Source of the DNA: Nymphaea colorata
Taxonomy: Eukaryota; Streptophyta; Magnoliopsida; Nymphaeales; Nymphaeaceae
Reading direction: 5' to 3'
Length of the DNA: 64,000 nucleotides
NCBI RefSeq assembly: GCF_008831285.2
Contig: NC_045143.1
Location: 13,381,214 to 13,445,213 of the forward strand
Shown: in pieces, positions 1 through 64,000 of the stretch
Numbering within the stretch: the first letter of the stretch is position 1
How the letters are laid out: the number at the start of each line of letters is the position of its first letter
Position numbers and translations under genes: made by a program
Notes under the pieces: generated by a model
The model's database searches: none
What the model was told of the DNA's origin: nothing
The model's input: only the letters and a program-made list of their open reading frames with translations

Positions 1-1743
1 CGATCTCACTCAAATTGTGTAGTTCAGCTTGTAAGAGTCTGAATCAATTGTAATGAACTTGTTTTTAAATAAGCCATTATTTGTTCAAAATATATTTATG
101 AAATTTTCAGAAATTCATGCAATTTCCAAAAACTTTGCTCACCATATTTTATTGAGATCCAATGCCTAATCTAACTTGATTACCAGTTCTTTCAATAGGA
201 ACTTTCTCTTGTTCAAAAAGAAGAGGAATAAACCTAGTCGATAGTCAAAATTGGAAACTAAGAGACAAATCCAGTTTCTTCTCTCTTTCTTCCAACTAAA
301 CCAGCCCATATATTTATCAAACAACAACTAAAAATTTTAATTTTCAGACCTCAAATCAGGTGCCCCAAAGTTGGATGTGGCTGTCCAAATCCGCCAGCAC
401 ATTGAAGGGCTGGATCTCTTCAAAATGAAGTTTCAAAAAAATCAACCTCATAAAAAGATAAATTTATCTCTTCCTAAAGTTCTAAAGCCATCAAAAGAAG
501 TCTAAAATTTAGATTTTAAAAATGTAAAACTGGACTTCTAAAAGAAAGCAAAAAATGGTCGGCCAATCACTTAGGCTTGACCCCTAGGTTTTCCAACACA
601 TCAATGTATCAAAAATTTGATTTTGAGCAAGATAAATTTTCTGTCATTTTACAGAATAGCAGTTCATTTCTAGTGGAGAAATAGGCCGATTTCCAACTAA
701 AAACTAACGTTAATATTTCAGCTAAGGCAGGCTGGGACCAGACCCTAAAACCAGCAAATTAGGGCTTGTCAAGTTGATCAAATATTGTCTTTCAAAATTC
801 ATGTTCTTCAAGATCAAAGCAAAACTTCAATAGCTTGATATGCCAAATTGGCTAAAATCTTTTGACTCCTAAACTTCTCAATTCTTATCCTTTGAAATAT
901 GGATTTCAAATCCTCAAATTCAATACTTCGATTTTTAAAGTCAAGTCAAGCTCATGGACTATGCTCTAGAGCACATTCTTAATATCAAAATGAACCTAGA
1001 AGTCTTCTAATGTTTCCTATCTCCCAATACCAGCCAATGTCTATATCTCCATGCATGAAATCAAACTAGTTTATACATGGAGAGATGAGCGAATGAAGCA
1101 TGGATGAAAAGCATATAGTTTACTTTCGTAAGCATAATGAAAGCATGTCTCACTCACCATACAAAACACACCAATTCACTATCACAAAGAAATAATGAGC
1201 CAAGATTTGGGTTCCTTGCTTTTCTCAAGGCAAAAAATACTCAATTTAATTCCATAAATGATTTAAACTTGAAGTTTTCAAGCCACACAAATCCAAAATT
1301 TTCTAAAGAGAATTTCACCTCAAAATCCCAAAAATCAAGTCCTCCAATATGGATTCCAAAATCTGCAATTTGACCTTTAACGATCCTCAATCCAATTGGC
1401 TTGGAATTTAAACCTTCAACTATTTGCAATTCAAATTTCCAATTTCAACTCCAATTTTTCAAATCTATCAAAGCTAATTTCAAGGTCAAATCAATAGTCC
1501 CAAATCAAATCAATTTTTAAACAATGCTCAGTTTCCAATCGTTAATGATCAAGATTGTCAGAATTCAAAAGAATTCATCCAGATTTCCAACTCAATCTCT
1601 CAAAAAAAATCAAGCTTTTGATTGCCAAAATCAAACATCACACAATGCAATACAATTTATGTACAATCATATAAGATCATCAATCAAAATGACTTGTACA
1701 ATTTGAGAAGTGTTTAAACCTTGTCAACTATCCCTATTAAAGG
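1..1743. other. AT-rich stretch without a recognisable gene
   Basis: No ORF here resembles a protein. The sequence lies directly left of gypsy leader sequence that begins near 1745, so part of it may be the LTR of the older gypsy element. No second copy could be matched with confidence on the right side (after 21650). Confidence 0.4.
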
Positions 1744-2688
1744 TGCATGAATGGTCGGAATTTGTACCAATGGCAAATCCCTTTCTATCAAAATCTTTCA
1801 AACCCATTCATGGGAAGGATGCAAATAGATGGCGATCATGGTAAGACCCGATCATGGTAAGACCCAATATTATTCGGCTAAAATTTCTCAAGTACAAATT
1901 ATTTCTCAAAATGTTAGATATCGAATGCATGAAAACTCTTCATGACCATACCTGCTGGCATCATGCATATTGTTTATATCTAGGACCAATTGAAGAGAGA
2001 TCATGCTTCCTCAGTTCTAAAATCAATCCTATCCATTAATTTAAGTTTTGTATGAGACCAATGTGTGCTCTATAACCTTTCAAGTCTATCTCTTAGGAAT
2101 GTATGTGATAAAGTCATCTAATTTTATTTCAATTTTTCAAAAGTCATCTCTCTACCTATTACGTCTCGGTTCTCATGTTGTCAAGCTAGTCTAAGATATA
2201 GTCTTACCCAATTAGACTGAAAAAGTCCCTCCATTAGTATCGAAACGGAAAATAGTCCCCAGTATATCGATGAGTGAACAAGAAAAAATGGAGTCTTCAA
2301 ACTATAGACAACCTCGGAAACAATACCACAGTCATGGTATACCAGCAATTTTGGATCTATTAAGTTTCCCAAACTATTTTCTAAGAAAATGCATATAGGC
2401 AAGAGTCCTAAACGTGCATTACAGCTTCCTATCTTCAATTTCTAAATCATTGCTTAATGAAGTGGATGATATCTTTTTTCAAGATCATATTTGAACCCAA
2501 TGACAAACTCTTTTTGAGTCAATATTGGACCAATCAATATTAGTACATTTTGGTTTCCATGAGGTGAGATGGCTATCACCTTGGATGGTTTTTCCAATAT
2601 TATGAAACTTCCAGCGCATGAAGGTGATTCCAGAGGACTAATCAAGAGTTAATTCCTCGTCAATCAAAAACAAGTCAAAATCTTAGAG

Positions 2689-3149
2689 GTGATTCACAAA
2701 CTCACTGGAAAAAGGAGTTGGCCACTTCTAGAAAAAGGTGGATACCAATGCATTCTGCCAGAAAGTCTTGGTAAAGAGCTTTATCAATATGTTGATGCAA
2801 CCACACTCTCTGAAAACATTGTAGATAAATACAAAAAATTGATTTCGACTTGTATAGTTGGAGTTATCTTCTTCCACAACTAAGAATGGAGCATGGACTT
2901 TTGAATTGCTCTTCTTTTCAGAAAATGGAACACATCAAAGTTTATAGCCAATTAGTAGCAATGGCAGTACTGGGATTCTTTTACAAAGGACTATTAAAAT
3001 TTTTAGATGGGAATATAGATTACACTGAAGGATGTGTCTTCACCTTACAATCTTGGTCCCACAAAGACATTGGGCGACGATTTAGCCATTTCCAGGGTTT
3101 TAACAAAAGATTGTTCAACATAGAGAATTACCGTGCAAAGATGGAATAA
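2689..3149 (+). pseudogene. Plant-mobile-domain-like ORF remnant of the older gypsy element
   Basis: The frames give KVYSQLVAMAVLGFFYKGLL, then YTEGCVFTLQSW. This aligns by eye with the 10.2-10.4 kb region of the second gypsy element (SVAMTVLVFLYRRL, then FIEGCTYVLQSW). The preceding frame (HKLTGKRSWPLLEK...) is probably part of the same ORF. It is broken by stops and frameshifts. The domain assignment rests on the clearer copy at 9.65-10.78 kb. Confidence 0.5.
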
Positions 3150-3883
3150 GTAGATGACGAAAACATCATCTTGGATTTTTTTTGACAAAGATGCCATCAT
3201 ATTACAATCTACTTACAACACAGACAAGGGTTGCCTACTTCTAGGGTCATATTTCACAGTGAAATATCATCCAAAGCGATGTCTTCATCAATTTTCACGG
3301 CAACAAAAGCAAACTCATGAAATCTAATTAGAAGGAGTCAACGTGGAACATGAGCTGGACACTTTGGAGTGGTCATGGAACATACACCCTAGCTCAACAT
3401 CTATCTTGTCCTTAGTTCAGCCATAGTTCTCGACTATGCTAAATGGTGTAGAGATATCAACTCATATGTTATTCTCAGCTAGATGTAAGAGTCTAACCAA
3501 CACATTATAATCAATTGAGTCATCACAAACAATGTTGCTCATTCCAATTATACATGTCAAATCAAAGCATATATCTATTTCCAATTATCCATTATGGTGG
3601 AAACCAAGTGACCATCTCGTTTATGGTGGAAACCATTAATCAAAAAATGAAAAGAACAAAAATGAAAGCTGAACAACAAGTGAATCCTGAGAATAAGAAT
3701 GAAGAATCGTCTTCAAGTTCTACTTTTGCTATAAAAGTTCTTGCTCTATAAAAAGATGAACACAAGAGGTTTGTTAAATTCATGCTAAAATTTAAAAAGG
3801 AACAAGCGAAATCTAACAAGAAAATGAAAACGAAGAACAATAAAGAACCTTCATCCAGTAGTAGTGGAACTTCTGACAATATT

Positions 3884-4074
3884 TGTAACAACCCAACCCG
3901 TTTCTGGGCTCGGGCCCCTGGTTCGGCAGATCCCAACCCACCTCCTAATAGTTTCGGTTCCGACCCTAAAAAGGCTAGAAAGAAGGACAACCATCTATTC
4001 AATAACCCTCTTTTATAAGCCATTGAAAATCCCTCACAATCTTCAATACAGGACTAGACATTTGGGGTGCTACA
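3884..4074 (-). repeat. TRIM LTR copy 1 (191 bp)
   Basis: Plus strand begins TGTAACAACCC and ends GGGGTGCTACA. Followed by the purine-tract complement ATCCACCCCCTTAAG at 4075-4089 and a PBS complement at 4137-4148. Confidence 0.85.
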
Positions 4075-4149
4075 ATCCACCCCCTTAAGACACACGCGTT
4101 TGCATGTGTGGGACCCTAGGTTCGAGTATTGAACCGACTCTGATACCAC

Positions 4150-4342
4150 TCTAACAACCTGACCCACTCCTAGGCTTGGGCCCCTGCTTCAGCAGATCCC
4201 AACCCACCCCCTAGCAATTTCTGTTCCAGACCCAAAAAAGACTAGGAACCAGGACAATCATTTCTTTCATGGCTCCCTTTATAAGTCCATGAAGATCCCT
4301 TACAATCTTCAATACGAGACTAAATTTTTTTGGGGCATTAGA
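4150..4342 (-). repeat. TRIM LTR copy 2 (central, most diverged ends)
   Basis: Shares TAACAACC.GACCC, the TCCCAACCCACC block and ACAATCTTCAATA with the outer copies. Its termini are mutated (TCTAAC start, CATTAGA end), so it probably no longer works as an LTR. Confidence 0.8.
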
Positions 4343-4418
4343 ATCCACCCCCCTTAAGGCACACATGTCTGCGCATGTGGGACCCTAGGTCTGGGTGCTG
4401 AACCGACTTTGATACCAC

Positions 4419-4609
4419 CATAACAACCCGACCCCTTTCTGGACTCGGGTCCTTGATTCGACGCAGCCCAACCCGCCCCCTAGCAGTTTCAGTTACGACC
4501 CTAAAAAGGCTAGGAACCAGGACAATCATATATTCAATAACCCTCTTTTATAAACCCTTGAAGATCCCTCACAATCTTCAATATGAGACTAAACATTTGG
4601 GGTGTTACA
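4419..4609 (-). repeat. TRIM LTR copy 3 (191 bp)
   Basis: Begins near CATAACAACCCGACCC and ends GGGGTGTTACA, directly followed by the target duplication ATATT. Same length as copy 1. Confidence 0.85.
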
Positions 4610-5069
4610 ATATTGCTATAGAAACTAATGGTGAAGAAGATGAAAAGACCCCCAAGGATAAAAGAAAAAGGAACAATCTTTGAAAATCAAAATATAGAAG
4701 TTGAAAAGAAGCTTAATGTTGTTCAACTTAAAGGTAAGAACAAGAGAAGCTTGAAGACTTCTATGAAAGTTTTGAAAATGACAAATATATCAAGAAAGAT
4801 ATGGAAGCAGGAAAGCACAAGGGAAAACAAGCACCCATGCCAATCCCACTCCTCTAGAAGATATTCAACCATTGGAAGAGGTATTTGATTTTGAACCTCT
4901 GCAATTACTCTTCAACTAGCCTAATTCTTTTGTCATTTTGAAGAGAAAAAAATCAGTTCAAATGGGGGTGGTAAATGGCTACGTGGATTGTATCAAAACA
5001 GTCTCATATTCTTCACAAATGAGGATCTTCCCAATGAAGGCACCATGCATAATGATGTCCCCCACATTC

Positions 5070-5341
5070 TGATAAGGACACTAGATATCACCATCACTCA
5101 TATATTGATTGATGAAGAAACAAGTCTAAATATTTGTTTGCTATAAATAGCCTAAGCGTTGGGAATAGGAGAATCAAATTATTCTCCTGTAGCATTCACT
5201 ATGCATAGATATGATGGACATGGACAACCTTGCCTAGGTTGTATATGTTCAGAAGTGGACAATGCAGAAATCAAATTTGAGATCATATTCTATGTTGTGG
5301 ACATAAAACCCTCCTTCAATATGCTATTAGGCCAACCATAG
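5070..5341 (+). pseudogene. Gypsy aspartic protease remnant (older element)
   Basis: Translation contains ITHILIDEETSLNICLL, a stop, then LGIGESNYSPVAFTMHRYDG and VDIKPSFNMLLGQP. This matches the retropepsin pattern of Tat/Athila-type gypsy elements (a (V/I)D.G(A/T)SLNI active site, then the SFN.LLGRP flap end). The D-x-G-T/S active site is changed to D-E-E-T and a stop follows, so it is dead. Confidence 0.7.
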
Positions 5342-5448
5342 ATTCATTAGGCTAATACAATTCCATCAACTATACACTAATGTGTCCGTTGGACCAGAGA
5401 AGTAGAGACAATCATGGCATATGTAGGAGATAGTCAAGAACGACACTT

Positions 5449-8400
5449 TGTTCTCACCCCAAATTTTTCAAAAAAAAAAAACTGTATTTTCTTTGGATTT
5501 AAAACCTAGACCCAGAACAAATTAGCAATTGTTCATTCCAAAATAAATCTTTCAACCCTGGTCTTTTTACCCATATGCAAATTTGAAACTTCACCTTAAA
5601 CGCGACATTTAAATCCAGAACCTCTGGACCTGCATTTCTTTTGGATTCGATTTGTGTTAACGGGTCTAGTCTCAACCAAGATCTGACGTGTTAAACTTGT
5701 CTCACTGGTTTTTGTGTGTAACTTGGTGAGATGGCCGAGACAACAGCCATAGTGGTCGACTAAATCGATTCAACCCCCACGCACGAGGAGAGGAGGTGCA
5801 CAGCAGCTTCCGACCACCACCACTGCAAGTTTCGACGGACTGCATGAGAAATCAGGTGACCACCAAGCGGCGTTGTGGGTTCCCAACGGAGGGCTAAGTC
5901 AACCAGCGGACTGCGCGAGAAATCAGGCAAGCACCAGGTGGCGTTGTAGATTCCCGACAGAGGATTCAGTCTACCAGCGGGGTGCAGCATGGTATCTTTA
6001 GGAAGGGGGCAGAGTTCCAACAAAATATAGTCAGGCTGGCATGCCACTGGAGAGCAGGTCTGCTGGAGAGCAGGTCTGCTGGTGAGCTGGCTGAGCAGGC
6101 GTACATCAGCAGGGCAACCATCGGGTGGCTATGGAGGTTCCCGACAGAAGGAGGGACGACCAGCAAGCTGCTGCAATCATCTTATCAGGCGGCACCATGT
6201 CCCCCCTCTTCAATGATTGGTAGCACGCAAACAACTCTTGCCTCTTTATTTAAACCCTCATCGGTGAAAAACTAAGCAAGTTTTCGATCGTCTTGTAAAA
6301 CTTACAAATCTCTGAGCAATCCTTGGTCGATTTGAGCACGAATCCACCCTGTACTTAAGCTTGAAACAACTCCCTGTTTCCTAGTGAAGTGATTTCCCAA
6401 CAAGCTTGATCAAGCATCTGCCATTGTTTACTCTAGTAGTCATTCACTTCCCAAGTGCTTAGACCGACTCCCCAGTCTCCTACGGTTCCGACGAGCCCAA
6501 GATCGATTGGTGTCGTGCCTCCTACTGGCCAGAATAGTCAAATCTCCTACCATTGATCTGCTTTATGCAGAACCCTTCCCCTGTTCACACGAGGTAGAGA
6601 GTCCAGTGGCTGATCATCTGGCTAGCGCTATTTCTTCCAGTGACCAATCACTATGATATTGCACAGATTGCACCACCGATACATTACGTTTATCCATTGG
6701 ATCAGAGATTGACCGGAGAAGTGGCTGGAGTCAGCCGGAATAGCAAGTTTTCTAGCCGCCTATTTCTGTGCCTGTTGTCCCTATTACAGCAAAACATACC
6801 TCTATTCAACAAACAATATCTTTGGATTCCATGGTTGGGTAACCATAAAAGTAGACTCATCATCTTCCTCACTTCTGCTTGGTTCAAACGAACCATAGAA
6901 CGTGCAAATCTGAATAGGAAGCAAAAATCTATAGAGCTATGAAGCTGCCCCTAACCTTCGATAGGCTCAGTAAGCAGAATCGGCAACTGCCGTAGGAACA
7001 GTCCCTATTATGCATCCCCTGCCACCTAGACCCTTCACCGATTCACTGTCTTGTTGGCTCTATAATGTACTTGAAGATCTCATGACTCCAACGAGCCTAA
7101 GCGCATCCAAATTCGAGCTCTATGGGTGGAACTCCAACCCCTGGTAGCTGCTGCTGTCCATCGGCTATGGCAGATGCGACAGGAAGCAGTCAGGCTCCCG
7201 AGCGGTATTGCTATCTCTCCTTGGCATCTCAGGTAAACCAGCGGATGAGAGGCGTTGCCTTTCCGGCTACATCCCTAGTCACCGGCGACCGCTCTAAGAT
7301 CTTTTGAAGTAAGAATTCCTCTTCTAAATCATTCTCATTAGAGGTATGTGACCAATATCTCATTCCATTTCTTTTTCTTATTTTATTTCTTCTTCATTTC
7401 CCCATGTCCATATGAGTTAGCTCTCAAATCTCCTTTTTGGAGTCAAGAAACTATTCTTGAGTGCACTGGGAGTATGAAAAGATGATATGTTATTTCATGT
7501 TATGATTAAAACATGTTCTCTCTTTTCTTGAATGTTGCTTTGTTTTGAGATATTGTTCATGTATAGTCGATTAATTTTTTTTATTTATATAAGAATGCAT
7601 GGCGAGAATGAGGGTGTGGTTTGAAATTCTTCTCTAATGTTATGTTAATTTATGGGGTTGAGATTTATTCATAAAAAAAACCCTCACGAATATGTACATG
7701 TTAATATGGATTGTCATGGTATTCTTGTGTTCAGTTTCTCTTTTAATCACTAGGAACTCTAATGAGTGCCTTATTATGTAGCTTGATTTTCTTTCATACC
7801 CACCGGTGGAAGAAATATATCCCTTGTAACAAAGCAAATAATAATATTTTATGTTAATATATAAAATAGTTAGAAATCATGCTTTTCAAAAGATTTTCGA
7901 AAACAATAACTCTCTTTAATGTGGCTTTGGACACTTAGCTTAGGCTCTTGCATGAGCCCGAGTTTCTCTCCATCCTATATAAAACTTGAAGTAGGACATT
8001 TTAAGTTATTTCTTGATTTTTAATCTCATGAAGACGCATGTGCACATGATGATATTCTTTATCCTTCTCTCTCTATGTTTCCACATTTTATTTTACAAAT
8101 TTTCATATACACATGAATGTATATATATATATATATATGTTATATTTTTTTTATAAACTTTCATATATGTATATATATGATAGTATATACACATATATGG
8201 GCATCTCTTTCTCTCTATCTCTCTCTCTCTCTTTTGATGGGAGTATTTCATCTTTTCCATTTTTTCGGATACTTTTTTTCAAAGATCTAAGGTTTTAACT
8301 TCTTATTTGTCAACTTCATCAAGACCAAATTCAAGTAATGATCCAATATTAGAATCATGTTTGATGGTCTACAAGCACAATATATTTTCAAAAACTTTTC

Positions 8401-8883
8401 TTTCTTTATAACAATATTTATGATAATTATAAAAACAAAAATCTTAGATATATGTTACGGTATGAATGCTTTTAGATAAATGTTATGGTAGGAATAAATT
8501 ATTCTCTTCTAATCATATACGATCAATGCATTCACACTCATTTAATATCACTTATGATTACATGCACATCTCCAAAGAACTTAAACAAGATGAGATTGAG
8601 TTCTAACTAAGTAGTAACCAAATTAGAGTAAAATCTCAAATCTACTTAAAGTCATAAGAGAACAATAATGTGACTTCAGAAGTGATGTCCAAAGATTTTC
8701 GAATGGTATTTATAAAGATTTCTCAATTCAAGTTTTTCTCAAATCAAAATGTTTTTACAATGATTGTTCAAGAACTTTTTCAAAAGTTTGAAACATCAAA
8801 TCTTCAACATTTTCTCAAATACAACACCGCATTTAGAATGAAGAAGATGTTTAAACCAAAACGAAATACATCAAGGATAAGCA
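5449..8883 (+). repeat. 5' LTR of the gypsy element
   Basis: The right end is fixed where the two LTR copies stop matching, after ATCAAGGATAAGCA. The left end is placed at TGTTCTCACCCCAAATTTT, which looks like a Tat-type LTR start, but the 3' copy does not clearly match the first few hundred bases. It contains promoter-like CT-rich and TA-rich tracts near 8.1-8.25 kb. ORFs read through it have no similarity to known proteins. Confidence 0.65.
5836..5977 (+). repeat. 71-bp tandem duplication inside the 5' LTR
   Basis: Two diverged units (5836-5906 and 5907-5977) both run from CGGACTGC through GAGAAATCAGG to a TTCCC(A/G)AC.GAGG block. The 3' LTR shows one corresponding unit (from about 17487). 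Confidence 0.7.
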
Positions 8884-9648
8884 TAGCCCTTGGATTGATT
8901 ATCTCCGGTAAAGGCGCTGGGAACAGTTGATTTTCGTACCGATGGGCAGGTCTTTTTCTCTCATTTTCAAAACAGAAACTCATTTTTCTGGAGCACTCCA
9001 AAAACCAATAAATTTTTTAGGATGCAAACAGATGGTGACCATGATGGAACCCATCATCGTTTGGCTATGATTATCTTTGCTCTTCTATTTATTTTAATCA
9101 TCATCTTAGGCAACATTGCATTAAAGACAACCGATTTTGTATATTTCAAAACTTCTCATACCTATTTGTCTCGGTCATTATGTTGTTGGGTTTGGTCTTA
9201 GGTGGTAGCACAAGACTAAGCCTTATAACTGGACCACACCTTGGGTAGAAAAGCCTCCTTGTTAGTACCATGAGTGGTAATTTGTGTATATCGACAAGTC
9301 ATCAACAAGAAGTTGATGAACTCTATCCTTATTTACCTAAGGAAGTATTTATGCTAGTACTAAGTCATTCAACTAAAGTATATACACATAACTTGACATT
9401 AGATTATCATGATACAAAATAATCTTAATTAGGTCCCTATACCCATTTTTCTACAAAATTATTTCACATGATAGATGTTGATGTGCATAAAACTTTATGT
9501 GATGATTTACAACCTCATATACCTCTACTTCATATTGTCTTTCCAACCTAATCAATCTTTTTTGCTAATTTAATCTCTACCCTTCAGCGTCATTACTTGA
9601 GTTGTATTCTTTTCAACGTGGTGTCAATTCCCTTATGATTATATCATT

Positions 9649-10784
9649 TTGAAGGAAGGGCCCGAACGGTCTACTTATATCTCCCTTGAGTCTAAACTTT
9701 TGGCTCTCAAATGGTATCAGTCTTGGCATTCCATCATCTCTCGGATGTTTCCTTCCTACTTTGAAGAATGTGGGTTAGAGACAGTGGCATCAGGAGGAAT
9801 GCAATCAGTGCATGAAAATTTGGTGTATGCAATTGCTGAGCGTTGGAACCCAAGGACCTCCTCTTTTTGGTTTTCATGGAGAGAAATGACAATATTATTA
9901 GATAAATTTGCCCAAATATTAGAGCTTTTCACCCCAACTTGTAACACAAATGAACCATTGTAGAAACAGTTCCTCATGAACCTGACTAAGGTTAATGCAA
10001 ATGACCATATAGCTCACTATACTGGACAAAAAAGTTTGCCCCTAGTATAAAACCACGAGAGCAAAAGCATCAACCTGAAAATTTTGTATGAAAAAATTGG
10101 AGCCTATGTTGAACCTTCCACCTTATCTCAAAAAGCCATAAGAAGAATTAAACATTGTATGATGTGTTGCATAGTAGGAGTAACCCTTTTTACCGATGGA
10201 AGTGACCTCCTAGATGTGCATATTACCCAGCTTTTTTGGATACGGTGATATAGTGGGACCCCACACTTGTCAGTAGCAATGACAGTCTTAGTTTTTCTTT
10301 ACCGAAGACTCACCTACTTCACCATTGGTGATGCTGACTTCATAGAAGGGTGCACATATGTCTTACAATCATGGTTCCCTAAACACGCGGGCCCCCAAGC
10401 CAGTCTATTCAGGAACATTGATGGAGCATTGACAGTCTTAGAGTAATGCTCGTTGTTTGATCGAGAAGTTGAATGAAGAAGAGATCATTTGGACTGTTTT
10501 GATCGTCGTCATAGTCTGCCCCAATACACTCACCATCATTATTATCATAGGCATACCACATTCTTGGGACCTTACATAATAGTTGATTATTGTGCTGACA
10601 AATGCATGAGACAATTCACTCAGAGGCAAAGAATTGTTTCTGTACATACACCAATTGGCGCTTCTTCTCAATGGGCGGCATTGTTTGTAGTAGCTCAACA
10701 AGAGTGGAAGGTGCAAATATCATATACTTGGTTCACAGGCCCAGTGGTAAAGAAAGAATATGCCGAGTGGTGGGATGCCAACTA
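9649..10784 (+). pseudogene. Plant-mobile-domain (PMD)-like ORF upstream of gag in the gypsy element
   Basis: Frames in this interval give WYQSWHSIISRMFPSYFEEC, then VYAIAERWNPRTSSFWFSW and REMTILLDKFAQIL. Together these resemble the PMD core (a leader helix, then (L/A)..(L/I)ERW.P.T..F....GEMT.TL.DVA.(L/I)L). Further on come YIIVDYCADKCMRQF and EYAEWW, like the PMD C-terminal RRQFG...YL.WW region. PMD is a DNA-transposon- and retrotransposon-associated domain also found in host MAIL1-type proteins. The ORF is broken by stops between 9.96 and 10.49 kb. Its place between the leader and gag equals the extra ORF1 of Ogre-type elements. The identification is by eye. Confidence 0.6.
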
Positions 10785-11155
10785 ACCGCCATCCATCCTT
10801 TCTTAAAAGTTAATGTTGTCAACTTTGTACTCCTTATTTCATCTTCAGTCATTGCCACCTTTGTTAGTGTTTTCTTTGGATGTAACTTTTAGAACTCTTA
10901 ATGCGATATGTACCTTCATTTTGTCATCATTTTCTTCCAAAGACTCTTCTTTTTTGTGTCTCACAAGGTGAATACTTAAATGCCAACAAGATGGTTGAGA
11001 CCAGAGCACAACCTAAGCAGGCTCCTCAGAATTATGCTTCATCTTCTGAGCCAATGCCAGAGACACTTGGCTTTTCAGCAATTGAACCAGAAAGCTACCA
11101 TATGTTCTGATTGTTCATGGAGCAATTCATAAGGGGGCAATAAGAACAAAAGGCC

Positions 11156-11497
11156 TTGATGGTTACTTCAAAACCAAAAACTGAAAAATCTGTCAAGCAA
11201 AAGAGAAAGAAGAAAAACAATAAATCTTTTCCTATAGATGGAAATGAAGACCATTTGGGTTCAGATTTAGCCACTAGTAAGAAGGAAAAACTCAAACTGC
11301 TTCCTCTCAAAAATAAAAGGACAACAAAGGAAAGCAAGAAAAGAAAAGAAATTATAGAGGAAAACAGTTTACCTAGCCGTATCACCACCAAAAGTTCAAA
11401 AGAAAAACCTAAAAGAAAGAGAAAGCCAACCAAAAAAAGACAAAGAAGTACATCATCAATAATAACTCCAACAGTGAGAGTTCTGAAGAGAAAGTAA
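11156..11497 (+). pseudogene. Basic lysine-rich gag N-terminal region
   Basis: 113 codons dominated by Lys, Ser and Thr with clusters such as KQKRKKKNNK and KPKRKRKPTKKRQR. It lies directly before the gag core. It is probably the N-terminal extension of gag, or the end of the preceding ORF. It resembles the region split by the TRIM in the older element. Confidence 0.5.
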
Positions 11498-11598
11498 AAG
11501 AGATCAAGGGCAAAAAGAAAAAGACAAAGCCAGAATTAATCGAATCAAGTGATGATCAAAGCCTGACTAAGCGCAAGTTTCATGAAATGGAGAAATGA

Positions 11599-12630
11599 AT
11601 GAACAATCTTGAACTTAGGGGAAAAGGAAAACACTTGTACTCATGTGAGGATTACTACTTGGGCATTGATGGAGATAAAGAAGTGAAAGGCTTGCCCAAG
11701 GAGTTGGTCAAATATGATGGAACCACCTACCCACACGTTCATCTTTTAACCTTCCTCAATGATTGGTATAAAATTCAGGCAAATAGCAGAGTTTTATTTT
11801 GCTATTTTTCAAGAAGTCTTGAAGGCATGGCCACACAATGGTACAAAGAAAATGTCAACCCAGTCGAACTGAAAGAATTTGACAGATTGATTAACATGTT
11901 TGTCAAAAGATTTCAACAAAATGCTTCCATGGCTCCAACCTTCAATACCATTTGCAGTCTCCATCAGAAACAAGGAGAAAAAACTTGAGAATTCATCCAA
12001 ACATGGGGAATCCAATGTAACAAGATGAAAGAGACTATTTTTGAAATGCAAGCACTGTCACTCATCAAGAAAAATCTCGCCTAACCCTTGAAGAGTCTCA
12101 TCCACAATGCTCCGATCAAGACCTTTGCTAAGTTAATTGAACAAGCAGATTCAATAGAGGAAAGAATTGAGGAAGGCGATTTTGATGGAATCATTACTCC
12201 TAAATACAAAGAAGATGGTAAGAAAGGAGGGAGGACACAGTGGCCTACACACTTCATAGCAAATACCGGCATTCGAAAAGACAATGGCAATAGTAACAAG
12301 CATGAAAAAGAAGACAACCACAAAGAACACACAGCTATCCAAGAGAAATGGAGAAAGGAAAAACAAACACCCAAGCTGGAGTTATGACCAGAAATTCACT
12401 CCTCTTAGTCAGTCTCGCGAGAAGATCCTGGAATACCTCCTCACCAAGGGAACTATCATCTTGCCAAGAAAATATCAGAGCATCCGAAAATGATGGGAAG
12501 TAATAAAAAAAACTATGTAAGTTTCATCGTGTCTATGGTCATGACACTGAGGATTATTTTGTTCTCAAAAACATTATCGAAGATTTTATCAACAAAGATC
12601 TCAAGGTTGATGATGATAGCATCCCTAAGG
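11599..12630 (+). pseudogene. Gypsy gag core (retrotrans_gag-like)
   Basis: Reads LPKELVKYDGTTYPHVHLL, then LEGMATQWYKE and FVKRFQQNAS, the retrotrans_gag pattern (P....YDG..DP..HL..F, then L.G.A..WY..L). After a stop near 11986 it continues with SIEERIEEGDF, and near 12.52 kb KFHRVYGHDTEDYFVLK, the FH...GH.TE.C..L motif seen in Tat gags in place of a CCHC zinc knuckle. Broken by several stops. Confidence 0.75.
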
Positions 12631-12999
12631 TATTAAGGAATCATTTTCCTAATCACAGGAAGGCAGCAGTAGCCATGATCACCATACGCATTCCACTCCC
12701 ATATCATCTAGAGGATCACATCCGACCTTGTGATAGAAGCAGTTCACACAAAGTCATGATGACAAATCAAGGTAAGAAACCTCCAGATTTTATTGCTATG
12801 ATGAATGGCACGACATAAAGTTGACCCAGAAAACTTCTCATAATTCTAAAAACTTTTATCCTACGAGGCAATGACGATGAATCATCAAGTAACTCCTCAG
12901 ATGAGGACCCATTAAACTTGGATAATGTCATCCCTTTGGAAGTACGAATGGTTGAGAAAGACTGGATTCAAGCCTCTAAAGACCAGTCGATTACCTTTT

Positions 13000-13410
13000 C
13001 AAAAAAAAAATATTTCAAAATGGGGATATTATCACGACGATACTCTTTACATCGTCATCCAAATTAATAAGATGACTGTACTACATGTATTGATTGACAG
13101 AGGAAGTGGTTTAAATATTTGTCCTGATTTCACGGCCAAGTTTTGGAATATCGTGAAGATAAGTATCGCTCTAATGATACCAAGATCTTACGACAGCCGA
13201 AGCATGAATAAAGTACTCTCAACATGAATATACTGCCTACATTACATTTCATGTGGTGGATGTACCACTATCCTATAACTTACTCTTGGGACGGCCTTGG
13301 ATCCATGAAGTACGATGAATCTCATCAACCCTTCATCAATGTCTCAAATAGAATTTTGATCTATCGGTCATCACTGTACATGTTGAGGATCCGATCGAGA
13401 GGTTAGTACA
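13000..13410 (+). pseudogene. Gypsy aspartic protease remnant
   Basis: Contains YIVIQINKMTVLHVLIDRGS and GLNICPDF, equivalent to the (V)LID.GSSLNI active site. The catalytic D-x-G is kept, but the following residues read S-G. In the next frame the end of the domain shows TYSWDGLGSMK, from a frameshifted LGRPW region. Confidence 0.65.
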
Positions 13411-14329
13411 ACTAATGCTCACAAGACCAATTGATTCAGTGGACATACCCAACATAAGAACAGTGAAGGAAAGGCCTTTGGAAGAATAGATGCAGAATAT
13501 GGAGATAGGCGAATCATCTGGGAGTGTCTGTACTATTTCAAGCAGTTGTTCAAGTTATCGAAAACATCTCTTGTATACTTATTTCGTGAGAAACCTTAAG
13601 GGATTTCAGTTACTCCTGAAAGGTTGTTACCATCCATTAACTGGCCTCAAAAAGAATGAAGATAGCATCTTACAACCGATCAATATCTATTTTCAGTTGG
13701 ACACTAGAGGATTGGGATATCATAAGGAAATTTGAAGAAGATCTCGTGGGCTGATAGTATTCACCTTCATTTCAAATCCTCCCATGAATTTTGTTATCTT
13801 AAACTTCTATTTGTCTGGTCTCATGAGAGGACCCCCTCCATGAACTAAGAACTTTTGATATGCAATGCAAGCAATCTTTTGTTATCAATCTTAATTGCAT
13901 TTAATTTTCTCCTTCTCCTCCTCTTTACAGGATGTCAAAGCTCAACATATCACAGTTTCTTCTTTTTCCTCAGAAGTCATCCCAAAAAGCATTTATCAAA
14001 TAAGCAGTCGGTGAAATACAACTTATGACAATACCCGAGTCAGAATTACCAAAATTCGCTTAGATTCAGAAACAAGAACATCCCTTGTCCTTACTTAATG
14101 ATCTAGTTGAAGAGATTAACATTGGAACCAGTGAGAATCCTAAAATCCTTCAAATTGGCACCAGTTTGTCACTAGACAAAAAAAAAATTGGACTTTCTTA
14201 TAAGCCACCAACAAGCTTTCGCATGGACTTATGAAGTTATGTCAGGATTAGACCCCAGTTAGTTGAACATTGTCTACCTAAGTCCTATTGCAAGCTACTT
14301 AAGAAAAAGTTGCGCAAGTTTGATCATCA

Positions 14330-16015
14330 ACTAGAAGGGCCCATAAAAGAAGAATTAAAGGACCTACTAAAGGTCAAACTCATTCGTGTCATCGATTACC
14401 CTGAATGATTGACTAATATCGTGCTAGTCCACGAGAAAAATTACAAATTCAGATTGTGCATTGACTTTCAAGATTTGAAGAAAGTCACACCGAAAGAAAA
14501 TTATCCACTTCCAAACATTGTTTTATTGGTAGACAATACCGTAGATGATGCCTTGTTCTCTTTCATGGATCGATATTCATGATATAACCAAATCAAATTA
14601 GCAGTCAAGGATCAACCTAAGACCACTTTTACTACACCCTAGGGCATTTTTTGTTATACGGTGATGCCGTTTGGGTTAAAGAATATTGGAGCAACTTGTC
14701 AATGAGCCACGACCGCTATCTTACATGACCAGATGCACAAAATCATGGATGCATATATCGATGACATATTGATCAAATTCAAGATAAAAGAAGATCACAT
14801 TCAAAACTTCACCCAAGTGTTCAAGGGACTCTTACTGTACAAGCATCATTTGAATCCTCAAAAATGTGTATTTGGAGTTGAATTGGGTAAACTTTTGGGT
14901 TTCATGGTCAATATGAGAGGGATTGAGATAGATCTTACCAAAGCTAAAATAATCATTGATATGCTACCACCTACCAATATCAAGGAACTGTGAAGTTTGC
15001 AAGAGCGAATCCAGTCCAACAGACGATTCATTTTCAATGTAGCCATGCGATGCGAACCATTCAACCAATTGCTGAGAAAATGTGTCAAGTTTGAATGGGG
15101 CTTTGAATGCCAACAGTTTTTTGAAATGATCAAGAAATACCTTCTAAATCCACCAACTTTAAAATCCCCAGTGTTGGTCAGACCATTGTTGTTTTATATC
15201 ATAGTGAATGAGTCAGCATGTGCCATCTTTTTCGCATAATATGAGGAAGGAAGTTGTATCGAGCATACAATTTATTACATTAGCAAAACTTTTGTCTAGT
15301 ACGAAAAGAAGTACTCTCCAATGAAAAAAACTTGTCTACCATTGGTTTGGATGTGTCAGAAGTTGAGACATTATTTATTAGCTTGCAAGGTCAAGATACT
15401 CTCCAAGCTAAATCCTCTTAAGTACATCTTAGAACAACCCTACCTTAATAGATGTTTCACCAAATGGAAAGTTATATTGATGTAATGTGATCTTGAATAT
15501 GTGTCCCAAAAGTTAATCAAATAACAAGCAATTGTGGATAAGTTAGCAGACTTTCTCCAATACGAAGATATCAAAACTAACGATGAGTTTTCGGACAAAC
15601 ATGTACTAAGATTGGAAACGGTCCCAGTATGGAAAATGTTCTTTGATAGATCCAGGAATGTGAAGGGAGCAGGTATAGGCATCCTACTTATCACTCCGAA
15701 AGATGAAATGATCTCATACTCCTTGAAACTCGACTTTCCATGTACCCATAACATGACTGAATATGAAACCCTCTTACAAGAACTTTGTTATTTACTGAGT
15801 TTTCATGTAAAAATGATGCATGCCTTCGGTGGCTCTTAGCTTATCATAAATCAAGTGAATGGAGAATGACAAGTCAAAGACAAAAAGTTGGTGTCATATC
15901 AAGATATTGCCACCTCCTTGATCCATCAGTTTGAAGAAGTACAACTAAGTTATATAAAAAGAGAAGACAACTCTATTGCGGATGGCCTTGCGAGTCTGGG
16001 ATCCACTATTTCCTT
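14330..16015 (+). pseudogene. Gypsy reverse transcriptase, RNase H and second RNase-H-like segment
   Basis: RT motifs in order: KFRLCIDFQDLKKVTPK, then FSFMDRYS, QPKTTF, GIFCYTVMPFGLKN and the catalytic block AYIDDILIK (YIDD). The connection reads HLNPQKCVFGVELGKLLGF. RNase H follows (IYYISKTFV, YSPMKKTCLPLVW). A second RNase-H-like part reads FFDRSRNVKGAGIGILLITP then NMTEYETLLQELCYL and ends EDNSIADGLASLGS. A second RNase H domain is typical of the Tat clade. In-frame stops (for example near 14408, 14581, 14641 and 15238) make it inactive. Confidence 0.82.
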
Positions 16016-16079
16016 TTGAACCAATGAAACAAATCGTTCTTTTGAGATTGGAAGGTTAGAACACCCTGCTTTTGAAACG

Positions 16080-17294
16080 ATGAAGCATGTTCATCATATC
16101 CGAGAAGGGAATATGCCTTGGCATCATGACATCAAAAGGTACACTAAAAGTGGAGAATTCCCAACTAGAATACCCAAAAATGAACAGAAAGCAATTCAAT
16201 GTATGTCAGTGAAGTACTTTATTCTTGCAGGAGTGCTATACAAGTATGAATTTAGTACTGAATACTCTTGGTGCCTTGATGAAGACGAGGCGAAGGAATT
16301 CATCGAAGAGTCACATCGAGGAGACTGTGGGGGCCATGTTGGTTACCAAACCATCACCAAGTAGATAATTTGAGTGAGATATTATTGGTCTACTACTGCA
16401 CGCCTCTCACTTGCATTTTGTGATATATCCTTGGTCATTTTTAGTGTGGGCATTTGACGTAGTCAGACCAATATCTCCTGCAACTTCTAATGCCCATAAA
16501 CATTTTCTTATTGCAACAGAGTATTTTACCAAGTGAGTATAAGTCGTCACACTCAAAACAACAGAAGGGCATCAAGTGGTGTCATTCATTCACAAAAATC
16601 TTCTTTACGGATTTGGAATCCCTCATGTTATCATATCTGACAATGAGACTCATTTCAAAAATGAAAAGATGAGGTAGTTGTGCAGTAAATACTATATCAT
16701 GCATCATTTTTTAGTTCCTTATTACCCTCAATGTAATGGGCAAGCAGAGGTCACCAACAAGATCCTGATCCGCATCTTGGAGCGAACAGTGGACACTAAA
16801 AGTGACTGGCATGAAAAGCTACATAATGCTTTATGGGCATATTGCACCACTATGAGAATTCTAACAAAAGCTACTCGAGCTAAGTTAGTCTACGGAATGG
16901 AAGTGGTTCTACCATTACATGTGCTGAAGCCTGCTTTGAAGTTTGCTTCTCTCATAGAGCTTTGTTTAAGTTAATATCAATAGAAAAGGCTAATGCAGCT
17001 CGATTTGCTAGATGAAAATGGGCTAAAAGCGGCTGAGCACACTGAAGCATATTGTTATGGGTGATTAAACAGTTTGCCAAGTCAGTTATCGAGAGATAGT
17101 TCAAAGCGAATTACTTAGTCCTACGAACTGTGGTGTATCTTAGAGAATGACCACAGGGTAAGTGGGCACCGAACTGTGAAGGTTCATATGTTAAAAAGGA
17201 AGTCTTGCTCTATAATTCATATCGACTGATTGATGCTGATGGGTTGGAACTTGTCGATCCTGTTAACGCTCTTCACCTCAAGAAATTCTACGTC
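16080..17294 (+). pseudogene. Gypsy integrase remnant
   Basis: Starts with MPWHHDIKRYTKSGEFP and FILAGVLYK. The zinc-finger region is degenerate (EESHRGDCGGHVGYQTI). The core reads WAFDVVRPI, ISDNETHFKN and YYPQCNGQAEVTNK (D, D, E positions). The C-terminal end is YNSYRLIDADGLELVDPVNA then LHLKKFYV stop, a usual Tat integrase end. Several stops and frame changes. Confidence 0.8.
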
Positions 17295-17399
17295 CAGTTC
17301 TCTTGTGTTCATTTTCCAATCAATGACAAATATTTGTGTCTTCTACCGTCAATCTACTACTCATTTTGGATTCTTCCCAGCCGTAAAACATAACGATTA

Positions 17400-19759
17400 C
17401 ACTGGCCATTTTTATTTTATTATCAATCAAGATTTGAGAACAACTAGGGTTAAACTTGCAATGTAAGAGCAACCAACGTAGTTGAACGGCAGACTGCACA
17501 AGAAATCAGGCAGGCACTGGGTGGCATTGTGGATTCCCAATTGAGGATTTAGTACACCAGCGGGCTGCAACACGGTATCTTCAAGAAGGGGGCAGAGTTC
17601 CAACGAAATACAATCAGGTTGTAGCACGCCTGTAGGTGAGGTGGTTGGGCAAGCGTGCAGCAGCAGGGTGACCACCTGGCAGCTGTGGAGGTTCCCGATG
17701 GAAGGCAGGGATGACCGGCAAGCTGCAACAATCATCTTATCGGTCGGCACCATGTCCACCCTTTCCAACAATCGGTAGCACGCGAGCAAGTCTCACCTCT
17801 TCTATTTAAACCCTCATCGACGAAGAAATAAGCAAGTTTTTGATCGTCTTGTGAAATTTACAAATCTCTGAGCAATCCTTGGTCGATTTGAGCACGAAAC
17901 GACCCTGCAGTTAAGCTCAAAACAACTCCCTGTTTTATGGCGAAGTGATTTCCTGGCAAGCCTGATCAAGCATTCGTTGTTGTTTACTCTAGCGGTCATT
18001 CGCTCCCCAAGTGCTCAGACCGGCTCCTTGGACTCCTATGGTTCCAATGAGCCCAAGATCGACCGGTGCCATGACTGCTACCAGTCAGAGTCAAATCTCC
18101 AGCTGTTGATCGGCTTACTACAGAACTCTTCCCCTGTTCGCACGAGGCATAGAGTTCCACCTCCAGCGGCTGATCATATGTGTGGCGCTGTCTCCTCCAG
18201 CAACCAATCACCATGATATTGCACACACTACACTGCCGGTGCATTACGGTTCCATCGGACAGGAGATCGATAGGAGAAGTGGTTGGAGTCAGCCGGAATA
18301 GCAAGTTGTTCGGCCGCCTGTTTCTGTGATTGTTGTCCCTTTTACAGCAAAACACACCACTGTTCAACAAACCATATCTTTGGATCCCATTGTTGTAATT
18401 GCAAGAGTAAGCTCTTCATCTTTTTCACTCCCACATGGTTCCAACGAGCCATAGAATGCGTAAATCCGAGTAGGGAGTAGAAATCTATAAAGGTGTGAAA
18501 CTATCCCTATTCTTCGATAGGCTCAGTAAGCAGAACTGACGACTACCATGGGAACAGTCCCTATTCCTTGTCCCCTGCTGCCTAGACACATCACCAATTT
18601 ACTCTCTTGTTAGCTCCTTGATGTACCTGAAGATCTCACGACTACGACGAGCCTAAGCACGTCCAAATTCGAGCTCTGTGGGGGGAACTCTAGTGCCTAG
18701 TAGTTGCTGTTGTCCATTGGTTGCGACTGACGTGATAGGAAGTAGTCAGGCGCCCGAGCAATGTTGTCCACCCTGTTGTTGTCTCTCCTCGACATCTCAA
18801 GTAAACCAGTAGACGAGAGGCACTGCCTATCCGGCTATATCCCTAGTCACCAGCGATTGCTCTAAGATCTTTCGAAGTAAGAATTCATCTTCTAAATCAT
18901 TCTCATTAGAGGTATGTGACCAATATCTCATTCCATTTCTTTTCCATATTTTCTTTCTTCTTCATCCCCCCATGTTCATATGAGATAGCTCTCAAATCTC
19001 CTTTTTGGAGTCAAGAAACTATTCTTGAGTGTGCATAGGGAGCATGAAAAGATGAGATGAAATATTTCATTTTATGATTAAAATATATTCTCAGTTTTCT
19101 TGAATGTTGCTTTGTTTTGAAATATTGTTCATGCATAGTCAATTAATTTTTCCTATCTATATGTGAATGCATGGCAAGGATAAGGGTGTGGTTTGGGATT
19201 CTTCTCTATTATTATGTTAATTTTTATGTTGGATTTGTCCAACCTGAAAAAACACTCGTGAATATCTACATGTTAATATGCATTGTCATGTCATTCTTGC
19301 GTTTAGTTTCTCCTTTAATTACCCAATTAGGGACCCTAATGAGTGTCTTATTATGCAGCTTAATTTTCTTCTATACTCAACGATGGAAGAAATATATCCC
19401 CTTATAATAAACCAAATAATAATATTTTATGTTATATATAAAATATTTGAGATCATACTTTCAAAAGATTTTCGAAAACATGAACCTCTTTAATGTGGCT
19501 TTGGAGACTTAGCTTAGGCTCTTGCATGAGCCCGAGTTCATTTCCGGCCTACATAAAACTTGAAGTCGGATATTTTAAGTTATTTCTTGATTTTTAATCT
19601 CATGAAGACGCATATATATATATACATATTATATGTGCATATGTGCACATCATGATGTTCTTTATATACAGATGAATGTATATACATATATGTGTTATAT
19701 TTTCTCTCTCTAGAATCTTTTGTTTCTCTCTTCAATTTAAATGTCTTTTCCTACAAATT

Positions 19760-19854
<95 letters not shown>

Positions 19855-20637
19855 TATTTATCTTCTTTTTTTTCCCTTTAAAATCTCTCTTTCTCTTTGA
19901 ATCAATATCCTTATTTTTATAAACTTTCATATATGTGTATGCGTGATAGTATGTACATGTATATGGGCATCTCTTTCTCTCTCTCTCTCTTTCTTTCTAT
20001 GTGAGTATTTCATCTTTTTCATCTTCAAAGATCTAAGGTTTTAACTTTTTATTTGTTGACTTCATCGAGACCAAAATTCAAGTAATGACCTAATATTGGA
20101 ATCATGCTTGATGGTCTACAACCCCAATCTGTTTTCAAAATTTTTTTTTTCTTTATAAAGTTATCTATGATAATTATAAAAACAAAAATCTTCGATGTAT
20201 GTTGGAGTATGAATGCTTTTAGATGAATATTATGGTAGAAATGAATTATTCTTTTCTAATCATATAGGATCAATGTATTCATGCATTCATATTCATTTAA
20301 TATCACTTATGATCACAAGCACCTCTCCAAAGAACTTAAGTAAGATGAGATTGAGTTCTAACTAAGTAATAACCGAATTAAAGCAAAATCTCAAACTTAC
20401 TTAAAGTCTTAAGAGAACACTAAAGTGACTTTAGAAGTGACCTCTAAAGCTTTCCAAATGGTATTTGTAAAGATTTCTCAATTCAAGTTTTTCTCAAATC
20501 ACAATATTTTACAATGATTCTTCAAGAACTTTTTCAAAAGTTTGAAACATCAAATTTTCAACATTTTCTCAAACACAACACCACATTTACAATGAAAAAG
20601 ATGTTTAAGCTAAAATGAAATGCATCAAGGATAAGCA
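17400..20637 (+). repeat. 3' LTR of the gypsy element
   Basis: Matches the 5' LTR from at least about 17487 (GAGAAATCAGGCAGGCAC block) to its end GGATAAGCA at 20637. The start is uncertain within about 17.3-17.46 kb. It contains a (TA)43 run that is far shorter in the 5' copy, so the microsatellite expanded after insertion. Confidence 0.7.
19765..19850. repeat. (TA)43 microsatellite
   Basis: 86 bp of uninterrupted TA inside the 3' LTR. The predicted IYIYIY peptides here are translation of the repeat, not genes. Confidence 0.97.
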
Positions 20638-21650
20638 AGGACATTATTTGGCAAATGATTCTTCAAGAACACTAACTACTGGTTTCATGGACCTACAAGG
20701 ACATGCCAGGTCTTGTCCTCAAACCAGTAGAGTATCATTTGCCATTGATGTCAAAATGCAAGTCAATAAATAAAAACTGAAGAAATTAGACCATTGATTT
20801 GAGGGACAAGTCAAGGTAGGTCTACAACATCTATTTAAGGCATGGTTTATCTAGGCAATTGACTACCCCAAATGATTAGCAAAGATCTTAAAAAAGTTAC
20901 TCCCAAACATGACTATGCATTACCAAAAATTGACTTGTTGGTATGTAGCACATCAGGTCATACAATGTCCTCTTTCATAAACTTATATACTAAATATAAT
21001 TAGATCAAGCTATCCTCACAAGATCAACCTAAAACATCATTTGCAATCCTTTGGGGCACCTTCTATATACAATAATGTCTTTCAGATTAAAAAGCATTGG
21101 GAGCAACATACCAAAGGGCTATGACACTCATATTTCATGATAAAATGCACAAATTTATGAATGTGTATGTTGAGGATCTATTGATCAAGTCAAAGATAAG
21201 AGAAACTCACATTGATACCCTAGCTCAAGTAGTTGACCTTTTGCAATACAAAATCAGACTAAATCCACAAAAGTGCATGTTTGAAGTGGAATCCAACAAG
21301 CTCTTATGATTTATGGTCAGCAAAAAAAAAATTGAAATGGATCCCACAAAGCCAATGCAATTATAAATATGCTCCACCAATGAATCTAAAAGAGCTATGC
21401 AGATTGCAAGGCTGAAATCAATAAAAAAGTTTATACCCAACTTGGCCATCAGATTCAAGCCATTCAATCACCTCTTAAGGAAAAGAGTGAAGTTTGGATG
21501 GGCACAGGAATGCCAAACATCATTTGAACAGATCCAGAAATACTGAAATCCCCAAATTTTGAAAACCCATTTACTATTTTACATCACAAGCCTATGGTGA
21601 ATTCCTAGCACAATATAAAGAATGATATCGTAAGACAGATCAGGTCCCAT
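20638..21650 (+). pseudogene. Older gypsy element resumes: reverse transcriptase remnant
   Basis: Frames read QVKVGLQHLFKAW, then DYPK.LAKI and KKVTPKHDYALPKIDLLV, then QPKTSFAI.WGTF, then GATYQRAMTLIFHDKMHKFM and NVYVEDLLIKSK (YIDD changed to YVED). It ends with IRLNPQKCMFEVESNKLL and a broken connection region. It matches the 14.3-15.1 kb RT of the inserted element, and begins exactly where that element's 3' LTR ends. It is therefore read as the right part of the older element at 1745-5448. Confidence 0.75.
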
Positions 21651-22071
21651 CTCCTATAAATGTCCACAAGAAATACAAAGGCGAATACATTTTTTAACAT
21701 TTCTCATATGAACGGTTATATGTTAGATTTAAAAAAAATGCATGTAAACAACTGCCCCAAACTTATTAGATCTTAATCTACAAGATCAAGCCTAAGACTA
21801 TTTTATTATTTTGTCTTTGATCTCTAGGAAAACCCTTGAACCCAGTCAACTTTAGATAGTTTGGAACTCAACCAAGCTCATTTTCAGCTCTACTTAAATA
21901 GCAATTATATTATTTCTAGGGTGTATGAGATAAGTATAGTCTTCAACTCAATCTAATTTTAGCTAAGGAGGCTTGGGCCTACCAAAGCTAATCTAAAATC
22001 AGTCCCAGTTAACCAGACCAAACTAGATCCAGAAAAATGAACTTGGTCCAAGCCAACTTCAGCCCAATGGG
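21651..22071. other. No recognisable feature
   Basis: AT-rich text without ORFs similar to known proteins, between the RT remnant and an inverted-repeat element. It may be the decayed 3' part of the older gypsy element. Confidence 0.4.
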
Positions 22072-22509
22072 TAGGGATGTTCAATTAATCGAGCCATCTT
22101 GGGCTTGATTCGAACTTGCTGGGATAAACTCAACTCGAAATCAACTCATTAAACAAGCCATGGAGAGAATCCAGAGATTTGGTGCATATATGTGCTCTTT
22201 ATTGGTTTTCCTATGGTTTTTTATAATTATTTTATCTAGAGCTAGGGTTTTAGCCCTTTATAGTTACCCCTTTTATTGGTAATAAATAGGGAGGGATCCT
22301 CCCATGTTGCATCATTTTGTTGAAAGATAACAAAGTTCATCATACAATGGTCACTTGAAAAGCATAAAATGTATATTAAGAGGCACAAGCTTAAACGAGT
22401 CGAACTCAAGCTCAAACTCGCTTAAATGAGTCAAGCTTGAGCTCAGCTCATAAAGCTCAAATCGAGATCCAGCGGAGTTCGAGCTGGCTGAGCTCGGGCA
22501 CACCTCCTA
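22072..22509. mobile_element. Possible hAT-type MITE with GAGCTC-rich ends
   Basis: Left end TAGGGATGTTCAA and right end (reverse complement) TAGGAGGTGTGCCCGAGCTC are similar in style. The right arm is rich in GAGCTC/AAGCTTGAGCTC words. The centre (about 22165-22370) looks like unrelated inserted sequence. No target duplication was found. Confidence 0.4.
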
Positions 22510-22726
22510 TCACAAATCAATTCTCATGTTCAAATATTCAATCCAAATCCAAATCTATGGCCCACTGCCTATTCCATATCCAACTGCTTTATATCTCATC
22601 CAGACTGCAAATCTAATCCTTTATCTGTAGTTCATGATATGTTTTCCATTCAGAATCCATACTTCAATTTTAATCTTCAATCAATTTCCAAGTTCTAGGT
22701 CTGAATGCATAGGGTTATGCCCCCTA

Positions 22727-23229
22727 TAGGGCTGCACAACACGTCAAGCTAACTCGAGCGTGACTTGTGCTCACTCATCTGAACTTGAATCAAACTCGAC
22801 TCATTTATAAACGAGTCAAGCTTGAGTTCAAGTGTATGCTCAAAATATTATACAAGTTGAGTTTGAATTGTAAGAACTTACTCGTTTAAACTTGAGTTAG
22901 CTCGACTATATAATACATGTTGAATTATAATGATAAAATAGTTAAATAAGTAGCAACTAGACGAGCTAATCAAATTAAACGAGTTAAAAAAAAAAAAAAA
23001 ACATGTTTAACATAAATGAGTTAAACAAGTCAAATTTGAGTTTGATGTTGTACTGTCGAGTTGAGCTTCAGCTTGTTCTATCGAGCTCAGCTCGAACTCG
23101 AGTCGAGCTCAAGTTTTCTGAGTTGAGTCGAGCTCAAGGTTTCTAAGTTGAGTTGAGCTCAAGCTTTTTGAGTCGAGTCGAGCTCAAGCTGGCCCAACTC
23201 AAGCTTGACTCAGCTCCTGTGCAGCCCTA
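22727..23229. mobile_element. MITE-like inverted-repeat element, degenerate GAGTCGAGCTC repeats
   Basis: Ends are the 12-bp perfect inverted repeat TAGGGCTGCACA (22727-22738 and 23218-23229). The right half (about 23050-23215) is an array of imperfect copies of a GAGTTGAGTCGAGCTCAAG-like unit that can pair with the left half. Flanking bases do not give an exact duplication. The TIR style resembles hAT MITEs. Confidence 0.55.
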
Positions 23230-23462
23230 ACCACATAGCCCCTAGAGCCTAGATGCCATTGACTTTAGCATTTCCCCTGCTTTTGAAATACTAGAAAGTG
23301 TTACCACCCTCTTCTAGATCAAATTTGAGGCCTAAAATCCATGATTTGTGCATAAAATCTATGTGTGAATCAACCAAATTATGACATACAACCTTAGAAC
23401 AACCTGAACCACACATCTTAAGGTTTCATCTTTTTAGCAAACCCCGAGAGGCTCCTTATGCT

Positions 23463-23730
23463 TAGGGTGGGCATCAGGCCGGCCCGATGTCCAACCCGTT
23501 GGTCCCGGGCCTGGGCCCGATACCTGCAACTCAAGCCCAGGCCCGGCCTGGCCTGGTCTGGCCTGATTATAACAAAAAACTATTTTTAAAATATAAAATA
23601 TATACATTATTAATAATAAACAATAATTTTAAAAATTAATTGGGCCGATCTAGGCCCACCCATCGGGCCCAGGCCCATACAGAGCCGGGTACGGGCCCCT
23701 GCCAGCGGCTCGACCCGGCGCCCACCCCTA
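23463..23730. mobile_element. hAT-type MITE, 268 bp, exact 8-bp TSD
   Basis: Starts TAGGGTGGGC and ends GCCCACCCCTA, inverted termini of hAT type. It is flanked on both sides by the exact 8-bp duplication CTTATGCT (23455-23462 and 23731-23738), the length made by hAT transposases. The GC-rich arms (GGCCCGGCC words) bracket an AT-rich core. No coding capacity. Confidence 0.88.
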
Positions 23731-24981
23731 CTTATGCTGCTGCCTCCCTCCTGGCCTCCTTCTCAAAGGTTCAAAATGACCTCAATTTCCCCTATAGATA
23801 GAGGAGAAGTGGGGACATACTGCCATCTCTATCTCCTCCTTGTTCTCTTTTGGGTTTCTTCTTCTTCAAGAAATTCTCCCTTCAGTTTTGCCTATTTTCA
23901 GGTTCTCGTTCTTCTTCTTCCCCTTCTTTTCTCAACCACCCTTTCCTGAGAGTCACTTCTTTTCTATTGACATTCTTCTCTTCTTCTTTCAACATTTGGA
24001 GTTTTAGGGAAGAGTTCAAATAGCTGCCTCTAGTAGAGCTTTGTTGGAGATTGAAGTAGGGTTTCTGGTGATCATAAGAGGCTCTGGTTGATTCGTTGAA
24101 AGGAGAAAAAGAGGCAGCTCTCCATCTTTGTTTACTTCCTTTTATGTTTTCCTTCCTATCTGTCCTAGGATGAGATCTAGACTAGGAATTCAAGCCTTGG
24201 TCATCTCACTCATCTCTTCCTCACTCTCATGTTGTTTTGTTTAGTTTATTGTATTTCATTTATCTTCACGCATTGTTTATGCCCATGATCATACATTATA
24301 TGTTCATTTTACTTTCTTAATGTTTCCAACGCATCTATAAGCATGCTGCGTGTGTTTTGCTTTGTTTCTTTGTCACAGCACGGATGTTATTAGGATTTCT
24401 TTTATAAGTGGACGTTAGGGTCATATTTTTATTTATTTTGGTCAAGATTAGATTGTTGCTAGGGTTTGCTTTTGTGTAACTTTTATTGTAGGTCATCCAA
24501 ACCCATCTTAGCTCTAAAATTTTGCTTCTACAGTACCTAGAGCTTGGTTGAATTTTGAAAAACTGCATCTTCCTAACCAGAATTCATTAAAAGTTGTTTT
24601 GGCCCTCCGTTTCACCAATTCACATGGACTGTTTTTCTGCAACTTATAGGTTGCAAATTTTGAGTCCTAAAAGTCGAGCAACTTGGGAACTCTATGGCTT
24701 TGGTTATAGGACATGTTTTTTCATTCTTCTTTGATGTGTCTAAGCATTTCAGGTCGGTGTGCAGCTCAATTTTCAAGTTTCCTATCTTAGGTCTTGAGCT
24801 GTTGCATTTAGAACTACATTCTGCTGAACCCTGTGACTGTTTGCAATTTGTGGTTTCTGCAATAAGGTTTGCAACCTCATGTTTCATTATCTTCTCTTTT
24901 CACTTTTTCATTTGAAAAACCCCTTTTCCAGTGTGAAGACTTTCACATCTTTGTTTTCAAAAAACTTGGGTATGAGGGTAC

Positions 24982-24983
<2 letters not shown>

Positions 24984-25028
<45 letters not shown>
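24984..25028. repeat. (CT)n microsatellite
   Basis: 45 bp of pure CT directly joined to a TG run, forming a compound microsatellite. Confidence 0.97.

Positions 25029-25076
<48 letters not shown>
25029..25076. repeat. (TG)24 microsatellite
   Basis: 48 bp of pure TG following the CT run. The alternating purine-pyrimidine tract could adopt Z-DNA. Confidence 0.97.
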
Positions 25077-25077
<1 letters not shown>

Positions 25078-27196
25078 CAAAATAATAAGAGTTCAAACAA
25101 ACAAAAGAATATAGTCATGATTCAAAATCTATCAATTATAAAGAGAAAAAACTAATCAACAAAGTATAAAAGTAACAAACATACTAAAAAAAAGGAAAAT
25201 CCTATTTTTTGGACAAAAATGAACTTGTACCCTTTTCTACTGTACCTGGGACATACCCACGGCATATGGACCGGTATAGTATGGGTCCTGCTCCATTAAA
25301 GTATTACCCATGTGGCATACCTGTCCATGTTTTTTGAAGTAAAAATAAGGCATTGGTTAGCTTTTCATCACCCTGGAATAGGATAGTGTGTCCTGTTTTC
25401 GTGTAACATAATTTCTGTTGTAGCTTGCTTACCCCCTAACTCCCAACATAAGAGTGAATATTTCCAATCTATCACGTGGTTCATTTAGTCAATGTGCAAA
25501 GTGTACCTATGCATATTTTCAAGTCAAATTCAACTTCTTAAGTAGGACTTTTGTCTCCCCCAAAGTCCACAGTTGGATCATATGTTCTCTTTTCTGTTTT
25601 TGTAGAAAACCCTAAAATTTAGCATACATACCTGATCCATGACTTTCAGTCTAAGAGAGATTTTCGTATTCTACGACTTGGGCATATTTTTCAGGTTTTT
25701 CTAGTGGGTTCTTGCCATGTTCTACGAAAATTTTGGGTCATTTGATAGCTTTCTATCTGATTTTCAAAATTATGTTTTTGTTGTGCTCCATGTCAGCAAT
25801 TTCATAACAAGTAGGTCAGGCCTACCCCTTTGAACTTTATGTGTGATTGCCACATGTCATCACGTGTGTACGCTTATTCTTGCATATCTAGCAGATTCTC
25901 ATCAATTTACATCGATTCATAGTCGTTAGGATGCCTCTATTCTAGATGAGTTCGTTTTCTAGCATACATGCATATATGTAGTTTTTAGGATTGCATCAAG
26001 GTAAGAAAAGCGCAAGTGCAAAGAAGAAATCATTCATTATTTCATGATTTTTGAAACCCTTTTGAAACGTTGCACTTGTAGATGTCACGTAAATTCACAT
26101 ACTACATTATTCTTTAGATGTTCGGAAAATTTGAAATCGCTAAGGTCGAATGTTCCTTGGTTTGAATGCTCCTTGGTTTGAATGAATTTGACTGCATTGC
26201 ATTCAACTCAATTCACTGACTATTTATGGCTACAACACTTTTTACCCGTGTAAATCATTGTGGTTTTTGTGCCTTCAACAAACAGAAATGTGCTTCTTTC
26301 TCCGGCAGTGTTATGAAAGCAATGACCATGTTCTCAAATCTTTGAGTCCCAAACTTGGGAGACGCCGGATCTAAATATGGTACAGCCTATTCAGAAAATA
26401 ATCTGAGATGGTTTAGCTGAAGTGCACTCGAAAGCCATAAAAGAAAAGTTGCAGCCGGATTCCAAAAATCTCCAGGATGGAGGCACTCAAGTGACAATAA
26501 TATAGCTAGTAGATATAAGATGGTTCACAAGTTGGTATACACGATAAAGGGGGTCGGATCTCAATACAAATCCTAGGTCCACTCACATTAATATATTTGT
26601 GTAGGAGGAAACCCCACTGCCCCCAGTGAAGGCTGGAGCCCACACCCACACACACACCCACACCCACCATTTTTCTTTTATTTTCATAACGTTCAAGTCG
26701 CTTTCAATGTCTTGAAGTGGTGCCTTCATATGCTTCAAATTGTGTAACCATGCCTCCATTTACACTAAAGAGAGTCAATGTCACATGAATTTTAAACAAG
26801 AACCGACCGCCTACTAAACCCCCACTCCAACCATTGCATCAAACACCTCGAGAAATTTAGGTCCTTAAAAACCAAATTTCCACGCTTAAATGAATGCCAT
26901 TGAACAATCTTGATTATGCATAATCAGTAGCTCAGCACTTCATGACCGTACTAGATACAGGCCTTGGCATGAAAAGAACAATATGATCCTGATTAGGCTG
27001 CCAATGGATGACTACATTGCACCAAACTTTGTGTCTGAAGCTTCAGCTAGATTTTCGGTTCAGATCTCTCCCAAAGACATGTTATTTTGAACCATGTCTC
27101 AAATATTACTAAGGTAGAAGCGTAGTCTTGACCACAACATTTGTGATCGTATTGACAGTTCTGCAATCACGGATCCTCAATCTCATTCCACGTTTG

Positions 27197-27199
<3 letters not shown>

Positions 27200-27235
<36 letters not shown>
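27200..27235. repeat. (TA)n microsatellite
   Basis: About 36 bp of TA repeats, roughly 410 bp below the murD stop codon. Confidence 0.95.
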
Positions 27236-27238
<3 letters not shown>

Positions 27239-27646
27239 TCTCTCTTCCCCCCCTACCAAGTTATAGATTCGCCCAATGAAATTTAGATGAAAAGTGCAAT
27301 TGTTACAGACCGACCGACATAGCAATGGTCCAAAAAGATATACAATACGATTTAATTGTTACAGATGGACATTCTCCTTTTTACCCTCTCAAATTTTATG
27401 CTTCCTTTTAAAGGATTACAATGTCCCGTACAAGTTGAAAAAAGAGATTGAGATGGAGAAAATGGCGGCCGAAAAAGCAAACAATGAAATTATCAAAGAA
27501 AAGAAGCTGTCCATCCACTGCAAATGTATGGATCAGATTTTGTTGTACATTTAGGAAGAGAGAGATATCAACCCTATCATACCTCGTTGACGTAGAATTA
27601 CCTCCGGTTCTACTAGACCTTTTATGAGGCCACAGGATGAAAAAAG

Positions 27647-27750
27647 TCAACGGGACTGCATGGCCAACTCTTCAAAGACTTTCCCTCTATGTTCAAAGTT
27701 CTCAAATTCATCAAAGCTTGCACAACCTGGACTAAGCACAATTGCATCAC
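27647..27750 (-). CDS. murD: murD exon i, terminal, 104 nt, ends in TGA
   Basis: Completes a Gly codon, then [20 protein letters not shown] and ends ELAMQSR stop. The [15 protein letters not shown] block is the UDP-MurNAc-binding C-terminal signature of MurD. The acceptor is ATTTGCAG. The stop codon occupies 27647-27649. No clear polyadenylation site was identified below it. Confidence 0.95.
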
Positions 27751-30700
27751 CTGCAAATATTTCACAAATAATAAAAGAGGTAAAATCGATCTCACTAGAA
27801 AACAAAAAAAGGATCATTGGTGATTTTATACATTCAAGGAATTATAGTAGGAACCACATCATCGAAGTTCACATTAAAAGCACTGGCTTATGGGCTAAGT
27901 CACATGGGTACTTTAATAAGCTCTACCTACCCATGTCGCCGTACCCGTACCCAAAATAAGTACTTAGAACACTTGGATACTTTTAGATCCGAACTGCTTA
28001 ATTTCCTTACTTTTCATTCTATTCTTAGAGTTATTGTTCATTAACATATAATGTTTTTTACCCATATCACTTGTTTATTGAAATGTTGTTTTTATTTTGA
28101 TTTTTTTGTGTTATTTTGCATATATACATACATATATTTTGCCGTACCCCTGTACCCACATTTTTTAAAGTTATCGTGTCCGTACACGTATCTCCGTACC
28201 TATACCCAAACCGTACACGTACCCATGTGACTTAGCTTATGGGCCTTTAACACTGATTTCTTGAAAACCACAAATGTTCATCTTCATTATTTTTTTATCC
28301 TTTTGCCTCTTCCGCAGAGAATTTGGCCAGTCATTACAAGAATTAGATTACTGACATGATGCCAAACAAGTAATTCAAGCCAACATATTCGTCCTTGATG
28401 CCAAAAAATGCACCTTAAATGAATGTCAAACTTGAGAGATTGTTCCTCGTCCAGATGGTAAGAATGTAGTTGGCTCAAAATGAGTTTACAAACTCAAGTA
28501 TAAACCTGATGGAAGCATTGATAGATATAAAGCTCGACTTGTGGCTAGAGGCTTCACTCAGCAGTACGGAGAAGATTATGTTGAGACTTTCAATCCAGTC
28601 ATCAAGATGGGAACGATCTGGGTTATCATCTCTCTTGTCGTCTCATATGGATGGAATTATATCAGTTGGATGTAAAAGATGTTTTTCTTCATGGCTTTCT
28701 AAAGGAAGAAGTATACATGAAACAACCTCCAGGTTATGCTACCAATGATCCAGCCAAATGGGTGTGCAAATTACAAAAATCACTGTATGGGCTTAAGCAA
28801 GCATCTCACTCATGGTTCGATAGATTTTCTCTTCATATACAACAGGCTAGTTTTCTCAGAAGTTCACTTGATCATTCCTTATTTATCTATCATTCAAGTG
28901 AAATTACCACTTGGCTACTCATATATGTAGATGACATAGTTCTTACTGGAAATTCTTCATGTCATATATCTCATGTTAAGAAGGTATTGCAACAAGAATT
29001 CAAGATGAAGGATCTCGATGAACTACGGTATTTGTTGGGAGTTGAGCTTGATAGAAAAGGTGACACATTAACCCTTACGCAACATAAATATACTCTTGAT
29101 ATTTTGGATAGAGTAGGTATGACAAATTGCAAGCCCATAAATACTTCTAGTGTTCTCAGCACAAAATTGAATGCCTCGGACGGGAGTGATGCATACTCAA
29201 ATCCTAGTTTCTATCGGAGTATAGTTGGCATGCTGCCATATCTCACTTTTACACGCCCAGACATAGTATATGCAGTGAATCAAGTATCTCAGTTATGCAC
29301 GCACCCACAGAGGGGCATATGGATGCTACCAAACGCATTTTGCGTTATCTTAAGGCTACTCTTGAGAATGGACTCGTTTACACAAAACAGTCAACTGCTT
29401 TGCATGGCCACAATGTTTTCACCTACACTGATGCAGATTTGGTAGGTGATCTAGACGATAGACGATCAGTTTTCGATTATTGTCTCTTCCTTGATTCCAA
29501 CCTTATTTGTTGGAGTAGCAAGAAACAACGTGCAGTAGCCAGATCTAGCACTGAGGTAGAATACAAGGCAATGGCTGCAGGCACAGCTGAAGTTTCATGG
29601 TTACGCCATCTGCTTGGAAAACTCTCCCTTCCCATTGCTCAATCATCTTTATTTTGTGACAACCAAAGTGCGATCAAGATTGTCTCCAATCATGTTCTAC
29701 ATAATCGTACTAAGCATATAGAAATTGATCAACACTTCATTCGTCAAAAGGTTGTGGAAGACGAGATTGTTCCCACTTATATGGCCACATCTCAACAAGT
29801 GGTTGATCTTTTTACCAAGGGACTCACAGGGCACCATTTTTGGGAATTGAAGAACAAGTTGTGCATGATCCAGCCCCATGCACTACTTAAGGGGGGCTGC
29901 TAAGATTGTACGATATGGATCGGGTCACCCAGACCTGACCCATTTGATTCACACGCCCATACATCATGGGCAGTGGCATACTTGTAATTCTTAATGTTGT
30001 TTTGTGTATTTGGTTTTCTATCCTAAATTGTGATTAGTATATAATGATAACTAGAGGCAGACGTCAAGGTTGCTACCCTCTTTCTTCTCTCTCTTTCTTG
30101 CACGTGCGGTCTATTTCTCTCTTCCTCCTCTTGCATCTAACTTCATCTGGTGGTTTGGTTCAAAATGTTACACTCCTCTTTCATGAGAATTAAATCTTCC
30201 TTGTCCTTGCCCATATGTCTCCCAGGTTACTACTAGGGAGACTGTGATTGATTGTGACGGAGTCACTTCAGAAAATCCTTTCAAAGTCATCTTGTACTAA
30301 ATCAGCTTGGTTCATAGCTCTTTGAACATCAGAAGATTGAGCAAGCACAACAGTGAAGTGACAATCATATTGTGATGGGACCCCAATCCACTCAAAGTTT
30401 GTTCCACCATGTCTATGTCATTCACTATGCACCCAATACTAGCAAAAGCTGGCCTGACAGTTTTCATCTTATTCATGCACTCCATACTGCTCATAGAGTC
30501 TTTCTCCAGTAACCGAAACACTCTCTTAAGAAACACCATTCTAGTATGTCAGACCTGACCACATGTCTGAACCAATCTATCGCACAGCTGAATAGCAGAA
30601 AATTCCATCACGGAATGGTTATAAGCACTTCCTATGACAGAGTGGAAGTTCTGTCACATGGGTGCAGGTTGCAGGTGGTGGTGCGGAAGCGGATGCAGGT

Positions 30701-33700
30701 GTGGTGTGAATATTTTCAGAAAAAAATTGGGTGTGGTTATGGCAAAAGTATACATATATATATAATTATATAAATATATATATATATATAAATATATAAA
30801 ATGTTATATACTATATTTTTTCGCTGAAAATTTTATTAAAAGGACATTTTGGTCCATTTTTGAAATTTTATGGTGAATAATTTTTCAATAGTGGCAGACC
30901 TTAAAAGGACAACAGGCCTGTCATCCTTCAGGCATGTGCGTGACCCAAGAAGACTGAAAAAGAGAGGAGAAAACAAGGGAAAGGAATTTCTTGCCAAAAA
31001 ATGGGTGGATGAGGTCAACGGCACCACAAGCGTGCTGACTGCATCAGTTTGCATGATGGAGCTGCAACCATGTCCGCATCCACACCTGCATCATCTTGAT
31101 GTCAGTGTGGGTCCTTTTTTGAAGAATCCATGTGACATAGAGTAGAAGTAATGCATGCAACCAAGAATAATCTTTTTTTTTTTTCAACAAAGATACTGCA
31201 GATTTTTGACATACACAATTGAGGTCACCTTTCAGAAAGGGATTCCAGACTATGGCAGAAAAATGGAAGACATCAGATCTGCAGAAGAATTCAGAACTAA
31301 AAAGAATATGGCAGGTTTGAGACTTGTAAACACAGAATACTTTGAAAAGGACGTGAGATCTGAAAAGAAATTAAAAACTGATGTTGGCCATGAAGATTTA
31401 AGAAAGAATGTCAGATCTAATTCAGATTTAAAGGATGTCAGATCTGAAATCGGGAACATTTGATCTGATTCAGAAAAAAATGATGTCAGATACAAAGAAG
31501 GAGAAGTTAGATCTGATTTGGCAAAGAGTATGTTAGATCTGATTTCTATCTCAGATCTGGAGCAACAAAGAATAACCTTTAAAAGAAGAAAAAAAAATAA
31601 ATATACAAAAGAAAAAAAATAGAGAAGTTTAGGCTGATATGAGGGAAAACTTTAACTTGGATGAAGAAACCTTGACCTACCTGGTCATTCCTTCCAGAGA
31701 AAGCTCAACAGCCAATCATGGAACTTGGCTCTCATACTTGTTAGTTTTTGACACCACAGATCCTTCACAGAAGAGAAGGCCACATGGAAGAAAAGGGCTG
31801 CCCCTCAACTGTGAAAGGAGCAAATCAAACCACAAATTCCATTGACTGCTATATGGGTATGATCGTAAGACATTAGGGTGCATTCAGGTACAAGCATAAA
31901 TTGATAAATTACAATATGCTATTAATAACATGACCCAGATCAATGACATCTTTTTATGGACATGCGGATGAAGCAGTTCCAACACTGGACTGATCTCCCT
32001 TTCTAATATATGACTGTGGCATTAAAGACTGAAACACCTTTGAATTGAGACCTGGATCCATTAAGGACCCAGATCCACAAATCAAGTCATATGGATTATA
32101 AACATGTTTCAATGAAGGGAACCTCCCCTCTTTTGGGATAGGTTTCCCTTGACAAAGACATTTTTTTCACCTGTGTTCTCTAGTGCATTTCTACTTTGTG
32201 TGATATTGTGCTTGGTGTACTTGTGTGTTGCTCAAGCTCCTTGAAAGTGGTTTAACAAGTCAATTATTGAGCGTTGTTTTATGACTTTGAGTGCTGCTTT
32301 TTACATATACTCCAGTCGAAGACATGATTTAGCCATAGGAATGGGACATCAGAAATTATACACGAAAAATTAAGCAAGCTAGCAGATATGCAGCAGAAAG
32401 CCTGAATGTGTCCAACCCCAACCATGGAAAATTCACATACCAGATTTAGCAATGTCCCGTGCAAGACTCACAGCATCTACCAGACATTTAACTGTAGTAC
32501 AAGGAATAGAAAGCCCAGCACTCAGCAGTGCCTTCCAAATCATTTCCCCAGAAGCTCCGAACTGCCATCAATTGTAGCCATCAGAAGCATGTTAGTATTT
32601 TAGAAACTTATTCCAGAAATATAATTTCATACATATACATGTAGATGTTTAACAACACATTCATGCATCCTGCGTGCATAGATTTAGGAAACATACTCAT
32701 TACTCACACATGTCTAGTTTCTGATGTTTCATAAAGTAGTTTTGCAAATCAGCTTCCTTAGGCATATCTCTTCAGTTTAGCAGACATCTATCATTTCAGC
32801 AGGAAGTTTGTATGTACCTTGTCATTTGGAACTTCTACTTAACTCCCATCAACTATGCAAAAACCACAGGTGCAAGTTACATTTTATAGACGACAGCTCA
32901 GTGTACTTTTAACATCCTTGTCATTTGAAACTTCTACTTAACTCCCAACAACTATGCAAACCACAGGTGCAAGTTACATTTTCTAGACGACAGCTGAGTG
33001 TACTTTTAACATCAAATATGATTTTCCAAGTCAAGAAATTTTGCTACATGGTAGACTGATGAACTTTTAAGTTAGAAAATTAATATGTACATGCAACCAT
33101 GACACAACCCACACTTCATTTTCTACTAAATATGTAAAGCTAGTTGAACAAAAAGAAAAAACTTAAGGCAGACCTAGGGGCTCCTAGTACATAATCATTC
33201 AAATTCACAAGTTCCAGTGGCAATGATGTATTCTCATAAAAAAAGCTGAATTCCGAGAAAATATATAGAAGTGGTGGACCATATTGAAGTGCTTCAAATA
33301 AAGTTGCTCCTACTCAAAGATCATGTAGATCACATGCATCAGGTCAAACTCTAAAAAAGCTCAAAAGTATTACAGGAAATGCAAAACTGAAAACCCCTAT
33401 AAGCACTGCTGTTCAAAGGAACTGCTATAAATAAAGCCACAACCTGACAAATCAAGGACTAAGATAGTCTCAATTAATATCTGTAAAAAACAGTGCATTA
33501 AAGCACAAACCGGAACTTAGTAATCTCGTAAGATAGAAGGGCACTACATACACGTAAAAGCAAAAATATTTCAGAAGAGACAATTCTTATAAAAACATTA
33601 TCAAAGAGAAGGTGGAACCCCTGGCTGTTGAACTAGCTTCAAGTTTCAACAATGAGATTGCTAGCCACTAGGGATAACCAACAGCTAGCAGTTTGGACAG

Positions 33701-36700
33701 AGGCTAAACCAGAAAGAAGCAGCAAATATAAAAGAAAATAATTGCTTGGGCATGGTTTTTAGTGATCGAATGCTCCTTTTGTGATGGTTTTGAGCAACAC
33801 AAAATAAAAAAATAAAAAATAAAGGGCACCTAGCCGGCTGATTTCAATTTCTGTCTCTCTCTCTCTCTATACACACACATATATACATATATATAAATAT
33901 ATAAAATGACAATCATGTTCAGATATTCTCTAAGTAACAACCACCATCCAACACGTGGCTGCCCATGTGCATATGTGTGTCTGTTGTCATGTGTGCTTGA
34001 GCAAGTGTGTCAGCGTGTTCGCATACCAAGTCATCAGCAGACACAGAAAATTAACTTTCACATATCTTACCAAGATGAATTGGTTAAGCAATTTTACAAG
34101 AGGCACATGGATAGTTGCTTCTCAAGCGAACCATCATCTTTTCACAATGTGAAATTTATAAGTTTCTGAAATTCCTTGTTGAAGCCACCATGGTATTCCA
34201 GATGTTGTAATGGAGCCAGAAAGGCCCCTAGAATAGTGACACGTGTACATAATTGGGTAAGCAAGTGAGAAGTAAAATGTATGCAATGAAGAAAAGTTCT
34301 TATTGCAGAGATATTCAAGAAGCATCTATATAACATGTAAGGCTTCATAACTTACCGTGATTACAGCCTTGTGGCATTTAAGAGGCTCTGCCAGCTTTTC
34401 AAAACCACTGGAGCCATTGTTCTCAGCATTTTGCTAACATTAGACAAACAGTCTAAGCATCAAAATCAGAATCATTAACATGTAAATCTGTTCATGCAAC
34501 AAAGATGATAAATTCAGCAGAATCATAGATAAATATCACAATCTCTTGTTCTCCCCAAGAAACCTATTGAAAAGCCATATAAGTGAAAATTTCAAAAAAA
34601 AAATTAGAAGATTGAAAACTATGTCAAGTTGGAAGTTTGTGCAAGTCCTAGGTTCTACAAAATTTTTTGCATGTCAGGGCACTAGAATACATATCGAGGC
34701 ATAAGTGTAGATCATAAAACTCTATTAAACTGCTGCTGAAATTTGTCCCTTCCTTTCAATATCATTACAATTTAGCCTATTACAGGGGTGAATACCAAAC
34801 CCATACAAAAAAAAAGTGCCAAAATTCCCCAAAGGGATATTTACAGTATAACACCCTCTGGTTGGAGTCTTGGTCCAAATCAACAGTGGGACATGCACAT
34901 CAATCCAAGAGCATGAATTGGAAATGCACCCACATCCATAGGCTGACCTTCTGCCTGGCCGTATAATTTCAATGGCCTTTAAGAAATACTTCCTCATGCA
35001 CCAACAAAACTTCCTGACATGACTTTTCTAATCCAAGATTGCATGATGTCAGCTGTAAAAATGTCCACAAATAGGCACAAAAAACAGTCCAAATAAATAG
35101 AAGAAAATCATACTAGAATTGAATCACCAAGAACACTCAAGAAATATGCACTAAGTCAAAAAATGCACAAGTAAAGAAAACAATAATTCAATTAATAAAA
35201 TGCTTAGGGAAGAACAAGAAAAACAAGAGAAGATACTCCCAAGTCCCCATGTGTACAGCCAGCAAGGGGTTGATCTAGCTGTCGGCTGGACCCTCCAAAT
35301 GAAGCTGTGCGGAGGAGCCAAACTGGCAAGTCAACCATGGTCAAGGATAGCTTGACCAAAATAAAAAGCCAAAAAAACAATACAGAAAAATAAATACCAT
35401 AGAAAAGAAATAAAAATAAAATAAATATTTAACCTATTAATATACTATACTCTTGTTGTGCGATAACCAGAGCTCCATAAAACATAGCCTATTCCATGGC
35501 TCTGCTACAGCATGCTGCTCAATTTCTCTAGCCTCCACTGGCTCTCTCTACAGTCTCTCAACCTCCTGCTGAGATGCCTCTAGTGTCGGGGTGAAAACCT
35601 AGAGATCTCAGCATCTCAGTCTCTGCTCACCTGATCTCGAGTTTGTATCTCCCTGTAGAAGTCTCTCAGCTTCTATAGCAGCTGCTAATATTGTCTTCTT
35701 GACCTACCCTATTGGTGAAGGAAGCTTATGATGCTATCCCAAGGCAAATGAGCACTTCGACCTGTTTAGAGCATAATCTGGATCATGCCACATCACTTAT
35801 TCTACTATACCTTAAGAAGCCTACCGGATGTTCCGAAACAGGCAGCTGGCATACCACCTGTAGAAGATGGTGAAGCTTGAATTGTGGCTTCTTCCTCTAT
35901 TTTCTCTTCTGCCTCTAAATCTGCATCTCTAACAAGAGCAGGAAAAGAAATACATGCTCCTCTGAAAGCAGACACTTTAAACATTCAATTTCTACCTAAA
36001 TGCAAAAAAACCATGAGATGCAGAAATGAAGAGTGACAGGTCACTATAAAGATTACAGAGATGTAAGATTATATTTGTAGCACAAGGGCATTCACAGGAA
36101 TATAAAATAGATTATGACGAGACTTTGCTCTCGTAACGAGAATGACTAATATTGGAACCCTAGTGGTCATAACCTCCTTTCGAAAAAAGTTCAATTTATC
36201 ACGTATTGCAAAAAATGTGTTTCTTATTGGTGATCTTAGGAAAGTGAGTGACATTTATACTCCCCCAAAGTATATTACTAAACAATAGAAAGTTTTGAAA
36301 CTCAAAAAGAACTTTATGGCTTAAAACAAGCTCCAAAGTCTTGGTATGACAAGTTCAGTAAAGCACTTTTTTTCTTCGATATAAAACATGTGTCCATGAA
36401 ACTGCTATGTTTGTTAAAGAAACTAGGTAAAAAAATAAAACTTTGGTTGCTATATGTAAATATGATGATACAAGGAAAAAGATGGAGTGAATCAAATTGC
36501 CCAAATGCTTAAGGAGAGTTTTGAGATGTTAGATGAGACATTTCTTCAAGATAGAAGTTGCCAGTTACCAAATTAGATTTTGCTTTAAATGAAACAGGTT
36601 GCAGGTCAGAATCACAAGTGTTGACATATGTTGTATTTGGGACACCTGTCTGGATCTGGACCCGATCCAGTGTGTTACTGTTATGGAAACCCTAAATTCT

Positions 36701-39700
36701 GTGTGTGAATGAATTCTTAGAGAGAGTATGTCTGTTGGACTAGGGTGTTCCCAACAACTTTGTATTCAGTATTTAGGAACACCCTATTCCTCCACTCCAT
36801 GTCTGGTCTCCACAGGCTGTCCGTTGGAACCTACCGTGAAGTTCTGGTGCCTTCGCTCACGCCAACTGTTGAAGTTTTTTCCTCGTTTGTCGTTTTTTTT
36901 TTAGTCGCCTGCTGTTGCTCCACTCTGCTTTGGACTCATGCGTCAACCATGAGCTCCTTCGCTCGTCTGAAGGTCTTCAGTCTTCATCACTATGCCGCTG
37001 CTGCCCTCCGCCACTGCTATGCTTGTCTGCCGCCACTTCACTTACTCTGCATGACCGTTGTCTTGCTTTACGCCAGGTTCTTCTACAGCATGTGCATTGT
37101 TTTTTCCTTGTTACTATCGTCCCCTGCACAACTACTATTCGGTTACTGTCGTGTGCTTTCGTCTCTTGCTGTTGTGTTGATCTTTGATAATGGCAGAATA
37201 AGAATCAACTTCTTCTACTGTCAATATAGACCAGGCTGATGTTGGGGCCTCTAGAACTGAAAATGTCCCCATTCAAGTTACTACCATTCGCCTCACCAAG
37301 GAAAATTACCTTCAATGGTCTGCTACCATCACTATGGAGATTGTTGGTCGAGGTCGAATTGCTTATGTAAATGGAAGGAAGGTTGAACCTATTGAGACTA
37401 GTGTTGCCTGGGAGACTTGGTTTCTTGAGGACAACCAAGTAAAAACTTGGATTGTCAATTCTGTATCCTCATATATTCAACCTCTCATCCTTCGTAAGAG
37501 GACTGCGAGAGATATGTGGGTTATACTTTAGCTGATGTATGGCCAAAAGAAGAAAGAAGTTCGAGTGTATCAGTTGATGAAGGATGTCTATTCTCAATGG
37601 CAAGGTGAACACTCTGTGGCAGATTTCTATGCAGCCTTGAAATCTAAGTGGGAGGAACTTGACTACTATTCAGATGACACTTGGGATTGTCCCCAAGATC
37701 AAGTGCGTCATTTAGCCAAGGAATGGAGGAATAGGGTGTTCCTATTTTTAGCAGGGTTGAATGATGACTTTGAAGGTATAAGAAGTCAAATCCTTAATTC
37801 TGACGGACTGCCTAGTATTGAAGATGTTTACGCCCGTGTAGAGGCTGAAGAGCAAAGACGCCTTGTTACTACTGGAAAAACGGGAGATCACATCTCGTAT
37901 AATGAGAAGTCTGCCCTTGTTAGCCGTGGTCCTGTAGAAGTTGCTCGACCTCCTCGCAAGTGCACTCACTGCAAGAAGACTGGTCATACAATGGACTTTT
38001 GTTGGGACCTCCATCCAAAAAAGAAGAATAGTCGAGGGAGACCTTCTAGTGGGAAGAAATCTATTTTTGATGCTACCAACTCTAGTGGAGGGAAAAGCTC
38101 TATCTCAACTGAACAAATTCGTGAGCTCTGTGCTTCTCTAAGTCAGATCGATGTTGGTCAAGCCGAAGTGTTAGATGATGTGAAGGTTAACCATGCTCTG
38201 GTCATTTCTGGTGAAAAAGGTAATTCTTGTATGGGAGAATAGATTGTTGACAGTGGTGCCACATGACTGGCAATTCTAAGCCCTTTTATAAGTATAAGCT
38301 ATCTTCTGGAAAGGAACGTGTTTCTCTTGCCGATGGTTCATTTACCTCTGTGGCAGGAAAATGGAGTCTTTCTTTGTTAAACAAATTTTTAGTACATGGT
38401 GCCTTACATGTTCCTCATCCTCCCTTGAATCTTTTATCTGTTAGCAAGATTACATAGGAGTTGAATTGTGAACTCATATTCTTTTATCTGGTTTGTCCCT
38501 TGAATCTTTTATCTGTCAGCAAGATTACATAGGATTACATGTTCTTTTATCTGACAGCAGTTAGCAGGACTGCAAAGAAGAGAGAAGATTGTCTTCAGTT
38601 ATTTTTGTATTGACATGAACGCCTTGGACATCTGCCTTTGGAGTTTTGAAACAGTTATTGCCTGAGTTATGTTCTACTTTGGACATATCTATGATATCTT
38701 GTAATGTATGTCAGTTTGCTAAACATGTTAGGGCTTCATACCCTGTTTCCAATAGTCGTGCTAATGAAGTTTTTTCCTTGATCCATTCTGATGTGTGGGG
38801 GCCTTCAGGAATTCATACCCGTTGTGGTTTTCAGTATTTTATAACATTTATAGATGATTACTCAAGGAGTACCTTTGTTTACCTGTTGAAAGATCGTAGC
38901 GAAGTGCTTCATGTCATACAGACCTTCATTCTTCTTGTGGTGAACCAATACGGTGGTTCTGTTAAGACCTTTCGATCTGATAATGCTCGTGAGTATGTGT
39001 GTCAAGCTGTTCAGGATTTCCTTCAAAAAAGAGGGATTGTTCATGAGACAACTTGCAGCTATACCCCTCCTCAAAATGGGGTCGCTGAGAGGAAAAATCG
39101 TCAGCTGCTTAATGTCACCAGAGCCCTCTTCTTTCAAAGGAATCTTCCAAAACATTATTGGGGAGATGTTGTTCTTACTAGTGCATACTTGATTAACTGC
39201 ATGCCTAGTCGTGTGTTAAATGGGCGGACCCCCCACTCTATGCTTCCAGAGGATCGTCAACCCTTTCATCTCCCCCCTCGTGTCTTTGGATGTGTTTGCT
39301 TCATTCATTATCACAGCCCAACTGTTAAAAAACTTGATCCAAAGTCAATTAATGTTAAAAAACTTGATCCAATGTCAATTAAGGGAATATTTGTTGGGCA
39401 TCCTTCTACTCAAAAGGGGTATAAATGTCTTGATCGTACCATGGTCGTGTTTACGTTACCAAGGATGTCACATTCTTGGAACATGTCTCTTATTTTGGTG
39501 AGAATCCTCTTCAGGGAGAGAAGTCTATGTCAGGGGAAGAGTATTCTCCGAGTCAAGAAATTCAATTTACAGATTTCTTGAAGTACAAGCGAGAAGAGAG
39601 TCCACCAGTTGTTGAGGTGCTTGAACATAAGAGGAATGAAGGGTGTTCCACTGGGACGGAAGAGGAATGTAATCGCTTGTTTGGAAAGGTGTTCTCTAGG

Positions 39701-42700
39701 CGAAAAGTTTGTACAGATAAGGTGACTGATGGTGAGAATTCTGCTCCTAGTTCCAATCGTACTCCTTCCCTGGATGACCCAAGTCATGCTCAGAAGAAAC
39801 CTGTTGAGGAAGACATTCAGACAGAAACTGTTCAGACAGAAATTGAAAATGAGGAGCTTCTCATTGCCCTGAGAAATCATGTCAGGTCATGTACTCAACA
39901 CCCTATTGGTAACTTTGTGTCATATTCTAGACTGAGGACAGATTACAAATGTTTTGTATCATTTCTTTCTATGGCTGTGATTCCCAGGACTGTTACAGAG
40001 GCTCAGAGTGATCCCAAGTGGACTCATGCTATGCAAGAAGAGATGGAAGCCTTGAGCAGAAACTGGACATGGGAAGTGGTAGAGATCCCTGAAGCGGCTC
40101 ATCTGATTGGATCCAAGTGGGTCTATACCATTAAGTACAAACCAGATGGGAATGTTGAGAGGTACAAAGCTCGCCTGGTTGCCAAGGGGTTTAGTCAGAA
40201 ATATGGGATTGACTACTTGGAGACATTTGCTCATGTTGCGAAGACGAAGACTATTAGAGTTATTATTTCTCTAGTAGTGTTGAAGGAGTGGAAGATGTGC
40301 CAACTCGACGTTAAGAATGTTTTTCTCAATGAAGATCTTGAAAAAGAAGCGTATATGTGTATGCCCCCAGGATATGAGAAACCGGGAAAATGATGTAAAC
40401 TGAAGAAGGCTTTGTATGGGCTCAAGAGTCTCCCCGAGCATGGTTTGAACGTCTTAGACTTGTAATGAGACAACGTGGCTATAATCAAGGAAACGGATAT
40501 CATACTTTGTTTGTAAGGAGGAAGGAGAGTAAGGTTACTCTCTTGTTCGTCTATGTTGATGATATGATTGTTACAAGTGATGATAAAGATGAGATAACAA
40601 GATTAAAGGGTTTACTGGCTGTTGAATTTGATCTCAAGGACCTTGGCAAACTAAGATATTTTCTTGGTATTGAAATTGCCAAATCAGGTACGACCCTTGT
40701 GCTAAATCAAATGAAGTATACCCTGGATTTACTGAAGGAGATAGGAAAACTAGGGTGTAAGCCGGCTTTTACTCCTCTGGATGCTGGACACAAACTCAGT
40801 ATTAAGGATGGAGAACGTCTTTGTGAAGAAGCTAAGGGGAAGTATCAATGTCTGGTTGGAAGATTGATCTACCTCACTCTGACTAGACCTGATATCACCT
40901 TTGTTATAAATGTGATGAGTCAGTTCATGCACGCGCCTACAGATACTCACTTGAAGGCTGTCGACAGAATTTTGTGTTACTTGAAGAGGAATCCTGACAA
41001 GGGGCTTCTATATGTGAAATAAGGGCCGATTGAGATTGAAGGGTATTCAGATGCAGACTGGGTAGGCTCTGTTGATACTAGAAGATCTATTTTAGGGTAC
41101 TGCGTCTACTTGGGTGGAAATCTTGTTGTTTGGAGGAGCAAGAGACAAGATGTTTGTTCTCGCTCAAGTGAAGAGGTTGAATATAGGGTTGTTGCTACTG
41201 GAGTGTCAGAATTATTGTGGCTGAAAGTATTATTGACAGATATTGGGATAGAGACTGAAGGACCTATGAAGATGTACTGTGATAACATAACAAGTCTGCA
41301 ATTAATCTTGCCAACAATCCTATGTTACATGACTGAACAAAGCATGCCGAGATTGACTGTCATTTCATCCGAGAGAGAATTGATGCTAGAGAGTTTATTC
41401 TACCATATATGAAATATGAAGTCCAAACTGCTGATGTTCTGACTAAAGTCTTACATGTGACTCAGATTGAGAAAAATGTATCCAAGTTGGGCATGTTTGA
41501 TATGTATGCCCAACTTGAGAGGGAGCGTTGACATATGTTGTATTTGGGTCGCGTATCTGGGTCTGGATCTGGACCGATCCAGTGTGTTACTGTTATGGCC
41601 CTACTTAACCTGTGTAAACTCTAATTTCTGTGTGTGAAGGAATTCTTAGAGAGAGTGTGTCTGGCTACTAGTGGGCACTAGACCTCCTCTTACGTGGTTT
41701 TTTTTCCTCTAGTTGAGGGGTTTTTCCATGTTACATCACTGTTCTTCCTTTGTTTGTCTTCTACAACAAGCATGTTAATACCTCGGAACTAATAAACACA
41801 AAAATGAGAGCAGAAGTTGGAAAGTGTTCAACATTCCAATGCCATAGCATCAGCTAATTATGGCTTTAACTTGCTGCTCGACTTGAGATTAGCCATGCAG
41901 TGAAATAAATGACCAATTTCAGCAGCCACAAGCAAAGTGCAGTGTTCAACCAAGGGTTAATGTTCATCCTATCTCTTAACTTTTTTTGCTCAACTATTAG
42001 GTTCTGTGTGCTTTTTAAGTGACTCCTTGATTTCATGGTGATGTACGAAGCAGCAAAAATGTGGTGTTCTCATCCACATAGACAAAATACAAAGCTATAG
42101 CAAAATATACAACAGAACTTGTGTGCAGTAAAGCTCTTCTAGAAGATATAGGAGCTAAGAAATCCAAGTTCTCAAAGCTTAACTATTATAACAAAAATGT
42201 TACCTACATTGCTAGCAAATATACCTTTCATGAGCCAACATAGCACATTAAGATGTACTGTCTCTATATTGGTGAACAATTTTTTGAAGGCCATATTCAG
42301 CTATCTCATGTGTCCAAGAGTATCGGATGCAACTCGTTTTCACTAAGGCACACCTATCACCTAAATTTTTTGTTCTTGCTTGGCAAACTGGCAGCCATTA
42401 CACCGTAAAGTTAGACAGGGATTGTTAAATGATATACATATATATGTATGCGTGCATGTGTGCTGTGTAATTTTGTGTACATACCTATGTATGGTTTATA
42501 CACTATAAGTTGCACTTCCTTTTCTTTTGCTTTTTTTAATCTTTTTCCTGCCTATTGGTGGCTGTCAAACTAGTTGCTGAAGGTCGCAATGGCTAGTTCG
42601 ACAATTAGCTGAACTAGCCATTGGGGCATCCAATAGCAAGCTCCTGAGTACTACTCAACTCCTCTCTCTTGCTCTCATTCTTGTATAAATAGTATCCTTT

Positions 42701-45700
42701 ATGTACAGAATTTTACTAAAGTAAATTTTCATGCTGCTTTCCTGCTATAATACAATTTGTTTATTTATCTCAAGTCTCTCAAGGGTTTCATTCAAGTATT
42801 GTTCTTTGTGACACTTCTTTCTTTATTAGTTCATTGTGAGTTTGTGACTAAGACGATTGTGCCCGACTCTAACTTTGAAAGGTCATGAAACTTGACAAGG
42901 CACATTTTTCTGCAAGCTGGATACAGGAATTTATGGGAAAAAGAACAACTCCCGAGACTTCCAACCAATTCATTATTGCAAAAGCTTCAAGAGAAGTCTA
43001 AAGAACAAAAATAGAGCTCTAGTTCCAAAATTTATAATTGTAAAGAAACATCATGTAACATTATTGCCATCATATAGGATGATAACAATTCATTTCATGA
43101 TTCTTTCAAAATACAAGGACTGCTCTTGGTTTAATCACAGATCTCTTAGCAGAAGCCTAATCAAAGAGAAATAATTTGGCACTAGCTATTTGTTAACTAT
43201 GATGCATCTCAGTGCTAAAAGCCAACAGATGGTCATCAAATCTAACAATCACCATTTTTTAGGTCATTCCGAAAGAACTTTGTTAGGTGGTAGCAAAAGA
43301 AGTATTTCACCTTTGCGATGCCCCCAAGAAGAACAACTGACTTGAATTCTTTCATACCAACCAATCCAGCATATGTAGCTTCCACATTTGTTGCCTTGCT
43401 ATCATTAACCCATATTTTTCCTTCATTGTCAATGTGAACTGTCATGGGAACAATTCCATCGAACAAAAATTTAAGAGTTAATAAATATGTGTTCAAGGAA
43501 GGAAATGACCAAAAGCATACATGCAACAAATTAATGCTTTAGTCTTTTCTCCAGATAGATGATGAATTATTTGATAAGGAATCTTCGAACAAGAAATGAA
43601 AACCAGAGGAAATAATTTGAAATTATTCTTCCTGGGATGAGACAAGAGTTGATGAGTTGGAGGAATTGAGAAGGACCTGTTGAACATGTAGAAAATACTA
43701 TAAAGCATGGCTTGTTGTTTGCGCAGGATCTCATGGCTGTTAGAACAATAGTTTGGATTGCAAATACTAAGTATACTTTGTATGTATGTGTGTCCATATA
43801 GATATATATCTACGTCAAATGGATATGGGTACGATTCAGGTACGGGTACAGAGATACTGGTATAGACACGGTAACTTTAGAAAATGTGGGTACAGGGATA
43901 CGGCAGGATATATATATATGTATACAAGCAAAATAACACAAAAAAAACAAAAATGAAAGAAACATTTAAGTACACAAGTGATAAATAAAAACATTATATG
44001 TTAATGAACAATAACTCTAAAAACAGAATGAAAATTGAGTTCAAAAAATTAAATCAAGTAAAATTAAGTAGCTTGGATCAGCTTTGAGCTAAAAAGTTCC
44101 CAAGTGTCCATTTTAGGTACAGATACAATGATATGGGTACATGGACCTTACTGAAGTACAAATGTGAGTTATATACATAAGAATTGTAATCAGGCCGCCA
44201 ACCTCTATGGCCAGATGGTTTTTCATATTTTCTGATTATTGCAAATGGTACATTGCACGATGACAGTTGATGGAGCAGAGTTTTTAGCCATGGAATGCAT
44301 GTCACAAAGTTACCCAAAAAAGAAAAAAGAAAAAAAAGAAGACCATCTGCCATAGAGGTAGCTGGCTGATTTCAAATTTTTCTAGACACATACATATCTT
44401 GTTGAACACCACTGAGAGAGAAAAAGAGAGAATGATTTCACATTAACCTAATGTTAAATGAGATTAAGGTAGCAGCCACTAGATTACAAAATCAGTCCAG
44501 GCATAAAACAGAAATTATTAAAAATGGCCTGAACTAAAAATAATAAAACATAAGAACATGACTAACTTCTAGAAATTGCTACTAACCACCTCACCAACTA
44601 AAACTTATTTTCCAACACTTCCCCTCAAGCTGGAGCATAGATATCCATCATGCTCAGCTTGTTACATCATTAGTAAAATTTTCAATTCAGAGAGGTTTGG
44701 CAAACATGTTTGTAACTTGTTCTTCTAAAGTAACATGAAATGGTTGATATAGCTTTGGACGCACAAGACCACGAATGTAATGACAGTCTACTTCGATATG
44801 TTTCGTCCTTTCATGAAAAACAAAAATATTAGCAATATGCATAGCTGCCTTATTATCACACATCATCTCCATTGGTAGTTTTATTTGAACACCAAGACCA
44901 TCCAACATAGATCTTATCCACGTCATCTCTACAGCAGTTGAGCCATAACTTGATATTATGATTCAACACTAGACCTAGCACTAACGTTTTATTCTGACTC
45001 TACCATGACATAAGATTTCTCCCAACAAACACATAGCATCCAATAGTAAATTAAATTCCCTATCATCAACAGAACCTGCATAGTCAGCATCAGAATATGC
45101 TTTTATATCAGTGTCACAAAAAAAAAACGCGAGATAAATTAAATTGTTGTTTAAAACTTTTAAAAAATGCATTTAAAAAAAACGTTAAAAATGAAAAAAC
45201 GGTTTTTTCATTTTTTTCTTTTTCTTTTTTTTAATGCCAAACAGTTTTTTTTATTTGTTGCAAATCTACTTAATTTTTGATGTTTGTGTGATTAGTTTCT
45301 CACTTATTTGATTTTTCCACCATTTTTAGCTTTTTTAAAAAATTTTAAAATTTGTTGTATTTTTCTCTTTTTTCCAGTTTTTTTCAAGCTTAACGTATTA
45401 TACCCAAGAAAAAACTTGCCATTTAAAACTCTAAAATGGTATTTGTGACTATGCTTTATATCTAGAGAAGTTCCCTTTCGGAATAAGACCCTTCCTTGGA
45501 ATGAATTTAGAAACCTCAATACCATCAGGGCTGCTTCCCAATGAACTCACCTCTGTTTGTCCATAAACAGGCCAAGGATATATCTAGTCTAGTAACAGTC
45601 ACATGTAGAAGCTTCCCAATCAAAGACATGTTGGATGTATTGACCACAGGTTCTAGTTCATCATCATGAAGATGAACTTTGGAATTCATTGGAATGCTCG

Positions 45701-48700
45701 TGGGCGTTGTTCCAAGCATGTATGTTTCCTGCAATAAATCAACTACATACTTTCTCTGAAAAAGAATAGCTCCCTCTTTGTTTATTGATGCTTCAATTCC
45801 CAAGAAGTATCTAAAGGACAAAGGTCATTGGTAACAAAGTGCTTTTCAAAATACTTCTTAGTTTCTGTAATATATTGTTCATTATCACCTGTCAGAATGA
45901 TATCATCCACATACACAACCATTGCGACAATACCTCTTTCACTCTTCTTAACGAACAAAGAGTGATCTGAAATAAATCGTAGAAAACCAAAACTAGTCAT
46001 TACCTCTGAGAGCTTGTGAAACCAGGCCCATGAACTTTGTTTGAGAACATAAATCGCCTTTTTCAATAGGCACACCTTGGAACACTCCCTGTCGCTCAAA
46101 GCCAGGAGACCGCTACATATATATTGTTTTAGAAAGGTTCTTGTAGAAACAAAATGTGCACGAGAGTAGAAGAAAGCACACAGATGTAACGTGGAAAACC
46201 CTCAACTCGAGGGAAGAAAAACCACGGGTGAGGAGGTCTGGTGCCCACTAGCCTCCAGACACTCTCTCTCTTCAACACTTCATTAACACAAAGATTAGGG
46301 TTTACAGAGGTAAAAGTAGTCCTAATTAGGACAAACCGGATCGGGTACGGATCCGGACCCGAACAACAAAACCCGTCAACACTCCCCCTCAAGTTGGGCA
46401 TACATATCAAACATGCCCAACTTGGATACATTTCTCTCAAATGGAGTTACACTTAAGGCCTTGGTTAGGACATCAGCAGTTTGGTCTTCAGACTTCATGT
46501 ATGGTAGCATTAATTCCTTAGCATCAATTCTTTCTCTGATGAAGTGACGGTCGATCTCCACATGCTTTGTTCGATCATGAAGAACCGGGTTGTTAGCCAA
46601 GTTAATTGCAGACTTGTTATCACAATACATCCTCATAGGCCCTTCAATCTCTATTCCAATATCTGTCAGTAAGATCTTCAGCCATAACAATTCTGATACC
46701 CCAGTAGCCACAGCCCTATATTCAGCCTCTGCACTCGAGCGGGAACACACATCTTGTCTCTTGCTTCTCCAAACAACTAAATTTCCCCCCAAGTAGACGC
46801 AGTATCCTGAAGTAGATCTTCTGATGTCAACACAATCTGCCCAGTCTGCATCAGAATACCCTTCAACTTCAATAGACCTTTGTTCCACATATAGAAGTCC
46901 CTTTCCGGGATTCTTTTTCAAGTAGCACAGAATTCTATCTACAGCCTTCAAGTGCATATCTGTAGGTGCATGCATGAACTGGCTCATCACATTTACAGCA
47001 AATGTGATATCAGGTCTAGTCAGAGTGAGATAAATCAGTTTGCCAACTAGACGTTGATATCTCCCTTTAGCTTCTTCACACAATAGTTCTCCATCTTTGC
47101 TACCAAGTTTATGCCCAGCATCTATAGGAGTAGAGGCTGGTCTGCATCCCAGTTTTCCTGTCTCCTTTAGTAGATCCAGGGTATACTTCCTTTGACTAAG
47201 TACAAGAGTTGTACCTGATCTAGCAATTTCAATACCCAGAAAATACTTTAGCTTACCAAGATCTTTTAGATCGAATTCAGTAGATAGTAAACCCTTTGAT
47301 CTTGCTATCTCTTCCTTATCATCACCTGTAACAATCATATCATCAACATAAACCAATAGTAGAGTAACTTTACTCTCTCTTCTCTTTACAAACAGGGTAT
47401 GATCTCCATTTCCTTGTTTGTAGCCATGTTTCTTCATAACAAGTCTGAGCCGTTCAAACCATGCTCGGGGAGACTGTTTCAGCCCATACAAAGCTTTCTT
47501 CAATTTACAGCATTTTCCAGGCTTCTCAAAACCTGGTGGCATGCACATGTACACTTCCTCTTCGAGATCTCCATTGAGAAAGGCATTTTTCACATCAAGT
47601 TGGCACATCTCCCAACCCTTCAGCACCGCCAATGAAATAATAACTCTAACAGTCTTCATCTTTGCAACAGGAGCAAACGTCTCTAAGTAGTCGATCCCAT
47701 ATTTCTGACTGAACCCCTTGGCCACCAATCGTGCTTTGTACCTCTCAATGTTCCCATCTGGTTTGTACTTAACAGTGTAGACCCACTTCGACCCAACCAA
47801 GTGGGCTGCTTCAGGAATATCAACCACCTCCCATGTCTGATTTCTGTCTAAAGCTTCCATCTCTTCTTTCATTGCATGAGACCACTTAGTGTCACCCTGA
47901 GCCTCTGTAGCATTCCTGGGAATCACAACCACAGCCAAGGAGGATACAAAACATTTATAGTCAGTGCTCAATCTAGAGTAAGATACGAAGTTACCAATAG
48001 GGTGCTGGGTACATGACCTGACCCCCTTTCTCAGGGCAATAGGAAGATCCTCCTTTTCTTTTCCAGTCTGAATTTCTCTTCCAACATCTTGCTTCTGAAC
48101 ACGACTTGGATCATCCAAGGAAGAAGTAGGATTGGGATTCGGTGTAACCTCCTCATCATCAATCACCTTGTCAGTACAAGCTCTTCTCTTGGAATACACC
48201 TGCCCAAACATACGATTACCCTCTTGTTCTGTCACCATAGGATGCTCTCCCTCCTTCGCCTGTTCATGTACATCAGTAGTCGTCCCCTCTTCATCTTTGC
48301 CAAGCACCTTGGCAACAGGATTCTCTTCACGCCTGTAATCCATAAAGTCTGTAAACTGAATTTCCTGTGTGGGAGAATACTCTTCCTTAGACATTAATTT
48401 CTCCCCCTGAAGAGAATTCTCACCAAAATAGGAGACATGTTCCAAGAATGCGACATCTTTGGTAATGTGAAGACGACCAGTGGTGGGATCTAGACATTTA
48501 TAACCTTTTTGAGTGGAAGAATACCCAAGAAAGATGCCCTTAATAGATTTGGGATCAAGTTTTTTCACATTGGGGCTGTGGTTATGTATGAAACACACAC
48601 ATCCAAAGACTCGAGGAGGAAGATGAAAAGGTTGACTACTCCCTGGAAGCATAGAGTAGGGAGTACGACCCTTTAGCACACGACTAGGCATGCGATTAAT

Positions 48701-51700
48701 CAAGTAGACACTAGTAAGGATTGCATCACCCCAATAGTATTTTGGGAGATTTCTTTGGAACAGTATGGCTCGGGTGACATTGAGCAACTGACGATTTTTC
48801 CTCTCAGCAACCCCATTTTGAGGGGGGTATAACTACAGGATGTCTCATGAACAATCCCCCTCTTTCGAAAGAATTCTTCAACAGTGAGACACAGATATTC
48901 ACGAGCATTATCAGACCGAAAAGTCTTGACAGAATTTCCATACTGGTTCTCCACTAGGAGGATGAAAGTTTCAATAATGTGAGGCACCTCACTACGATCT
49001 TTCAACAAATACACAAAGGTACACCTTGAATAATCATCTATAAAAGTTATAAAGTATTGAAAACCACCACGAGAATGAATGCCCGAAGGCCCCCACACAT
49101 CAGAATGAACCAAGGAGAAAGCTTTATTAGAACGACTATTTGAAATTGGATAAGAAGCTCTAACATGCTTCGCAAACTGACACACATCACATGATAACAT
49201 GGAAATGTTTAAACTAGAACATAGTTCAGGGAACAAATGTTTCAAAATCCCAAATGGGAGATGACCAAGGCGTTCATGCCAAAACAAAAATAACTGACGA
49301 CACTCTTCCTCCTTCTTCTCTGTTCTGCTGACTGCTGACATAAGAGCTGTGACAACGCGTATAGGAAGCCGATACAGCCCATCAGACACCAAACCAATCC
49401 CAATCCTCTTCCCTGTCACCAAGTCCTGCAAAACACAACGTTTTTCAGAAAATATAAGCTCACACTTCAGTTCCTTGGTAATCTTACTAACAGATAACAA
49501 ATTTAAGGGAAGATGAGGAACATGTAAGGCATCATGAACTAAAAAATTATTTAACAAGGAAAGACTCCCTTTCCCTGCCACAGAAGTAAAGGAACCTTCG
49601 GCAAGGGACACACGTTCCTTTCCCGAGGATAGCTTGTAGTCATGGAAAAGCTTGGGGTTGCCAGTCATGTGATGAGTGGCACCACTGTCAACAATCCATT
49701 CACCCATATAAGAAGTACCTTCTCCCCCTGAAACAGCCAATGCCTGATTGATCTTCACCTCATCTGGTGTATCTGCCTGACCAACATCAATCTTGCTCAA
49801 ATATGCTCGTAGCTCACGAATCTGCTCTGCAGAAATAGAACCTTTCCCATCACTCAGACTTGTTGCAGACGATACAGGCTTCTTCCCACTCGAAGACCTC
49901 CCCCTACTATCCTTCTTCTCTGGATACAGGTCCCAACAAAAATCCCTAGTATGACCAAGTTTTTTGCAATGTGTACATTTCCGGGAAGAACGAGGAGTTC
50001 CCACAGGGGCACGACTAACATAGGCAGACTGTTCTTCCCCCTTTCGTCCACTAGAGAGCAGCCTTCTCTGTTCTTCAGCTTCAACACGGGAATAGACATC
50101 TTCAATACTAAATGATTCGTCAGAGTTAAGAATCTGACTCCTTATATTTTCAAAGTCATCATTCAGTCCGGATAAGAAAAGGAATACCCTGTTTTCCCAT
50201 TTATCAGTCATGTACTGCATCTAGTCGTGAGGACACCTCCATGGAATATCAGAGTGATAGTCAAGGTCCTCCCACTTAGATTTTAATGCTGCATAAAAGT
50301 CTGCAACCGAGAGAGCACCTTGTCGCAGGGAATACACATCCTTCATAAGTTGATACACACGAACTTTCCTTTTCTTTTGGCCATATATCTGCTCCAAAAT
50401 AATCCACATATCCCTTGCAGTCTTCTTACGAAGAATGAGGGGTTGGATATCCGGGGACACTGAATTGACAATCCAGGTTTTGACCTGGTTGTCTTCAAGA
50501 AACCATGTATCCCAAGCCAGACCATCTGCAGCAGGTTCAACCTTTCTCCCATTCACATAGGCAATGCGTCCTCGCCCAGCAATCCCCATGGTAATCGCAG
50601 CAGACCATCGGGAATAGTTCTCCTTGGTAAGTTGAATGGTGGTAACCTGAACCGGTACATGATCAGTCCGCGCAGACACAACATCAGGTAGAGTAGTGTT
50701 GACTGAAGAAGAAGACGAGTCAGCCATGATCACCAGGTAGAAGTGGCTGCCAAAGAACACACACAGCAGCAGTAACCTAGAGAAGAGGTGAGATGACGCA
50801 GTCGGGGATCAACAGCGGAAGCGGTGGGAGCAACGGAAGCAGCAGGACGCGGCGGAAGCAGAGGGCGGCGCTTGGCAGCGCGCGCCGAGAAGAGGCGACA
50901 GCGTCGGACGTCGGCGTCGGTGGTCGGACGTCGGCGTCGGCAGAGGCGTTAGCAGAGACGTTGGCGTCGGCAGTCACGACACCAGCGACACAGCAGCGGT
51001 CACAGCCACGGCGGGGCAGTGACGGAGGCAGTCACGCGGCCACGGTGCGGCGACAGCGGCGGTGGTCACGGTCACGGTGCGGCGACAGCGGCGGCGCAGC
51101 AAGGGCAGCGGCGGCGGTGGTGGTAGCGACGGCGACGGTGGTAGCGGCGGCGGCAGTCAGGGTTGGAACTTCACAACCATAGAAAAAACAGATTTTGTTT
51201 TCTCCAAGTCCGACGGCTCTGATACCATGTAGAAACAAAATGTGCACGAGAGTAGAAGAAAGCACACAGATGTAACGTGGAAAACCCTCAACTCGAGGGA
51301 AGAAAAACCACGGGTGAGGAGGTCTGGTGCCCACTAGCCTCCAGACACTCTCTCTCTTCAACACTTCATTAACACAAAGATTAGGGTTTACAAAGGTAAA
51401 AGTAGTCCTAATTAGGACAAACCGGATCGGGTACGGATCCGGACCCGAACAACAAAACCCGTCAACAGTTCTCATAGAGAAAGACATTTTTAACATCAAG
51501 CTGATATACGTTCCATCCAGAATAAACAGCTAGTTCTTCTAGAAACCAGTGCCTCCATTTCTTCTTCAATTGCCTTCCACCACCTAGGATCGAGAAGAGC
51601 TTGCTGGTGGGCCGTGGCTAACAAGGATGGAAGCAACAGACAAAGTTGAAATGACGACACCTAATCCAACGACTTCATATGGTTGATGACAACTGATCTG

Positions 51701-54700
51701 ATCTGCTCTAGGATCACCTGATCTGATCCAGCAACTCTGATAGGTTCGACGGCCACATCAGGGTGCTAATCATGTCTCTACATGATAAACATGATTAGCC
51801 CTTTCAAACAAGCATTCTAGTCTTCCTCTAAGCAAGCAGCATAAGTCCTAGGAGTAAAACCCTTGGCTGGAGGGAAAGGAAGAAGATGGAGAGGGGAAGA
51901 ATATGGCGTGAAACCCTAGGACCAGCAAAACCCTAGGATCGGTTCTATGTTGTGAGAGAGTATTGAAGAGAGAGAAAACATGTTAATCTTCATTATTCTT
52001 GATCATATGCAATATATGATTAGGTCAAGGGAAGGGAGCAGCCACTTTACAATTTCAGTCCACTAGAAAAACATAAAAAACACAAGGAAACTAGCGAACT
52101 TAAAGAAATGAACCCCATGATCTTAGGCTATTTACCGAGAACTCTCTTTTTTTGTGCCATCTAGTTCTTTAACTTTACCATCAATAGGCATGATAAGACA
52201 GAAATTTTGGCTCGATTTTCCGAACCATCTATAAAACCCCAAAAGACCTTCACCTCCCATGTGGTGCTTCATAGTAGAAGCCCAAGTCACATAATTCATA
52301 TAAGAATGTTTGAGGAATGGTTGGAGAGAAAGATATTCCTTGTTTTCCAATTTGAAAAAATAAACTCCGGTTCTAGGAAGAAACATAAAACACTGGAAAG
52401 AGGGATTGTAACTTGCTAAGCAGACAATCCACACAAGCTACAGCACCCATAGAACTGATGAAGATCCTCAAAGGTATGTCAGCAAACAGTTGGTAAACAG
52501 CCAGAGATTTACAGTAGTAGGGAACTCAATTTTCCAAGGAAAAATCCACAACTTGCGATAAGAACAGACCGTATAGAGCCAAGCTCTGATACCATATAGG
52601 AAACAAAATATAGACATCAAGCTCTTGATCTTTCCCACAAATGACATAAGGGACAATTCATTGCATATATAGATACAAATCTACATTTAACAGAAGAGAG
52701 CACTCACAAGGAAAAACAGTGTGCTAAGGCACCAAAAAAATTATTATTAATGTGATAACAAATAGATTACAAGAAGCTTGACATACAAGGGGGCCACAAG
52801 GTCCATTAAATAGAAAGAGGGAGGAACTAAACATCCAATGGCTAGATTCCAAGTTCCAATGACTCTCTCAGCTAAGAATGACTCAGCTCAAAAAGAATAG
52901 AGCAAATACAAAAGAAAAAAGTAAAAGGAAAAATTACAGAAAAAGAAAAATAAAAAATTTAGAAAAAAACTAGAAAGATAACCTGAAATTACATAAATCT
53001 TAACAGTTGGATGGCTCTATTGAACATCTAGGGGCAAGTTTGAAATGGGCCTAGTGGCACATGTATTGGCTTGCTTGCATCAGCTAATGCTTGCATGTAA
53101 CCTGATCTATTTCACCAGTGGAAGAGACAATGAGCTAAAACATTATGACATAAACCAGAGTGATGCATACGTAGGGCCTCCAACCATCAAAGGAAAAAAC
53201 AAGCAACTTCAGTAACTAGCTAATTAATTAGCAATTTCCATGGATGAGCTCTAAAATGAGAATTTTCAAATATATCTTAAGAAACATATCTGAAGATCAA
53301 TTAAGGAGACTCACATTAACCAAAGTTTCTTTCACTGATGATAAAGTATATATCATTCTCCTCAGTTTCTTCATGAATAACACATTAGCACACTCTTGGA
53401 TTTGCAAAGAGCCTATTCACACAAACACGAAAAAAGAAGGCAGGAAGAAGGAATAGATATTCACCTATTTGCATCCGATGGGGAAGAGGGGATAATTTCC
53501 CAATAGCTTCATTTATTGAATTTACTTCAATTCCCATATTCAGTCCAAGTACACAGAATGTAGCGACTGCTGCATTCTGGAAGTTATGGTTACCCACTGT
53601 ATTAAGGGAGTCCAATTTCAGTTCTGCACTTAGGCCTGTGGTTGGAAGTTCTATATAGGCAACCTTCTTATCCATCACCATCTGCATTAGCTTGAAAATA
53701 ATACAATGACAATTAAGAACTCCGGAAACTTTCAACTAAAAACTACAAGCACAGATATTATTAACTTGCCTTGAGACCAGGAAGGTCTCCTATCCAAGTA
53801 AGAGTGCAATGGTTTAGCCCATGACGAAAAGCCTCCACTAATAGTTGATTATCTATTTAAAGAAATCAATAAGAGCAAATAATGTGTGAAACATTGGGAA
53901 AGGTACCTCTAAATGTAATTTAGAAGGCTATATATGTTGATTTGGACAATGAAAGGAGAAAAGTTAGAGAACAATAATTTTTTGATACTGTCATTGAAAG
54001 ATAAACTATTCATAAGATACTATAACAGTTCCAAAATATCATGATACTGTCATGATAGCTTCAGAGTTTCCTTTCTGTCATAGGCCTCCCCAGTCCATCA
54101 TCCGGCTTATGTTCATGTTATTTGCTTGTTCCTCATATTCTACAAATGTTTTCTCCTTGTTATTATACGTTTCAACCAAAGAAATTTCACTGAAACCTTC
54201 TTTTATACATCTTTCTACAATTCAGAAGTAATCAACTTTTATATTATTGAAAATATTGCCAAGACTGACAATTATGATTCAAATTAAGCGAAATGAGTAC
54301 TTGAAAAATATTAAAAGGAATTCACAAGCCACATTATTTTCTCACTTTGTTTCTCCAGTATTCTTTGTATACAAAAGTTCCTTATATATCAAGGATATTT
54401 CTTCTCAAATTAGGCTTAAATTTCTTCGAACAAATATAATTCATGATATAATAAGCATGACTTTAAGAAGAAAACAGAATCATGCTAAGAGTAAAGTTTA
54501 TCAAAAACTCCTTTAAGTAAATTTGAACTTTAGCATGATCTCAAAACATGCTAAAACAGAAGGTATGCAGTCAACTGTTGTCATCACTATTAAAGCCAAA
54601 TCTGACATCGATAGTGTTGAATAATATTTGTGTTAGGTGGTTTTTTGAATATTTAAGAGTTTCAGGAACAACTCTTTACAAATAAATGTTCTAGTAGTAG

Positions 54701-57700
54701 ACTAATCTTGTAATTTGTTATCTTACCCTAATTCTCATTTAACGTGAGAATAGGGCAGACTATTGAGACAACGAATAGAACTTTCTCTCTCTGTCTCTCT
54801 CTCGCTCTCAACCTCTTCTCCTCTCTCTCATCTTGCTTCCAGCAACATGGTATCAGAGCCCAACCCTTCTTGGGACTGACACCTATTTCTCTCCCTCGCC
54901 ATCTTACCCATCTTCTTCCTCTTCTTCTGTTATCGTTGGGGATTTTGTGGGTCAAACTTGTGGATCATGCGTATTGGGGCTCAATCTAGGGTTTTCTTAA
55001 CAAAAGATGAAAACCCTAGGTCGATGCCTCGTTGAAGTGGACGTGGTTGCAAAATCTGATAAACGTGGGAACAACAAAGTATTCTTCACTGTCGCTAGTA
55101 ACTTCTGCTAAGCGTGGAAACAGCAGAGTCTTCCTCCTTGTCGTTGGTAACTTCTGCTAAGCGTGGGAACAGCAGTAAGTGTTAAAAGTGATTTTTTATC
55201 ATGTCTGTGGAATATATTATCAGTCTTAAAGTTGTGGCGTGGCGTGGATGTTAGGACTGATACATGTGGAGTTAAACAAGGCATGGAAAAGATACCTACG
55301 ATGACCTGCTTCTTGTCTGCCGTGAACCAGTTTTCTACATTATAAAGTGAAATTTTATTTTCAGCAGAAAGCTTCTTATCTATTGTTTACTGCTTTGACT
55401 ACTGCTACGTGTTCTACTTACTGCTCACTACTACTACATATTCTGCTTACTGTTACGTGTTCTACTTGCTGCTCAAGGCTGCTGCATATTCTACTTACTG
55501 CTGCATATTATAGTCAGATTGTGTGGTTCAGTTGTTTGTGTCTCAAGATGGATCTGGAACAGCAATCTAATATGACAGACAGCCCTAAGATCGAGTCTCA
55601 TACTGAATACAAAGTTGTTGGGAATCCATTCTTCTATGGTTCGACTGTGAAATTAGATGGTCACAACTATAAAATTTAGTCGCGTATGTTCATGATGTCT
55701 GTAGTAGGACATTAGAAAGACCATATCATTAAAGAAGATGAACCAAATGTTAAAACAGGAAAGTATACCACATGGAAAGAAGATAATAGTATTGTTATGT
55801 CGTGGATTATGAACAGTGTGTAGTCTGATGTCGGTCCTACTCTTACTTACTATACTTACTATACAATTGCTAAACACATGTGGACTTTTTTGAAACAGAT
55901 TCAAAAATTTTACAAGTTGAGAAGGAGTTACTCAAACTACAGCAAGGTGACTTGGAATTATCTCAATACTTTGCTTCAGTTAAAGCAGCGTATGAACAAT
56001 TGAAGGCTCTTCGACCTCCATGTCGGCACGTTACAAGACTCATTTTGAGTAGACAATGGTGACAAAGTTCTTGGCTGGTTTGTCCCCTAAATATGAGGTA
56101 GCTAAAGTTCAAATGCTTACTAGCGCAAAAATTCCAGATCTTGCTAAGGCATATAATAGACTGAGTAGATTGGCTATATCTCTCTCTCAGCCCCAAAGTG
56201 AGTCTCTTGCTGCTGCCTTAGCCGTGTCTGGAGGACGTAGACATGGTACAACGCGAAGAGGCTCAGGTCGTGGTGTAGGGGGGAGAGGGAGATTTCAGTG
56301 TACATACTGTGACAAATTAGGACATTTAGAAGATAGATGTTGAGACAAACATGGTCATCCAGCTCCTAGTTTCCATGGAAGAGGATTCAGTACCTCAGGT
56401 GGTAGAAGGAGATTCACTTCTCAAATTCCTGTAGGGTTTGCTTGAGCTACTACATCACTTGGAGAGACTCCTGATAGTTCCTTGACGACTACTGATAGCT
56501 CCACGGTGATTATGAGCAAGGTAGAGTATGATCAGCTTATGGCTCAGCGATCTCTCCCTGCCTCGACGCCTGTTACTGCATCCTCGGTTGTGGTCGATTC
56601 TTCTTTGTCTGTTGGTAGTACTTCCCATGAACCAGGTATTGTGTGGATTATTGATTTTGAGGCTTCGAAACATTTCTACAGTCAGCCTCACTCATTTACC
56701 TTATTGCATCGTTTTGCACAACCTCAACATGTTAGACTTGCCAATGGGAAACTTTCTCCTATTATAAGAGTTTGGGATGTGAAACTCTCGAATTCTATAT
56801 CTCTTTCCAATGTTTTATACACTCCAGAATTTCCTACTAACCTTTTGTCTGTTACTCAGTTGACAAAGGATTTGCAATGTAGAGCCATATTTGATCCTGG
56901 TTCATGTATTTTTCAGGACTTGCAAAATGGGAAGACGATTGGTGGTGGCCATGAGCGCAAAGGAGTTTACCTTTGGTCGAAACCAATAGAGGGTGTGGCA
57001 TTTATGGCTCCATCTAAGCCTACCCCGTATCAGTGGCATCTCCGACTCGGCCATCCTTCATTATCCAAGCTTTGTGGTGTCCTCCCTAATATTTACTTAT
57101 ATGAGTGATTCCAGTGTGAGGCCTGTCAATTGGGCAAACACACTAGAAGTAATTTTTCTTTCAGTATTAGTCCGTCGAGTCATGCAGTTTTTGATCTCAT
57201 TCGTGTTGATTTTTGGGGGCCGAGCCGGGTTGTAAGCGGGGCCAAGTTTAGGTATTACCTTGTTACTGTTGACGATTTTTCTCGTCTTAGTTGGGTGTTC
57301 TTGTTAAAAGAGAGGTTTGAAGTTATTTGTATTCTTTAAAATTTCATTATTGAAATAAAGACTCAGTTTGGTTCCATTGTCAAAAACATTCGCACTGATA
57401 ATGCTTGTGAGTTCAAATCCAATACATTGTTGCAATTTTATACCAAATATGGAATTTGCCTTCAATTTACTTGTCCCCACACTTCTCAACAAAACGGTAT
57501 TGTTGAACGTAAACATCGTCAGCTACTAGATATGGCTCGTACTCTCATGATACATAGTTGTGTTCCAACCCAGTTTTGGGGTGATGTCATACTCACTTCA
57601 TGTTACCTAATTAACCGTTTTTCGTCCTCGTCCATTGGCAATCAAATTCCTACTCAAGTGATCTATCCAGATAGACCCTTGTTTTCCCTTCCACCCAAAG

Positions 57701-60700
57701 TCTTTGGGTGTACTTGTTTTGTTCACATCCTTGGTACTAATAGGGACAAACTTGGTGTACAATCGATTAAATGTATTTTCATTGGTTATCCAAAACACCA
57801 AAATGGTTATATCTGTTTTGACTCTCATACTCATAAGCAGTACATCAGTGCAGATGTTACATTTTTTAGTCATGTCCTTATTTCAAGTCTACTCCATCAC
57901 TATCAGACAAGTTGATGTCTATTCCTTTACCTATACCACCAGTTCCCTTGCAGTATATTCTGTGTGCTACCGATTCACCCCCTAGTGTCAACAGATTTCA
58001 TGATCCCCCACGGGTATACACCCGTCGACGTGCTTCTACAGTTCTACTCATGACTGCCAACTAGTTGCTTCTCAGGATGTAAGTATACCTGACCTCACTG
58101 CTCCTCCTCCACAGGATGCTTCTAGAATATCGTTGGACTTACTGATTGCCTTGCACAAAGGCAAACGACAGTGTACTCTGCATCTTATATCTCGATTTGC
58201 TTCTACTAACAGCAGCTTGTGTCATCCTTGTCAGTGCATTCAATTCCTTCTAGTTACCTCCAAGCATTACTTGACCCAAATGGCGACAAGCTATGCAGGA
58301 TGAGATGGAGACACTACTGCAACGTGGGACATGGGAATTGGTTGATCCCCTTCTAGGTGTGATGTCGTGGGCTCCAAATGGGTTTTTACCATAAAGTATT
58401 TATCTAATGGTTCAGTGGAACGATACAAAGCTCGTCTTGTCGCAAAAGGTTATACTCAAACTTTTGGTGTCGATTTCTTTGAGACTTTTTCTCCTGTGGC
58501 CAAGATGGGCACCATACGTCTTATTGTGTCAATTGTTGTACATTATGATTGACCCTTATATTAGTTGGATGTCAAAAATGCTTTCTTGTATGGGGAACTT
58601 GATGAGACGGTTTAAATGCACCAGCCTCCTGGCTTTGAACGTCAGGGGGAGTGTAGTAAGGTGTGCAGGTTGAGAAAAGAAATATATGGCTTGAAACAAA
58701 GTCCTCGTGCTTGGTTTCACAAATTCTCAGAAGTTGTGCTAGAATGTGTCTTTAAGAGGTCTCAACTAGACCATTCGTTGTTTATCAAGAAATGATCGAG
58801 AGGTATAGTTGTGCTAGTGGTGTATGTTGATGACATTGTTTTGATAGGTGAATGTGAACAGGAGGTAGCTCAGACAAAGAAATTTCTACAAAAACACTTT
58901 GTTACCAAAGATCTTGGCCAGCTGCGGTTCTTCCTTGGCATTGAAGTTGCTCGTAGTAAGGAAGGTGTGGTGTTACCACAAAGGAAGTATGTTCTTGATC
59001 TTTTACAAGACACATGGATGCTAGGAGCTAAACCTACAACTCTTCCTATGAACCCAAGAGTACATCTATATGATGATGACCTCGGAAGAGATAGCTTCAC
59101 AAGCCTACAGTTCGTTGATTGGTAAGCTTCTTTATGTGACAATAACTCGACCAGATATTAGCTTTGCTATGAGCAAATTAAGCCAATTCATGGAAAAACC
59201 ACAAAATAACAGGGCTGCCACCTGTATTGTCAATAATCTTGTATTTCATGAGAGGGCAAAACACATTGAAGTAGATTGTCATTACATTCGTGATATGGTT
59301 CAAGAGGGAATGATCTCCACTATAGATGAAGCCTCTGAAAATCAAGTCGTTGATATCTTCACTAAAGCCTTGCCTATTTCAGAGTTTTCTAGATGGTGTG
59401 ACAAGTTGAGCATGATTAACATCTTACATCTATGCTCCAGCTTGAGGGGAGTGTTGAATAATATTTGTGTTAGGTGGTTTTTTTAATATTTAAGAGTTTT
59501 AGGAACAACTCTTTACAAATAAATGTTCTAGTAGTAGACTAATCTTGTCATTTGTTGTCTTACCCTAATTCTCATTTAACGTGAGAATAGGCAGACTATT
59601 GAGACAATGAATAGAACTCTCTCTCTCTCTCAACCTCTTCTCCTCTCTTTCGTCTTGCTTCCAGCAACAGATAGTGTATAGCATCAGACAACAGATGCCA
59701 ATGACCTAGTGCCAAGCCATTGGAAAAATACTAGCTATGCGTTGGGTTCATTCGGGTGAAAGGCAAATGAGAATGATGGATTAAAAATTCAACTATTGTG
59801 ACAATATATTTTCTAGAAGGATTAATAGAATGCAGCACTATTTTACAAAGACACACGATAATGTGGCTTCATGCAATGGTAGTCCATATAAGCTATTGCA
59901 ACCATTTGTGTGTCCAAGTACCACACGGACCAGTGGAGTATCTGGCCCAAATAGGCCAGACCCAAGCATAACAGCGGGCCCAACGGGCCGATATTTGTTG
60001 GGCAGAGCCTGGCCCAAGTCCAAGAAGTTAACAGGCTGGGTCCAGGAACTACATTCGCAACAATGATGCCTATTGGGCCAAATAATTTTTTTTTTTTTTC
60101 ATTTTTCATTGTTCAATTCTTAAACAGCAGCCCACTTTCTATAACAATTTTTTGGTTGACACTCTCATTATTTTTCAGTACAGGATAAAAGGTGAGCCTT
60201 TCTTTAGTCTTTCTTCTTTAGTCTTTCTTTAGACCGTTTTTATAAAAGTGAAAACATTAACACATTGTTCAATGAATCAGGGCTGGCAACTTTATACTAA
60301 AGTCTTTAGTCCTTTACTGATGGTGTGAGAATGGCCGCCCTTGGAGAGCTGTCATATAAGGGGCATGGATTGAATAAACAATAAATTGGCCTAGTTTGGT
60401 TTGTAAAAAAATAAATAAAATAAATAAAAAAACATTAACGGGCCAAGTACTAGGCAGTGGGTATGGCCTCACACCCAATAAAGCCCAGGCCCGGCTCGGC
60501 TCATAGGCTCGATTAGTAATGGGCTAGGCAAACAGGTCCAGCAATTATCCAATTGGGCCCACCGGGCCCATATGACAATTAAGCCAGGCCGGGTCAGGCT
60601 GAGCTCGGCAATGTTTGGATATGCTTAAGGTTTTATAGAAAAAGAGGATTCAAAAATAAATAAATGAGGTAGATAGGGGCTATGGCGAACCATAGGAAGT

Positions 60701-62984
60701 CGAGGATGGAGATGAATGCATTAAAGAGGGTGAGGATGTTGATGCTGGCCTAAGATTAAATGTGGCTAGCTCGAGAGCCAAAGGGAAAGGCATCCTGCAT
60801 GAAGAGTAAAATTTCTAGCAGGAAGAGAAGAAGTGTGCCAACTAGTAGGCATGGTCATCGTGGTAGAGTAGTAGTGCAAGTATAGTATTGGATTTATCAA
60901 AAGTTTTTTTTCCTTCATATATTGCTCCAAGTGCTCAGCGCAACATCTGTGCTGCTATAGCCTCAAAAGATATGATAGAACAAGCATATATAGAAGTTGG
61001 GAGATGGTTTTTACAATGCATGTATTCCCTTCAATGCAACTAATTCATTTCATTTCCAGGCTATGGAAAATGTGATACTTCTATAGAGTCTGGATTTAAA
61101 ATGTCTTCATATCATCAGCTAAGAGGCAAAATTCCTGATGCAATAGCAAAAAAAGTAATAAAATATTGTGAAAAATTGAAATTGAGCTAGAATGAAACAG
61201 GCGGCAGCATTATGGAAGATGACGGACCAATACAAGGTTAAGACTTAAGAATACTTCTGAACTTTCTAGTTCATTGCCCTAAAGGTACTATATTCTTAAA
61301 ATCACTTGATATATCTAATGTACCTAAGACTGTTGATATTTTGTGCAATATTTTTGATAATGTTGTACAAGAAGTTAGGTCTGCAAATTTTTTACAGTTA
61401 TTATGGATAATGCTGCAAATTCTAGAGTTGTAGCCTTGCAGGAGAATTGTTGTTTCAAATTTTTTTAAAGTTCATTACTGTCATGCATAAATCTCATGCT
61501 TCAAGATCTTGGTGAACATATATGAGATGAGTTTAACAATGCCAAGGGATCACAAATTTTTTTTATAATCATGTACACATATTGAGTCTCATGATTGGTA
61601 TCATCTTAGCTTTTGTCAACTCAGTTTCTTGTGTAATCAAGCTTTAAGTCTTTCACCAAAGGCCTGAATTTTCATCTTTTGTCATATTGTTTGTACTTCT
61701 ATCACATGTAGTCATGTACAACATGTTTCGACTGATACAGTTTCTTGTTTACCTTTGACCTCACATCCCTTTTCCTCTTCATCTATTTTTAGCCCATAAG
61801 ATTTATTTCTTCAGACATCTAGCTTGTGTTTCTTGAAAATTACCTGGCACTTGGTGTATTGGGATCTAGAAATATTTTGTAATGAATGTACCGGAAAACC
61901 TTCTTTGGATTTGCCCAAGAAGGCAAGAACTTTGGGCTTCATTTATTTTTGTCTGGGATGGCTTGCTTTGAGTTTGGTGCATTTCATGTAATAGGTTTGT
62001 ATGGCCCTGGAATATGGGTGTCTGATCTAACGGCTAACCGGAAAAGTACAGCCTGTAAAGTGTAAACCCTTCATGGGGCATGGAGGGTTTTGATCCTTTT
62101 GTTCTAGGAGGGAATAGCTTCTCACATACTGCAGCAGGCACCTTGAGAATATTAGCAGGTCTATTCCATCTTATTGCATGACCAGACATGGACAACATAT
62201 AGGTAAATTATCAATTTACAATAATAAAACAAAATGAAAACCAAATCTTGTATGAATCACACAGACCAACAGAAATTAACCAAATCTTGTATGAATCACA
62301 CAGACCAACAGAAATTAACTGCAAAACCATGTATTACGTTGATCTATAGGTATCTTCATACCAGCTGGAAGAACAGCAAGATCGCAATCAGTCATATGAC
62401 AGAATAATCGGCATTTTGTATAGGCATAATTCCACATAGTCTTGTGTCTCTCTAAGTGATCAGGAGTGAGATTTAATATGACTGCCACCTGGATTCCACA
62501 GAAAAGGTAAGCTGAATGATAAAATCACGATAAGAAAGGGAAAGAAACTTGCTTCAGATTCGGTCATCACATACAGAGGGATGCAAGTACTTATTCGGAA
62601 TCTCCAACTGATAGCTGCTCACCTCCACAACTGCAACCTAAGTATCGGGGTAATTATGTAAGGCTAAAATTATAAAAGAAATAATTAAATAGTGGTTTCA
62701 TTTATCATTATAGATTATACCACATCCAAAGAATGGTTACCAGGTCAACTATGGTCAATGTCTACAAGTCATTAAGCTTCTTACCAATATTCTGGAGATA
62801 ATTGTTATATACCAAAAATCTGAAAAACTAAGGCCTTATGTGTAAGGATAAAAGTGAGTGTGAAGATAATTCAACTTACCTGGAATTGGGATTCACCAGA
62901 TCCCATACACTGTAAAGCAGCCTTTGAAAGTGGATTTCCAAAATTTCCTCCAACAAAAGCCTTGATGCCAGAATGCTGAAGTAG
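27647..62984 (-). CDS. murD: MurD-like UDP-N-acetylmuramoyl-L-alanine:D-glutamate ligase, 3' nine exons (5' end outside window)
   Basis: Family role: MurD adds D-glutamate to UDP-MurNAc-L-Ala with ATP, the second amino-acid step of the peptidoglycan stem peptide. In plants it is expected in the plastid stroma. Minus-strand exons, 5' to 3': 62984-62880, 62637-62575, 62488-62362, 53852-53770, 53681-53465, 43438-43311, 34433-34356, 32561-32441, 27750-27647. Phases join without a break to 341 codons plus TGA (1026 nt). Visible motifs in order: [37 protein letters not shown] (Lys equivalent to the carbamylated K198 of E. coli MurD), [54 protein letters not shown]. These follow the order of bacterial MurD (about 440 aa). 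The N domain, P-loop (TGTNGKS-type) and any transit peptide lie beyond base 64000. MurD is preferred over MurC, MurE or MurF because of the DSKATN and CASFDEF blocks. Introns are 242, 86, 8509, 88, 10026, 8877, 1794 and 4690 bp. Expression is not shown by the sequence. Confidence 0.93.
27895..28235. mobile_element. 341-bp MITE, TIR CTAAGTCACATGGGTAC, 8-bp TSD, in the last murD intron
   Basis: Perfect 17-bp terminal inverted repeats (CTAAGTCACATGGGTAC and its reverse complement) flanked by the exact duplication CTTATGGG (27887-27894 and 28236-28243). The 8-bp duplication points to hAT mobilisation. Subterminal regions repeat GTACCCGTACCC-like words. A diverged relative in opposite orientation lies near 43.8-44.16 kb in another murD intron. 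Confidence 0.87.
28440..29903 (+). pseudogene. Copia reverse transcriptase and RNase H (nearly complete, frameshifted)
   Basis: Early part across frames: [20 protein letters not shown]-like. Then one long frame (28651-29445) with [33 protein letters not shown], the catalytic [29 protein letters not shown] and [16 protein letters not shown] frameshift near 29300 moves to the RNase H frame with [49 protein letters not shown] and [14 protein letters not shown]. The catalytic D, E and D are kept. Upstream stops and the missing 5' half make it inactive. Confidence 0.85.
29898..30172 (+). repeat. Probable 3' LTR of the truncated copia element
   Basis: Starts TGCTAAGATTG right after the purine tract AAGGGGGGC and includes a CT-rich 3' part near 30080-30150. 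The end at GTTACA is a guess from the TG...CA rule. No 5' LTR partner. Confidence 0.5.
30312..30539 (-). pseudogene. Copia gag remnant (minus strand)
   Basis: The 75-codon frame reads [19 protein letters not shown], then [20 protein letters not shown], resembling the copia gag helix region (Y...(I/M)K.....A.IG.....E......GL...Y). It lies opposite to and right of the truncated copia element, so it is a separate old fragment. Confidence 0.5.
30540..32440. other. Rest of the last murD intron: no gene recognised
   Basis: Contains a TA-rich patch (30750-30800), inverted GC-richer blocks near 30655-30710 and 31065-31110 (both with GATGCAGGTGTGG-like words, perhaps MITE ends), and the AGATCTGA-rich stretch listed separately. 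Confidence 0.4.
31266..31560. repeat. Degenerate repeat region rich in AGATCTGA words
   Basis: The word AGATCTGA, or one-base variants such as AGATCTAA or AGATCTGC, recurs at uneven 20-60 bp spacing across about 295 bp, several times preceded by TGTC. The longest frame (31155-31463) is a by-product of this repetition. Function unknown. Confidence 0.6.
32441..32561 (-). CDS. murD: murD exon h, 121 nt, phase 0 to 1
   Basis: Encodes [20 protein letters not shown], then [13 protein letters not shown] plus one base, the C-terminal Rossmann-like domain of MurD. The acceptor is TGGCAG and the donor is GTATGT. No internal stops. Confidence 0.93.
32817..33013. repeat. Tandem duplication, unit about 99 bp, in murD intron g-h
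   Basis: Units 32817-32915 and 32916-33013 both run from CCTTGTCATTTG through TTCTACTTAACTCCCA to CTTTTAACATC, with a few substitutions and a short indel. Confidence 0.9.
33014..34355. other. murD intron g-h remainder: no gene recognised
   Basis: AT-rich intron sequence with a CT/CA/TA-rich microsatellite patch at about 33850-33905. No protein-like ORFs. Confidence 0.5.
34356..34433 (-). CDS. murD: murD exon g, 78 nt, phase 0 to 0
   Basis: Encodes [20 protein letters not shown] then HKAVIT, matching the MurD segment after the LLGG loop (GF..L). The acceptor is TGTTAG and the donor is GTAAGT. Although isolated by 8.9 kb and 1.8 kb of intron, its reading frame is open and in phase with both neighbours. 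Confidence 0.92.
34434..36284. other. murD intron f-g, right of exon g: no gene recognised
   Basis: No ORF with recognisable domains. The stretch at about 35230-35900 has a different, CT-richer composition than its flanks and may be an old repeat. Confidence 0.4.
36285..36610 (+). pseudogene. Old copia RT fragment next to the complete copia element
   Basis: Reads [20 protein letters not shown] then KFSKALFF, the [17 protein letters not shown] motif of copia RT, followed by degenerate YVNMM (from YVDDM). It is interrupted by the insertion at 36619. No clear continuation was found right of 41770. Confidence 0.7.
36619..36745 (+). repeat. 5' LTR of the 36.6-kb copia, truncated
   Basis: The first about 127 bp match the 3' LTR (TGTTGACATATG through GAATTCTTAGAGAGAGT). 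After that the match stops. The second half of the LTR and the TGGTATCAGAGC primer site are absent. Confidence 0.75.
37190..38240 (+). pseudogene. Copia gag with zinc knuckle (36.6-kb element)
   Basis: Reads [20 protein letters not shown] and [15 protein letters not shown], then a stop at about 37529. It continues [39 protein letters not shown] and the CCHC knuckle [14 protein letters not shown] near 37960-38000. A further TAG (near 38240) replaces the Trp before IVDSGAT, the protease active site. The following HHM residues are lost through a 7-bp deletion relative to the 46-kb element. Confidence 0.85.
38560..39600 (+). pseudogene. Copia integrase (36.6-kb element)
   Basis: Zinc-finger end [15 protein letters not shown], core [23 protein letters not shown] and [14 protein letters not shown] (D, D, E positions). 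The preceding region (about 38440-38560) carries a small imperfect duplication of CTTTTATCTG...AGCAAGATTACATAGGA, and a 27-bp in-frame duplication (KLDPKSINV then KLDPMSIKG) occurs near 39340-39385. A frame change follows near 39430-39480. Confidence 0.85.
39476..41480 (+). pseudogene. Copia reverse transcriptase and RNase H (36.6-kb element)
   Basis: [42 protein letters not shown] and [20 protein letters not shown], then a stop and frameshift near 40393-40430. It resumes with [28 protein letters not shown] and [20 protein letters not shown]. RNase H at about 41035-41480 includes [15 protein letters not shown] and [14 protein letters not shown], then another frameshift. Ends with the purine tract TTGAGAGGGAG before the LTR. 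Confidence 0.85.
41526..41765 (+). repeat. 3' LTR of the 36.6-kb copia (240 bp)
   Basis: Starts CGTTGACATATG (first base mutated from T) and ends TTCTACA just before the duplication ACAAG. Same length as the LTRs of the 46-kb relative. Confidence 0.85.
41771..43310. other. murD intron f-g, left of exon f: no gene; possible solo LTR
   Basis: No protein-like ORF. The stretch at about 42560-42870 has a TATA-like GTATAAATAGTA after a CT-rich stretch and a long pyrimidine-rich 3' part, which would fit a solo LTR, but no TG...CA ends or duplication could be fixed. Confidence 0.35.
43311..43438 (-). CDS. murD: murD exon f, 128 nt, phase 1 to 0
   Basis: Completes a Val codon, then [20 protein letters not shown] and on to [15 protein letters not shown] and the LLGG..K loop are diagnostic of MurD. 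The acceptor is TGACAG and the donor is GTGAAA after GCAAAG. It lies between two long introns (10.0 and 8.9 kb) filled by copia elements. Confidence 0.95.
43805..44160. mobile_element. Diverged relative of the 27.9-kb MITE, opposite orientation
   Basis: Shares, in reverse complement, the GGGTACAGGGATACGGCA block, the run of A-rich words around AAATAACACAAAAAAA, CATTATATGTTAATGAACAATAACTCTA and the GATATGGGTAC ends with the 27895-28235 MITE. The termini are mutated and no target duplication is visible. Confidence 0.65.
44410..46141 (-). mobile_element. Older copia element (minus strand), 3' part
   Basis: Reading the minus strand from 46141 down: [58 protein letters not shown] and [10 protein letters not shown] (RT). 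Then [35 protein letters not shown] and [13 protein letters not shown] (RNase H). A purine tract (CTTGAGGGGAAG) lies near 44620-44635 with an LTR starting TGTTGGAAAATAAG below it. Related to the 54.6-kb copia. Its 5' part continues beyond the young insertion at 51468. Confidence 0.78.
46142..46381 (-). repeat. 3' LTR of the young copia (240 bp)
   Basis: One mismatch against the 5' LTR at 51228-51467. Adjacent to purine tract and target duplication GTTCT (46137-46141). Confidence 0.95.
46376..48830 (-). pseudogene. Young copia integrase C-terminus, reverse transcriptase and RNase H
   Basis: About 800 codons open. It begins in the integrase ([18 protein letters not shown], then the copia C-terminal domain). 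RT motifs: [53 protein letters not shown], the catalytic [14 protein letters not shown] and [13 protein letters not shown]. RNase [49 protein letters not shown] and [13 protein letters not shown]. Catalytic Asp/Glu residues are kept. The stop codon lies inside the 3' LTR. Protein-level integrity fits recent activity of the family. Confidence 0.93.
48790..50220 (-). pseudogene. Young copia gag C-terminus, protease and integrase
   Basis: In frame with the preceding gag: [20 protein letters not shown], zinc knuckle [14 protein letters not shown] near 49980-49935, protease active site [14 protein letters not shown] near 49695, integrase zinc finger HERLGHL then CDVCQFAKH, core [10 protein letters not shown] and FRSDNAREY. 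The frame is lost near 48825-48835 in a run of C (TACCCCCCTC), where one base is missing compared with the 36.6-kb element. The true frame continues as the RT ORF. Confidence 0.9.
50221..50727 (-). pseudogene. Young copia gag, N-terminal part, ends at a premature TAG
   Basis: Starts at [18 protein letters not shown] (start codon 50727-50725). Continues [34 protein letters not shown] and [19 protein letters not shown], ending RCPHD then TAG at 50223-50221. Translation continues in the same frame beyond the stop. The related copy at 37.7 kb has Gln at this place, so a C-to-T change of a CAG/CAA codon is the likely cause. An upstream ATG at 50760 in frame is possible, but the MADSS start is preferred. 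Confidence 0.88.
50790..51180 (-). other. CpG-dense, GC-rich 5' leader of the young copia
   Basis: Between PBS and gag start lies about 390 bp of CGGCGG/GACGTCGGCGTCGG-type short repeats, in sharp contrast to the AT-rich surroundings. Long ORFs here on both strands (Ser/Gly/Ala-rich) are by-products of the composition. The many undecayed CpGs fit a recent insertion. Confidence 0.8.
51216..51227 (-). promoter_or_regulatory. Primer-binding site TGGTATCAGAGC of the young copia
   Basis: Twelve bases complementary to the 3' end of initiator-Met tRNA, the common copia primer, directly adjoining the 5' LTR. Confidence 0.92.
51228..51467 (-). repeat. 5' LTR of the young copia (240 bp)
   Basis: On the minus strand runs from TGTTGACGGG to GTTTCTACA. 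Differs from the 3' LTR by one base (ACAAAGG here versus ACAGAGG, plus-strand reading). Followed by target duplication GTTCT at 51468-51472. Confidence 0.95.
51473..52594 (-). mobile_element. Older copia element (minus strand), 5' part, rearranged
   Basis: Directly right of the young insertion the minus strand reads [17 protein letters not shown], then a deletion, then [16 protein letters not shown] in a shifted frame. The last motif continues at 46141, which proves the nested insertion. Further right, 52434-52132 holds a possible gag start ([20 protein letters not shown]) and 52594-52583 the complement of a TGGTATCAGAGC primer site. The 51940-52100 stretch resembles the LTR at 44410-44618. 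The integrase and most of gag are missing. Confidence 0.6.
52583..52594 (-). promoter_or_regulatory. Copia primer-binding site (TGGTATCAGAGC), older element
   Basis: An exact 12-base match on the minus strand. The adjoining LTR start is not clean (TATAGG on the plus strand), so the ownership of this site is uncertain. Confidence 0.6.
52600..53464. other. murD intron e-f, next to exon e: no gene recognised
   Basis: AT-rich, may include LTR sequence of the older copia in its first 200 bp. No protein-like ORF except exon e, which starts at 53465. Confidence 0.45.
53465..53681 (-). CDS. murD: murD exon e, 217 nt, phase 0 to 1 (largest visible exon)
   Basis: Encodes [13 protein letters not shown], then [19 protein letters not shown], and ends [13 protein letters not shown] plus one base. 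It covers the end of the central domain (NHNFQNA, equivalent to GRHNLLNA of E. coli) and the PHR motif at the C-domain border. The acceptor is taken as GCAG just before ATG GTG. An AAG acceptor 9 nt upstream in the same frame would add three residues. The donor is GTGAAT. Confidence 0.92.
53770..53852 (-). CDS. murD: murD exon d, 83 nt, phase 1 to 0, GC donor
   Basis: Encodes (D)[19 protein letters not shown] and IGDLPGLK, matching the loop between the central domain's two halves. The acceptor is AAATAG. The donor is AAG followed by GCAAGT, a canonical GC-AG intron donor. It is separated from exon c by an 8.5-kb intron that holds a copia element and a dead hAT gene. Confidence 0.87.
53853..54609. 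other. murD intron c-d, next to exon d: no feature
   Basis: AT-rich intron sequence between exon d and the copia target site. Confidence 0.5.
54615..54847 (+). repeat. 5' LTR of the 54.6-kb copia (233 bp)
   Basis: TGTTGAATAAT to CCAGCAACA. Ends in a CT-rich stretch longer than in the 3' copy. Confidence 0.93.
54848..54859 (+). promoter_or_regulatory. Primer-binding site TGGTATCAGAGC
   Basis: Directly follows the 5' LTR. Complementary to initiator-Met tRNA 3' end. Confidence 0.93.
55547..56440 (+). pseudogene. Copia gag with zinc knuckle (54.6-kb element)
   Basis: Starts [20 protein letters not shown], then [10 protein letters not shown] and a stop at 55679. It continues in broken frames ([30 protein letters not shown]) to [18 protein letters not shown] and the CCHC knuckle [14 protein letters not shown] near 56300-56340, after an Arg/Gly-rich stretch. 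UBN2-type gag. Several stops. Confidence 0.85.
56482..57915 (+). pseudogene. Copia protease remnant and integrase (54.6-kb element)
   Basis: The protease site reads [11 protein letters not shown] where D-S-G-A is expected, so the catalytic Ser-Gly is lost. The integrase follows: [34 protein letters not shown], the second Asp in [12 protein letters not shown] and [20 protein letters not shown] (third position Glu), then [15 protein letters not shown]. Stops at about 57107 and 57339. Confidence 0.87.
58300..59110 (+). pseudogene. Copia reverse transcriptase (54.6-kb element)
   Basis: Reads [40 protein letters not shown], then in shifted frames the QLDV.NAFL and [13 protein letters not shown] region, [14 protein letters not shown], a stop, and [16 protein letters not shown] with [19 protein letters not shown] is intact. 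It closely resembles the older minus-strand copia at 44.4-46.1 kb ([12 protein letters not shown], then AWFHK.SEV), so both belong to one family. Confidence 0.87.
59120..59445 (+). pseudogene. Copia RNase H with internal deletion (54.6-kb element)
   Basis: Reads [20 protein letters not shown], then jumps near 59212 to [20 protein letters not shown] and [12 protein letters not shown], ending [14 protein letters not shown]. The catalytic YSDADW and SS.EAEY blocks are missing, so RNase H is inactive by deletion. Confidence 0.82.
59452..59669 (+). repeat. 3' LTR of the 54.6-kb copia (218 bp)
   Basis: Pairs with 54615-54847. About ten differences are visible, mostly in the CT-rich end. Followed by target duplication GATAG. 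Confidence 0.93.
59675..60955. other. Intron sequence with GGCCC-rich MITE-like blocks
   Basis: No gene. Blocks at about 59925-60060 and 60430-60600 are rich in GGCCCA/GGGCC words like the arms of the 23463 MITE and may be decayed hAT ends around the transposase remnant to the right. No clean TIR or duplication was found. Confidence 0.4.
60960..61475 (+). pseudogene. hAT-family transposase remnant (DUF659-like)
   Basis: Frames give [20 protein letters not shown], then after a frameshift [18 protein letters not shown] and [13 protein letters not shown], stop, [16 protein letters not shown], stop, and [19 protein letters not shown] with [15 protein letters not shown]. Another frameshift leads to [12 protein letters not shown]. 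This is the DUF659 segment of plant hAT transposases (PFN...NS..F.PM, then G..(I/M)..DGW.D, F(L/V)..(C/S)P.G..FL.S.D, TDNA.N). At least two stops and two frameshifts. The catalytic parts beyond are not visible. Confidence 0.78.
61476..62241. other. murD intron c-d, next to exon c: no feature recognised
   Basis: No protein-like ORF in any frame. Confidence 0.5.
62242..62319. repeat. Perfect 39-bp tandem duplication close to murD exon c
   Basis: 62242-62280 and 62281-62319 are identical (CAAATCTTGTATGAATC...AAATTAAC). It lies 43 bp below the exon c donor, inside the intron. Confidence 0.97.
62362..62488 (-). CDS. murD: murD exon c, 127 nt, phase 0 to 1
   Basis: Begins [18 protein letters not shown] and includes [10 protein letters not shown], ending in LAVLPA plus one base. 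The PDHLERH and TKCR motifs are the Mg-binding histidine region and the carbamylated-lysine region. The donor is taken as GTATGA after GCTG because this gives the right phase for exon d. A GTAATA further on is the alternative and would break the phase. Confidence 0.9.
62575..62637 (-). CDS. murD: murD exon b, 63 nt, phase 0 to 0
   Basis: Encodes [20 protein letters not shown] plus S. The VEVSSYQLE block is the central-domain strand carrying the metal-binding glutamate of Mur ligases. The acceptor is ACTTAG and the donor is GTATGT. A GTGAGC lies inside the exon (within GAG GTG AGC) but must be read as coding to keep this motif. Confidence 0.93.
62880..62984 (-). CDS. murD: murD exon a (first visible), 105 nt, phase 0 to 0
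   Basis: Encodes [20 protein letters not shown] and continues to GESQFQ. This is the MurD segment just after the ATP P-loop helix. The acceptor CAG lies at 62987-62985 and the donor is GTAAGT after CCAATTCCAG. The preceding exon, which should carry the P-loop, is not within 62985-64000. Confidence 0.92.
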
Positions 62985-64000
62985 CTGTCTTCAAGATAAA
63001 CCCAAGTGAGTTTGAAGTTGAGGATGATCAAGAGAAATAAGTTATTCTATGAATATACGTTCTGTTTACAGAAACAAGTCTCCGAGCAACTGTTTCCATG
63101 TATACACTGGGACTGAAATTAGACTATACCAGATTTCAATCATAGTTCTCTCTTACTCCTCCTGAAATCAGAAATCTATCATACTCAGGACCGTCGTTAA
63201 CCATAGAGGAGAATCAAATGGCTCCTACTGACTGTGTCTACACTGTGTTAGTAGAACTCATGGAGAACACAGCATGGGATCAACTGTCCACCTAGATGTT
63301 TCCACTTTCCACTATATTCCTAAGTTGGTGCTGCTAATTATTGATAAGTACTAGTAAAGATTTTAGGGCTTGGTGATTAGAAATAAAAGTTCTAAAGCTG
63401 AGGCCCTAACTCCTCCACAAACACAGATAGGTTTTCCCCTGTTGACTCCAAAAGACCAATTTCATTCAGTTTAGGCATAAAACCAACTTCACTGATTTAC
63501 CCATCCATAACCAAGATTTGCTCAAATAAGGCCAACCATATTGAGAACTTATCTCAAAAGATAAAACTGACTCTATGCATGTCTGCCCTTGGCACACTCA
63601 AAAGAAGTGAACAGACGCCAACTAAGGTTAAGAAGCATGACATTGCAAGAAAACCAGATATAGATACAAATTTATATCTCATACACAAAACACTCTGTCA
63701 AGAGAGCTCTTTTCATACTAAATCAACAGGAGCTTGAGGTCTAAGGCACAAAAAATTGTCATTCACACACTCAACAGGAGGCTTCAAAGAAGCATACATA
63801 GGAGAGGACCGTTTAGGACCTTAAATATACAAAATGAGGAGCCACCAGAATCTTCAGCATCTAGAAATCCAGCGGTTAGAGAGTCCAACAACTCTCTCAA
63901 CTGACAACTCTCAGCAATAAAAAGTACAAAAATAAAATGAGAAAGTACAAAAAAGAAGAAAAATGAAGACATAAAAAAGATGATAAAAAACTAATTCCTA
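62985..64000. other. Upstream murD intron (or 5' sequence): no exon recognised
   Basis: The acceptor of exon a (phase 0) requires an upstream exon with the P-loop. No TGTNGKS-type translation or N-domain was found in this kilobase on the minus strand, so the intron most likely continues past the window edge. Confidence 0.6.

Follow-up and report, generated by a model that had tools for sequence, protein, structure and literature searches.

A nuclear, intron-rich gene for a predicted plastid MurD in the water lily Nymphaea colorata

Peptidoglycan genes in plants

Full or nearly full sets of plastid peptidoglycan genes have been described in moss, Selaginella, Picea abies, Asparagus and Citrus (the parts of PMC4815162 and PMC12681378 used here), and the early Mur enzymes of these plants are likewise matched in the genome of Nymphaea colorata. 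The same part of PMC4815162 describes several vascular plants in which the pathway lacks PBP, and reports that MurE, Ddl, MraY and MurG occur across the Viridiplantae. Asparagus and Citrus are angiosperms with nine Mur genes and without a bifunctional PBP, as described in the sections of PMC12681378 on which we draw; those sections also note transglycosylase-only genes in angiosperms and give the bifunctional class A PBP as known from no angiosperm, and the transglycosylase without a transpeptidase that is reported for angiosperms is the same as what we found in Nymphaea. Peptidoglycan-like labelling round the chloroplasts of Arabidopsis and Nicotiana is described in the portion of PMC9954125 used here, in which plant Mur homologues are held to be seemingly not cyanobacterial. 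Unlike the plants listed above, Nymphaea belongs to Nymphaeales, an early-branching angiosperm order that is placed near the angiosperm root in the part of PMC6872490 cited here, which also describes the loss of peptidoglycan synthesis within the angiosperms.

The published nuclear assembly of N. colorata comprises 409 Mb in 14 pseudo-chromosomes according to the main text of the genome paper (PMC7015852), in which the word peptidoglycan is absent. The sequence set analysed here includes, beyond C1-C14 (12.6-44.0 Mb), the large contigs C15 (7.3 Mb) and C16 (1.3 Mb); the others among the 20 contigs inspected are smaller. Our literature search, in which papers were judged mostly by title, found no paper on the subject of water-lily Mur genes; a survey that MacLeod and co-workers published in 2024, to which PMC12681378 refers, may include Nymphaea. 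Because Mur sets have already been reported for Asparagus and Citrus, and a pathway without PBP for several vascular plants, the novelty of a MurD in Nymphaea is moderate.

The MurD gene and its active site

Analysis of a 64,000-base window of contig C6 (C6:13381214-13445213), to which the next 40 kb past the window end were added for the 5' exons, revealed a MurD gene spread over ~39,000 bases, most of it non-coding and transposon DNA. The gene model was built from tblastn with E. coli MurD, combined with frame reading and splice phase. An earlier sequence-only reading of the window had proposed nine minus-strand exons joining to 341 codons, and this proved exact: the part of the gene inside the window consists of nine minus-strand exons from 62984 to 27647, with the same outer coordinates and the same 1026 nt, equal to 342 codons including the stop. 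Its estimate of about 1 kb of coding sequence in 35 kb also held, since these exons occupy 1026 of the 35338 bases between 27647 and 62984 (less than 3%). The same reading had proposed looking past position 64000 for the exon with the P-loop, and would have taken an absence of 5' exons as the sign of a pseudogene; four 5' exons are present 1.2-2.5 kb past the window end (C6:13446424-13447757), where they encode the P-loop as well as the Rossmann motif of the N-terminus, and a gene without its 5' exons is thereby ruled out. The complete model of 13 exons comprises 1518 nt, encoding 505 residues plus the stop codon with zero internal stops, and its 12 introns (11 GT-AG and one GC-AG) range from 76 to 10026 nt. 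Seven GT-AG introns and the GC-AG intron separate the nine exons of the window, and the phases of all eight fit.

All 13 exons lie on the minus strand. In numbering extended past 64000, exon 1 as first drawn (66544-66419) is followed by exon 2 (65798-65694), exon 3 (65617-65474) and exon 4 (65327-65211), and exons 2-4, outside the window, encode ILGLGASG and GTNGKST. The first exon inside the window, exon 5 (62880..62984), is in phase 0 and carries the GGN motif of the central domain; exon 6 (62575..62637) carries a motif as well, and the residues that correspond to His183 and Lys198 lie in exon 7 (62362..62488, reading ...YTKCRLF). Exon 8 (53770..53852) is followed by exon 9 (53465..53681, reading ...LPHRMQI). 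By sequence, exons 10-13 constitute the C-terminal domain of MurD, which starts in exon 10 (43311..43438, with NDSKATN at ~43400 and reading ...VVLLGGIAK) and continues through exon 11 (34356..34433), exon 12 (32441..32561) and exon 13 with the stop codon (27647..27750).

The sole GC-AG intron (53682-53769, 88 nt) begins where exon 8 ends, with AAG as the last bases of the exon and GCAAGT as the donor; gene finders that accept only GT donors easily miss such introns. When only GT donors were allowed and a motif filter was applied, exon 8 was not found; a wider scan revealed the exon, and a reading of the sequence the GC donor.

Support that is independent of the hand-picked exons came from an unassisted run of TIGR01087 against all six frames of the complete genome (407.8 Mb in 783 contigs), which gave five matches at E <= 0.001. 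One lay in a MurE gene on C12, and the other four were all on the minus strand of C6 and in order: 13446415-13446567, just outside the window (E 6.7e-6), and, inside it, 13443573-13443707 (exon 7 alone, E 9.5e-7), 13424521-13424640 (exon 10 alone, E 2.3e-4) and 13408875-13408967 (exon 13 alone, E 9.1e-8). Four ordered matches from an unassisted search argue that the exon series did not arise by chance. A single MurD locus was seen in the genome by this six-frame search, in which counts are lower bounds.

Because the remaining exons were placed by eye and script from MurD similarity and splice phase, the scores of the joined protein are partly selected for: the 505-residue protein scored 307.4 bits against the NCBIfam murD equivalog TIGR01087 (positions 1-439 of 441; cut-off 211.95), and the 341-residue part inside the window reached 215.1 bits by itself, also above the cut-off. 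Joining the two clearest pieces (~43400 and ~27730) into 83 residues gave a match to MurD in the PDB at E 2e-13 and to the NCBI murD model at 7.3e-20 (71.5 bits, under the whole-protein cut-off, as expected for a short piece). The second-best family of any kind for the full protein was the archaeal pseudomurein ligase pMurD2 (NF053647), at 109.2 bits and far under its cut-off of 550, and the runner-up among the bacterial Mur models was murE, at 80.3 bits. The best 11 rows of the PDB sequence search were all MurD, and BLASTP against E. coli gave 157 bits for MurD, 39.3 for MurF, 39.3 for MurC and 23.9 for MurE. By these comparisons, the gene is a MurD, closer to MurD than to MurC, MurE, MurF or FolC.

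All three MurD domains are present by sequence: the N-terminal Rossmann domain, the central ATPase domain with its P-loop and the C-terminal domain. End-to-end alignment with MurD of E. coli K-12 (b0088; PDB 2jff, 1e0d) gave 30.6% identity over 484 columns, with identity at 21 of 25 compared positions (position 10 of the 25 was mislabelled) and differences at the other four, L15A, T16S, T36R and L416F; the roles that we assign to the compared residues other than Lys198 are presumed. The 17 positions that were named as a core from among the 25 after the comparison are all identical (K115, S116, T117, N138, E157, H183, K198, N268, N271, H301, R302, D317, K319, T321, K348, S415 and F422). Lys198 is the carbamoylated lysine of E. 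coli MurD, as given in the part of PMC4816537 used here. With the murD cut-off passed and the 17 core residues kept, the earlier description of a MurD whose central and C-terminal motifs are intact is borne out. In contrast to its E. coli counterpart, the Nymphaea gene is eukaryotic, with at least 12 introns, and its protein has a basic N-terminal extension (some 25-70 residues, according to which 5' exon is used) and some additional segments, such as those that follow GGNFGNP and the GGIAK loop.

The length of the protein, ~500-545 residues, depends on the choice of 5' exon, for which we drew four minus-strand versions. Version 1, with exon 1 as first drawn, starts MICKIPCGCKVMVHRPRY. Version 2, in which 67349-67321 is joined to 66500, starts MRMFSTFLRRPRY, and version 3, in which 67556-67451 is joined to 66552, starts MMPAFAGRRNRCRVSSRRW; the frame is kept in both. 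Version 4, a longer start of version 3 at 67604, starts MEFNGRPSSIESAV... and contains two Glu. The stretches counted in versions 1-3 contain zero Asp or Glu and 5-13 Lys or Arg, and by residue composition these first three N-termini look like transit peptides.

Companion genes and the predicted pathway

Seven functions of peptidoglycan synthesis were matched in the genome: MurA, MurB, MurC, MurD, MurE, MraY and transglycosylase. An exon-by-exon model was built for MurD only, and the companion genes are exon-level matches. MurA gave five matches on C13, which cover model positions 2-416 minus ~279-287 and 336-360, none of them over the whole-protein cut-off. MurB on C11 reached 195.2 bits with its neighbours (cut-off 144.5), with one stop in each of two rows. 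The three MurC matches on C9 were all under the cut-off and one contained an inner stop, and more segments were found with E. coli MurC. MurE on C12 scored 387.7 bits for NF001126 (cut-off 373), and the four exon matches for MraY, on C11, all stayed under the whole-protein cut-off. The transglycosylase domain on C10 was represented by three matches, all over the cut-off and one with an inner stop, and was also matched with E. coli MrcA and MrcB. The inner stops in the MurB, MurC and transglycosylase rows are probably introns. The proposal, made from the window alone, that this plant retains the early precursor steps is strengthened by the exon-level matches to MurA, MurB, MurC and MurE, which make such retention more plausible.

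The transglycosylase belongs to a class A PBP-type gene on the plus strand (loci L053-L057, C10:17280738-17282137), downstream of which the transpeptidase domain was not found. A genome-wide search for the PF00905 transpeptidase gave zero candidates, a search that can miss intron-split domains and that found matches in 10 of 14 control genomes, and in a 40 kb stretch of C10 that extends from ~8.7 kb ahead of the gene to 30 kb beyond it, none of the first 40 tblastn rows showed a convincing segment of transpeptidase. The searches run thus returned no bifunctional class A PBP that combines transglycosylase and transpeptidase. Since the searches found no transpeptidase domain, a wall with normal cross-links is unlikely. 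MurF was not detected with TIGR01143, which matched MurE only, or with PF08245, which matched MurE and MurD only; the PF08245 search also missed MurC, so the negative result for MurF is weak. Overall, the gene set is similar to the 'pathway minus PBP' state that has been published for some angiosperms.

We propose, with considerable confidence, that the locus is a nuclear, intron-rich gene for a functional plastid MurD (UDP-N-acetylmuramoyl-L-alanine:D-glutamate ligase), predicted to make UDP-MurNAc-L-Ala-D-Glu. The gene would be transcribed and spliced across long, retrotransposon-filled introns, and the protein would be imported into plastids by means of its basic N-terminus, which resembles a transit peptide. 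There, in the step between those of MurC and MurE, MurD would add D-glutamate to UDP-MurNAc-L-Ala at the expense of ATP, and its product would be carried on to lipid II. Lipid II would perhaps be converted to glycan strands by the transglycosylase-only protein, without the cross-links of a penicillin-binding transpeptidase. Given the finding of a transglycosylase without a transpeptidase, the pathway may end in lipid II or in strands lacking the usual cross-links. More tentatively, as a possibility that we would not yet call probable, Nymphaea may have kept the precursor line together with a PBP of the transglycosylase type only, such that plastid glycan strands are polymerised without cross-links made by PBP transpeptidation.

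A different fate for the protein, which we regard as unlikely, is that MurD is still expressed but now serves another purpose, a change that has been proposed for angiosperm MurE in the plastid RNA polymerase complex, and that the peptidoglycan precursor is no longer made. The failure to find a transpeptidase and to detect MurF (by an insensitive test) is in keeping with such a change, but the catalytic positions are conserved, including the counterpart of the carbamoylated lysine, and MurA, MurB and MurC are matched in the same genome. We know of no use for MurA, MurB and MurC other than the peptidoglycan pathway.

Retrotransposon-filled introns and remaining alternatives

Retrotransposon sequence, in the form of reverse transcriptase or other pol domains, was found in four of the eight MurD introns inside the window, which agrees with the transposon setting first described for these exons. 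Nine open frames were scanned, and seven matched a retrotransposon domain while two matched nothing. The intron elements are labelled Copia-type from their RVT_2 domain. Intron 7 contains a plus-strand Copia-type element (54613..59669) with outer repeats 90% alike and open frames in pieces. The Copia-type LTR retrotransposon of intron 9 (46142..51467) is on the minus strand, the same orientation as the MurD gene, and has pol in more than one frame; its LTRs (46142-46381 and 51228-51467) are alike at 239 of 240 positions, which indicates a recent arrival. A plus-strand Copia-type element in intron 10 (36617..41750), with open frames in pieces, is related to that of intron 9 (74-79% over two long aligned parts), and intron 12 contains a plus-strand fragment of a Copia-type reverse transcriptase (28651..29903), in which 28651-29445 matches RVT_2 and 29295-29903 matched nothing. 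Elsewhere in the window, a 269-base unit is repeated in tandem in 2.7 copies (3886-4602). A tRNA scan in the bacterial setting found zero genes, and an Rfam search of the window gave zero matches.

Such introns raise the question of a recently dying gene, whose reading frame survives while the growth of its introns has reduced or abolished useful expression. The three longest introns (8509, 10026 and 8877 nt), one of 10.0 kb and two others of more than 8.5 kb, and the very young retrotransposon in intron 9 fit this account, which we nevertheless judge to be improbable, slightly more so than a repurposed protein: long introns full of transposons are ordinary in plants, the 13 exons have kept their splice sites and contain neither a frameshift nor an internal stop, all 17 core residues of the active site are in place, and other early genes of the pathway are matched in the genome.

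Mistaken identity, in which another enzyme of the Mur-ligase fold (MurC, MurE, MurF or folylpolyglutamate synthase) was taken for MurD, is very improbable; although the central domain is common to all of these enzymes and secondary matches to MurE, MurF and MurC were seen, MurD leads murE by 227 bits (307.4 versus 80.3) and pMurD2 by 198, and the genome has MurC and MurE at loci of their own. The 20 families listed at E <= 0.001 do not include FolC, and the best match to the protein, which the sequence-only reading had proposed to compare with these other ligases, is MurD and not MurC, MurE or MurF. An identity as FolC or as a different Mur ligase is refuted by the family profile scores. It is scarcely credible that the locus entered the assembly as bacterial contamination or through a recent insertion of bacterial DNA, even though MurD is a bacterial family. 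This origin is refuted by the 12 spliceosomal introns, of which four contain retrotransposon sequence; the contig that carries them measures 26.3 Mb, and among the seven bacterial MurDs in the comparison the most similar is 42.4% identical.

That closest bacterial MurD, L016, lies on a 9 kb contig of a MAG labelled Rhodobacterales (JAACDH010000173.1), a label that we took as given although the contig might belong elsewhere; its identity of 42.4% extends over 465 columns, and the other six bacterial MurDs compared are 26-33% identical. A pattern-limited scan, in which 50 stretches matched the pattern and six loci were confirmed, is uninformative on nearest ancestry.

In sum, a gene with less than 3% coding content over its span in the window could be read correctly from raw sequence. 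Plastid peptidoglycan in flowering plants is debated, and N. colorata is a species suited to testing the matter. A complete-looking MurD, together with the matches to MurA, MurB, MurC, MurE and MraY, helps to show where on the angiosperm tree the cross-linking transpeptidase was lost. If Nymphaea does keep the precursor line with a transglycosylase-type PBP only, the position of Nymphaeales near the root of the flowering plants would mean that the loss of the transpeptidase is older than, and separate from, the later loss of MurA-MurD seen, for example, in Arabidopsis.
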